Shown: positions 1 through 64,000 of the stretch, one piece after another
Layout of the letters: the number at the start of each line of letters is the position of its first letter
Position numbering within the stretch: position 1 is the stretch's first letter
Assembly: GCF_000003605.2 (NCBI RefSeq)
Contig: NW_003155356.1
Span: 1-64,000, forward strand
Origin: Saccoglossus kowalevskii
Taxonomy: Eukaryota; Hemichordata; Enteropneusta; Harrimaniidae
Reading direction: 5' to 3'
DNA length: 64,000 nucleotides
Program-made: the position numbers and the translations under genes
The notes under the pieces: generated by a model
What the model saw: the letters and a program-made list of their open reading frames with translations, nothing else
Databases searched by the model: none
Told to the model about the DNA's origin: nothing

Positions 1-254
1 CGTCCATGTCAGTGACAGTACAGCGTCTGTGATGTTGGCCGCATTAGCAGCAGCAGTGCTCGTTCCAGTGGCGTCAACCACAGATGACTGTGAAGAGGAA
101 TCGTCGTTTGCAAAGAACGCCTTAACGCCTGACACTTCAGCACCTCCATTTATTGAGTCTAAGTCTATGTCTATAGTCACATCTGTTGAAGTTCCAATGG
201 TGTATACTAAATCCGATGATGGACTTGTGATAGAGAAGGAATTAACAGCCACAT
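1..254 (-). CDS. Module exon, unit 0 (partial, cut by window edge)
   Basis: It covers residues 1 to about 85 of the module; the 3' part with the four cysteines is outside the window. It carries Ile35, Ser53 and Asn74, the same variant set as units 1 and 27. One A is missing near base 6 compared with unit 1, which would shift the frame close to the cut; this may be an edge or assembly error. Confidence 0.6.
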
Positions 255-3200
255 CTGCAAGAATTCAATATAACTTGAATTAATGAAAATTATGTGGGTT
301 GTATAATGTCGTTAATTAATTAAACCCTTTATGTAAAAGATGGTGCTTCACTAATTCATGATCTAAATTCCCATTTGATAACTTGAAGCTCAGTCCATGT
401 GGTACTGTATGAAATGAAACAGATTGAAATGAAAGTATGGCGTCTCATGCAAAAAGTTGTGTTCAAAATTCAGGAATATTATCACTCATTCAAATTCAAA
501 TTAAGACAATTGTGTCGCCCCAGTGAGTTATAAAACAATAAAAACAGGTTCCAATGATGGATATGTTGTTTTGATTTACGAAACTACGTGCGTTTCTTAC
601 AATTATCCAACTAAAACAGCTACAGAATGGCCGTGCACAAACAAACATATATTTGACAGTCTTTCTGCCTTCAACATTCTTAAATGAACAGCCACTTTTG
701 GGGAGTCCATTTGACTTGACCACTGATTCTTATCAAAAAGCAAAGGATCACACTCGAGTCTGAGAGGCTAGATTATTGGATTGCGGATAAGCACCTCAAC
801 TTTCAACTAAAAGGTTGCGAAAAAAGTGAATTGGTCAACAGTAAACGAATATTTTTGAGGGCGACGGGCATGGATTGGCTAATTGCAGGTGTGGCAAAAA
901 TGAAAAGTGAATGACCATGTTGCTCCCGAAGTTACTGGTTCCCAGCCACATATATTCATGATTCAGTGTGAAACTGTTACCTGTGCAAATGACAGTAGAA
1001 GCAGGATTTTCGGTAAATAACAGACATGCCACGTTGTTGCGTGTGTCGCTATCAGTATCTGTGACTTGAAGCTCAATACATAATCTGGTGTAAACCGTGC
1101 ATTGCTCTGCGTCCAATGTCAGTGACAGTACAGCGTCTGTGATGTTGGCCGCATTAGCAGCAGCAGTGCTCGTTCCAGTGGCGTCAACCACAGATGACTG
1201 TGAAGAGGAATCGTCGTTTGCAAAGAACGCCTTAACGCCTGACACTTCAGCACCTCCATTTATTGAGTCTAAGTCTATGTCTATAGTCACATCTGTTGAA
1301 GTTCCAATGGTGTATACTAAATCCGATGATGGACTTGTGATAGAGAAGGAATTAACAGCCACATCTGCAAGAATTCAATATAACTTGAATTAATGAAAAT
1401 TATGTGGGTTGTATAATGTCGTTAATTAATTAAACCCTTTATGTAAAAGATGGTGCTTCACTAATTCATGATCTAAATTCCCATTTGATAACTTGAAGCT
1501 CAGTCCATGTGGTACTGTATGAAATGAAACAGATTGAAATGAAAGTATGGCGTCTCATGCAAAAAGTTGTGTTCAAAATTCAGGAATATTATCACTCATT
1601 CAAATTCAAATTAAGACAATTGTGTCACCCCAGTGAGTTATAAAACAATAAAAACAGGTTCCAATGATGGATATGTTGTTTTGATTTAAGAAACTACGTG
1701 CGTTTCTTACAATTATCCAACTAAAACAGCTACAGAATGGCCGTGCACAAACAAACATATATTTGACAGTCTTTCTGCCTTCAACATTCTTAAATGAACA
1801 GCCACTTTTGGGGAGTCCATTTGACTTGACCACTGATTCTTATCAAAAAGCAAAGGATCACACTCGAGTCTGAGAGGCTAGATTATTGGATTGCGGATAA
1901 GCACCTCAACTTTCAACTAAAAGGTTGCGAAAAAAGTGAATTGGTCAACAGGAAACGAATATTTTTTGAGGGCGACGGGCATGGATTGGCTAATTGCAGG
2001 TGTGTCAAAAATGAAAAGTGAATGACCATGTTGCTCCCGGAGTTACTGGTTCCCAGCCACATATATTCATGATTCAGTGTGAAACTGTTACCTGTGCAAA
2101 TGACAGTAGAAGCAGGATTTTCGGTAAATAACAGACATGCCACGTTGTTGCGTGTGTCGCTATCAGTATCTGTGACTTGAAGCTCAATACATAATCTGGT
2201 GTAAACCGTGCATTGCTCTGCGTCCAATGTCAGTGACAGTACAGCGTCTGTGATGCTGGCCGCATTAGCAGCAGCAGTGCTCGTTCCAGTGGCGTCAACT
2301 ACAGATGACTGTGAAGAGGTATCGTCGTTTGCAAAGAACGCCTTAACGCCTGACACTTCAGCACCACCATTTACTGAGTCTAAGTCTATGTCTATAGTCA
2401 CATCCGTTGAAGTTCCAATGGTGTATACTAAATCCGATGATGGACTTGTGACGGAGAAGGAATTAACAGCCACATCTGCAAGAATTCAATATAACTTGAA
2501 TTAATAAAATTATGTGGGTGGTATAATGTCGTTAATTAATTAAACCCTTTATGTAAAAGATGGTGCTTCACCAATTCATGATCTAAATTCCCATTTGATA
2601 ACTTGAAGCTCAGTCCATGTGGTATTGTATGAAATGAAACAGATTGAAATGAAAGTATGGCGTCTCATGCAAAAAGTTGTGTTCAAAATTCAGGAATATT
2701 ATCACTCATTCAAATTCAAATTAAGACAATTGTGTCGCCCCAGTGAGTTATAAAACAATAAAAACAGGTTCCAATGATGGATATGTTGTTTTGATTTACA
2801 AACTACGTGCGTTTCTTACAATTATCCAACTAAAACAGCTACAGAATGGCCGTGCACAAACAAACATATATTTGACAGTCTTTCTGCCTTCAACATTCTT
2901 AAATGAACAGCCACTTTTGGGGAGTCCATTTGACTTGACCACTAATTCTTATCAAAAAGCAAAGGATCACACTCGAGTCTGAGAGGCTAGATTATTGGAT
3001 TGCGGATAAGCACCTCAACTTTCAACTAAAAGGTTGCGAAAAAAGTGAATTGGTCAACAGGAAACGAATATTTTTTGAGGGCGACGGGCATGGATTGGCT
3101 AATTGCAGGTGTGTCAAAAATGAAAAGTGAATGACCATGTTGCTCCCGAAGTTACTGGTTCCCAGCCACATATATTCATGATTCAGTGTGAAACTGTTAC

Positions 3201-6200
3201 CTGTGCAAATGACAGTAGAAGCAGGATTTTCGGTAAATAACAGACATGCCACGTTGTTGCGTGTGTCGCTATCAGTATCTGTGACTTGAAGCTCAATACA
3301 TAATCTGGTGTAAACCGTGCATTGCTCTGCGTCCAATGTCAGTGACAGTACAGCGTCTGTGATGGTGGCCGCATTAGCAGCAGCAGTGCTTGTTCCAGTG
3401 GCGTCAACCACAGATGACTGTGAAGAGGAATCGTTGTTTGCAAAGAACGCCTTAACGCCTGACACTTCAGCACCACCATTTACCGAGTCTAAGTCTATGT
3501 CTATAATCACATCCGTTGAAGTTCTAATGGTGTATACTAAATCCGATGATGGACTTGTGATGGAGAAGGAATTAACAGTCACATCTGCATGAATTCAATA
3601 TAACTTCAATTAATAAAATTATGTGGGTTGTATAATGTCGTTAATTAATTAAACCCTTTATGTAAAAGATGGTGCTTCACTAATTCATGATCTAACTTCC
3701 CATTTGATAACTTGAAGCTCAGTCCATGTGGTACTGTATGAAATAAAACAGATTGAAATGAAAGTATGGCGTCTCATGCAAAAAGTTGAGTTCAAAATTC
3801 AGGAATGTTATCTCTCATTCAAATTCAAATTAAGACAATTGTGTCGCTCCAGTGAGTTATAAAACAATAAAAACAGGTTCCAATGATGGATATGTTGTTT
3901 TGATTTACGAAACTACGTGCGTTTCTTACAATTATCCAACTAAAACAGCTACAGAATGGCCGTGCACAAACAAACATATATTTGACAGTCTTTCTGCCTT
4001 CAACATTCTTAAATGAACAGCCATTTTTGGGAAGTTCATTTGACTTGACCACTGATTCTTCTCAATAAGCAAAGGATCACACTCGAGTCTGAGAGGCTAG
4101 ATTATTGGATTGCGGATAAGCACCTCAACTGTCAACTAAAAAGCTGCGAAAAAAGTGAATTGGTCAACAGCAAACGAATATTTTTGAGGGCGACGGGCAT
4201 GGATTGGCTAATTGCAGATGTGGCAAAAATGAAAAGTGATTGACCATGTTGCTCCCGGAGTTACTGGTTCCCAGCCACATATATTCATGATTCAGTGTGA
4301 AACTGTTACCTGTGCAAATAACAGTAGAAGCAGGATTTTCGGTAAATAACAGACATGCCACGTTGTTGCGTGTGTCGCTATCAGTATCTGTGACTTGAAG
4401 CTCAATACATAATCTGGTGTAAACCGTGCATTGCTCTGCGTCCAATGTCAATGACAGTACAGCGTCTGTGATGCTGGCCGCATTAGCAGCAGCAGTGCTC
4501 GTTCCAGTGGCGTCAACCACAGATGACTGTGAAGAGGTATCGTCGTTTGCAAAGAACGCCTTAACGCCTGACACTTCAGCACCACCATTTACTGAGTCTA
4601 AGTCTATGTCTATAGTCACATCCGTTGAAGTTCCAATGGTGTATACTAAATCCGATGATGGACTTGTGATGGAGAAGGAATTAACAGCCACATCTGCAAG
4701 AATTCAATATAACTTGAATTAATGAAAATTATGTGGGTTGTATAATGTCGTTAACTAATTAAACCCTTTATGTAAAAGATGGTGCTTCACTAATTCATGA
4801 TCTAAATTCCCATTTGATAACTTGAAGCTCAGTCCATGTGGTACTGTATGAAATGAAACAGATTGAAATGAAAGTATGGCGTCTCATGCAAAAAGTTGTG
4901 TTCAAAATTCAGGAATATTATCACTCATTCAAATTCAAATTAAGACAATTGTGTCGCCCCAGTGAGTTATAAAACAATAAAACCAAGTTCCAATGATGGA
5001 TATGTTGTTTTGATTTACGAAACTACGTGCGTTTCTTACAATTATCCAACTAAAACAGCTACAGAATGGCCGTGCACAAACAAACATATATTTGACAGTC
5101 TTTCTGCCTTCAACATTCTTAAATGAACAGCCACTTTTGGGGAGTCCATTTGACTTGACCACTGATTCTTATCAAAAAGCAAAGGATCACACTCGAGTCT
5201 GAGAGGCTAGATTATTGGATTGCGGATAAGCACCTCAACTTTCAACTAAAAGGTTGCGAAAAAAGTGAATTGGTCAACAGCAAACGAATATTTTTGAGGG
5301 CGACGGGCATGGATTGGCTAATTGCAGGTGTGGCAAAAATGAAAAGTGAATGACCATGTTGCTCCCGAATTTACTGGTTCCCAGCCACATATATTCATGA
5401 TTCAGTGTGAAACTGTTACCTGTGCAAATGACAGTAGAAGCAGGATTTTCGGTAAATAACAGACATGCCACGTTGTTGCGTGTGTCGCTATCAGTATCTG
5501 TGACTTGAAGCTCAATACATAATCTGGTGTAAACCGTGCATTGCTCTGCGTCCAATGTCAGTGACAGTACAGCGTCTGTGATGCTGGCCGCATTAGCAGC
5601 AGCAGTGCTCGTTCCAGTGGCGTCAACCACAGATGACTGTGAAGAGGTATCGTCGTTTGCAAAGAACGCCTTAACGCCTGACACTTCAGCACCACCATTT
5701 ACTGAGTCTAAGTCTATGTCTATAGTCACATCCGTTGAAGTTCCAATGGTGTATACTAAATCTGATGATGGACTTGTGATGGAGAAGGAATTAACAGCCA
5801 CATCTGCAAGAATTCAATATAACTTGAATTAATGAAAATTATGTGGGTTGTATAATGTCGTTAATTAATTAAACCCTTTATGTAAAAGATGGTGCTTCAC
5901 TAATTCATGATCTAAATTCCCATTTGATAACTTGAAGCTCAGTCCATGTGGTACTGTATGAAATGAAACAGATTGAAATGAAAGTATGGCGTCTCATGCA
6001 AAAAGTTGTGTTCAAAATTCAGGAATATTATCACTCATTCAAATTCAAATTAAGACAATTGTGTCGCCCCAGTGAGTTATAAAACAATAAAAACAGGTTC
6101 CAATGATGGATATGTTGTTTTGATTTACGAAACTACGTGCGTTTCTTACAATTATCCAACTAAAACAGCTACAGAATGGCCGTGCACAAACAAACATATA

Positions 6201-9200
6201 TTTGACAGTCTTTCTGCCTTCAACATTCTTAAATGAACAGCCACTTTTGGGGAGTCCATTTGACATGACCACTGATTCTTATCAAAAAGCAAAGGATCAC
6301 ACTCGAGTCTGAGAGGCTAGATTATTGGATTGCGGATAAGCACCTCAACTTTCAAATAAAAGGCTGCGAAAAAAGTGAATTGGTCAACAGGAAACGAATA
6401 TTTTTTGAGGGCGACGGGCATGGATTGGCTAATTGCAGGTGTGTCAAAAATGAAAAGTGAATGACCATGTTGCTCCCGGAGTTACTGGTTCCCAGCCACA
6501 TATATTCATGATTCAGTGTGAAACTGTTACCTGTGCAAATGACAGTAGAAGCAGGATTTTCGGTAAATAACAGACATGCCACGTTGTTGCGTGTGTCGCT
6601 ATCAGTATCTGTGACTTGAAGCTCAATACATAATCTGGTGTAAATCGTGCATTGCTCTGCGTCCAATGTCAGTGACAGTACAGCGTCTGTAATGCTGGCC
6701 GCATTAGCAGCAGCAGTGTTCGTTCCAGTGGCGTCAACTACAGATGACTGTGAAGAGGTATCGTCGTTTGCAAAGAACGCCTTAACGCCTGACACTTCAG
6801 CACCACCATTTACTGAGTCTAAGTCTATGTCTATAGTCACATCCGTTGAAGTTCCAATGGTGTATACTAAATCCGATGATGGACTTGTGATGGAGAAGGA
6901 ATTAACAGCCACATCTGCAAGAATTCAATATAACTTGAATTAATAAAATTATGTGGGTTGCATAATGTCGTTAATTAATTAAACCCTTTATGTAAAAGAT
7001 GGTGCTTCACTAATTCATGATCTAAATTCCCATTTGATAACTTGAAGCTCAGTCCATGTGGTACTGTATGAAATGAAACAGATTGAAATGAAAGTATGGC
7101 GTCTCATGCAAAAAGTTGTGTTCAAAATTCAGGAATATTATCACTCATTCAAATTCAAATTAAGACAATTGTGTCGCCCCAGTGAGTTATAAAACAATAA
7201 AAACAGGTTCCAATGATGGATATGTTGTTTTGATTTACGAAACTACGTGCGTTTCTTACAATTATCCAACTAAAACAGCTACAGAATGGCCGTGCACAAA
7301 CAAACATATATTTGACAGTCTTTCTGCCTTCAACATTCTTAAATGAACAGCCACTTTTGGGGAATCCATTTGACTTGACCACTGATTCTTATCAATAAGC
7401 AAATGATCACACACGAGTCTGAGAGGCTAGATTATTGGATTGCGGATAAGCACCTCAACTTTCAACTAAAAGGCTGCGAAAAAAGTGAATTGGTCAACAG
7501 CAAACGAATATTTTTGAGGGCGACGGGCATGGATTGGCTAATTGCAGGTGTGGCAAAAATGAAAAGTGAATGACCATGTTGCTCCCGGAGTTACTGGTTC
7601 CCAGCCACATATATTCATGATTCAGTGTGAAACTGTTACCTGTGCAAATGACAGTAGAAGCAGGATTTTCGGTAAATAACAGACATGCCACGTTGTTGCG
7701 TGTGTCGCTATCAGTATCTGTGACTTGAAGCTCAATACATAATCTGGTGTAAATCGTGCATTGCTCTGCGTCCAATGTCAGTGACAGTACAGCGTCTGTG
7801 ATGCTGGCCGCATTAGCAGCAGCAGTGTTCGTTCCAGTGGCGTCAACTACAGATGACTGTGAAGAGGTATCGTCGTTTGCAAAGAACGCCTTAACGCCTG
7901 ACACTTCAGCACCACCATTTACTGAGTCTAAGTCTATGTCTATAGTCACATCCGTTGAAGTTCCAATGGTGTATACTAAATCCGATGATGGACTTGTGAT
8001 GGAGAAGGAATTAACAGCCACATCTGCAAGAATTCAATATAACTTGAATTAATAAAATTATGTGGGTTGTATAATGTCGTTAATTAATTAAACCCTTTAT
8101 GTAAAAGATGGTGCTTCACTAATTCATGATCTAAATTCCCATTTGATAACTTGAAGCTCAGTCCATGTGGTACTGTATGAAATGAAACAGATTGAAATGA
8201 AAGTATGGCGTCTCATGCAAAAAGCTGTGTTCAAAATTCAGGAATATTATCACTCATTCAAATTCAAATTAAGACAATTGTGTCGCCCCAGTGAGTTATA
8301 AAACAATAAAAACAGGTTCCAATGATGGATATGTTGTTTTGATTTACGAAACTACGTGCGTTTCTTACAATTATCCAACTAAAACAGCTACAGAATGGCC
8401 GTGCACAAACAAACATATATTTGACAGTCTTTCTGCCTTCAACATTCTTAAATGAACAGCCACATTTGGGGAATCCATTTGACTTGACCACTGATTCTTA
8501 TCAATAAGCAAATGATCACACACGAGTCTGAGAGGCTAGATTATTGGATTGCGGATAAGCACCTCAACTTTCAACTAAAAGGCTGCGAAAAAAGTGAATT
8601 GGTCAACAGCAAACGAATATTTTTGAGGGCGACGGACATGGATTGGCTAATTGCAGGTGTGGCAAAAATGAAAAGTGAATGACCATGTTGCTCCCGGAGT
8701 TACTGGTTCCCAGCCACATATATTCATGATTCAGTGTGAAACTGTTACCTGTGCAAATGACAGTAGAAGCAGGATTTTCGGTAAATAACAGACATGCCAC
8801 GTTGTTGCGTGTGTCGCTATCAGTATCTGTGACTTGAAGCTCAATACATAATCTGGTGTAAACCGTGCATTGCTCTGCGTCCAATGTCAGTGACAGTACA
8901 GCGTCTGTGATGCTGGCCGCATTAGCAGCAGCAGTGCTCGTTCCAGTGGCGTCAACTACAGATGACGGTGAAGAGGTATCGTCGTTTGCAAAGAACGCCT
9001 TAACGCCTGACACTTCAGCACCACCATTTACTGAGTCTAAGTCTATGTCTATAGTCACATCCGTTGAAGTTCCAATGGTGTATACTAAATCCGATGATGG
9101 ACTTGTGATGGAGAAGGAATTAACAGCCACATCTGCAAGAATTCAATATAACTTGAATTAATAAAATTATGTGGGTTGTATAATGTCGTTAATTAATTAA

Positions 9201-12200
9201 ACCCTTTATGTAAAAGATGGTGCTTCACGAATTCATGATCTAAATTCCCATTTGATAACTTGAAGCTCAGTCCATGTGGTACTGTATGAAATGAAACAGA
9301 TTGAAATGAAAGTATGGCGTCTCATGCAAAAAGTTGTGTTCAAAATTCAGGAATATTATCACTCATTCAAATTCAAATTAAGACAATTGTGTCGCCCAGT
9401 GAGTTATAAAACAATAAAAACAGGTTCCAATGATGGATTAGTTGCTTTGATTTACGAAACTACGTGCGTTTCTTACAATTATCCAACTAAAACAGCTACA
9501 GAATGGCCGTGCACAAACAAACATATATTTGACAGTCTTTCTGCCTTCAACATTCTTAAATGAACAGCCACTTTTGGGGAGTCCATTTGACTTGACCACT
9601 GATTCTTATCAATAAGCAAAGGATCACACTCGAGTCTGAGAGGCTAGATTATTGGATTGCGGATAAGCACCTCAACTTTCAACTAAAAGGCTGCGAAAAA
9701 AGTGAATTGGTCAACAGTAAACGAATATTTTTGAGGGCGACGGGCATGGATTGGCTAATTGCAGGTGTGTCAAAAATGAAAAGTGAATGACCATGTTGCT
9801 CCCGGAGTTACTGGTTCCCAGCCACATATATTCATGATTCAGTGTGAAACTGTTACCTGTGCAAATGACAGTAGAAGCAGGATTTTCGGTAAATAACAGA
9901 CATGCCACGTTGTTGCGTGTGTCGCTATCAGTATCTGTGACTTGAAGCTCAATACATAATCTGGTGTAAATCGTGCATTGCTCTGCGTCCAATGTCAGTG
10001 ACAGTACAGCGTCTGTGATGCTGGCCGCATTAGCAGCAGCAGTGTTCGTTCCAGTGGCGTCAACTACAGATGACTGTGAAGAGGTATCGTCGTTTGCAAA
10101 GAACGCCTTAACGCCTGACACTTCAGCACCACCATTTACTGAGTCTAAGTCTATGTCTATAGTCACATCCGTTGAAGTTCCAATGGTGTATACTAAATCC
10201 GATGATGGACTTGTGATGGAGAAGGAATTAACAGCCACATCTGCAAGAATTCAATATAACTTGAATTAATAAAATTATGTGGGTTGTATAATGTCGTTAA
10301 TTAATTAAACCCTTTATGTAAAAGATGGTGCTTCACTAATTCATGATCTAAATTCCCATTTGATAACTTGAAGCTCAGTCCATGTGGTACTGTATGAAAT
10401 GAAACAGATTGAAATGAAAGTATGGCGTCTCATGCAAAAAGTTGTGTTCAAAATTCAGGAATGATATCTCTCATTCAAATTCAAATTAAGACAATTGTGT
10501 CGCTCCAGTGAGTTATAAAACAATAAAAACAGGTTCCAATGATGGATATGTTGTTTTGATTTACGAAACTACGTGCGTTTCTTACAATTATCCAACTAAA
10601 ACAGCTACAGAATGGCCGTGCACAAACAAACATATATTTGACAGTCTTTCTGCCTTCAACATTCTTAAATGAACAGCCGCTTTTGGGGAGTCCATTTGAC
10701 TTGACCACTGATTCTTATCAATAAGCAAAGGATCACACTCGAGTCTGAGAGGCTAGATTATTGGATTGCGGATAAGCACCTCAACTATCAACTAAAAGGT
10801 TGCGAAAAAAGTGAATTGATCAACAGCAAACGAATATTTTTTAGGGCAATGGGCATGGATTGGCTAATTGGAGGTGTGGCAAAAATGAAAAGTGAATGAC
10901 CATGTTGCTCCCGGAGTTACTAGTTCCCAGCCACATATATTCATGATTCAGTGTGAAACTGTTACCTGTGCAAATGACAGTAGAATCAGGATTTTCGGTA
11001 AATAACAGACATGCCACGTTGTTGCGTGTGTCGCTATCAGTATCTGTGACTTGAAGCTCAATACATAATCTGGTGTAAACCGTGCATTGCTTTGCGTCCA
11101 ATGTCAGTGACAGTACAGCGTCTGTGATGCTGGTCGCATTAGCAGCAGCAGTGCTCGTTCCAGTGGCGTCAACCACAGATGACTGTGAAGAGGAATCGTC
11201 GTTTGCAAAGAACGCCTTAACGCCTGACACTTCAGCACCACCATTTACTGAGTCTAAGTCTATGTCTATAGTCACATCCGTTGAAGTTCCAATGGTGTAT
11301 ACTAAATCCGATGATGGACTTGTGATGGAGAAGGACTTAACAGCCACATCTGCAAGAATTCAATATAACTTGAATTAATAAAATTATGTGGGTTGTATAA
11401 TGTCGTTAATTAATTAAACCCTTTATGTAAAAGATGGTGCTTCACTAATTCATGATCTAAATTCCCATTTGATAACTTGAAGCTCAGTCCATGTGGTACT
11501 GTATGAAATGAAACAGATTGAAATAAAAGTATGGCGTCTCATGCAAACAGTTGTGTTCAAAATTCAGGAATATTATCACTCAATCAAATTCAAATTAAGA
11601 CAATTGTTTCGCTCCAGTGAGTTATGAAAAAAATAAAAACAGGTTCCAATGATGGATATGTTTTTTTGATTTACGAAACTACGTGCGTTTCTTACAATTA
11701 TCCATCTAAAACAGCTACAGAATGCCCGTGCACAAATAAACATATATTTGACAGTCTTTCTGCCTTCAACATTCTTAAATGAACATCCACTTTTGGGGAG
11801 TCCATTTGACTTGACCACTGATTCTTATCAATAAGCAAAGGATCACACTCGAGTCTGAGAGGCTAGATTATTGGATTGCGGATAAGCACCTCAACTTTCA
11901 ACTAAAAGGCTGCGAAAAAAAGTGAATTGGTCAACAGCAAACGAATATTTTTGAGGGCAACGGGCATGGATTGGCTAATTGCAGGTGTGGCAAAAATGAA
12001 AAGTGAATGACCATGTTGCTCCCGGAGTTACTGGTTCCCAGCCACATATATTTATGATTCAGTGTGAAACTGTTACCTGTGCAAATGACAGTAGAAGCAG
12101 GATTTTCGGTAAATAACAGACATGCCACGTTGTTGCGTGTGTCGCTATCATTATCTGTGACTTGAAGCTCAATACATAATCTGGTGTAAACCGTGCATTG

Positions 12201-15200
12201 CTCTGCGACCAATGTCAGTGACAGTACAGCGTCTGCGATGCTGGCCGCATTAGCAGCAGCAGTGCTCGTTCCAGTGGCGTCAACCACAGATGACTGTGAA
12301 GAGGAATCGTCGTTTGCAAAGAACGCCTTAACGCCTGACACTTCAGCACCACCATTTACTGAGTCTAAGTCTATGTCTATAGTCACATTCGTTGAAGTTC
12401 CAATGGTGTATACTAAATCCGATGATGGACTTGTGATGGAGAAGGAATTAACAGCCACATCTGCAAGAATTCAATATAACTTGAATTAATAAAATTATGT
12501 GGGTTGTATAATGTCGTTAATTAATTAAACGCTTCATGTAAAAGATGGTGCTTCACTAATTCATGATCTAAATTCCCATTTGATAACTTGAAGCTCAGTC
12601 CATGTGGTACTGTATGAAATGAAACAGATTGAAATGAAAGTATGGCGTTTCATGCAAAAAGTTGTCTTCAAAATTCAGGAAAATTATCACTCATTGATAT
12701 TCAAATTAAGACAATTGTGTCACTCCAGTGAGTTATGAAAAAAATAAAAACAGGTTCCAATGATGGATATGTTTTTTTGATTTACGAAACTACGTGCGTT
12801 TCTTACAATTATCCAACTGAAACAGCTACAGAATGGCCGTGCACAAATAAACATATATTTGACAGTCTTTCTGCCTTCAACATTCTTAAATGAACAGCCA
12901 CTTTTGGGGAGTCCATTTGACTTAACCACTGATTCTTATCAATAAGCAAAGGATCACACTCGAGTCTGAGAGGCTAGATTATTGGATTGCGGATAAGCAC
13001 CTCAACGTTCAACTAAAAGGCTGCGAAAAAAAGTGAATTGGTCAACAGCAAACGAATATTTTTGAGGGCGACGGGCATGGATTGGCTAATTGCAGGTGTG
13101 GCAAAAATGAAAAGTGAATGACCATGTTGCTCCCGGAGTTACTGGTTCCCAGCCACATATATTTATGATTCAGTGTGAAACTGTTACCTGTGCAAATGAC
13201 AGTAGAAGCAGGATTTTCGGTAAATAACAGACATGCCACGTTGTTGTGTGTGTCGCTATCATTATCTGTGACTTGAAGCTCAATACATAATCTGGTGTAA
13301 ACCGTGCATTTCTCGGCATCCAATGTCAGTGACAGTACAGCGTCTGTGATGCTGGCCGCATTAGCAGCAGCAGTGCTCGTTCCAGTGGCGTCAACCACAG
13401 ATGACTGTGAAGAGGAATCGTCGTTTGCAAAGAACGCCTTAACGCCTGACACTTCAGCACCACCATTTACTGAGTCTAAGTCTATGTCTATAGTCACATC
13501 CGTTGGAGTTCCGATGGTGTATACTAAATCCGATGATGGACTTGTGATGGAGAAGGAATTAACAGCCACATCTGCAAGAATTCAATATAACTTGAATTAA
13601 TAAAATTATGTGGGTTGTATAATGTCGTTAATTAATTAAACCCTTTATGTAAAAGATGGTGCTTCACTAATTCATGATCTAAATTCCCATTTGATAACTT
13701 GAAGCTCAGTCCATGTGGTACTGTATGAAATGAAACAGATTGAAATGAAAGTATGGCGTCTCACGCAAAAAGTTGTGTTCAAAATTCAGGAATGTTGACC
13801 CTCATTCAAATTCAAATTAAGACAATTGTGTCGCTCCAGTGAGTTATAAAAAAAATAAAAACAGGTTCCAATGATGGATATGTTTTTTGATTTACGAAAC
13901 TACGTGCGTTTCTTACAATTATCCAACTAAAACAGCTACAGAATGGCCGTGCACAAACAAACATATATTTGACAGTCTTTCTGACTTCAACATTCTTAAA
14001 TGAACAGCCACTTTTGGGGAGTCCATTTGACTTGACCACTGATTCTTCTCAATAAGCAAAGGATCACACTCGACTCTGAGAGGCTAGATTATTGGATTGC
14101 GGATAAACACCTCAACTTTCAACTAAAAGGCTGCAAAAAAAGTGAACTGGTCAACAGCAAACGAATATTTTTGAGGCGACGGGCATGGATTGGCTAATTG
14201 CAGGTGTGGCAAAAATGAAAAGTGAATGACCATATTGCTCCCGGAGTTACTGGTTCCCAGCCACATATATTCATGATTCAGTGTGAAACTGTTACCTGTG
14301 CAAATGACAGTAGAAGCAGGATTTTCGGTAAATAACAGACATGCCACGTTGTTGCGTGTGTCACTATCAGTATCTGTGACTTGAAGCTCAATACATAATC
14401 TGGTGTAAACCGTGCATTGCTCTGCGTCCAATGTCAGTGACAGTACTGCGTCTGTGATGCTGGCCGCATTAGCAGCACCAGTGCTCGTTCCAGTGGCGTC
14501 AACCACAGATGACTGTGAAGAGGAATCGTCGTTTGCAAAGAACGCCTTAACGCCTGACACTTCAGCACCACCATTTACTGAGTCTAAGACTATGTCTATA
14601 GTCACATCCGTTGAAGTTCCAATGGTGTATACTAAATCCGATGATGGACTTGTGATGGAGAAGGAATTAACAGCCACATCTGCAAGAATTCAATATAACT
14701 TGATTTAATAAAATTATGTGGATTGTATAATGTCGTTAATTAATTAAACCCTTTATGTAAAAGATGGTGCTTCACTAATTCATGATCTAAATTCCCATTT
14801 GATAACTTGAAGCTCAGTGGATGTGGTACTGTATGAAATGAAACAGATTGAAATGAAAGTATGGCGTCTCATGCAAAAAGTTGTGTTCAAAATTCAGGAA
14901 TATTATCACTCATTCAAATTCAAATTAAGACAATTGTGTCGCTCCAGTGAGTTATAAAAAAATAAAAACAGGTTCCAATGATGGATATGTTTTTTTGATT
15001 TACGAAACCACGTGCGTTTCTTACAATTATCCAACTAAAACAGCTACAGAATGGCCGTGCACAAACAAACATATATTTGACAGTCTTTCTGCCTTCAACA
15101 TTCTTAAATGAACAGCCACTTTTGGGGAGTCCATTTGACTTGACCACTGATTCTTATCAATAAGCAAAGGATCACACTTGAGTCTGAGAGGCTAGATTAT

Positions 15201-18200
15201 TGGATTGCGGATAAGCACCTCAACTTTCAACTAAAAGGCTGCGAAAAAAGTGAATTGGTCAACAGCAAACGAATATTTTTGAGGGCGACAGGCATGGATT
15301 GGCTAATTGCAGGTGTGGCAAAAATGAAAAGTGAATGACCATGTTGCTCCCGAAGTTACTGGTTCCCAGCCACATATATTCATGATTCAGTGTGAAACTG
15401 TTACCTGTGCAAATGACAGTAGAAGCAGGATTTTCGGTAAATAACAGACATGCCACGTTGTTGCGTGTGTCGCTATCAGTATCTGTGACTTGAAGCTCAA
15501 TACATAATCTGGTGTAAACCGTGCATTGCTCTGCGTCCAATGTCAGTGACAGTACAGCGTCTGTGATGCTGGCCGCATTAGCAGCAGCAGTGCTCGTTCC
15601 AGTGGCGTCAACCACAGATGACTGTGAAGAGGAATCGTCGTTTGCAAAGAACGCCTTAACGCCTGACACTTCAGCACCACCATTTACTGAGTCTAAGACT
15701 ATGTCTATAGTCACATCCGTTGAAGTTCCAATGGTGTATACTAAATCCGATGATGGAGTTGTGATGGAGAAGGAATTAACAGCCACATCTGCAAGAATTC
15801 AATATAACTTGAATTAATAAAATTATGTGGGTTGTATAATGTCGTTAATTAATTAAACCCTTTATGTAAAAGATGGTGCTTCACTAATTCATGATCTAAA
15901 TTCCCATTTGATAACTTGAAGCTCAGTCCATGTGGTACTGTATGAAATAAAACAGATTGAAATGAAAGTATGGCGTCTCATGCAAAAAGTTGTGTTCAAA
16001 ATTCAGGAATATTATCACTCATTAAATTCAAATTAAGACAATTGTGTCGCTCCAGTGAGTTATAAAAAAATAAAAACAGGTTCCAATGATGGATATGTTT
16101 TTTGATTTACGAAACTACGTGCGTTTCTTACAATTATCCAACTAAAACAGCTACAGAATGGCCGTGCACAAACAAACATATATTTGACAGTTTTCCTGCC
16201 TTCAACATTCTTAAATAAACATCCACTTTTGGGGAGTCCATTTGACTTGACCACTGATTCTTATCAATAAGCAAATGATCACACTGGAGTCTGGGAGGCT
16301 AGATTATTGGATTGCGGATAAGCACCTCAACTTTCAACTAAAAGGCTGCGAAAAAAGTGAATTGGTCAACAGCAAACGAATATTTTTGAGGGCGACGGGC
16401 ATGGATTGGCTAATTACAGGTGTGGCAAAAATGAAAAGTGAATGACCATGTTGCTCCCGGAGTTACTGGTTCCCAGCCACATATATTCATGATTCAGTGT
16501 GAAACTGTTACCTGTGCAAATGACAGTAGAAGCAGGATTTTCGGTAAATAACAGACATGCCACGTTGTTGCGTGTGTCGCTATCAGTATCTGTGACTTGA
16601 AGCTCAATACATAATCTGGTGTAAACCGTGCATTGCTCTGCGTCCAATGTCAGTGACAGTACAGCGTCTGCGATGTTGGCCGCATTAGCAGCAGCAGTGC
16701 TCGTTCCAGTGGCGTCAACCACAGATGACTGTGAAGAGGAATCGTCGTTTGCAAAGAACGCCTTAACGCCTGACACTTCAGCACCACCATTTACTGAGTC
16801 TAAGTCTATGTCTATAGTCACATCCGTTGAAGTTCCAATGGTGTATACTAAATCCGATGATGGACTTGTGATGGAGAAGGAATTAACAGCCACATCTGCA
16901 AGAATTCAATATAACTTGAATTAATAAAATTATGTGGGTTGTATAATGTCGTTAATTAATTAAACCCTTTATGTAAAAGATGGTGTTCACTAATTCATAA
17001 TCTAAATTCCCATTTGATAACTTGAAGCTCAGTCCATGTGGTATTGTATGAAATGAAACAGATTGAAATGAAAGTATGTCGTCTCATGCAAAAATTTGTG
17101 TTCAAAATTCAGGAATATTATCACTCATTAAAATTAAAATTAAGACAATTGTGTTGCTCCAGTGAGTTATAAAACAATAAAAACAGGTTCCAATGATGGA
17201 TATGTTGTTTTGATTTACGAAACTACGTGCGTTTCTTACAATTATCCAACTAGAACAGCTACAGAATGGCCATGCACAAACAAACATATATTTGACAGTC
17301 TTTCTGCCTTCAACATTCTTAAATGAACAGCCACTTTTGGGGAGTCCATTTGACTTGACCACTGATTCTTACCAATAAGCAAAGGATCGCACTCGAGTCT
17401 GAGAGGCTAGATTATTGGATTGCGGATAAGCACCTTAACTTTCAACTAAAAGGCTGCGAAAAAAGTGAATTGGTCAACAGCAAACGAATATTTGTGAGGC
17501 GACGGGCATGGATTTCCTAATTGCAGGTGTGGCAAAAATGAAAAGTGAATGACCATGTTGCTCCCGGAGTTACTGGTTCTCAGCCACATATATTCATGAT
17601 TCAGTGTGAAACTGTTACCTGTGCAAATGACAGTAGAAGCAGGATTTTCGGTAAATAACAGACATGCCACGTTGTTGCGTGTGTCGCTATCAGTATCTGT
17701 GACTTGAAGCTCAATACATAATCTGGTGTAAACCGTGCATTGCTTTGCGTCCAATGTCAGTGACAGTACAGCGTCTGTGATGCTGGTCGCATTAGCAGCA
17801 GCAGTGCTCGTTCCAGTGGCGTCAACCACAGATGACTGTGAAGAGGAATCGTCGTTTGCAAAGAACGCCTTAACGCCTGACACTTCAGCACCACCATTTA
17901 TTGAGTCTAAGTCTATGTCTATAGTCACATCTGTTGAAGTTCCAATGGTGTATACTAAATCCGATGATGGACTTGTGATAGAGAAGGAATTAACAGCCAC
18001 ATCTGCAAGAATTCAATATAACTTGAATTAATGAAAATTATGTGGGTTGTATAATGTCGTTAATTAATTAAACCCTTTATGTAAAAGATGGTGCTTCACT
18101 AATTCATGATGTAAATTCCAATTTGATAACTTGAAGCTCAGTCCATGTGGTACTGTATGAAATGAAACAGATTGAAATGAAAGTATGGCGTCTTACGCAA

Positions 18201-21200
18201 AAAGTTGTGTTCAAAATTCAGGAATGTTATCCCTCATTCAAATTCAAATTAAGACAATTGTGTCGCTCCAGTCAGTTATAAAAAAAATAAAAACAGGTTC
18301 CAATGATGGACATGTTTTTTGATTTACGAAACTACGTGCGTTTCTTACAATTATCCAACTAAAACAGCTACAGAATGGCCGTGCACAAACAAACATATAT
18401 TTGACAGTCTTTCTGACTTCAACATTCTTAAATGAACAGCCACTTTTGGGGAGTCCATTTGACTTGACCACTGATTCTTATCAATAAGCAAAGGATCACA
18501 CTCGAGTCTGAGAGGCTAGATTATTGGATTGCGGATAAGCACCTCAACTTTCAACTAAAAGGCTGCGAAAAAAGTGAACTGGTCAACAGCAAACGAATAT
18601 TTTTGAGGCGACGGGCATGGATTGGCTAATTGCAGGTGTGGCAAAAATGAAAAGTGAATGATCATATTGCTCCCGGAGTTACTGGTTCCCAGCCACATAT
18701 ATTCATGATTCAGTGTGAAACTGTTACCTGTGCAAATGACAGTAGAAGCAGGATTTTCGGTAAATAACAGACATGCCACGTTGTTGCGTGTGTCGCTATC
18801 AGTATCTGTGACTTGAAGCTCAATACATAATCTGGTGTAAACCGTGCATTGCTGTGCGTCCAATGTCAGTGACAGTACAGCGTCTGTGATGCTGGCCGCA
18901 TTAGCAGCACCAGTGCTCGTTCCAGTGGCGTCAACCACAGATGACTGTGAAGAGGAATCGTCGTTTGCAAAGAACGCCTTAACGCCTGACACTTCAGCAC
19001 CACCATTTACTGAGTCTAAGACTATGTCTATAGTCACATCCGTTGAAGTTCCAATGGTGTATACTAAATCCGATGATGGACTTGTGATGGAGAAGGAATT
19101 AACAGCCACATCTGCAAGAATTCAATATAACTTGAATTAATAAAATTATGTGGATTGTATAATGTCGTTAATTAATTAAACCCTTTATGTAAAAGATGGT
19201 GCTTCACTAATTCATGATCTAAATTCCCATTTGATAACTTGAAGCTCAGTCCATGTGGTACTGTATGAAATGAAACAGATTGAAATGAAAGTATGGCGTC
19301 TCACGCAAAAAGTTGTGTTCAAAATTCAGGAATGTTGTCCCTCATTCAAATTCAAATTAAGACAATTGTGTCGCTCCAGTGAGTTATAAAAAAAAATAAA
19401 AACAGGTTCCAATGATGGATATGTTTTTTGATTTACGAAACTACGTGCGTTTCTTACAATTATCCAACTAAAACAGCTACAGAATGGCCGTGCACAAACA
19501 AACATATATTTGACAGTCTTTCTGACTTCAACATTCTTAAATGAACAGCCACTTTTGGGGAGTCCATTTGACTTGACCACTGATTCTTATCAATAAGCAA
19601 AGGATCACACTCGACTCTGAGAGGCTAGATTATTGGATTGCGGATAAACACCTCAACTTTCAACTAAAAGGCTGCAACAAAAGTGAACTGGTCAACAGCA
19701 AACGAATATTTTTGAGGCGACGGGCATGGATTGGCTAATTGCAGGTGTGGCAAAAATGAAAAGTGAATGACCATATTGCTCCCGGAGTTACTGGTTCCCA
19801 GCCACATATATTCATGATTCAGTGTGAAACTGTTACCTGTGCAAATGACAGTAGAAGCAGGATTTTCGGTAAATAACAGACATGCCACGTTGTTGCGTGT
19901 GTCACTATCAGTATCTGTGACTTGAAGCTCAATACATAATCTGGTGTAAACCGTGCATTGCTCTGCGTCCAATGTCAGTGACAGTACTGCGTCTGTGATG
20001 CTGGCCGCATTAGCAGCACCAGTGCTCGTTCCAGTGGCGTCAACCACAGATGACTGTGAAGAGGAATCGTCGTTTGCAAAGAACGCCTTAACGCCTGACA
20101 CTTCAGCACCACCATTTACTGAGTCTAAGACTATGTCTATAGTCACATCCGTTGAAGTTCCAATGGTGTATACTAAATCCGATGATGGACTTGTGATGGA
20201 GAAGGAATTAACAGCCACATCTGCAAGAATTCAATATAACTTGAATTAATAAAATTATGTGGATTGTATAATGTCGTTAATTAATTAAACCCTTTATGTC
20301 AATGATGGTGCTTCACTAATTCATGATCTAAATTCCCATTTGATAACTTGAAGCTCAGTCCATGTGGTACTGTATGAAATGAAACAGATTGAAATGAAAG
20401 TATGGCGTCTTACGCAAAAAGTTGTGTTCAAAATTCAGGAATGTTATCCCTCATTCAAATTCAAATTAAGACAATTGTGTCGCTCCAGTCAGTTATAAAA
20501 AAAATAAAAACAGGTTCCAATGATGGATATGTTTTTTGATTTACGAAACTACGTGCGTTTCTTACAATTATCCAACTAAAACAGCTACAGAATGGCCGTG
20601 CACAAACAAACATATATTTGACAGTCTTTCTGACTTCAACATTCTTAAATGAACAGCCACTTTTGGGGAGTCCATTTGACTTGACCACTGATTCTTATCA
20701 ATAAGCAAAGGATCACACTCGAGTCTGAGAGGCTAGATTATTGGATTGCGGATAAGCACCTCAACTTTCAACTAAAAGGCTGCGAAAAAAGTGAACTGGT
20801 CAACAGCAAACGAATATTTTTGAGGCGACGGGCATGGATTGGCTAATTGCAGGTGTGGCAAAAATGAAAAGTGAATGACCATATTGCTCCCGGAGTTACT
20901 GGTTCCCAGCCACATATATTCATGATTCAGTGTGAAACTGTTACCTGTGCAAATGACAGTAGAAGCAGGATTTTCGGTAAATAACAGACATGCCACGTTG
21001 TTGCGTGTGTCGCTATCAGTATCTGTGACTTGAAGCTCAATACATAATCTGGTGTAAACCGTGCATTGCTGTGCGTCCAATGTCAGTGACAGTACAGCGT
21101 CTGTGATGCTGGCCGCATTAGCAGCACCAGTGCTCGTTCCAGTGGCGTCAACCACAGATGACTGTGAAGAGGAATCGTCGTTTGCAAAGAACGCCTTAAC

Positions 21201-24200
21201 GCCTGACACTTCAGCACCACCATTTACTGAGTCTAAGACTATGTCTATAGTCACATCTGTTGATGTTCCAATGGTGTATACTAAATCCGATGATGGACTT
21301 GTGATAGAGAAAGGAATTAACAGCCACATCTGCAAGAATTCAATATAACTTGAATTAATAAAATTAGGTGGGTTGTATAATGTCGTTAATTAATTAAACC
21401 CTTTATGTAAAAGATGGTGCTTCACTAATTCATGATCTAAATTCCCATTTGATAACTTGAAGCTCAGTCCATGTGGTACTGTATGAAATGAAACAGATTG
21501 AAATGAAAGTATGGCGTCTCATGCAAAAAGTTGTGTTCAAAATTCAGGAATATTATCACTCATTCAAATTCAAATTAAGACAATTGTGTCGCTCCAGTGA
21601 GTTATAAAAAAATAAAAACAGGTTCCAATGATGGATATGTTTTTTTTGATTTACGAAACCACGTGCGTTTCTTACAATTATCCAACTAAAACAGCTACAG
21701 AATGGCCGTGCACAAACAAACATATATTAGACAGTCTTTCTGCCTTCAACATTCTTAAATGAACAGCCACTTTTGGGGAGTCCATTTGACTTGGCCACTG
21801 ATTCTTATCAATAAGCAAAGGATCACACTCGAGTCTGAGAGGCTAGATTATTGGATTGCGGATAAGCACCTCAACTTTCAACTAAAAGGCTGCGAAAAAA
21901 GTGAATTGGTCAACAGCAAACGAATATTTTTGAGGGCGACGGGCATGGATTGGCTAATTGCAGGTGTGGCAAAAATGAAAAGTGAATGACCATGTTGCTC
22001 CCGAAGTTACTGGTTCCCAGCCACATATATTCATGATTCAGTGTGAAACTGTTACCTGTGCAAATGACAGTAGAAGCAGGATTTTCGGTAAATAACAGAC
22101 ATGCCACGTTGTTGCGTGTGTCGCTATCAGTATCTGTGACTTGAAGCTCAATACATAATCTGGTGTAAACCGTGCATTGCTCTGCGTCCAATGTCAATGA
22201 CAGTACAGCGTCTGTGATGCTGGCCGCATTAGCAGCAGCAGTGCTCGTTCCAGTGGCGTCAACCACAGATGACTGTGAAGAGGTATCGTCGTTTGCAAAG
22301 AACGCCTTAACGCCTGACACTTCAGCACCACCATTTACTGAGTCCAAGTCTATGTCTATAGTCACATCCGTTGAAGTTCCAATGGTGTATACTAAATCCG
22401 ATGATGGACTTGTGATGGAGAAGGAATTAACAGCCACATCTGCAAGAATTCAATATAACTTGAATTAATAAAATTAGGTGGGTTGTATAATGTTGTTAAT
22501 TAATTAAACCCTTTATGTAAAAGATGGTGCTTCACTAATGCATGATCTAAATTCCCATTTGATAACTTGAAGCTCAGTCCATGTGGTACTGTATGAAATG
22601 AAACAGATTGAAATGAAAGTATGGCGTCTCATGCAAAAAGTTGTGTTCAAAATTCAGGAATATTATCACTCATTCAAATTCAAATTAAGACAATTGTGTC
22701 GCTCCAGTGAGTTATAAAAAAATAAAAACAGGTTCCAATGATGGATATGTTTTTTTGATTTACGAAACCACGTGCGTTTCTTACAATTATCCAACTAAAA
22801 CAGCTACAGAATGGCCGTGCACAAACAAACATATATTTGACAGTCTTTCTGCCTTCAACATTCTTAAATGAACAGCCACTTTTGGGGAGTCCATTTGACT
22901 TGGCCACTGATTCTTATCAATAAGCAAAGGATCACACTCGAGTCTGAGAGGCTAGATTATTGGATTGCGGATAAGCACCTCAACTTTCAACTAAAAGGCT
23001 GCGAAAAAAGTGAATTGGTCAACAGCAAACGAATATTTTTGAGGGCGACGGGCATGGATTGGCTAATTGCAGGTGTGGCAAAAATGAAAAGTGAATGATC
23101 ATGTTGCTCCCGAAGTTACTGGTTCCCAGCCACATATATTCATGATTCAGTGTGAAACTGTTACCTGTGCAAATGACAGTAGAAGCAGGATTGTCGGTAA
23201 ATAACAGACATGCCACGTTGTTGCGTGTGTCGCTATCAGTATCTGTGACTTGAAGCTCAATACATAATCTGGTGTAAACCGTGCATTGCTCTGCGTCCAA
23301 TGTCAGTGACAGTACAGCGTCTGTGATGCTGGCCGCATTAGCAGCAGCAGTGCTCGTTCCAGTGGCGTCAACCACAGATGACTGTGAAGAGGTATCGTCG
23401 TTTGCAAAGAACGCCTTAACGCCTGACACTTCAGCACCACCATTTACTGAGTCTAAGTCTATGTCTATAGTCACATCCGTTGAAGTTCCAATGGTGTATA
23501 CTAAATCTGATGATGGACTTGTGATGGAGAAGGAATTAACAGCCACATCTGCAAGAATTCAATATAACTTGAATTAATGAAAATTATGTGGGTTGTATAA
23601 TGTCGTTAATTAATTAAACCCTTTATGTAAAAGATGGTGCTTCACTAATTCATGATCTAAATTCCCATTTGATAACTTGAAGCTCAGTCCATGTGGTACT
23701 GTATGAAATGAAACAGATTGAAATGAAAGTATGGCGTCTCATGCAAAAAGTTGTGTTCAAAATTCAGGAATATTATCACTCATTCAAATTCAAATTAAGA
23801 CAATTGTGTCGCCCCAGTGAGTTATAAAACAATAAAAACAGGTTCCAATGATGGATATGTTGTTTTGATTTACGAAACTACGTGCGTTTCTTACAATTAT
23901 CCAACTAAAACAGCTACAGAATGGCCGTGCACAAACAAACATATATTTGACAGTCTTTCTGCCTTCAACATTCTTAAATGAACAGCCACTTTTGGGGAGT
24001 CCATTTGACTTGACCACTGATTCTTATCAATAAGCAAAGGATCACACTCGAGTCTGAGAGGCTAGATTATTGGATTGCGGATAAGCACCTCAACTTTCAA
24101 CTAAAAGGCTGCGAAAAAAGTGAATTGGTCAACAGCAAACGAATATTTTTTGAGGGCGACGGGCATGGATTGGCTAATTGCAGGTGTGTCAAAAATGAAA

Positions 24201-27200
24201 AGTGAATGACCATGTTGCTCCCGGAGTTACTGGTTCCCAGCCACATATATTCATGATTCAGTGTGAAACTGTTACCTGTGCAAATGACAGTAGAAGCAGG
24301 ATTTTCGGTAAATAACAGACATGCCACGTTGTTGCGTGTGTCGCTATCAGTATCTGTGACTTGAAGCTCAATACATAATCTGGTGTAAACCGTGCATTGC
24401 TCTGCGTCCAATGTCAGTGACAGTACAGCGTCTGTGATGCTGGCCGCATTAGCAGCAGCAGTGCTCGTTCCAGTGGCGTCAACTACAGATGACTGTGAGG
24501 AGGTATCGTCGTTTGCAAAGAACGCCTTAACGCCTGACACTTCAGCACCACCATTTACTGAGTCTAAGTCTATGTCTATAGTCACATCCGTTGAAGTTCC
24601 AATGGTGTATACTAAATCCGATGATGGACTTGTGATGGAGAAGGAATTAACAGCCACATCTGCAAGAATTCAATATAACTTGAATTAATAAAATTATGTG
24701 GGTGGTATAATGTCGTTAATTAATTAAACCCTTTATGTAAAAGATGGTCCTTCACTAATTCATGATCTAAATTCCCATTTGATAACTTGAAGCTCAGTTC
24801 ATGTGGTACTGTATGAAATGAAACAGATTGAAATGAAAGTATGGCGTCTCATGCAAAAAGTTGTGTTCAAAATTCAGGAATATTATCACTCATTCAAATT
24901 CAAATTAAGACAATTGTGTCACTCCAGTGAGTTATAAAAAAATAAAAACAGGTTCCAATGATGGATATGTTTTTTTTATTTACGAAACTACGTGCGTTTC
25001 TTACAATTATCCAACTAAAACAGCTACAGAATGGCCGTGCACAAACAAACATATATTTGACAGTCTTTCTGCCTTCAACATTCTTAAATGACAGACACAT
25101 TTGGGGAGTCCATTTGACTTGACCACTGATTCTTATCAATAAGCAAAGGATCACACTCGAGTCTGAGAGCTAGATTATTGGATGCGGATAAGCACTCAAC
25201 TTTCAACTAAAGGTTGCGAAAAAAGTGAATTGGTCAACAGGAAACGAATATTTTTTGAGGGCGACGGGCATGGATTGGCTAATTGCAGGTGTGTCAAAAC
25301 TGAAAAGTGAATGACCATGTTGCTCCCGGAGTTACTGGTTCCCAGCCACATATATTCATGATTCAGTGTGAAACTGTTACCTGTGCAAATGACAGTAGAA
25401 GCAGGATTTTCGGTAAATAACAGACATGCCACGTTGTTGCGTGTGTCGCTATCAGTATCTGTGACTTGAAGCTCAATACATAATCTGGTGTAAACCGTGC
25501 ATTGCTCTGCGTCCAATGTCAGTGACAGTACAGCGTCTGTGATGCTGGCCGCATTAGCAGCAGCAGTGCTCGTTCCAGTGGCGTCAACTACAGATGACTG
25601 TGAAGAGGTATCGTCGTTTGCAAAGAACGCCTTAACGCCTGACACTTCAGCACCACCATTTACTGAGTCTAAGTCTATGTCTATAGTCACATCCGTTGAA
25701 GTTCCAATGGTGTATACTAAATCCGATGATGGACTTGTGATGGAGAAGGAATTAACAGCCACATCTGCAAGAATTCAAAATAACTTGAATTAATAAAATT
25801 ATGTGGGTGGTATAATGTCGTTAATTAATTAAACCCTTTATGTAAAAGATGGTGCTTCACTAATTCATGATCTAAATTCCCATTTGATAACTTGAAGCTC
25901 AGTCCATGTGGTATTGTATGAAATGAAACAGATTGAAATGAAAGTATGGCGTCTCATGCAAAAAGTTGTGTTCAAAATTCAGGAATATTATCACTCATTC
26001 AAATTCAAATTAAGACAATTGTGTCGCCCCAGTGAGTTATAAAACAATGAAAACAGGTTCCAATGATGGATATGTTTTTTTGATTTACGAAACCACGTGC
26101 GTTTCTTACAATTATCCAACTAAAACAGCTACAGAATGGCCGTGCACAAACAAACATATATTTGACAGTCTTTCTGCCTTCAACATTCTTAAATGAACAG
26201 CCACTTTTGGGGAGTCCATTTGACTTGGCCACTGATTCTTATCAATAAGCAAAGGATCACACTCGAGTCTGAGAGGCTAGATTATTGGATTGCGGATAAG
26301 CACCTCAACTTTCAACTAAAAGGCTGCGAAAAAAGTGAATTGGTCAACAGCAAACGAATATTTTTGAGGGCGACGGGCATGGATTGGCTAATTGCAGGTG
26401 TGGCAAAAATGAAAAGTGAATGACCATGTTGCTCCCGAAGTTACTGGTTCCCAGCCACATATATTCATGATTCAGTGTGAAACTGTTACCTGTGCAAATA
26501 ACAGTAGAAGCAGGATTTTCGGTAAATAACAGACATGCCACGTTGTTGCGTGTGTCGCTATCAGTATCTGTGACTTGAAGCTCAATACATAATCTGGTGT
26601 AAACCGTGCATTGCTCTGCGTCCAATGTCAATGACAGTACAGCGTCTGTGATGCTGGCCGCATTAGCAGCAGCAGTGCTCGTTCCAGTGGCGTCAACCAC
26701 AGATGACTGTGAAGAGGTATCGTCGTTTGCAAAGAACGCCTTAACGCCTGACACTTCAGCACCACCATTTACTGAGTCTAAGTCTATGTCTATAGTCACA
26801 TCCGTTGAAGTTCCAATGGTGTATACTAAATCCGATGATGGACTTGTGATGGAGAAGGAATTAACAGCCACATCTGCAAGAATTCAAAATAACTTGAATT
26901 AATAAAATTATGTGGGTGGTATAATGTCGTTAATTAATTAAACCCTTTATGTAAAAGATGGTGCTTCACTAATTCATGATCTAAATTCCCATTTGATAAC
27001 TTGAAGCTCAGTCCATGTGGTATTGTATGAAATGAAACAGATTGAAATGAAAGTATGGCGTCTCATGCAAAAAGTTGTGTTCAAAATTCAGGAATATTAT
27101 CACTCATTCAAATTCAAATTAAGACAATTGTGTCGCCCCAGTGAGTTATAAAACAATAAAAACAGGTTCCAATGATGGATATGTTGTTTTGATTTACGAA

Positions 27201-30200
27201 ACTACGTGCGTTTCTTACAATTATCCAACTAAAACAGCTACAGAATGGCCGTGCACAAACAAACATATATTTGACAGTCTTTCTGCCTTCAACATTCTTA
27301 AATGAACAGCCACTTTTGGGGAGTCCATTTGACTTGACCACTGATTCTTATCAAAAAGCAAAGGATCACACTCGAGTCTGAGAGGCTAGATTATTGGATT
27401 GCGGATAAGCACCTCAACTTTCAACTAAAAGGTTGCGAAAAAAGTGAATTGGTCAACAGGAAACGAATATTTTTTGAGGGCGACGGGCATGGATTGGCTA
27501 ATTGCAGGTGTGTCAAAAATGAAAAGTGAATGACCATGTTGCTCCCGGAGTTACTGGTTCCCAGCCACATATATTCATGATTCAGTGTGAAACTGTTACC
27601 TGTGCAAATGGCAGTAGAAGCAGGATTTTCGGTAAATAACAGACATGCCACGTTGTTGCGTGTGTCGCTATCAGTATCTGTGACTTGAAGCTCAATACAT
27701 AATCTGGTGTAAACCGTGCATTGCTCTGCGTCCAATGTCAGTGACAGTACAGCGTCTGTGATGCTGGCCGCATTAGCAGCAGCAGTGCTCGTTCCAGTGG
27801 CGTCAACTACAGATGACTGTGAAGAGGTATCGTCGTTTGCAAAGAACGCCTTAACGCCTGACACTTCAGCACCACCATTTACTGAGTCTAAGTCTATGTC
27901 TATAGTCACATCCGTTGAAGTTCCAATGGTGTATACTAAATCCGATGATGGACTTGTGATGGAGAAGGAATTAACAGCCACATCTGCAAGAATTCAATAT
28001 AACTTGAATTAATAAAATTATGTGGGTGGTATAATGTCGTTAATTAATTAAACCCTTTATGTAAAAGATGGTGCTTCACTAATTCATGATCTAAATTCCC
28101 ATTTGATAACTTGAAGCTCAGTCCATGTGGTATTGTATGAAATGAAACAGATTGAAATGAAAGTATGGCGTCTCATGCAAAAAGTTGTGTTCAAAATTCA
28201 GGAATATTATCACTCATTCAAATTCAAATTAAGACAATTGTGTCGCCCCAGTGAGTTATAAAACAATAAAAACAGGTTCCAATGATGGATATGTTGTTTT
28301 GATTTACGAAACTACGTGCGTTTTTTACAATTATCCAACTAAAACAGCTACAGAATGGCCGTGCACAAACAAACATATATTTGACAGTCTTTCTGCCTTC
28401 AACATTCTTAAATGAACAGCCACTTTTGGGGAGTCCATTTGACTTGACCACTGATTCTTATCAAAAAGCAAATGATCACACTCGAGTCTGAGAGGCTAGA
28501 TTATTGGATTGCGGATAAGCACCTCAACTTTCAACTAAAAGGTTGCGAAAAAAGTGAATTGGTCAACAGGAAACGAATATTTTTTGAGGGCGACGGGCAT
28601 GGATTGGCTAATTGCAGGTGTGTCAAAAATGAAAAGTGAATGACCATGTTGCTCCCGGAGTTACTGGTTCCCAGCCACATATATTCATGATTCAGTGTGA
28701 AACTGTTACCTGTGCAAATGGCAGTAGAAGCAGGATTTTCGGTAAATAACAGACATGCCACGTTGTTGCGTGTGTCGCTATCAGTATCTGTGACTTGAAG
28801 CTCAATACATAATCTGGTGTAAACCGTGCATTGCTCTGCGTCCAATGTCAGTGACAGTACAGCGTCTGTGATGCTGGCCGCATTAGCAGCAGCAGTGCTC
28901 GTTCCAGTGGCGTCAACTACAGATGACTGTGAAGAGGTATCGTCGTTTGCAAAGAACGCCTTAACGCCTGACACTTCAGCACCACCATTTACTGAGTCTA
29001 AGTCTATGTCTATAGTCACATCCGTTGAAGTTCCAATGGTGTATACTAAATCCGATGATGGTCTTGTGATGGAGAAGGAATTAACAGCCACATCTGCAAG
29101 AATTCAATATAACTTGAATTAATAAAATTATGTGGGTGGTATAATGTCGTTAATTAATTAAACCCTTTATGTAAAAGATGGTGCTTCACTAATTCATGAT
29201 CTAAATTCCCATTTGATAACTTGAAGCTCAGTCCATGTGGTATTGTATGAAATGAAACAGATTGAAATGAAAGTATGGCGTCTCATGCAAAAAGTTGTGT
29301 TCAAAATTCAGGAATATTATCACTCATTCAAATTCAAATTAAGACAATTGTGTCGCCCCAGTGAGTTATAAAACAATAAAAACAGGTTCCAATGATGGAT
29401 ATGTTGTTTTGATTTACGAAACTACGTGCGTTTCTTACAATTATCCAACTAAAACAGCTACAGAATGGCCGTGCACAAACAAACATATATTTGACAGTCT
29501 TTCTGCCTTCAACATTCTTAAATGAACAGCCACTTTTGGGGAGTCCATTTGACTTGACCACTGATTCTTATCAAAAAGCAAAGGATCACACTCGAGTCTG
29601 AGAGGCTAGATTATTGGATTGCGGATAAGCACCTCAACTTTCAACTAAAAGGCTGCGAAAAAATTGACTTGGTCAACAGTAAACGAATATTTTTGAGGGC
29701 GACGGGCATGGATTGGCTAATTGCAGGTGTGGCAAAAATGAAAAGTGAATGACCATGTTGCTCCCGAAGTTACTGGTTCCCAGCCACATATATTCATGAT
29801 TCAGTGTGAAACTGTTACCTGTGCAAATGACAGTAGAAGCAGGATTTTCGGTAAATAACAGACATGCCACGTTGTTGCGTGTGTCGCTATCAGTATCTGT
29901 GACTTGAAGCTCAATACATAATCTGGTGTAAACCGTGCATTGCTCTGCGTCCAATGTCAGTGACAGTACAGCGTCTGTGATGTTGGCCGCATTAGCAGCA
30001 GCAGTGCTCGTTCCAGTGGCGTCAACCACAGATGACTGTGAAGAGGAATCGTCGTTTGCAAAGAACGCCTTAACGCCTGACACTTCAGCACCTCCATTTA
30101 TTGAGTCTAAGTCTATGTCTATAGTCACATCTGTTGAAGTTCCAATGGTGTATACTAAATCCGATGATGGACTTGTGATAGAGAAGGAATTAACAGCCAC

Positions 30201-33200
30201 ATCTGCAAGAATTCAATATAACTTGAATTAATGAAAATTATGTGGGTTGTATAATGTCGTTAATTAATTAAACCCTTTATGTAAAAGATGGTGCTTCACT
30301 AATTCATGATCTAAATTCCCATTTGATAACTTGAAGCTCAGTCCATGTGGTACTGTATGAAATGAAACAGATTGAAATGAAAGTATGGCGTCTCATGCAA
30401 AAAGTTGTGTTCAAAATTCAGGAATATTATCACTCATTCAAATTCAAATTAAGACAATTGTGTCGCCCCAGTGAGTTATAAAACAATAAAAACAGGTTCC
30501 AATGATGGATATGTTGTTTTGATTTACGAAACTACGTGTGTTTCTTACAATTATCCAACTAAAACAGCTACAGAATGGCCGTGCACAAACAAACATATAT
30601 TTGACAGTCTTTCTGCCTTCAACATTCTTAAATGAACAGCCACTTTTGGGGAGTCCATTTGACTTGACCACTGATTCTTATCAAAAAGCAAAGGATCACA
30701 CTCGAGTCTGAGAGGCTAGATTATTGGATTGCGGATAAGCACCTCAACTTTCAACTAAAAGGTTGCGAAAAAAGTGAATTGGTCAACAGCAAACGAATAT
30801 TTTTTGAGGGCGACGGGCATGGATTGGCTAATTGCAGGTGTGTCAAAAATGAAAAGTGAATGACCATGTTGCTCCCGGAGTTACTGGTTCCCAGCCACAT
30901 ATATTCATGATTCAGTGTGAAACTGTTACCTGTGCAAATGACAGTAGAAGCAGGATTTTCGGTAAATAACAGACATGCCACGTTGTTGCGTGTGTCGCTA
31001 TCAGTATCTGTGACTTGAAGCTCAATACATAATCTGGTGTAAACCGTGCATTGCTCTGCGTCCAATGTCAGTGACAGTACAGCGTCTGTGATGCTGGCCG
31101 CATTAGCAGCAGCAGTGCTCGTTCCAGTGGCGTCAACTACAGATGACTGTGAAGAGGTATCGTCGTTTGCAAAGAACGCCTTAACGCCTGACACTTCAGC
31201 ACCACCATTTACTGAGTCTAAGTCTATGTCTATAGTCACATCCGTTGAAGTTCCAATGGTGTATACTAAATCCGATGATGGACTTGTGATAGAGAAGGAA
31301 TTAACAGCCACATCTGCAAGAATTCAATATAACTTGAATTAATAAAATTATGTGGGTTGTATAATGTCGTTAATTAATTAAACCCTTTATGTCAAAGATG
31401 GTGCTTCACTAATTCATGATCTAAATTCCCATTTGATAACTTGAAGCTCAGTCCATGTGGTACTGTATGAAATGAAACAGATTGAAATGAAAGTATGGCG
31501 TCTCATGCAAAAAGTTGTGTTCAAAATTCAGGAATATTATTACTCATTCAAATTCAAATTAAGACAATTGTGTCGCTCCAGTGAGTTATAAAAAAAATAA
31601 AAACAGGTTCCAATGATGGATATGTTGTTTTGATTTACGAAACTACGTGCGTTTCTTACAATTATCCAACTAAAACAGCTACAGAATGGCCATGCACAAA
31701 CAAACATATATTTGACAGTCTTTCTGCCTTCAACATTCTTAAATGAACAGCCACTTTTGGGGAGTCCATTTGACTTGACCACTGATTCTTATCAATAAGC
31801 AAAGGATCACACTCGTGTCTGAGAGGCTAGATTATTGGATTGCGGATAAGCACCTCAACTTTCAACTAAAAGGCTGCGAAAAAAGTGAATTGGTCAACAG
31901 TAAACGAATATTTTTGAGGGCGACGGGCATGGATTGGCTAATTGCAGGTGTGTCAAAAATGAAAAGTGAATGACCATGTTGCTCCCGGAGTTACTGGTTC
32001 CCAGCCACATATATTCATGATTCAGTGTGAAACTGTTACCTGTGCAAATGACAGTAGAAGCAGGATGTTCGGTAAATAACAGACATGCCACGTTGTTGCG
32101 TGTGTCGCTATCAGTATCTGTGACTTGAAGCTCAATACATAATCTGGTGTAAACCGTGCATTGCTCTGCGTCCAATGTCAGTGACAGTACAGCGTCTGTG
32201 ATGCTGGCCGCATTAGCAGCAGCAGTGCTCGTTCCAGTGGCGTCAACTACAGATGACTGTGAAGAGGTATCGTCGTTTGCAAAGAACGCCTTAACGCCTG
32301 ACACTTCAGCACCACCATTTACTGAGTCTAAGTCTATGTCTATAGTCACATCCGTTGAAGTTCCAATGGTGTATACTAAATCCGATGATGGACTTGTGAT
32401 GGAGAAGGAATTAACAGCCACATCTGCAAGAATTCAATATAACTTGAATTAATAAAATTATGTGGGTTGTATAATGTCGTTAATTAATTAAACCCTTTAT
32501 GTCAAAGATGGTGCTTCACTAATTCATGATCTAAATTCCCATTTGATAACTTGAAGCTCAGTCCATGTGGTACTGTATGAAATGAAACAGATTGAAATGA
32601 AAGTATGGCGTCTCATGCAAAAAGTTGTGTTCAAAATTCAGGAATATTATCACTCATTCAAATTCAAATTAAGACAATTGTGTCGCTCCAGTGAGTTATA
32701 AAAAAAATAAAAACAGGTTCCAATGATGGATATGTTGTTTTGATTTACGAAACTACGTGCGTTTCTTACAATTATCCAACTAAAACAGCTACAGAATGGC
32801 CATGCACAAACAAACATATATTTGACAGTCTTTCTGCCTTCAACATTCTTAAATGAACAGCCACTTTTGGGGAGTCCATTTGACTTGACCACTGATTCTT
32901 ATCAATAAGCAAAGGATCACACTCGTGTCTGAGAGGCTAGATTATTGGCTTGTGGATAAGCACCTCAACTTTCAACTAAAAGGCTGCGAAAAAAGTGAAT
33001 TGGTCAACAGCAAACGAATATTTTTGAGGACGACGGGCATGGATTGGCTAATTGCAGGTGTGGCAAAAATGAAAAGTGAATGACCATGTTGCTCCCGGAG
33101 TTACTGGTTCCCAGCCACATATATTCATGATTCAGTGTGAAACTGTTACCTGTGCAAATGACAGTAGAAGCAGGATTTTCGGTAAATAACAGACATGCCA

Positions 33201-36200
33201 CGTTGTTGCGTGTGTCGCTATCAGTATCTGCGACTTGAAGCTCAATACATAATCTGGTGTAAACCGTGCATTGCTCTGCGTCCAATGTCAGTGACAGTAC
33301 AGCGTCTGTGATGCTGGCCGCATTAGCAGCAGCAGTGCTCGTTCCAGTGGCGTCAACCACAGATGACTGTGAAGAGGTATCGTCGTTTGCAAAGAACGCC
33401 TTAACGCCTGACACTTCAGCACCACCATTTACTGAGTCTAAGTCTATGTCTATAGTCACATCCGTTGAAGTTCCAATGGTGTATACTAAATCCGATGATG
33501 GACTTGTGATGGAGAAGGAATTAACAGCCACATCTGCAAGAATTCAATATAACTTGAATTAATAAAATTATGTGGGTTGTATAATGTCGTTAATTAATTA
33601 AACCCTTTATGTAAAAGATGGTGCTTCACTAATTTATGATCTAAATTCCCATTTGATAACTTGAAGCTCAGTCCATGTGGTACTGTATGAAATGAAACAG
33701 ATTGAAATGAAAGTATGGCGTCTCATGCAAAAAGTTGTGTTCAAAATTCAGGAATATTATCACTCATTCAAATTCAAATTAAGACAATTGTGTCGCCCCA
33801 GTGAGTTATAAAACAATAAAAACAGGTTCCAATGATGGATATGTTGTTTTGATTTACGAAACTACGTGCGTTTCTTACAATTATCCAACTAAAACAGCTA
33901 CAGAATGGCCGTGCATAAACAAACATATATTTGACAGTCTTTCTGCCTTCAACATTCTTAAATGAACAGCCACTTTTGGGGAGTCCATTTGACTTGACCA
34001 CTGATTCTTATCAATAAGCAAAGGATAACACTCGAGTCTGAGAGGCTAGATTATTGGATTGCGGATAAGCACCTCAACTGTCAACTAAAAGGCTGCGAAA
34101 AAATTGACTTGGTCAATAGTAAACGAATATTTTTGAGGGCGACGGGCATGGATTGGCTAATTGCAGGTGTGGCAAAAATGAAAAGTGAATGACCATGTTG
34201 CTCCCGAAGTTACTGGTTCCCAGCCACATATATTCATGATTCAGTGTGAAACTGTTACCTGTGCAAATGACAGTAGAAGCAGGATTTTCGGTAAATAACA
34301 GACATGCCACGTTGTTGCGTGTGTCGCTATCAGTATCTGTGACTTGAAGCTCAATACATAATCTGGTGTAAACCGTGCATTGCTCTGCGTCCAATGTTAG
34401 TGACAGTACAGCGTCTGTGATGCTGGCCGCATTAGCAGCAGCAGTGCTCGTTCCAGTGGCGTCAACCACAGATGACTGTGAAGAGGTATCGTCGTTTGCA
34501 AAGAACGCCTTAACGCCTGACACTTCAGCACCACCATTTACTGAGTCTAAGTCTATGTCTATAGTCACATCCGTTGAAGTTCCAATGGTGTATACTAAAT
34601 CCGATGATGGACTTGTGATGGAGAAGGAATTAACAGCCACATCTGCAAGAATTCAATATAACTTGAATTAATAAAATTATGTGGGTGGTATAATGTCGTT
34701 AATTAATTAAACCCTTTATGTAAAAGATGGTGCTTCACTAATTCATGATCTAAATTCCCATTTGATAACTTGAAGCTCAGTCCATGTGGTATTGTATGAA
34801 ATGAAACAGATTGAAATGAAAGTATGGCGTCTCATGCAAAAAGTTGTGTTCAAAATTCAGGAATATTATCACTCATTCAAATTCAAATTAAGACAATTGT
34901 GTCGCCCCAGTGAGTTATAAAACAATAAAAACAGGTTCCAATGATGGATATGTTGCTTTGATTTACGAAACTACGTGCGTTTCTTACAATTATCCTACTA
35001 AAACAGCTACAGAATGGCCGTGCACAAACAAACATATATTTGACAGTCTTTCTGCCTTCAACATTCTTAAATGAACAGCCACTTTTGGGGAGTCCATTTG
35101 ACTTGACCACTGATTCTTATCAATAAGCAAAGGATCACACTCGAGTCTGAGAGGCTAGATTATTGGATTGCGGATAAGCACCTCAACTTTCAACTAAAAG
35201 GCTGCGAAAAAAGTGAATTGGTCAACAGCAAACGAATATTTTTGAGGGCGACGGGCATGGATTGGCTAATTGCAGGTGTGGCAAAAATGAAAAGTGAATG
35301 ACCATGTTGCTCCCGAAGTTACTGGTTCCCAGCCACATATATTCATGATTCAGTGTGAAACTGTTACCTGTGCAAATGACAGTAGAAGCAGGATTTTCGG
35401 TAAATAACAGACATGCCACGTTGTTGCGTGTGTCGCTATCAGTATCTGTGACTTGAAGCTCAATACATAATCTGGTGTAAACCGTGCATTGCTCTGCGTC
35501 CAATGTCAGTGACAGTACAGCGTCTGTGATGCTGGCCGCATTAGCAGCAGCAGTGCTCGTTCCAGTGGCGTCAACTACAGATGACTGTGAAGAGGTATCG
35601 TCGTTTGCAAAGAACGCCTTAACGCCTGACACTTCAGCACCACCATTTACTGAGTCTAAGTCTATGTCTATAGTCACATCCGTTGAAGTTCCAATGGTGT
35701 ATACTAAATCCGATGATGGACTTGTGATGGAGAAGGAATTAACAGCCACATCTGCAAGAATTCAATATAACTTGAATTAATAAAATTAGGTGGGTTGTAT
35801 AATGTCGTTAATTAATTAAACCCTTTATGTAAAAGATGGTGCTTCACTAATTCATGATCTAAATTCCCATTTGATAACTTGAAGCTCAGTCCATGTGGTA
35901 CTGTATGAAATGAAACAGATTGAAATGAAAGTATGGCGTCTCATGCAAAATGTTGTGTTCAAAATTCAGGAATATTATCACTCATTCAAATTCAAATTAA
36001 GACAATTGTGTCGCTCCAGTGAGTTATAAAAAAATAAAAACAGGTTCCAATGATGGATATGTTTTTTTGATTTACGAAACCACGTGCGTTTCTTACAATG
36101 ATCCAACTAAAACAGCTACAGAATGGCCGTGCACAAACAAACATATATTTGACAGTCTTTCTGCCTTCAACATTCTTAAATGAACAGCCACTTTTGGGGA

Positions 36201-39200
36201 GTCCATTTGACTTGGCCACTGATTCTTATCAATAAGCAAAGGATCACACTCGAGTCTGAGAGGCTAGATTATTGGATTGCGGATAAGCACCTCAACTTTC
36301 AACTAAAAGGCTGCGAAAAAAGTGAATTGGTCAACAGCAAGCGAATATTTTTGAGGGCGACGGGCATGGATTGGCTAATTGCAGGTGTGGCAAAAATGAA
36401 AAGTGAATGACCATGTTGCTCCCGAATTTACTGGTTCCCAGCCACATATATTCATGATTCAGTGTGAAACTGTTACCTGTGCAAATGACAGTAGAAGCAG
36501 GATTTTCGGTAAATAACAGACATGCCACGTTGTTGCGTGTGTCGCTATCAGTATCTGTGACTTGAAGCTCAATACATAATCTGGTGTAAACCGTGCATTG
36601 CTCTGCGTCCAATGTCAGTGACAGTACAGCGTCTGTGATGCTGGCCGCATTAGCAGCAGCAGTGCTCGTTCCAGTGGCGTCAACCACAGATGACTGTGAA
36701 GAGGTATCGTCGTTTGCAAAGAACGCCTTAACGCCTGACACTTCAGCACCACCATTTACTGAGTCTAAGTCTATGTCTATAGTCACATCCGTTGAAGTTC
36801 CAATGGTGTATACTAAATCCGATGATGGACTTGTGATGGAGAAGGAATTAACAGCCACATCTGCAAGAATTCAATATAACTTGAATTAATAAAATTATGT
36901 GGGTTGTATAATGTCGTTAATTAATTAAACCCTTTATGTAAAAGATGGTGCTTCACTAATTCATGATCTAAATTCCCATTTGATAACTTGAAGCTCAGTC
37001 CATGTGGTACTGTATGAAATGAAACAGATTGAAATGAAAGTATGGCGTCTCATGCAAAAAGTTGTGTTCAAAATTCAGGAATATTATCACTCAGTCAAAT
37101 TCAAATTAAGACAATTGTGTCGCCCCAGTGAGTTATAAAACAATAAAAACAGGTTCCAATGATGGATATGTTGTTTTGATTTACGAAACTACGTGCGTTT
37201 CTTACAATTATCCAACTAAAACAGCTACAGAATGGCCGTGCACAAACAAACATATATTTGACAGTCTTTCTGCCTTCAACATTCTTAAATGAACAGCCAC
37301 TTTTGGGGAGTCCATTTGACTTGACCACTGATTCTTATCAATAAGCAAAGGATCACACTCAAGTCTGAGAGGCTAGATTATTGGATTGCGGATAAGCACC
37401 TCAACTTTCAACGAAAAGGCTGCGAAAAAAGTGAATTGGTCAACAGCAAACGAATATTTTTGAGGGCGACGGGCATGGATTGGCTAATTGCAGGTGTGGC
37501 AAAAATGAAAAGTGAATGACCATGTTGCTCCCGAAGTTACTGGTTCCCAGCCACATATATTCATGATTCAGTGTGAAACTGTTACCTGTGCAAATGACAG
37601 TAGAAGCAGGATTTTCGGTAAATAACAGACATGCCACGTTGTTGCGTGTGTCGCTATCAGTATCTGTGACTTGAAGCTCAATACATAATCTGGTGTAAAC
37701 CGTGCATTTGCTCTGCATCCAATGTCAGTGACAGTACAGCGTCTGTGATGCTGGCCGCATAGCAGCAGCAGTGCTCGTTCCAGTGGCGTCACTACAGATG
37801 ACTGTGAGGAGGTATCGTCGTTGCAAAGAACGCTTAACGCCTGACACTTCAGCACCACCATTTACTGAGTCTAAGTCTATGTCTATAGTCACATCCGTTG
37901 AAGTTCCAATGGTGTATACTAAATCCGATGATGGACTTGTGATGGAGAAGGAATTAACAGCCACATCTGCAAGAATTCAATATAACTTGAATTAATAAAA
38001 TTATGTGGGTGGTATAATGTCGTTAATTAATTAAACCCTTTATGTAAAAGATGGTGCTTCACTAATTCATGATCTAAATTCCCATTTGATAACTTGAAGC
38101 TCAGTCCATGTGGTATTGTATGAAATGAAACAGATTGAAATGAAAGTATGGCGTCTCATGCAAAAAGTTGTGTTCAAAATTCAGGAATATTATCACTCAT
38201 TCAAATTCAAATTAAGACAATTGTGTCACCCCAGTGAGTTATAAAACAATAAAAACAGGTTCCAATGATGGATATGTTGTTTTGATTTACGAAACTACGT
38301 GCGTTTCTTACAATTATCCAACTAAAACAGCTACAGAATGGCCGTGCACAAACAAACATATATTTGACAGTCTTTCTGCCTTCAACATTCTTAAATGAAC
38401 AGCCACTTTTGGGGAGTCCATTTGACTTGACCACTGATTCTTATCAAAAAGCAAAGGATCACACTTGAGTCTGAGAGGCTAGATTATTGGATTGCGGATA
38501 AGCACTTCAACTTTCAACTAAAAGGCTGCGAAAAAAGTGAATTGGTCAACAGCAAACGAATATTTTTGAGGCCGACGGGCATGGATTGGCTAATTGCAGG
38601 TGTGGCAAAAATGAAAAGTGAATGACCATGTTTCTCTCGGAGTTACTGGTTTCCAGCCACATATATTCATGATTCAGTGTGAAACTGTTACCTGTGCAAA
38701 TGATAGTAGAAGCAGGATTTTCGGTAAATAACAGACATGCCACGTTGTTGCGTGTGTCGCTATCAGTATCTGTGACTTGAAGCTCAATACATAATCTGGT
38801 GTAAACCGTGCATTGCTCTGCGTCCAATGTCAGTGACAGTACAGCGTCTGTGATGCTGGCCGCATTAGCAGCAGCAGTGCTCGTTCCAGTGGCGTCAACT
38901 ACAGATGACTGTGAAGAGGTATCGTCGTTTGCAAAGAACGCCTTAACGCCTGACACTTCAGCACCACCATTTACTGAGTCTAAGTCTATGTCTATAGTCA
39001 CATCCGTTGAAGTTCCAATGGTGTATACTAAATCCGATGATGGACTTGTGATGGAGAAGGAATTAACAGCCACATCTGCAAGAATTCAATATAACTTGAA
39101 TTAATAAAATTATGTGGGTGGTATAATGTCGTTAATTAATTAAACCCTTTATGTAAAAGATGGTGCTTCACTAATTCATGATCTAAATTCCCGTTTGATA

Positions 39201-42200
39201 ACTTGAAGCTCAGTCCATGTGGTACTGTATGAAATGAAACAGATTGAAATGAAAGTATGGCGTCTCATGCAAAAAGTTGTGTTCAAAATTCAGGAATATT
39301 ATCACTCATTCAAATTCAAATTAAGACAATTGTGTCGCCCCAGTGAGTTATAAAACAATAAAAACAGGTTCCAATGATGGATATGTTGTTTTGATTTACG
39401 AAACTACGTGCGTTTCTTACAATTATCCAACTAAAACAGCTACAGAATGGCCGTGCACAAACAAACATATATTTGACAGTCTTTCTGCCTTCAACATTCT
39501 TAAATGAACAGCCACTTTTGGGGAGTCCATTTGACTTGACCACTGATTCTTATCAAAAAGCAAAGGATCACACTCGAGTCTGAGAGACTAGATTATTGGA
39601 TTGCGGATAAGCACCTCAACTTTCAACTAAAAGGTTGCGAAAAAAGTGAATTGGTCAACAGGAAACGAATATTTTTTGAGGGCGACGGGCATGGATTGGC
39701 TAATTGCAGGTGTGTCAAAAATGAAAAGTGAATGACCATGTTGCTCCCGGAGTTACTGGTTCCCAGCCACATATATTCATGATTCAGTGTGAAACTGTTA
39801 CCTGTGCAAATGGCAGTAGAAGCAGGATTTTCGGTAAATAACAGACATGCCACGTTGTTGCGTGTGTCGCTATCAGTATCTGTGACTTGAAGCTCAATAC
39901 ATAATCTGGTGTAAACAGTGCATTGCTCTGCGTCCAATGCCAGTGACAGTACAGCGTCTGTGATGCTGGCCGCATAGCAGCAGCAGTGCTCGTTTCCAGT
40001 GGCGTCAACTACAGATGACTGTGAAGAGGTATCGTCGTTTGCAAAGAACGCTTAACGCTGACACTTCAGCACCACCATTTACTGAGTCTAAGTCTATGTC
40101 TATAGTCACATCCGTTGAAGTTCCAATGGTGTATACTAAATCCGATGATGGACTTGTGATGGAGAAGGAATTAACAGCCACATCTGCAAGAATTCAATAT
40201 AACTTGAATTAATAAAATTATGTGGGTGGTATAATGTCGTTAATTAATTAAACCCTTTATGTAAAAGATGGTGCTTCACTAATTCATGATCTAAATTCCC
40301 ATTTGATAACTTGAAGCTCAGTCCATGTGGTATTGTATGAAATGAAACAGATTGAAATGAAAGTATGGCGTCTCATGCAAAAAGTTGTGTTCAAAATTCA
40401 GGAATATTATCACTCATTCAAATTCAAATTAAGACAATTGTGTCGCCCCAGTGAGTTATAAAACAATAAAAACAGGTTCCAATGATGGATATGTTGTTTT
40501 GATTTACGAAACTACGTGCGTTTCTTACAATTATCCAACTAAAACAGCTACAGAATGGCCGTGCACAAACAAACATATATTTGACAGTCTTTCTGCCTTC
40601 AACATTCTTAAATGAACAGCCACTTTTGGGGAGTCCATTTGACTTGACCACTGATTCTTATCAAAAAGCAAAGGATCACACTCGAGTCTGAGAGGCTAGA
40701 TTATTGGATTGCGGATAAGCACCTTAACTTTCAACTAAAAGGTTGCGAAAAAAGTGAATTGGTCAACAGCAAACGAATATTTTTGAGGGCGACGGGCATG
40801 GATTGGCTAATTGCAGGTGTGGCAAAAATGAAAAGTGAATGACCATGTTGCTCCCGAATTTACTGGTTCCCAGCCACATATATTCATGATTCAGTGTGAA
40901 ACTGTTACCTGTGCAAATGACAGTAGAAGCAGGATTTTCGGTAAATAACAGACATGCCACGTTGTTGCGTGTGTCGCTATCAGTATCTGTGACTTGAAGC
41001 TCAATACATAATCTGGTGTAAACCGTGCATTGCTCTGCGTCCAATGTCAATGACAGTACAGCGTCTGTGATGCTGGGCCGCATTAGCAGCAGCAGTGCTC
41101 GTTCCAGTGGCGTCAACCACAGATGACTGTGAAGAGGTATCGTCGTTTGCAAAGAACGCCTTAACGCCTGACACTTCAGCACCACCATTTACTGAGTCTA
41201 AGTCTATGTCTATAGTCACATCCGTTGAAGTTCCAATGGTGTATACTAAATCCGATGATGGACTTGTGATGGAGAAGGAATTAACAGCCACATCTGCAAG
41301 AATTCAATATAACTTGAATTAATAAAATTATGTGGGTTGTATAATGTCGTTAATTAATTAAACCCTTTATGTAAAAGATGGTGCTTCACTAATTCATGAT
41401 CTAAATTCCCATTTGATAACTTGAAGCTCAGTCCATGTGGTACTGTATGAAATGAAACAGATTGAAATGAAAGTATGGCGTCTCATGCAAAACGTTGTGT
41501 TCAAAATTCAGGAATATTATCACTCATTCAAATTCAAATTAAGACAATTGTGTCGCCCCAGTGAGTTATAAAACAATAAAAACAGGTTCCAATGATGGAT
41601 ATGTTGTTTTGATTTACGAAACTACGTGCGTTTCTTACAATTATCCAACTAAAACAGCTACAGAATGGCCGTGCACAAACAAACATATATTTGACAGTCT
41701 TTCTGCCTTCAACATTCTTAAATGAACAGCCACTTTTGGGGAGTCCATTTGACTTGACCACTGATTCTTATCAATAAGCAAAGGATCACACTCAAGTCTG
41801 AGAGGCTAGATTATTGGATTGCGGATAAGCACCTCAACTTTCAACGAAAAGGCTGCGAAAAAAGTGAATTGGTCAACAGCAAACGAATATTTTTGAGGGC
41901 GACGGGCATGGATTGGCTAATTGCAGGTGTGGCAAAAATGAAAAGTGAATGACCATGTTGCTCCCGAAGTTACTGGTTCCCAGCCACATATATTCACGAT
42001 TCAGTGTGAAACTGTTACCTGTGCAAATGACAGTAGAAGCAGGATTTTCGGTAAATAACAGACATGCCACGTTGTTGCGTGTGTCGCTATCAGTATCTGT
42101 GACTTGAAGCTCAATACATAATCTGGTGTAAACCGTGCATTGCTCTGCGTCCAATTTCAGTGACAGTACAGCGTCTGTGATGCTGGCCGCATTAGCAGCA

Positions 42201-45200
42201 GCAGTGCTCGTTCCAGTGGCGTCAACCACAGATGACTGTGAAGAGGTATCGTCGTTTGCAAAGAACGCCTTAACGCCTGACACTTCAGCACCACCATTTA
42301 CTGAGTCTAAGTCTATGTCTATAGTCACATCCGTTGAAGTTCCAATGGTGTATACTAAATCCGATGATGGACTTGTGATGGAGAAGGAATTAACAGCCAC
42401 ATCTGCAAGAATTCAATATAACTTGAATCAATAAAATTATGTGGGTTGTATAATGTCGTTAATTAATTAAACCCTTTATGTAAAAGATGGTGCTTCACTA
42501 ATTCATGATCTAAATTCCCATTTGATAACTTGAAGCTCAGTCCATGTGGTATTGTATGAAATGAAACAGATTGAAATGAAAGTATGGCGTCTCATGCAAA
42601 AAGTTGTGTTCAAAATTCAGGAATATTATCACTCATTCAAATTCAAATTAAGACAATTGTGTCGCCCCAGTGAGTTATAAAACAATAAAAACAGGTTCCA
42701 ATGATGGATATGTTGTTTTGATTTACGAAACTACGTGCGTTTCTTACAATTATCCAACTAAAACAGCTACAGAATGGCCGTGCACAAACAAACATATATT
42801 TGACAGTCTTTCTGCCTTCAACATTCTTAAATGAACAGCCACTTTTGGGGAATCCATTTGACTTGACCACTGATTCTTATCAATAAGCAAAGGATCACAC
42901 TCAAGTCTGAGAGGCTAGATTAGTGGATTGCGGATAAGCATCTCAACTTTCAACGAAAAGGCTGCGAAAAAAGTGAATTGGTCAACAGCAAACGAATATT
43001 TTTGAGGGCGACGGGCATGGATTGGCTAATTGCAGGTGTGGCAAAAATGAAAAGTGAATGACCATGTTGCTCCCGAAGTTACTGGTTCCCAGCCACATAT
43101 ATTCATGATTCAGTGTGAAACTGTTACCTGTGCAAATGACAGTAGAAGCAGGATTTTCGGTAAATAACAGACATGCCACGTTGTTGCGTGTGTCGCTATC
43201 AGTATCTGTGACTTGAAGCTCAATACATAATCTGGTGTAAACCGTGCATTGCTCTGCGTCCAATGTCAGTGACAGTACAGCGTCTGTGATGCTGGCCGCA
43301 TTAGCAGCAGCAGTGATCGTTCCAGTGGCGTCAACCACAGATGACTGTGAAGAGGTATCGTCGTTTGCAAAGAACGCCTTAACGCCTGACACTTCAGCAC
43401 CACCATTTACTGAGTCTAAGTCTATGTCTATAGTCACATCCGTTGAAGTTCCAATGGTGTATACTAAATCCGATGATGGACTTGTGATGGAGAAGGAATT
43501 AACAGCCACATCTGCAAGAATTCAATATAACTTGAATTAATAAAATTAGGTGGGTTGTATAATGTCGTTAATTAATTAAACCCTTTATGTAAAAGATGGT
43601 GCTTCACTAATTCATGATCTAAATTCCCATTTGATAACTTGAAGCTCAGTCCATGTGGTACTGTATGAAATGAAACAGATTGAAATGAAAGTATGGCGTC
43701 TCATGCAAAAAGTTGTGTTCAAAATTCAGGAATATTATCACTCATTCAAATTCAAATTAAGACAATTGTGTCGCTCCAGTGAGTTATAAAAAAATAAAAA
43801 CAGGTTCCAATGATGGATATGTTTTTTTGATTTACGAAACCACGTGCGTTTCTTACAATTATCCAACTAAAACAGCTACAGAATGGCCGTGCACAAACAA
43901 ACATATATTTGACAGTCTTTCTGCCTTCAACATTCTTAAATGAACAGCCACTTTTGGGGAGTCCATTTGACTTGGCCACTGATTCTTATCAATAAGCAAA
44001 GGATCACACTCGAGTCTGAGAGGCTAGATTATTGGATTGCGGATAAGCACCTCAACTTTCAACTAAAAGGCTGCGAAAAAAGTGAATTGGTCAACAGCAA
44101 ACGAATATTTTTGAGGGCGACAGGCATGGATTGGCTAATTGCAGGTGTGGCAAAAATGAAAAGTGAATGACCATGTTGCTCCCGAAGTTACTGGTTCCCA
44201 GCCACATATATTCATGATTCAGTGTGAAACTGTTACCTGTGCAAATGACAGTAGAAGCAGGATTTTCGGTAAATAACAGACATGCCACGTTGTTGCGTGT
44301 GTCGCTATCAGTATCTGTGACTTGAAGCTCAATACATAATCTGGTGTAAACAGTGCATTGCTCTGCGTCCAATGTCAATGACAGTACAGCGTCTGTGATG
44401 CTGGCCGCATTAGCAGCAGCAGTTCTCGTTCCAGTGGCGTCAACCACAGATGACTGTGAAGAGGTATCGTCGTTTGCAAAGAACGCCTTAACGCCTGACA
44501 CTTCAGCACCACCATTTACTGAGTCCAAGTCTATGTCTATAGTCACATCCGTTGAAGTTCCAATGGTGTATACTAAATCCGATGATGGACTTGTGATGGA
44601 GAAGGAATTAACAGCCACATCTGCAAGAATTCAATATAACTTGAATTAATAAAATTAGGTGGGTTGTATAATGTCGTTAATTAATTAAACCCTTTATGTA
44701 AAAGATGGTGCTTCACTAATGCATGATCTAAATTCCCATTTGATAACTTGAAGCTCAGTCCATGTGGTACTGTATGAAATGAAACAGATTGAAATGAAAG
44801 TATGGCGTCTCATGCAAAAAGTTGTGTTCAAAATTCAGGAATATTATCACTCATTCAAATTCAAATTAAGACAATTGTGTCGCTCCAGTGAGTTATAAAA
44901 AAATAAAAACAGGTTCCAATGATGGATATGTTTTTTTGATTTACGAAACCACGTGCGTTTCTTACAATTATCCAACTAAAACAGCTACAGAATGGCCGTG
45001 CACAAACAAACATATATTTGACAGTCTTTCTGCCTTCAACATTCTTAAATGAACAGCCACTTTTGGGGAGTCCATTTGACTTGGCCACTGATTCTTATCA
45101 ATAAGCAAAGGATCACACTCGAGTCTGAGAGGCTAGATTATTGGATTGCGGATAAGCACCTCAACTTTCAACTAAAAGGCTGCGAAAAAAGTGAATTGGT

Positions 45201-48200
45201 CAACAGCAAACGAATATTTTTGAGGGCGACGGGCATGGATTGGCTAATTGCAGGTGTGGCAAAAATGAAAAGTGAATGACCATGTTGCTCCCGAAGTTAC
45301 TGGTTCCCAGCCACATATATTCATGATTCAGTGTGAAACTGTTACCTGTGCAAATGACAGTAGAAGCAGGATTTTCGGTAAATAACAGACATGCCACGTT
45401 GTTGCGTGTGTCGCTATCAGTATCTGTGACTTGAAGCTCAATACATAATCTGGTGTAAACCGTGCATTGCTCTGCGTCCAATGTCAGTGACAGTACAGCG
45501 TCTGTGATGCTGGCCGCATTAGCAGCAGCAGTGCTCATTCCAGTGGCGTCAACTACAGATGACTGTGAAGAGGTATCGTCGTTTGCAAAGAACGCCTTAA
45601 CGCCTGACACTTCAGCACCACCATTTACTGAGTCTAAGTCTATGTCTATAGTCACATCCGTTGAAGTTCCAATGCTGTATACTAAATCCGATGATGGACT
45701 TGTGATGGAGAAGGAATTAACAGCCACATCTGCAAGAATTCAATATAACTTGAATTAATAAAATTATGTGGGTTGTATAATGTCGTTAATTAATTAAACC
45801 CTTTATGTCAAAGATGGTGCTTCACTAATTCATGATCTAAATTCCCATTTGATAACTTGAAGCTCAGTCGATGTGGTACTGTATGAAATGAAACAGATTG
45901 AAATGAAAGTATGGCGTCTCATGCAAAAAGTTGTGTTCAAAATTCAGGAATATTATCACTCATTCAAATTCAAATTAAGACAATTGTGTCGCTCCAGTGA
46001 GTTATAAAAAAATAAAAACAGGTTCCAATGATGGATATGTTTTTTTGATTTACGAAACCACGTGCGTTTCTTACAATTATCCAACTAAAACAGCTACAGA
46101 ATGGCCGTGCACAAACAAACATATATTTGACAGTCTTTCTGCCTTCAACATTCTTAAATGAACAGCCACTTTTGGGGAGTCCATTTGACTTGGCCACTGA
46201 TTCTTATCAATAAGCAAAGGATCACACTCGAGTCTGAGAGGCTAGATTATTGGATTGCGGATAAGCACCTCAACTTTCAACTAAAAGGCTGCGAAAAAAG
46301 TGAATTGGTCAACAGCAAACGAATATTTTTGAGGGCGACGGGCATGGATTGGCTAATTGCAGGTGTGGCAAAAATGAAAAGTGAATGACCATGTTGCTCC
46401 CGAAGTTACTGGTTCCCAGCCACATATATTCATGATTCAGTGTGAAACTGTTACCTGTGCAAATGACAGTAGAAGCAGGATTTTCGGTAAATAACAGACA
46501 TGCCACGTTGTTGCGTGTGTCGCTATCAGTATCTGTGACTTGAAGCTCAATACATAATCTGGTGTAAACCGTGCATTGCTCTGCGTCCAATGTCAATGAC
46601 AGTACAGCGTCTGTGATGCTGGCCGCATTAGCAGCAGCAGTGCTCGTTCCAGTGGCGTCAACCACAAATGACTGTGAAGAGGTATCGTCGTTTGCAAAGA
46701 ACGCCTTAACGCCTGACACTTCAGCACCACCATTTACTGAGTCTAAGTCTATGTCTATAGTCACATCCGTTGAAGTTCCAATGGTGTATACTAAATCCGA
46801 TGATGGACTTGTGATGGAGAAGGAATTAACAGCCACATCTGCAAGAATTCAATATAACTTGAATTAATAAAATTATGTGGGTTGTATAATGTCGTTAATT
46901 AATTAAACCCTTTATGTAAAAGATGGTGCTTCACTAATTCATGATCTAAATTCCCATTTGATAACTTGAAGCTCAGTCCATGTGGTATTGTATGAAATGA
47001 AACAGATTGAAATGAAAGTATGGCGTCTCATGCAAAAAGTTGTGTTCAAAATTCAGGAATATTATCACTCATTCAAATTCAAATTAAGACAATTGTGTCG
47101 CCCCAGTGAGTTATAAAACAATAAAAACAGGTTCCAATGATGGATATGTTGTTTTGATTTACGAAACTACGTGCGTTTCTTACAATTATCCAACTAAAAC
47201 AGCTACAGAATGGCCGTGCACAAACAAACATATATTTGACAGTCTTTCTGCCTTCAACATTCTTAAATGAACAGCCACTTTTGGGGAGTCCATTTGACTT
47301 GACCACTGATTCTTATCAAAAAGCAAAGGATCACACTCGAGTCTGAGAGACTAGATTATTGGATTGCGGATAAGCACCTCAACTTTCAACTAAAAGGTTG
47401 CGAAAAAAGTGAATTGGTCAACAGGAAACGAATATTTTTTGAGAGCGACGGGCATGGATTGGCTAATTGCAGGTGTGTCAAAAATGAAAAGTGAATGACC
47501 ATGTTGCTCCCGGAGTTACTGGTTCCCAGCCACATATATTCATGATTCAGTGTGAAACTGTTACCTGTGCAAATGACAGTAGAAGCAGGATTTTCGGTAA
47601 ATAACAGACATGCCACGTTGTTGCGTGTGTCGCTATCAGTATCTGTGACTTGAAGCTCAATACATAATCTGGTGTAAACCGTGCATTGCTCTGCGTCCAA
47701 TGTCAGTGACAGTACAGCGTCTGTGATGCTGGCCGCATTAGCAGCAGCAGTGTTCGTTCCAGTGGCGTCAACTACAGATGACTGTGAAGAGGTATCGTCG
47801 TTTGCAAAGAACGCCTTAACGCCTGACACTTCAGCACCACCATTTACTGAGTCTAAGTCTATGTCTATAGTCACATCCGTTGAAGTTCCAATGGTGTATA
47901 CTAAATCCGATGATGGACTTGTGATGGAGAAGGAATTAACAGCCACATCTGCAAGAATTCAATATAACTTGAATTAATAAAATTATGTGGGTTGCATAAT
48001 GTCGTTAATTAATTAAACCCTTTATGTAAAAGATGGTGCTTCACTAATTCATGATCTAAATTCCCATTTGATAACTTGAAGCTCAGTCCATGTGGTACTG
48101 TATGAAATGAAACAGATTGAAATGAAAGTATGGCGTCTCATGCAAAAAGTTGTGTTCAAAATTCAGGAATATTATCACTCATTCAAATTCAAATTAAGAC

Positions 48201-51200
48201 AATTGTGTCGCTCCAGTGAGTTATAAAACAATAAAAACAGGTTCCAATGATGGATATGTTTTTTTTATTTACGAAACTACGTGCGTTTCTTACAATTATC
48301 CAACTAAAACAGCTACAGAATGGCCGTGCACAAACAAACATATATTTGACAGTCTTTCTGCCTTCAACATTCTTAAATGAACAGACACTTTTGGGGAGTC
48401 CATTTGACTTGACCACTGATTCTTATCAATAAGCAAAGGATCACACTCGAGTCTGAGAGGCTAGATTATTGGATTGCGGATAAGCACCTCAACTTTCAAC
48501 TAAAAGGCTGCGAAAAAAGTGAATTGGTCAACAGCAAACGAATATTTTTGAGGGCGACGGGCATGGATTGGCTAATTGCAGGTGTGGCAAAAATGAAAAG
48601 TGAATGACCATGTTTCTCTCGGAGTTACTGGTTTCCAGCCACATATATTCATGATTCAGTGTGAAACTGTTACCTGTGCAAATGACAGTAGAAGCAGGAT
48701 TTTCGGTAAATAACAGACATGCCACGTTGTTGCGTGTGTCGCTATCAGTATCTGTGACTTGAAGCTCAATACATAATCTGGTGTAAACCGTGCATTGCTC
48801 TGCGTCCAATGTCAGTGACAGTACAGCGCCCGTGATGGTGGCCGCATTAGCAGCAGCAGTGCTCGTTCCAGTGCCGTCAATCACAGATGACTGTGAAGAG
48901 GTATCGTCGTTTGCAAAGAACGCCTTAACGCCTGACACTTCAGCACCACCATTTACTGAGTCTAAGTCTATGTCTATAGTCACATCCGTTGAAGTTCCAA
49001 TGGTGTATACTAAATCCGATGATGGACTTGTGATGGAGAAGGAATTAACAGCCACATCTGCAAGAATTCAATATAACTTGAATTAATAAAATTATGTGGG
49101 TTGTATAATGTCGTTAATTAATTAAACCCTTTATGTAAAAGATGGTGCTTCACTAATTCATGATCTAAATTCCAATTTGATAACTTGAAGCTCAGTCGAT
49201 GTGGTACTGTATGAAATGAAACAGATTGAAATGAAAGTATGGCGTCTCATGCAAAAAGTTGTGTTCAAAATTCATGAATATTATCACTCATTCAAATTCA
49301 AATTAAGACAATTGTGTCGCTCCAGTGAGTTATAAAAAAATAAAAACAGGTTCCAATGATGGACATGTTTTTTTGATTTACGAAACCACGTGCGTTTCTT
49401 ACAATTATCCAACTAAAACAGCTACAGAATGGCCGTGCACAAACAAACATATATTTGACAGTCTTTCTGCCTTCAACATTCTTAAATGAACAGCCACTTT
49501 TGGGGAGTCCATTTGACTTGACCACTGATTCTTATCAATAAGCAAAGGATCACACTCGAGTCTGAGAGGCTAGATTATTGGATTGCGGATAAGCAGCTCA
49601 ACTTTCATCTAAAAGGCTGCGAAAAAAGTGAATTGGTCAACAGCAAACGAATATTTTTGAGGGCGACGGGCATGGATTGGCTAATTGCAGGTGTGGCAAA
49701 AATGAAAAGTGAATGACCATGTTGCTCCCGAAGTTACTGGTTCCCAGCCACATATATTCATGATTCAGTGTGAAACTGTTACCTGTGCAAATGACAGTAG
49801 AAGCAGGATTTTCGGTAAATAACAGACATGCCACGTTGTTGCGTGTGTCGCTATCAGTATCTGTGACTTGAAGCTCAATACATAATCTGGTGTAAACCGT
49901 GCATTGCTCTGCGTCCAATGTCAGTGACAGTACAGCGTCTGTGATGCTGGCCGCATTAGCAGCAGCAGTGCTCGTTCCAGTGGCGTCAACTACAGATGAC
50001 TGTGAAGAGGTATCGTCGTTTGCAAAGAACGCCTTAACGCCTGACACTTCAGCACCACCATTTACTGAGTCTAAGTCTATGTCTATAGTCACATCCGTTG
50101 AAGTTCCAATGGTGTATACTAAATCCGATGATGGACTTGTGATGGAGAAGGAATTAACAGCCACATCTGCAAGAATTCAATATAACTTGAATTAATAAAA
50201 TTATGTGGGTTGTATAATGTCGTTAATTAATTAAACCCTTTATGTAAAAGATGGTGCTTCACGAATTCATGATCTAAATTCCCATTTGATAACTTGAAGC
50301 TCAGTCCATGTGGTACTGTATGAAATGAAACAGATTGAAATGAAAGTATGGCGTCTCATGCAAAAAGCTGTGTTCAAAATTCAGGAATATTATCACTCAT
50401 TCAAATTCAAATTAAGACAATTGTGTCGCCCCAGTGAGTTATAAAACAATAAAAACAGGTTCCAATGATGGATATGTTGTTTTGATTTACGAAACTACGT
50501 GCGTTTCTTACAATTATCCAACTAAAACAGCTACAGAATGGCCGTGCACAAACAAACATATATTTGACAGTCTTTCTGCCTTCAACATTCTTAAATGAAC
50601 AGCCACTTTTGGGGAGTCCATTTGACTTGACCACTGATTCTTATCAAAAAGCAAAGGATCACACTCGAGTCTGAGAGGCTAGATTATTGGATTGCGGATA
50701 AGCACCTCAACTTTCAACTAAAAGGTTGCGAAAAAAGTGAATTGGTCAACAGGAAACGAATATTTTTTGAGGGCGACGGGCATGGATTGGCTAATTGCAG
50801 GTGTGTCAAAAATGAAAAGTGAATGACCATGTTGCTCCCGGAGTTACTGGTTCCCAGCCACATATATTCATGATTCAGTGTGAAACTGTTACCTGTGCAA
50901 ATGACAGTAGAAGCAGGATGTTCGGTAAATAACAGACATGCCACGTTGTTGCGTGTGTCGCTATCAGTATCTGTGACTGAAGCTCAATACATAATTTGGT
51001 GTAAACCGTGCATTGCTTTGCGTCCAATGTCAGTGACAGTACAGCGTATGTGATGTTGGCCGCATTAGCAGCAGCAGTGCTCGTTCCAGTGGCGTCAACC
51101 ACAGATGACTGTGAAGAGGAATCGTCGTTTGCAAAGAACGCCTTAACGCCTGACACTTCAGCACCACCATTTACTGAGTCTAAGTCTATGTCTATATTCA

Positions 51201-54200
51201 CATCCGTTGAAGTTCCAATGGTGTATACTAAATCCGATGATGGACTTGTGATGGAGAAGGAATTAACAGCCACATCTGCAAGAATTCAATATAACTTGAA
51301 TTAATAAAATTATGTGGGTTGTATAATGTCGTTAATTAATTAAACCCTTTATGTAAAAGATGGTGCTTCACTAATTTATGATCTAAATTCCCATTTGATA
51401 ACTTGAAGCTCAGTCCATGTGGTACTGTATGAAATGAAACAGATTGAAATGAAAGTATGGCGTCTCATGCAAAAAGTTGTGTTCAAAATTCAGGAATATT
51501 ATCACTCATTCAAATTCAAATTAAGACAATTGTGTCGCCCCAGTGAGTTATAAAACAATAAAAACAGGTTCCAATGATGGATATGTTGTTTTGATTTACG
51601 AAACTACGTGCGTTTCTTACAATTATCCAACTAAAACAGCTACAGAATGGCCGTGCACAAACAAACATATATTTGACAGTCTTTCTGCCTTCAACATTAT
51701 TAAATGAACAGCCACTTTTGGGGAGTCCATTTGAGTTGACCACTGATTCTTATCAATAAGCAAAGGATCACACTCGAGTCTGAGAGGCTAGATTATTGGA
51801 TTGCGGATAAGCACCTCAACTTTCAACTAAAAGGCTGCGAAAAAAGTGAATTGGTCAACAGCAAACGAATATTTTTGAGGGCGACGGGCATGGATTGGCT
51901 AATTGCAGGTGTGGCAAAAATGAAAAGTGAATGACCATGTTGCTCCCGAATTTACTGGTTCCCAGCCACATATATTCATGATTCAGTGTGAAACTGTTAC
52001 CTGTGCAAATGACAGTAGAAGCAGGATTTTCGGTAAATAACAGACATGCCACGTTGTTGCGTGTGTCGCTATCAGTATCTGTGACTTGAAGCTCAATACA
52101 TAATCTGGTGTAAACCGTGCATTGCTCTGCGTCCAATGTCAGTGACAGTACAGCGTCTGTGATGCTGGCCGCATTAGCAGCAGCAGTGCTCGTTCCAGTG
52201 GCGTCAACCACAGATGACTGTGAAGAGGTATCGTCGTTTGCAAAGAACGCCTTAACGCCTGACACTTCAGCACCACCATTTACTGAGTCTAAGTCTATGT
52301 CTATAGTCACATCCGTTGAAGTTCCAATGGTGTATACTAAATCCGATGATGGACTTGTGATGGAGAAGGAATTAACAGCCACATCTGCAAGAATTCAAAA
52401 TAACTTGAATTAATAAAATTATGTGGGTGGTATAATGTCGTTAATTAATTAAACCCTTTATGTAAAAGATGGTGCTTCACTAATTCATGATCTAAATTCC
52501 CATTTGATAACTTGAAGCTCAGTCCATGTGGTATTGTATGAAATGAAACAGATTGAAATGAAAGTATGGCGTCTCATGCAAAAAGTTGTGTTCAAAATTC
52601 AGGAATATTATCACTCATTCAAATTCAAATTAAGACAATTGTGTCACCCCAGTGAGTTATAAAACAATAAAAACAGGTTCCAATGATGGATATGTTGTTT
52701 TGATTTACGAAACTACGTGCGTTTCTTACAATTATCCAACTAAAACAGCTACAGAATGGCCGTGCACAAACAAACATATATTTGACAGTCTTTCTGCCTT
52801 CAACATTCTTAAATGAACAGCCACTTTTGGGGAGTCCATTTGACTTGACCACTGATTCTTATCAAAAAGCAAAGGATCACACTCGAGTCTGAGAGGCTAG
52901 ATTATTGGATTGCGGATAAGCACCTCAACTTTCAACTAAAAGGTTGCGAAAAAAGTGAATTGGTCAACAGGAAACGAATATTTTTTGAGGGCGACGGGCA
53001 TGGATTGGCTAATTGCAGGTGTGTCAAAAATGAAAAGTGAATGACCATGTTGCTCCCGGAGTTACTGGTTCCCAGCCACATATATTCATGATTCAGTGTG
53101 AAACTGTTACCTGTGCAAATGACAGTAGAAGCAGGATTTTCGGTAAATAACAGACATGCCACGTTGTTGCGTGTGTCGCTATCAGTATCTGTGACTTGAA
53201 GCTCAATACATAATCTGGTGTAAACCGTGCATTGCTCTGCGTCCAATGTCAGTGACAGTACAGCGTCTGTGATGCTGGCCGCATTAGCAGCAGCAGTGCT
53301 CGTTCCAGTGGCGTCAACTACAGATGACTGTGAAGAGGTATCGTCGTTTGCAAAGAACGCCTTAACGCCTGACACTTCAGCACCACCATTTACTGAGTCT
53401 AAGTCTATGTCTATAGTCACATCCGTTGAAGTTCCAATGGTGTATACTAAATCCGATGATGGACTTGTGATGGAGAAGGAATTAACAGCCACATCTGCAA
53501 GAATTCAATATAACTTGAATTAATAAAATTATGTGGGTTGTATAATGTCGTTAATTAATTAAACCCTTTATGTAAAAGATGGTGCTTCACTAATTTATGA
53601 TCTAAATTCCCATTTGATAACTTGAAGCTCAGTCCATGTGGTACTGTATGAAATGAAACAGATTGAAATGAAAGTATGGCGTCTCATGCAAAAAGTTGTG
53701 TTCAAAATTCAGGAATATTATCACTCATTCAAATTCAAATTAAGACAATTGTGTCGCCCCAGTGAGTTATAAAACAATAAAAACAGGTTCCAATGATGGA
53801 TATGTTGTTTTGATTTACGAAACTACGTGCGTTTCTTACAATTATCCAACTAAAACAGCTACAGAATGGCCGTGCACAAACAAACATATATTTGACAGTC
53901 TTTCTGCATTCAACATTATTAAATGAACAGCCACTTTTGGGGAGTCCATTTGAGTTGACCACTGATTCTTATTAATAAGCAAAGGATCACACTCGAGTCT
54001 GAGAGGCTAGATTATTGGATTGCGGATAAGCACCTCAACTGTCAACTAAAAGGCTGCGAAAAAAGTGAATTGGTCAACAGCAAACGAATATTTTTGAGGG
54101 GCGACGGGCATGGATTGGCTAATTGCAGGTGTGGCAAAAATGAAAAGTGAATGACCATGTTGCTCCCGAATTTACTGGTTCCCAGCCACATATATTCATG

Positions 54201-57200
54201 ATTCAGTGTGAAACTGTTACCTGTGCAAATGACAGTAGAAGCAGGATTTTCGGTAAATAACAGACATGCCACGTTGTTGCGTGTGTCGCTATCAGTATCT
54301 GTGACTTGAAGCTCAATACATAATCTGGTGTAAACCGTGCATTGCTCTGCGTCCAATGTCAGTGACAGTACAGCGTCTGTGATGCTGGCCGCATTAGCAG
54401 CAGCAGTGCTCGTTCCAGTGGCGTCAACCACAGATGACTGTGAAGAGGTATCGTCGTTTGCAAAGAACGCCTTAACGCCTGACACTTCAGCACCACCATT
54501 TACTGAGTCTAAGTCTATGTCTATAGTCACATCCGTTGAAGTTCCAATGGTGTATACTAAATCCGATGATGGACTTGTGATGGAGAAGGAATTAACAGCC
54601 ACATCTGCAAGAATTCAATATAACTTGAATTAATAAAATTATGTGGGTTGTATAATGTCGTTAATTAATTAAACCCTTTATGTAAAAGATGGTGTTTCAC
54701 TAATTCATGATCTAAATTCCCATTTGATAACTTGAAGCTCAGTCCATGTGGTACTGTATGAAATGAAACAGATTGAAATGAAAGTATGGCGTCTCATGCA
54801 AAAAGTTGTGTTCAAAATTCAGGAATATTATCACTCATTCAAATTCAAATTAAGACAATTGTGTCGCCCCAGTGAGTTATAAAACAATAAAAACAGGTTC
54901 CAATGATGGATATGTTGCTTTGATTTACGAAACTACGTGCGTTTCTTACAATTATCCAACTAAAACAGCTACAGAATGGCCGTGCACAAACAAACATATA
55001 TTTGACAGTCTTTCTGCCTTCAACATTCTTAAATGAACAGCCACTTTTGGGGAGTCCATTTGACTTGACCACTGATTCTTATCAATAAGCAAAGGATCAC
55101 ACTCGAGTCTGAGAGGCTAGATTATTGGATTGCGGATAAGCACCTCAACTTTCAACTAAAAGGCTGCGAAAAAATTGACTTGGTCAACAGTAAACGAATA
55201 TTTTTGAGGGCGACGGGCATGGATTGGCTAATTGCAGGTGTGTCAAAAATGAAAAGTGAATGACCATGTTGCTTCCGGAGTTACTGGTTCCCAGCCACAT
55301 ATATTCATGATTCAGTGTGAAACTGTTACCTGTGCAAATGACAGTAGAAGCAGGATGTTCGGTAAATAACAGACATGCCACGTTGTTGCGTGTGTCGCTA
55401 TCAGTATCTGTGACTTGAAGCTCAATACATAATCTGGTGTAAACCGTGCATTGCTCTGCGTCCAATGTCAGTGACAGTACAGCGTCTGTGATGCTGGCCG
55501 CATTAGCAGCAGCAGTGCTCGTTCCAGTGGCGTCAACTACAGATGACTGTGAAGAGGTATCGTCGTTTGCAAAGAACGCCTTAACGCCTGACACTTCAGC
55601 ACCACCATTTACTGAGTCTAAGTCTATGTCTATAGTCACATCCGTTGAAGTTCCAATGGTGTATACTAAATCCGATGATGGACTTGTGATGGAGAAGGAA
55701 TTAACAGCCACATCTGCAAGAATTCAATATAACTTGAATTAATAAAATTATGTGGGTTGTATAATGTCGTTAATTAATTAAACCCTTTATGTAAAAGATG
55801 GTGCTTCACTAATTTATGATCTAAATTCCCATTTGATAACTTGAAGCTCAGTCCATGTGGTACTGTATGAAATGAAACAGATTGAAATGAAAGTATGGCG
55901 TCTCATGCAAAAAGTTGTGTTCAAATTCAGATATTATCACTCATTCAAATTCAAATTAAGACAATTGTGTCGCCCCAGTGAGTTATAAAACATAAAACAG
56001 GTTCCATGATGATATGTTGTTTGATTTACGAAACTACGTGCGTTTCTTACAATTATCCAACTAAAACAGCTACAGAATGGCCGTGCACAAACAAACATAT
56101 ATTTGACAGTCTTTCTGCCTTCAACATTCTTAAATGAACAGCCACTTTTGGGGAGTCCATTTGACTTGACCACTGATTCTTATCAATAAGCAAAGGATCA
56201 CACTCGAGTCTGAGAGGCTAGATTATTGGATTGCGGATAAGCACCTCAACTGTCAACTAAAAGGCTGCGAAAAAATTGACTTGGTCAACAGTAAACGAAT
56301 ATTTTTGAGGGCGACGGGCATGGATTGGCTAATTGCAGGTGTGGCAAAAATGAAAAGTGAATGACCATGTTGCTCCCGAAGTTACTGGTTCCCAGCCACA
56401 TATATTCATGATTCAGTGTGAAACTGTTACCTGTGCAAATGACAGTAGAAGCAGGATTTTCGGTAAATAACAGACATGCCACGTTGTTGCGTGTGTCGCT
56501 ATCAGTATCTGTGACTTGAAGCTCAATACATAATCTGGTGTAAACCGTGCATTGCTCTGCGTCCAATGTCAGTGACAGTACAGCGTCTGTGATGCTGGCC
56601 GCATTAGCAGCAGCAGTGCTCGTTCCAGTGGCGTCAACCACAGATGACTGTGAAGAGGTATCGTCGTTTGCAAAGAACGCCTTAACGCCTGACACTTCAG
56701 CACCACCATTTACTGAGTCTAAGTCTATGTCTATAGTCACATCCGTTGAAGTTCCAATGGTGTATACTAAATCCGATGATGGACTTGTGATGGAGAAGGA
56801 ATTAACAGCCACATCTGCAAGAATTCAATATAACTTGAATTAATAAAATTATGTGGGTGGTATAATGTCGTTAATTAATTAAACCCTTTATGTAAAAGAT
56901 GGTGCTTCACTAATTAATGATCTAAATTCCCATTTGATAACTTGAAGCTCAGTCCATGTGGTATTGTATGAAATGAAACAGATTGAAATGAAAGTATGGC
57001 GTCTCATGCAAAAAGTTGTGTTCAAAATTCAGGAATATTATCACTCATTCAAATTCAAATTAAGACAATTGTGTCGCCCCAGTGAGTTATAAAACAATAA
57101 AAACAGGTTCCAATGATGGATATGTTGCTTTGATTTACGAAACTACGTGCGTTTCTTACAATTATCCAACTAAAACAGCTACAGAATGGCCGTGCACAAA

Positions 57201-60200
57201 CAAACATATATTTGACAGTCTTTCTGCCTTCAACATTCTTAAATGAACAGCCACTTTTGGGGAGTCCATTTGACTTGACCACTGATTCTTATCAATAAGC
57301 AAAGGATCACACTCGTGTCTGAGAGGCTAGATTATTGGATTGTGGATAAGCACCTCAACTTTCAACTAAAAGGCTGCGAAAAAAGTGAATTGGTCAACAG
57401 CAAACGAATATTTTTGAGGACGACGGGCATGGATTGGCTAATTGCAGGTGTGGCAAAAATGAAAAGTGAATGACCATGTTGCTCCCGGAGTTACTGGTTC
57501 CCAGCCACATATATTCATGATTCAGTGTGAAACTGTTACCTGTGCAAATGACAGTAGAAGCAGGATTTTCGGTAAATAACAGACATGCCACGTTGTTGCG
57601 TGTGTCGCTATCAGTATCTGTGACTTGAAGCTCAATACATAATCTGGTGTAAACCGTGCATTGCTCTGCGTCCAATGTCAGCGACAGTACTGCGTTTGTG
57701 ATGCTGGCCGCATTAGCAGCAGCAGTGCTCGTTCCAGTGGCGTCAACCACAGATGACTGTGAAGAGGAATCGTCGTTTGCAAAGAACGCCTTAACGCCTG
57801 ACACTTCAGCACCACCATTTACTGAGTCTAAGACTATGTCTATAGTCACATCCGTTGAAGTTCCAATGGTGTATACTAAATCCGATGATGGACTTGTGAT
57901 GGAGAAGGAATTAACAGCCACATCTGCAAGAATTCAATATAACTTGAATTAATAAAATTATGTGGGTTGTATAATGTCGTTAATTAATTAAACCCTTTAT
58001 GTAAAAGATGGTGCTTCACTAATTCATGATCTAAATTCCCATTTGATAACTTGAAGCTCAGTCGATGTGGTACTGTATGAAATGAAACAGATTGAAATGA
58101 AAGTATGGCGTCTCATGCAAAAAGTTGTGTTCACAATTAAGGAATATTATCACTCATTCAAATTCAAATTAAAACAATTGTGTCGCCCCAGTGAGTTATA
58201 AAACAATAAAAACAGGTTCCAATGATGGATATGTTGTTTTGATTTACGAAACTACGTGCGTTTCTTACAATTATCCAACTAAAACAGCTACAGAATGGCC
58301 GTGCACAAACAAACATACATTTGACAGTCTTTCTGCCTTCAACATTCTTAAATTAACAGCCACTTTTGGGGAGTCCATTTGACTTGACCACTGATTCTTA
58401 TCAATAAGCAAAGGATCACACTCGAGTCTGAGAGGCTAGATTATTGGATTGCGGATAAGCACCTCAACTTTCAACTAAAAGGCTGCGAAAAAAGTGAATT
58501 GGTCAACAGCAAACGAATATTTTTGAGGGCGACGGGCATGGATGGGCTAATTGCAGGTGTGGCAAAAATGAAAAGTGAATGACCATGTTGCTCCCGAAGT
58601 TACTGGTTCCCAGCCACATATATTCATGATTCAGTGTGAAACTGTTACCTGTGCAAATGACAGTAGAAGCAGGATTTTCGGTAAATAACAGACATGCCAC
58701 GTTGTTGCGTGTGTCGCTATCAGTATCTGTGACTTGAAGCTCAATACATAATCTGGTGTAAACCGTGCATTGCTCTGCGTCCAATGTCAGTGACAGTACA
58801 GCGTCTGTGATGCTGGCCGCATTAGCAGCAGCAGTGCTCGTTCCAGTGGCGTCAACCACAGATGACTGTGAAGAGGTATCGTCGTTTGCAAAGAACACTT
58901 TAACGCTGACACTTCAGCACCACCATTTACTGAGTCTAAGTCTATGTCTATAGTCACATCCGTTGAAGTTCCAATGGTGTATACTAAATCCGATGATGGA
59001 CTTGTGATGGAGAAGGAATTAACAGCCACATCTGCAAGAATTCAATATAACTTGAATTAATAAAATTAGGTGGGTTGTATAATGTCGTTAATTAATTAAA
59101 CCCTTTATGTAAAAGATGGTGCTTCACTAATTCATGATCTAAATTCCCATTTGATAACTTGAAGCTCAGTCCATGTGGTACTGTATGAAATGAAACAGAT
59201 TGAAATGAAAGTATGGCGTCTCATGCAAAAAGTTGTGTTCAAAATTCAGGAATATTATCACTCATTCAAATTCAAATTAAGACAATTGTGTCGCCCCAGT
59301 GAGTTATAAAACAATAAAAACAGGTTCCAATGATGGATATGTTGTTTTGATTTACGAAACTACGTGCGTTTCTTACAATTATCCAACTAAAACAGCTACA
59401 GAATGGCCGTGCACAAACAAACATATATTTGACAGTCTTTCTGCCTTCAACATTCTTAAATGAACAGCCACTTTTGGGGAGTCCATTTGACTTGACCACT
59501 GATTCTTATCAATAAGCAAAGGATCACACTCGAGTCTGAGAGGCTAGATTATTGGATTGCGGATAAGCACCTCAACTTTCAACTAAAAGGCTGCGAAAAA
59601 AGTGAATTGGTCAACAGCAAACGAATATTTTTGAGGGCGACGGGCATGGATTGGCTAATTGCAGGTGTGGCAAAAATGAAAAGTGAATGACCATGTTGCT
59701 CCCGAAGTTACTGGTTCCCAGCCACATATATTCATGATTCAGTGTGAAACTGTTACCTGTGCAAATGACAGTAGAAGCAGGATTTTCGGTAAATAACAGA
59801 CATGCCACGTTGTTGCGTGTGTCGCTATCAGTATCTGTGACTTGAAGCTCAATACATAATCTGGTGTAAACCGTGCATTGCTCTGCGTCCAATGTCAATG
59901 ACAGTACAGCGTCTGTGATGCTGGCCGCATTAGCAGCAGCAGTGCTCGTTCCAGTGGCGTCAACCACAGATGACTGTGAAGAGGTATCGTCGTTTGCAAA
60001 GAACGCCTTAACGCCTGACACTTCAGCACCACCATTTACTGAGTCTAAGTCTATGTCTATAGTCACATCCGTTGAAGTTCCAATGGTGTATACTAAATCC
60101 GATGATGGACTTGTGATGGAGAAGGAATTAACAGCCACATCTGCAAGAATTCAATATAACTTGAATTAATAAAATTATGTGGGTTGTATAATGTCGTTAA

Positions 60201-63200
60201 TTAATTAAACCCTTTATGTAAAAGATGGTGCTTCACTAATTCATGATCTAAATTCCCATTTGATAACTTGAAGCTCAGTCCATGTGGTATTGTATGAAAT
60301 GAAACAGATTGAAATGAAAGTATGGCGTCTCATGCAAAAAGTTGTGTTCAAAATTCAGGAATATTATCACTCATTCAAATTCAAATTAAGACAATTGTGT
60401 CGCCCCAGTGAGTTATAAAACAATAAAAACAGGTTCCAATGATGGATATGTTGTTTTGATTTACGAAACTACGTGCGTTTCTTACAATTATCCAACTAAA
60501 ACAGCTACAGAATGGCCGTGCACAAACAAACATATATTTGACAGTCTTTCTGCCTTCAACATTCTTAAATGAACAGCCACTTTTGGGGAGTCCATTTGAC
60601 TTGACCACTGATTCTTATCAATAAGCAAAGGATCACACTCAAGTCTGAGAGGCTAGATTAGTGGATTGCGGATAAGCATCTCAACTTTCAACGAAAAGGC
60701 TGCGAAAAAAGTGAATTGGTCAACAGCAAACGAATATTTTTGAGGGCGACGGGCATGGATTGGCTAATTGCAGGTGTGGCAAAAATGAAAAGTGAATGAC
60801 CATGTTGCTCCCGAGGTTACTGGTTCCCAGCCACATATATTCATGATTCAGTGTGAAACTGTTACCTGTGCAAATGACAGTAGAAGCAGGATTTTCGGTA
60901 AATAACAGACATGCCACGTTGTTGCGTGTGTCGCTATCAGTATCTGTGACTTGAAGCTCAATACATAATCTGGTGTAAACCGTGCATTGCTCTGCGTCCA
61001 ATGTCAGTGACAGTACAGCGTCTGTGATGCTGGCCGCATTAGCAGCAGCAGTGCTCGTTCCAGTGGCGTCAACCACAGATGACTGTGAAGAGGTATCGTC
61101 GTTTGCAAAGAACGCCTTAACGCCTGACACTTCAGCACCACCATTTACTGAGTCTAAGTCTATGTCTATAGTCACATCCGTTGAAGTTCCAATGGTGTAT
61201 ACTAAATCCGATGATGGACTTGTGATGGAGAAGGAATTAACAGCCACATCTGCAAGAATTCAATATAACTTGAATTAATAAAATTATGTGGGTTGTATAA
61301 TGTCGTTAATTAATTAAACCCTTTATGTAAAAGATGGTGCTTCACGAATTCATGATCTAAATTCCCATTTGATAACTTGAAGCTCAGTCCATGTGGTACT
61401 GTATGAAATGAAACAGATTGAAATGAAAGTATGGCGTCTCATGCAAAAAGCTGTGTTCAAAATTCAGGAATATTATCACTCATTCAAATTCAAATTAAGA
61501 CAATTGTGTCGCCCCAGTGAGTTATAAAACAATAAAAACAGGTTCCAATGATGGATATGTTGTTTTGATTTACGAAACTACGTGCGTTTCTTACAATTAT
61601 CCAACTAAAACAGCTACAGAATGGCCGTGCACAAACAAACATATATTTGACAGTCTTTCTGCCTTCAACATTCTTAAATGAACAGCCACTTTTGGGGAGT
61701 CCATTTGACTTGACCACTGATTCTTATCAATAAGCAAAGGATCACACTCGAGTCTGAGAGGCTAGATTATTGGATTGCGGATAAGCACCTCAACTTTCAA
61801 CTAAAAGGCTGCGAAAAAAGTGAATTGGTCAACAGCAAACGAATATTTTTGAGGGCGACGGGCATGGATTGGCTAATTGCACGTGTGGCATAAAATGAAA
61901 AAGTGAATGACCATGTTGCTCCCGGAGTTACTGGTTCCCAGCCACATATATTCATGATTCAGTGTGAAACTGTTACCTGTGCAAATGACAGTAGAAGCAG
62001 GATTTTCGGTAAACAACAGACATGCCACGTTGTTGCGTGTGTCGCTATCAGTATCTGTGGCTTGAAGCTCAATACATAATCTGGTGTAAACCGTGCATTC
62101 CTCTGCGTCCAATGTCAGTGACAGTACAGCGCCCGTGATGGTGGCCGCATTAGCAGCAGCAGTGCTCGTTCCAGTGGCGTCAACCACAGATGACTGTGAA
62201 GAGGAATCGTCGTTTGCAAAGAACGCCTTAACGCCTGACACTTCAGCACCACCATTTATTGAGTCTAAGTCTATGTCTATAGTCACATCCGTTGGAGTTC
62301 CAATGGTGTATACTAAATCCGACGATGGACTTGTGATGGAGAAGGAATTAACAGCCACATCTGCAAGAATTCAATATAACTTGAATTAAAAAAAAAGGGT
62401 TGTATAATGTCGTTAATTAATTAAACCCTTTATGTCAATGATGGTGCTTCACTAATTCATGATCTAAATTCCCATTTGATAACTTGAAGCTCAGTCGATG
62501 TGGTACTGTATGAAATGAAACAGATTGAAATGAAAGTATGGCGTCTCATGCAAAAAGTTGTGTTCAAAATTCAGGAATATTATCACTCATTCAAATTCAA
62601 ATTAAGACAATTGTGTCGCTCCAGTGAGTTATAAAAAAAATAAAAACAGGTTCCAATGATGGATATGTTTTTTGATTTACGAAACCATGTGCGTTTCTTA
62701 CAATTATCCAACTAAAACAGCTACAGAATGGCCGTGCACAAACAAACATATATTTGACAGTCTTTCTGCCTTCAACATTCTTAAATGAACAGCCACTTTT
62801 GGGGAGTCCATTTGACTTGACCACTGATTCTTACCAATAAGCAAAGGATCACACTCGAGTCTGAGAGGCTAGATTATTGGATTGCGGATAAGCACCTTAA
62901 CTTTCAACTAAAAGGCTGCGAAAAAAGTGAATTGGTCAACAGCAAACGAATATTTTTGAGGGCGACGGGCATAATTTGGCTAATTGCAGGTGTGGCAAAA
63001 ATGAAAAGTGAATGACAATGTTGCTCCCGGAGTTACTGGTTCCCAGCCACATATATTCATGATTCAGTGTGAAACTGTTACCTGTGCAAATGACAGTAGA
63101 AGCAGGATTTTCGGTAAATAACAGACATGCCACGTTGTTGCGTGTGTCGCTATCAGTATCTGTGGCTTGAAGCTCAATACATAATCTGGTGTAAACCGTG

Positions 63201-64000
63201 CATTGCTCTGCGTCCAATGTCAGTGACAGTACTGCGTTTGTGATGCTGGCCGCATTAGCAGCAGCAGTGCTCATTCCAGTGGCGTCAACCAGAGATGATT
63301 GTGAAGAGGAATCGTCGTTTGCAAAGAACGCCTTAACGCCTGACACTTCAGCACCACCATTTATTGAGTCTAAGACTATGTCTATAGTCACATCCGTTGG
63401 AGTTCCAATGGTGTATACTAAATCCGATGATGGACTTGTGATGGAGAAAGAATTAACAGCCACATCTGCAAGAATTCAATATAACTTGAATTAATAAAAT
63501 TATGTGGGTGGTATAATGTCGTTAATTAATTAAACCCTTTATGTAAAAGATGGTGCTTCACTAAATTCATGATCTAAATTCCCATTTGATAACTTGAAGC
63601 TCAGTCCATGTGGTATTGTATGAAATGAAACAGATTGAAATGAAAGTATGGCGTCTCATGCAAAAAGTTGTGTTCAAAATTCAGGAATATTATCACTCAT
63701 TCAAATTCAAATTAAGACAATTGTGTCGCCCCAGTGAGTTATAAAACAATAAAAACAGGTTCCAATGATGGATATGTTGTTTTGATTTACGAAACTACGT
63801 GCGTTTCTTACAATTATCCAACTAAAACAGCTACAGAATGGCCGTGCACAAACAAACATATATTTGACAGTCTTTCTGCCTTCAACATTCTTAAATGAAC
63901 AGCCACTTTTGGGGAGTCCATTTGACTTGACCACTGATTCTTATCAAAAAGCAAAGGATCACACTCGAGTCTGAGAGGCTAGATTATTGGATTGCGGATA
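1..64000 (-). CDS. Interior of a giant multi-exon gene: tandem 128-residue extracellular-type modules
   Basis: The gene is inferred by joining the 58 minus-strand exon copies listed below; transcription runs from high to low coordinates. Every exon lies between an acceptor ending in TGCAG and a donor GTAACA. Each starts with two bases (AT) and ends with one base (G) of a split codon, so consecutive exons join in frame through GAT (Asp). Consensus module, numbered from that Asp: strand-like segments at residues 2-10, 15-33, 41-49, 75-85 and 90-118; an Ala/Ser/Thr-rich stretch at 61-76; Cys at 89, 96, 114 and 127; Asn-Asn at 110-111. The net charge is about -15 per module. The lack of an ATG, the symmetric phase and the cysteines suggest a secreted or cell-surface repeat protein. 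No signal peptide, membrane segment, start or stop lies in the window. The family is not recognised; a CARDB-like or other Ig-like fold is a guess. The alternative is a satellite whose open frame is fortuitous. Confidence 0.68.
255..980 (-). other. Representative intron (one of 57 between exon copies, about 719-731 nt each)
   Basis: On the minus strand it starts GTAACAGTTTCACACTG and ends GAATTCTTGCAG. A pyrimidine-poor tail contains TTAAT about 30 nt before the acceptor, which could serve as a branch point. It holds a 12-nt palindrome (TTAATTAATTAA, 312-323). A 75-codon minus-strand open stretch at 496-723 lacks an ATG and is broken or shifted in several other units by changes in T and A runs, so I treat it as non-coding. 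All other gaps between listed exons have the same content, and nothing else was seen in any of them. Confidence 0.7.
312..323. repeat. 12-nt perfect palindrome TTAATTAATTAA, once per unit
   Basis: It lies in the intron about 58 nt from the exon acceptor edge and recurs in nearly every unit. In the unit at about 4,751 it reads TTAACTAATTAA, so it is not strictly kept. No function is inferred. Confidence 0.6.
981..1364 (-). CDS. Module exon, unit 1
   Basis: Intact, 128 codons. Differs from the array consensus at Ile35, Ser53 and Asn74; Asn74-Ile-Thr forms an N-glycosylation sequon. The GGA codon at Gly37 (CCTCC on the plus strand) is shared only with units 0 and 27. Confidence 0.7.
2092..2475 (-). 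CDS. Module exon, unit 2
   Basis: Intact. The only protein change is Ile9 to Val. The flank at 1,951-2,030 has the GGAAACG / TTTTTTGAG / GTGTCAAAAA variant set that marks one intron subfamily (type B). Confidence 0.7.
3201..3584 (-). CDS. Module exon, unit 3 (divergent)
   Basis: Intact but one of the more altered copies: Thr3, Arg21, Ile27, Asn51, Ser53 and Thr74. Its acceptor reads ATGCAG instead of TTGCAG, the only acceptor change noticed; the AG is kept. Confidence 0.68.
4310..4693 (-). CDS. Module exon, unit 4
   Basis: Intact with the consensus protein. The Leu80 codon is TTG rather than CTG (GTCAATGAC on the plus strand), a silent marker shared with units 20, 24, 37, 40, 42 and 54. Confidence 0.7.
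5420..5803 (-). CDS. Module exon, unit 5
   Basis: Intact with the consensus protein. It has a silent Ser14 codon change (TCA for TCG), shared with unit 21. The flanking intron has CCCGAATTTACTGG, also seen next to units 33, 37, 47 and 49. Confidence 0.7.
6531..6914 (-). CDS. Module exon, unit 6
   Basis: Intact; Asn66 and Ile91. Its acceptor-side intron has GGGTTGCATAATG, a rare variant shared only with unit 43, 37 units away. Confidence 0.7.
7640..8023 (-). CDS. Module exon, unit 7
   Basis: Intact; Asn66 and Ile91, as in units 6 and 9. The donor-side intron carries ATGATCACACACGAG, shared with unit 8. Confidence 0.7.
8749..9132 (-). CDS. Module exon, unit 8
   Basis: Intact; Gln56 to Pro, a change unique in the window. 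Confidence 0.7.
9857..10240 (-). CDS. Module exon, unit 9
   Basis: Intact; Asn66 and Ile91, the same pair as units 6 and 7. Confidence 0.7.
10966..11349 (-). CDS. Module exon, unit 10
   Basis: Intact; Lys5, Ser53, Thr73, Lys87 and Asp122. Thr73 plus Lys87 recur in unit 16. It lies in the more divergent stretch of the array. Confidence 0.7.
12077..12460 (-). CDS. Module exon, unit 11
   Basis: Intact; Asn25, Ser53, Ala76, Val85 and Asn104. Two changes create N-glycosylation sequons (Asn25-Val-Thr and Asn104-Asp-Ser). Confidence 0.7.
13188..13571 (-). CDS. Module exon, unit 12
   Basis: Intact; Pro23, Ser53, Lys88, Asn104 and His109. Asn104-Asp-Ser is a sequon shared with neighbouring unit 11. 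Confidence 0.7.
14296..14679 (-). CDS. Module exon, unit 13
   Basis: Intact; Val31, Ser53 and Gly68. Nearly identical to unit 18 over exon and donor-side intron, including CGACTCTGAG, GGATAAACACC and silent exon changes. Confidence 0.7.
15405..15788 (-). CDS. Module exon, unit 14
   Basis: Intact; Thr11, Val31 and Ser53. Confidence 0.7.
16512..16895 (-). CDS. Module exon, unit 15
   Basis: Intact; Ser53, Asn74 and Ala76. Ala76 removes the sequon that Asn74 makes in units 0, 1, 27 and 46. Confidence 0.7.
17619..18002 (-). CDS. Module exon, unit 16
   Basis: Intact; Ile35, Ser53, Thr73 and Lys87. The acceptor half matches the unit 0/1/27 type in Ile35 and ATAGAGAAGG, while the donor half matches unit 10, so it looks like a mosaic of two types. 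Confidence 0.7.
18728..19111 (-). CDS. Module exon, unit 17
   Basis: Intact; Val31, Ser53, Gly68 and Gln87. Shares GCTGTGCGTCC and the intron variant CCAGTCAGTTAT with unit 19. Confidence 0.7.
19837..20220 (-). CDS. Module exon, unit 18
   Basis: Intact; Val31, Ser53 and Gly68. Near copy of unit 13, five units away. Confidence 0.7.
20945..21329 (-). CDS. Module exon, unit 19 (+1 frameshift)
   Basis: 385 nt. An extra A at about 21,310-21,312 shifts the frame at residues 6-8; the rest of the copy reads as Val31, Ser53, Gly68 and Gln87, like unit 17. It could be a real lesion or an A-run consensus error. Confidence 0.6.
22056..22439 (-). CDS. Module exon, unit 20
   Basis: Intact with the consensus protein. 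The silent changes GAGTCCAAG and TTG at Leu80, plus CTAATGCATG in the adjoining intron, are shared with unit 40 exactly 20 units away. Confidence 0.7.
23165..23548 (-). CDS. Module exon, unit 21
   Basis: Intact; Glu119 to Asp only. Confidence 0.7.
24276..24659 (-). CDS. Module exon, unit 22
   Basis: Intact with the consensus protein. Val59 codon is GTA (AACTACAG on the plus strand), one of the two common silent alleles. Confidence 0.7.
25381..25764 (-). CDS. Module exon, unit 23
   Basis: Intact with the consensus protein. The adjoining intron at 25,088-25,212 has a cluster of single-base losses, which looks like poor local consensus. Confidence 0.7.
26490..26873 (-). CDS. Module exon, unit 24
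   Basis: Intact with the consensus protein. Acceptor-side intron GAATTCAAAATAAC is shared with units 23 and 47. Confidence 0.7.
27600..27983 (-). CDS. Module exon, unit 25
   Basis: Intact; Val125 to Ala, shared with units 26 and 36. Confidence 0.7.
28710..29093 (-). CDS. Module exon, unit 26
   Basis: Intact; Arg11 and Ala125. Otherwise nearly identical to unit 25, indicating a recent adjacent duplication. Confidence 0.7.
29819..30202 (-). CDS. Module exon, unit 27
   Basis: Intact; Ile35, Ser53 and Asn74 with an Asn-Ile-Thr sequon. The protein is identical to unit 1, 26 units away, and the flank to about 30,240 matches too. Confidence 0.7.
30930..31313 (-). CDS. Module exon, unit 28
   Basis: Intact with the consensus protein. 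It keeps the ATAGAGAAGG silent variant of unit 27 at its acceptor end but is otherwise of the common type. Confidence 0.7.
32040..32423 (-). CDS. Module exon, unit 29
   Basis: Intact; Asn120 to His (GGATGTTCGG on the plus strand), shared with units 46 and 50. Confidence 0.7.
33150..33533 (-). CDS. Module exon, unit 30
   Basis: Intact; Thr102 to Ala only. Donor-side intron variants TGTGGATAAG and GAGGACGACGG recur next to unit 52. Confidence 0.7.
34259..34642 (-). CDS. Module exon, unit 31
   Basis: Intact with the consensus protein. The flank AAAAATTGACTTGG is shared with units 27, 50 and 51. Confidence 0.7.
35368..35751 (-). CDS. Module exon, unit 32
   Basis: Intact with the consensus protein and the GTA allele at Val59. 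Confidence 0.7.
36477..36860 (-). CDS. Module exon, unit 33
   Basis: Intact with the consensus protein. The adjoining intron belongs to the subfamily with GAAACCACGTG and TTGGCCACTG (type A). Confidence 0.7.
37586..37966 (-). CDS. Module exon, unit 34 (several indels)
   Basis: 381 nt. One base is gained (T run at 37,707-37,709) and four are lost (near 37,760, 37,790, 37,820 and 37,832). The net change is -3, but the frame is wrong through most of the copy. Five indels within about 125 nt, in a unit otherwise matching its neighbours, suggests local sequencing or assembly error more than decay. Confidence 0.5.
38692..39075 (-). CDS. Module exon, unit 35
   Basis: Intact; Val125 to Ile. The intron beyond the donor has TTTCTCTCGG and GGTTTCCAGCC, shared with unit 44. 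Confidence 0.7.
39802..40183 (-). CDS. Module exon, unit 36 (several indels)
   Basis: 382 nt. One base is lost near 39,974, one T gained near 39,993, and two lost near 40,051-40,058. Ala125 as in units 25-26. The same CGCATAGC loss occurs in unit 34 two units away, so that indel may be a real shared allele or a systematic error. Confidence 0.5.
40909..41293 (-). CDS. Module exon, unit 37 (+1 frameshift)
   Basis: 385 nt. An extra G at 41,075-41,077 (CTGGGCCG) shifts the frame at residues 72-74, ahead of all four cysteines. Otherwise consensus. Confidence 0.55.
42019..42402 (-). CDS. Module exon, unit 38
   Basis: Intact; Thr83 to Lys only. Confidence 0.7.
43128..43511 (-). CDS. Module exon, unit 39
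   Basis: Intact; Ser66 to Ile. Donor-side intron variants TAGTGGATTGCGG and AAGCATCTC recur beside unit 55, 16 units away. Confidence 0.7.
44237..44620 (-). CDS. Module exon, unit 40
   Basis: Intact; Ser66 to Arg. Carries the GAGTCCAAG and Leu80 TTG alleles of unit 20. Confidence 0.7.
45346..45729 (-). CDS. Module exon, unit 41
   Basis: Intact; Ser19 and Met65. Confidence 0.7.
46455..46838 (-). CDS. Module exon, unit 42
   Basis: Intact; Ser58 to Phe only; Leu80 TTG allele. Confidence 0.7.
47565..47948 (-). CDS. Module exon, unit 43
   Basis: Intact; Asn66 only. It shares the rare GGGTTGCATAATG flank with unit 6. Confidence 0.7.
48674..49057 (-). CDS. Module exon, unit 44
   Basis: Intact; Ile60, Gly62, Thr74 and Gly77. 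Thr74 plus Gly77 recur in unit 56, and the flank beyond its donor matches unit 35. Confidence 0.7.
49783..50166 (-). CDS. Module exon, unit 45
   Basis: Intact with the consensus protein. The intron on its acceptor side has CACGAATTC and AAAAGCTGTG, shared with unit 55. Confidence 0.7.
50893..51275 (-). CDS. Module exon, unit 46 (-1 frameshift, mosaic)
   Basis: 383 nt. One T is lost near 50,978 (GACTGAAG for GACTTGAAG), shifting the frame at about residue 100 and so losing Cys114 and Cys127 in frame. The acceptor half carries Asn27, Ser53, Asn74, Tyr77, Lys87 and Lys94; the donor end carries His120 of the unit 29/50 type. The indel sits between these halves. Confidence 0.55.
52001..52384 (-). 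CDS. Module exon, unit 47
   Basis: Intact with the consensus protein. The donor-side intron has CATTATTAAATG and TTTGAGTTGACC, shared with unit 49. Confidence 0.7.
53111..53494 (-). CDS. Module exon, unit 48
   Basis: Intact with the consensus protein; the donor side is of type B, between the two related units 47 and 49. Confidence 0.7.
54221..54604 (-). CDS. Module exon, unit 49
   Basis: Intact with the consensus protein. Matches unit 47 in its donor-side intron, with one extra G (GAGGGGCGACGG). Confidence 0.7.
55330..55713 (-). CDS. Module exon, unit 50
   Basis: Intact; Asn120 to His. Confidence 0.7.
56431..56814 (-). CDS. Module exon, unit 51
   Basis: Intact with the consensus protein. 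Its donor-side intron has a run of single-base losses at 55,921-56,030, which explains the short 1,101-bp spacing to unit 50. Confidence 0.7.
57540..57923 (-). CDS. Module exon, unit 52
   Basis: Intact; Val31, Ser53 and Asn77. An island of the divergent type inside the homogeneous region; Asn77 and Val31 recur in unit 57. Confidence 0.7.
58649..59031 (-). CDS. Module exon, unit 53 (-1 frameshift)
   Basis: 383 nt. One C is lost near 58,906 (AACGCTGAC for AACGCCTGAC), shifting the frame at about residues 42-44. Otherwise close to consensus. Confidence 0.55.
59757..60140 (-). CDS. Module exon, unit 54
   Basis: Intact with the consensus protein; Leu80 TTG allele. Confidence 0.7.
60866..61249 (-). 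CDS. Module exon, unit 55
   Basis: Intact with the consensus protein. Left flank matches unit 39, right flank matches unit 45. Confidence 0.7.
61977..62360 (-). CDS. Module exon, unit 56 (divergent)
   Basis: Intact; Pro23, Ile35, Ser53, Thr74, Gly77, Glu88 and Ala101. The acceptor-side intron has an altered A run at 62,389-62,396 that removes the usual TTATGTGG, so its branch-point region differs from the other copies. Confidence 0.68.
63082..63465 (-). CDS. Module exon, unit 57 (first in transcription order)
   Basis: Intact and the most altered uninterrupted copy: Pro23, Val31, Ile35, Ser53, Leu59, Met65, Asn77 and Ala101. Pro23 and Ala101 are shared with unit 56. All four cysteines are kept. 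Confidence 0.7.
63466..64000 (-). other. Partial intron at the right edge
   Basis: Same intron sequence as elsewhere, cut by the window; it would end at the acceptor of unit 57. It continues the array without change of character, so another exon copy is expected about 190 bases beyond the edge. Nothing else seen. Confidence 0.7.

Follow-up and report, generated by a model that had tools for sequence, protein, structure and literature searches.

The unit of the KIV-2 repeat in the LPA gene consists of exons with their introns, and its copies are near-identical. In the abalone egg-coat protein VERL, a long array of extracellular repeats evolves in concert; it has about 22 repeats and no introns between them. 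KIV-2 is described as a protein-coding VNTR (PMC11462820), and its share of the coding sequence is given as up to 70% (PMC11201333); up to 40 copies are described. For piccolo b of teleosts, the amplification of a single in-frame zinc-finger exon is reported, with unequal crossover as the proposed cause and with 8–16 copies that are mostly diverged in zebrafish (PMC3484663). The gene-bearing tandem repeats reported for human include NBPF (about 1.5 kb) and DAZ (2.4 kb), the latter in arrays of 6 and 9 (PMC2588610).

The locus analyzed here is an acorn-worm array. The mitochondrial contig of its genome (17,037 bases) points to Saccoglossus, with the species less certain: COX1 is on the strand opposite to most of the other genes, ND2 precedes ND1, nd5 adjoins cob, ATA occurs at COX1 positions that hold Ile in other animals, and the 50 AAA codons of nine frames fit Lys wherever this could be judged. 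An inverted COX1, a transposed ND1 or ND2, AUA = Ile and AAA = Lys are reported for Saccoglossus kowalevskii (PMC3121625); adjacency of nd5 and cob is reported for two hemichordates and Xenoturbella, and AAA = Lys for Saccoglossus (PMC2697986). The window, the whole stretch of 64,000 bases that was examined, corresponds to bases 1–64000 of contig NW_003155356.1 and represents the interior of this array. If the gene reading presented below holds, the array is most likely a protein-coding exon–intron VNTR like KIV-2; however, each 1.1-kb unit holds a single exon, the copies number at least 107, the module is unrelated, and the array belongs to another phylum. As in piccolo b, a single in-frame exon has been amplified, although the 8–16 copies of that gene stand against 107 near-identical ones here. 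NBPF and DAZ are similar as gene-bearing tandem repeats but differ in their domains, and, unlike in VERL, each repeat of the acorn-worm array is its own exon with its own intron. Among the papers listed by our literature search, none reported the array or its module, which is no proof of absence. If transcribed, this would be a coding exon array with more copies than KIV-2 (up to 40) or piccolo b (up to 16), built on a module that has no Pfam match. Such a gene would provide a test of how the spliceosome orders ~100 near-identical introns and of how purifying selection affects a single copy out of a hundred, and it would raise the question of what an acidic protein of megadalton size does for the acorn worm. 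Gene sets may lack such genes where assemblies break inside them, as happened here.

Extent and homogeneity of the array

The whole contig was read (119,905 bases, no N) and proved to be a head-to-tail array over its entire length, with 108 exon starts spaced 1,101–1,117 bases apart (unit ~1,109 bases). The series of array exons has no interruption and keeps to the minus strand, and both contig ends fall within exons. The initial annotation had proposed that the array fills the window and is larger than it. Both proposals agree with the contig: exon–intron units occupy the window uninterruptedly, on the minus strand throughout, and run on to the contig end, giving 107 complete exons, 97 of which are 384 nt long and open and 10 of which are not. 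The same annotation had counted 57 complete 384-nt open copies in the window; the number of complete copies was correct, but only 51 of them have an open frame of 384 nt, and six carry 1-nt indels. The principal features are as follows.

1–64000, minus strand: interior of the tandem array, unit ~1,109 bases (384-nt exon and ~725-nt intron), from unit spacing
1–254, minus strand: partial exon truncated at the contig end, from the sequence and the genome protein search
981–1364, minus strand: first complete exon of the window, taken as representative, encoding a 128-residue module if the intron-split Asp codon is counted, from the sequence
1365–2091, minus strand: representative intron, donor GT at 2090–2091 and acceptor AG at 1365–1366, from the sequence, with both sites constant across units
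63082–63465, minus strand: final complete exon of the window, from exon coordinates

Tandem Repeats Finder returned no row for the array because the 1,109-base unit exceeds the longest period that it handles (500).

Head-to-tail near-identical units, each with an exon and an intron, correspond to an exon–intron VNTR, and a long homogeneous tandem array corresponds equally to satellite DNA. The locus might therefore be a satellite that grew from the exon and intron of a coding gene and lost translation, its exon signal being a leftover or an effect of local mutation. We consider this origin unlikely, though it deserves serious weight. It is favored by the position of both contig ends within the array: the search of the flanks for a signal peptide or for a first or last exon, which the initial annotation had suggested, met with array at both ends of the contig and recovered no flanking part of a gene. 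The substitution and indel patterns described below also bear on it.

For the comparison of units, 112 anchor matches yielded 103 aligned units of 1050–1160 bases, units of other lengths and doubled anchors being left out. The mean pairwise difference among them was 2.0% (1.3% in the exon and 2.3% in the intron). Adjacent units differed by 1.78%, those 10 apart by 2.07%, those 20 apart by 1.86%, and those 50 apart by 1.89%; thus, neighbors were barely more alike than distant units, and there was no steady trend with distance. The differences are consistent with exchange across the whole array and little local structure, a mechanism that we infer from them; that neighbors are so slightly favored nevertheless counts against the reading as one large gene given below. 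The contig ends inside the array, together with patches of 1-nt indels, could also suggest that the number or order of units was assembled wrongly, for example, by stringing together two haplotypes or a shorter array. Such an artifact is highly improbable. Over the consensus columns, every one of the 103 units differed from every other, which a contig made by simply repeating one stretch would not show, and an incorrect copy number would leave the array itself standing.

Exon anatomy and related modules in the genome

The exon has phase 1-1: its first two bases are the end of a codon and its last base is the start of another, and the junction codon (G, then AT; Asp) is split by the intron. The splice-like sites between which the initial annotation had placed the blocks were recovered, next to symmetric phase-1 ends, in all 103 aligned units: the donor is always GTAACA, and the acceptor always ends in AG (TTGCAG in 100 units, ATGCAG in 3). 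When exons were instead cut by pattern, each splice site was in place in 106 of 107, the remaining exon being shifted by at least one base. The predicted splice junction between units joins ACAG to ATGTGGCT.

The consensus module comprises 128 residues, including the junction Asp, with four Cys, no Met and no Trp; its pI is 4.05 and its charge at pH 7 is ~-15. An example peptide is LCIELQVTDTDSDTR. The possibility that each unit is a standalone gene was rejected. The module has no Met, which makes a single unit unlikely to be its own gene, and the longest other stop-to-stop frame in the unit, on the opposite strand and spanning the exon, has only 99 codons. In the Pfam search the array module remained below the gathering cut-off of every family, searches of PDB sequences gave weak matches only (best E 0.77 and 0.16), and Rfam showed no match up to E = 2 on window positions 1–2600.

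On balance, we consider it somewhat more likely than not that the window lies inside a single very large acorn-worm gene for an acidic repeat protein, homogenized by unequal exchange. Its units would plausibly be joined into one transcript and one protein, judging from the sequence. At 384 nt and phase 1-1, the frame is kept when copies are added; any copy number could thus splice in frame, and unequal crossing-over would be able to expand or shrink the array without breaking the protein. Unequal exchange together with gene conversion would maintain the similarity among exons and among introns. We would expect a thread-like extracellular protein with at least ~13,700 residues and a mass of about 1.4 MDa as the product (the mass computed for 108 module copies is about 1.42 MDa). 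It is predicted to be strongly acidic, with about -15 charges per module, and would perhaps occur in secreted mucus or matrix. That a single gene with at least 107 near-identical tandem exons encodes one acidic thread of ~13,700 or more residues, varying in length by unequal exchange, is a tentative proposal in which our confidence falls slightly short of even. If true, the array would be among the largest homogeneous exon arrays to our knowledge.

A genome-wide search (572 Mb, 4,830 contigs) with the array module, in which all 127 candidates were scored, placed 115 of 119 protein matches on the array contig. The remaining four were located on four other contigs, with 28–36% identity and E values from 2.5e-4 to 0.008. 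A diverged module used as a query in turn found the array back (best E 8.4e-6), as well as 14 shorter modules outside it, on C844 (the query itself), C4196, C2472, C447, C2884, C1146, and C4665. With a longer module as the query, 21 places on eight contigs were obtained. All but one of the 14 shorter modules were situated within ~2.5 kb of a longer module, in constant order.

Inspection of loci L041–L044 showed that five of seven module starts had an acceptor AG followed by AT, which is the array phase, the other two start motifs falling inside an exon. Of seven module ends, six had a GT donor in phase 1; the remaining one ran into a stop codon and is perhaps a last exon. Modules of the same phase were present at three other loci. 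A Pfam search with four paralogous modules gave nothing above the cut-off. Through the reciprocal match and the shared exon phase, the array belongs to a family of C-x6-C modules with phase-1 exons. Because its relatives match in both directions and share the exon phase, the exon of the array most likely originated from a genuine coding exon, and from the sequences compared the array is most likely an exception within a family of module pairs.

The relatives also bear on whether the units are used as alternatives, with mutually exclusive or variable splicing yielding proteins of few modules. An exon with symmetric phase 1-1 can be freely skipped, and, with 13 of the 14 shorter modules elsewhere adjoining one longer module, the relatives seem to hold few. 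However, the exons of the array are nearly identical, 37 of the 97 open ones encoding the same 127 residues, so that using one rather than another would bring hardly any diversity; we therefore regard such use as improbable.

Several further observations were made in the genome. Paired extracellular-looking modules, one longer and one shorter, were found on C4196, C2884, C2472, C447, C1146, and C844, with clusters on C4196 and C2884. Near a module pair, an open frame on the opposite strand (L043:814–1164) gave a weak match to TIR_2 (E 5.4e-4, below the cut-off). A DNA search, with three of six candidates scored, gave two short matches of 78–80% outside the array contig; these resemble the array intron (L003:1501–1560, 60 bases, 80%; L004:1501–1578, 78 bases, 78%) and may be fragments of a dispersed repeat.

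Substitutions in exon and intron

Distinct substitutions were counted among the 103 aligned units, and the expectation for the exon was derived from the mutation spectrum of the intron. In the true frame, 62 nonsynonymous substitutions were observed against 106.9 expected, 33 synonymous against 40.2, and no stops against 5.4. The corresponding values were 63 against 93.2, 22 against 41.6, and 5 against 8.9 in frame +1, and 70 against 100.8, 19 against 32.6, and 5 against 10.2 in frame +2. Thus, synonymous changes were nearly spared and stops were absent in the true frame only. As a control, twelve overlapping placements in the intron (four starts in three frames) had 3–12 stops, and their nonsynonymous ratios ranged from 0.81 to 1.09, compared with 0.58 in the exon. 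The nearest of them, placement 602, had 86 nonsynonymous substitutions against 106.7 expected, 31 synonymous against 32.2, and 3 stops against 7.5. The exon contained 95 distinct variants, and every 381-nt window of the intron contained 118–151. Poisson tests with CpG context included, which treat distinct variants as independent although this independence may not hold, gave p = 2.6e-6 for nonsynonymous changes, 0.004 for stops, and 0.10 for synonymous changes. No substitution was observed in Cys codons among the aligned units, where ~3 were expected (p about 0.05).

With respect to satellite DNA, the evidence from substitutions is divided. An omega of ~0.7 calculated from distinct variants and a p value of 0.063 when the nonsynonymous share was tested directly are compatible with lost translation. 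However, an exon free of constraint would be expected to be as variable as the intron and to acquire stops, whereas none of the 5.4 expected was seen, nonsynonymous changes were depleted, and the near-sparing of synonymous changes was peculiar to the true frame. The reading of the 384-nt block as an exon is well supported because the symmetric phase-1 ends, the constant splice sites, the relatives of the same phase and the substitution pattern in the true frame all point to it.

A stretch of the intron, unit positions 673–768, was as poor in substitutions as much of the exon is and showed no Rfam match.

Indels in the aligned units

As assembled, 10 of the 107 exons on the contig are broken by 1-nt indels. 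Six of them lie in the window, where the indels throw the exon out of frame, in whole or in part:

20945–21329, minus strand: 385-nt exon with the frame broken, from exon coordinates
37586–37966, minus strand: 381-nt exon, read as that of unit 77, with five clustered 1-nt indels, from the alignment
39802–40183, minus strand: 382-nt exon, read as that of unit 75, with four clustered 1-nt indels, from the alignment
40909–41293, minus strand: 385-nt exon with the frame broken, from exon coordinates
50893–51275, minus strand: 383-nt exon with its last part frame-shifted, from exon coordinates
58649–59031, minus strand: 383-nt exon with the frame broken, from exon coordinates

In the 103 aligned units, 20 indel events were counted in the exon and 90 in the intron. 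The excess in the intron arises because nine of its indels are common to several units, up to 24, whereas the three shared exon indels reach two units each. When distinct indels were counted per base, the two regions were equal (17 in 384 nt of exon and 32 in 725 nt of intron; p = 1.0). This equal density, as expected of a neutral unit or of assembly error, lowered our confidence in a coding gene and raised the standing of the satellite, as a tenth part of exons being broken also does. The nature of the exon indels, however, argues against a satellite. All 17 distinct ones are 1 nt in size, whereas of the 32 intron indels only 24 are (p = 0.04), and the 20 events are confined to nine of the 103 units, 16 of them to five units. 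A cluster of five 1-nt deletions occurs also in the intron of unit 88, and consensus errors would give such patches. We read the indel patches as leftover errors of the long-read consensus, although they may be real lesions, which would weaken the coding case. None of the 103 units combined an indel in the exon with a private one in the intron, for which we have no good explanation. The clusters of 1-nt indels in units 75 and 77, two of whose indels are common to both units, are restricted to the exon and may stem either from errors left in the consensus or from a lesion that the units share.
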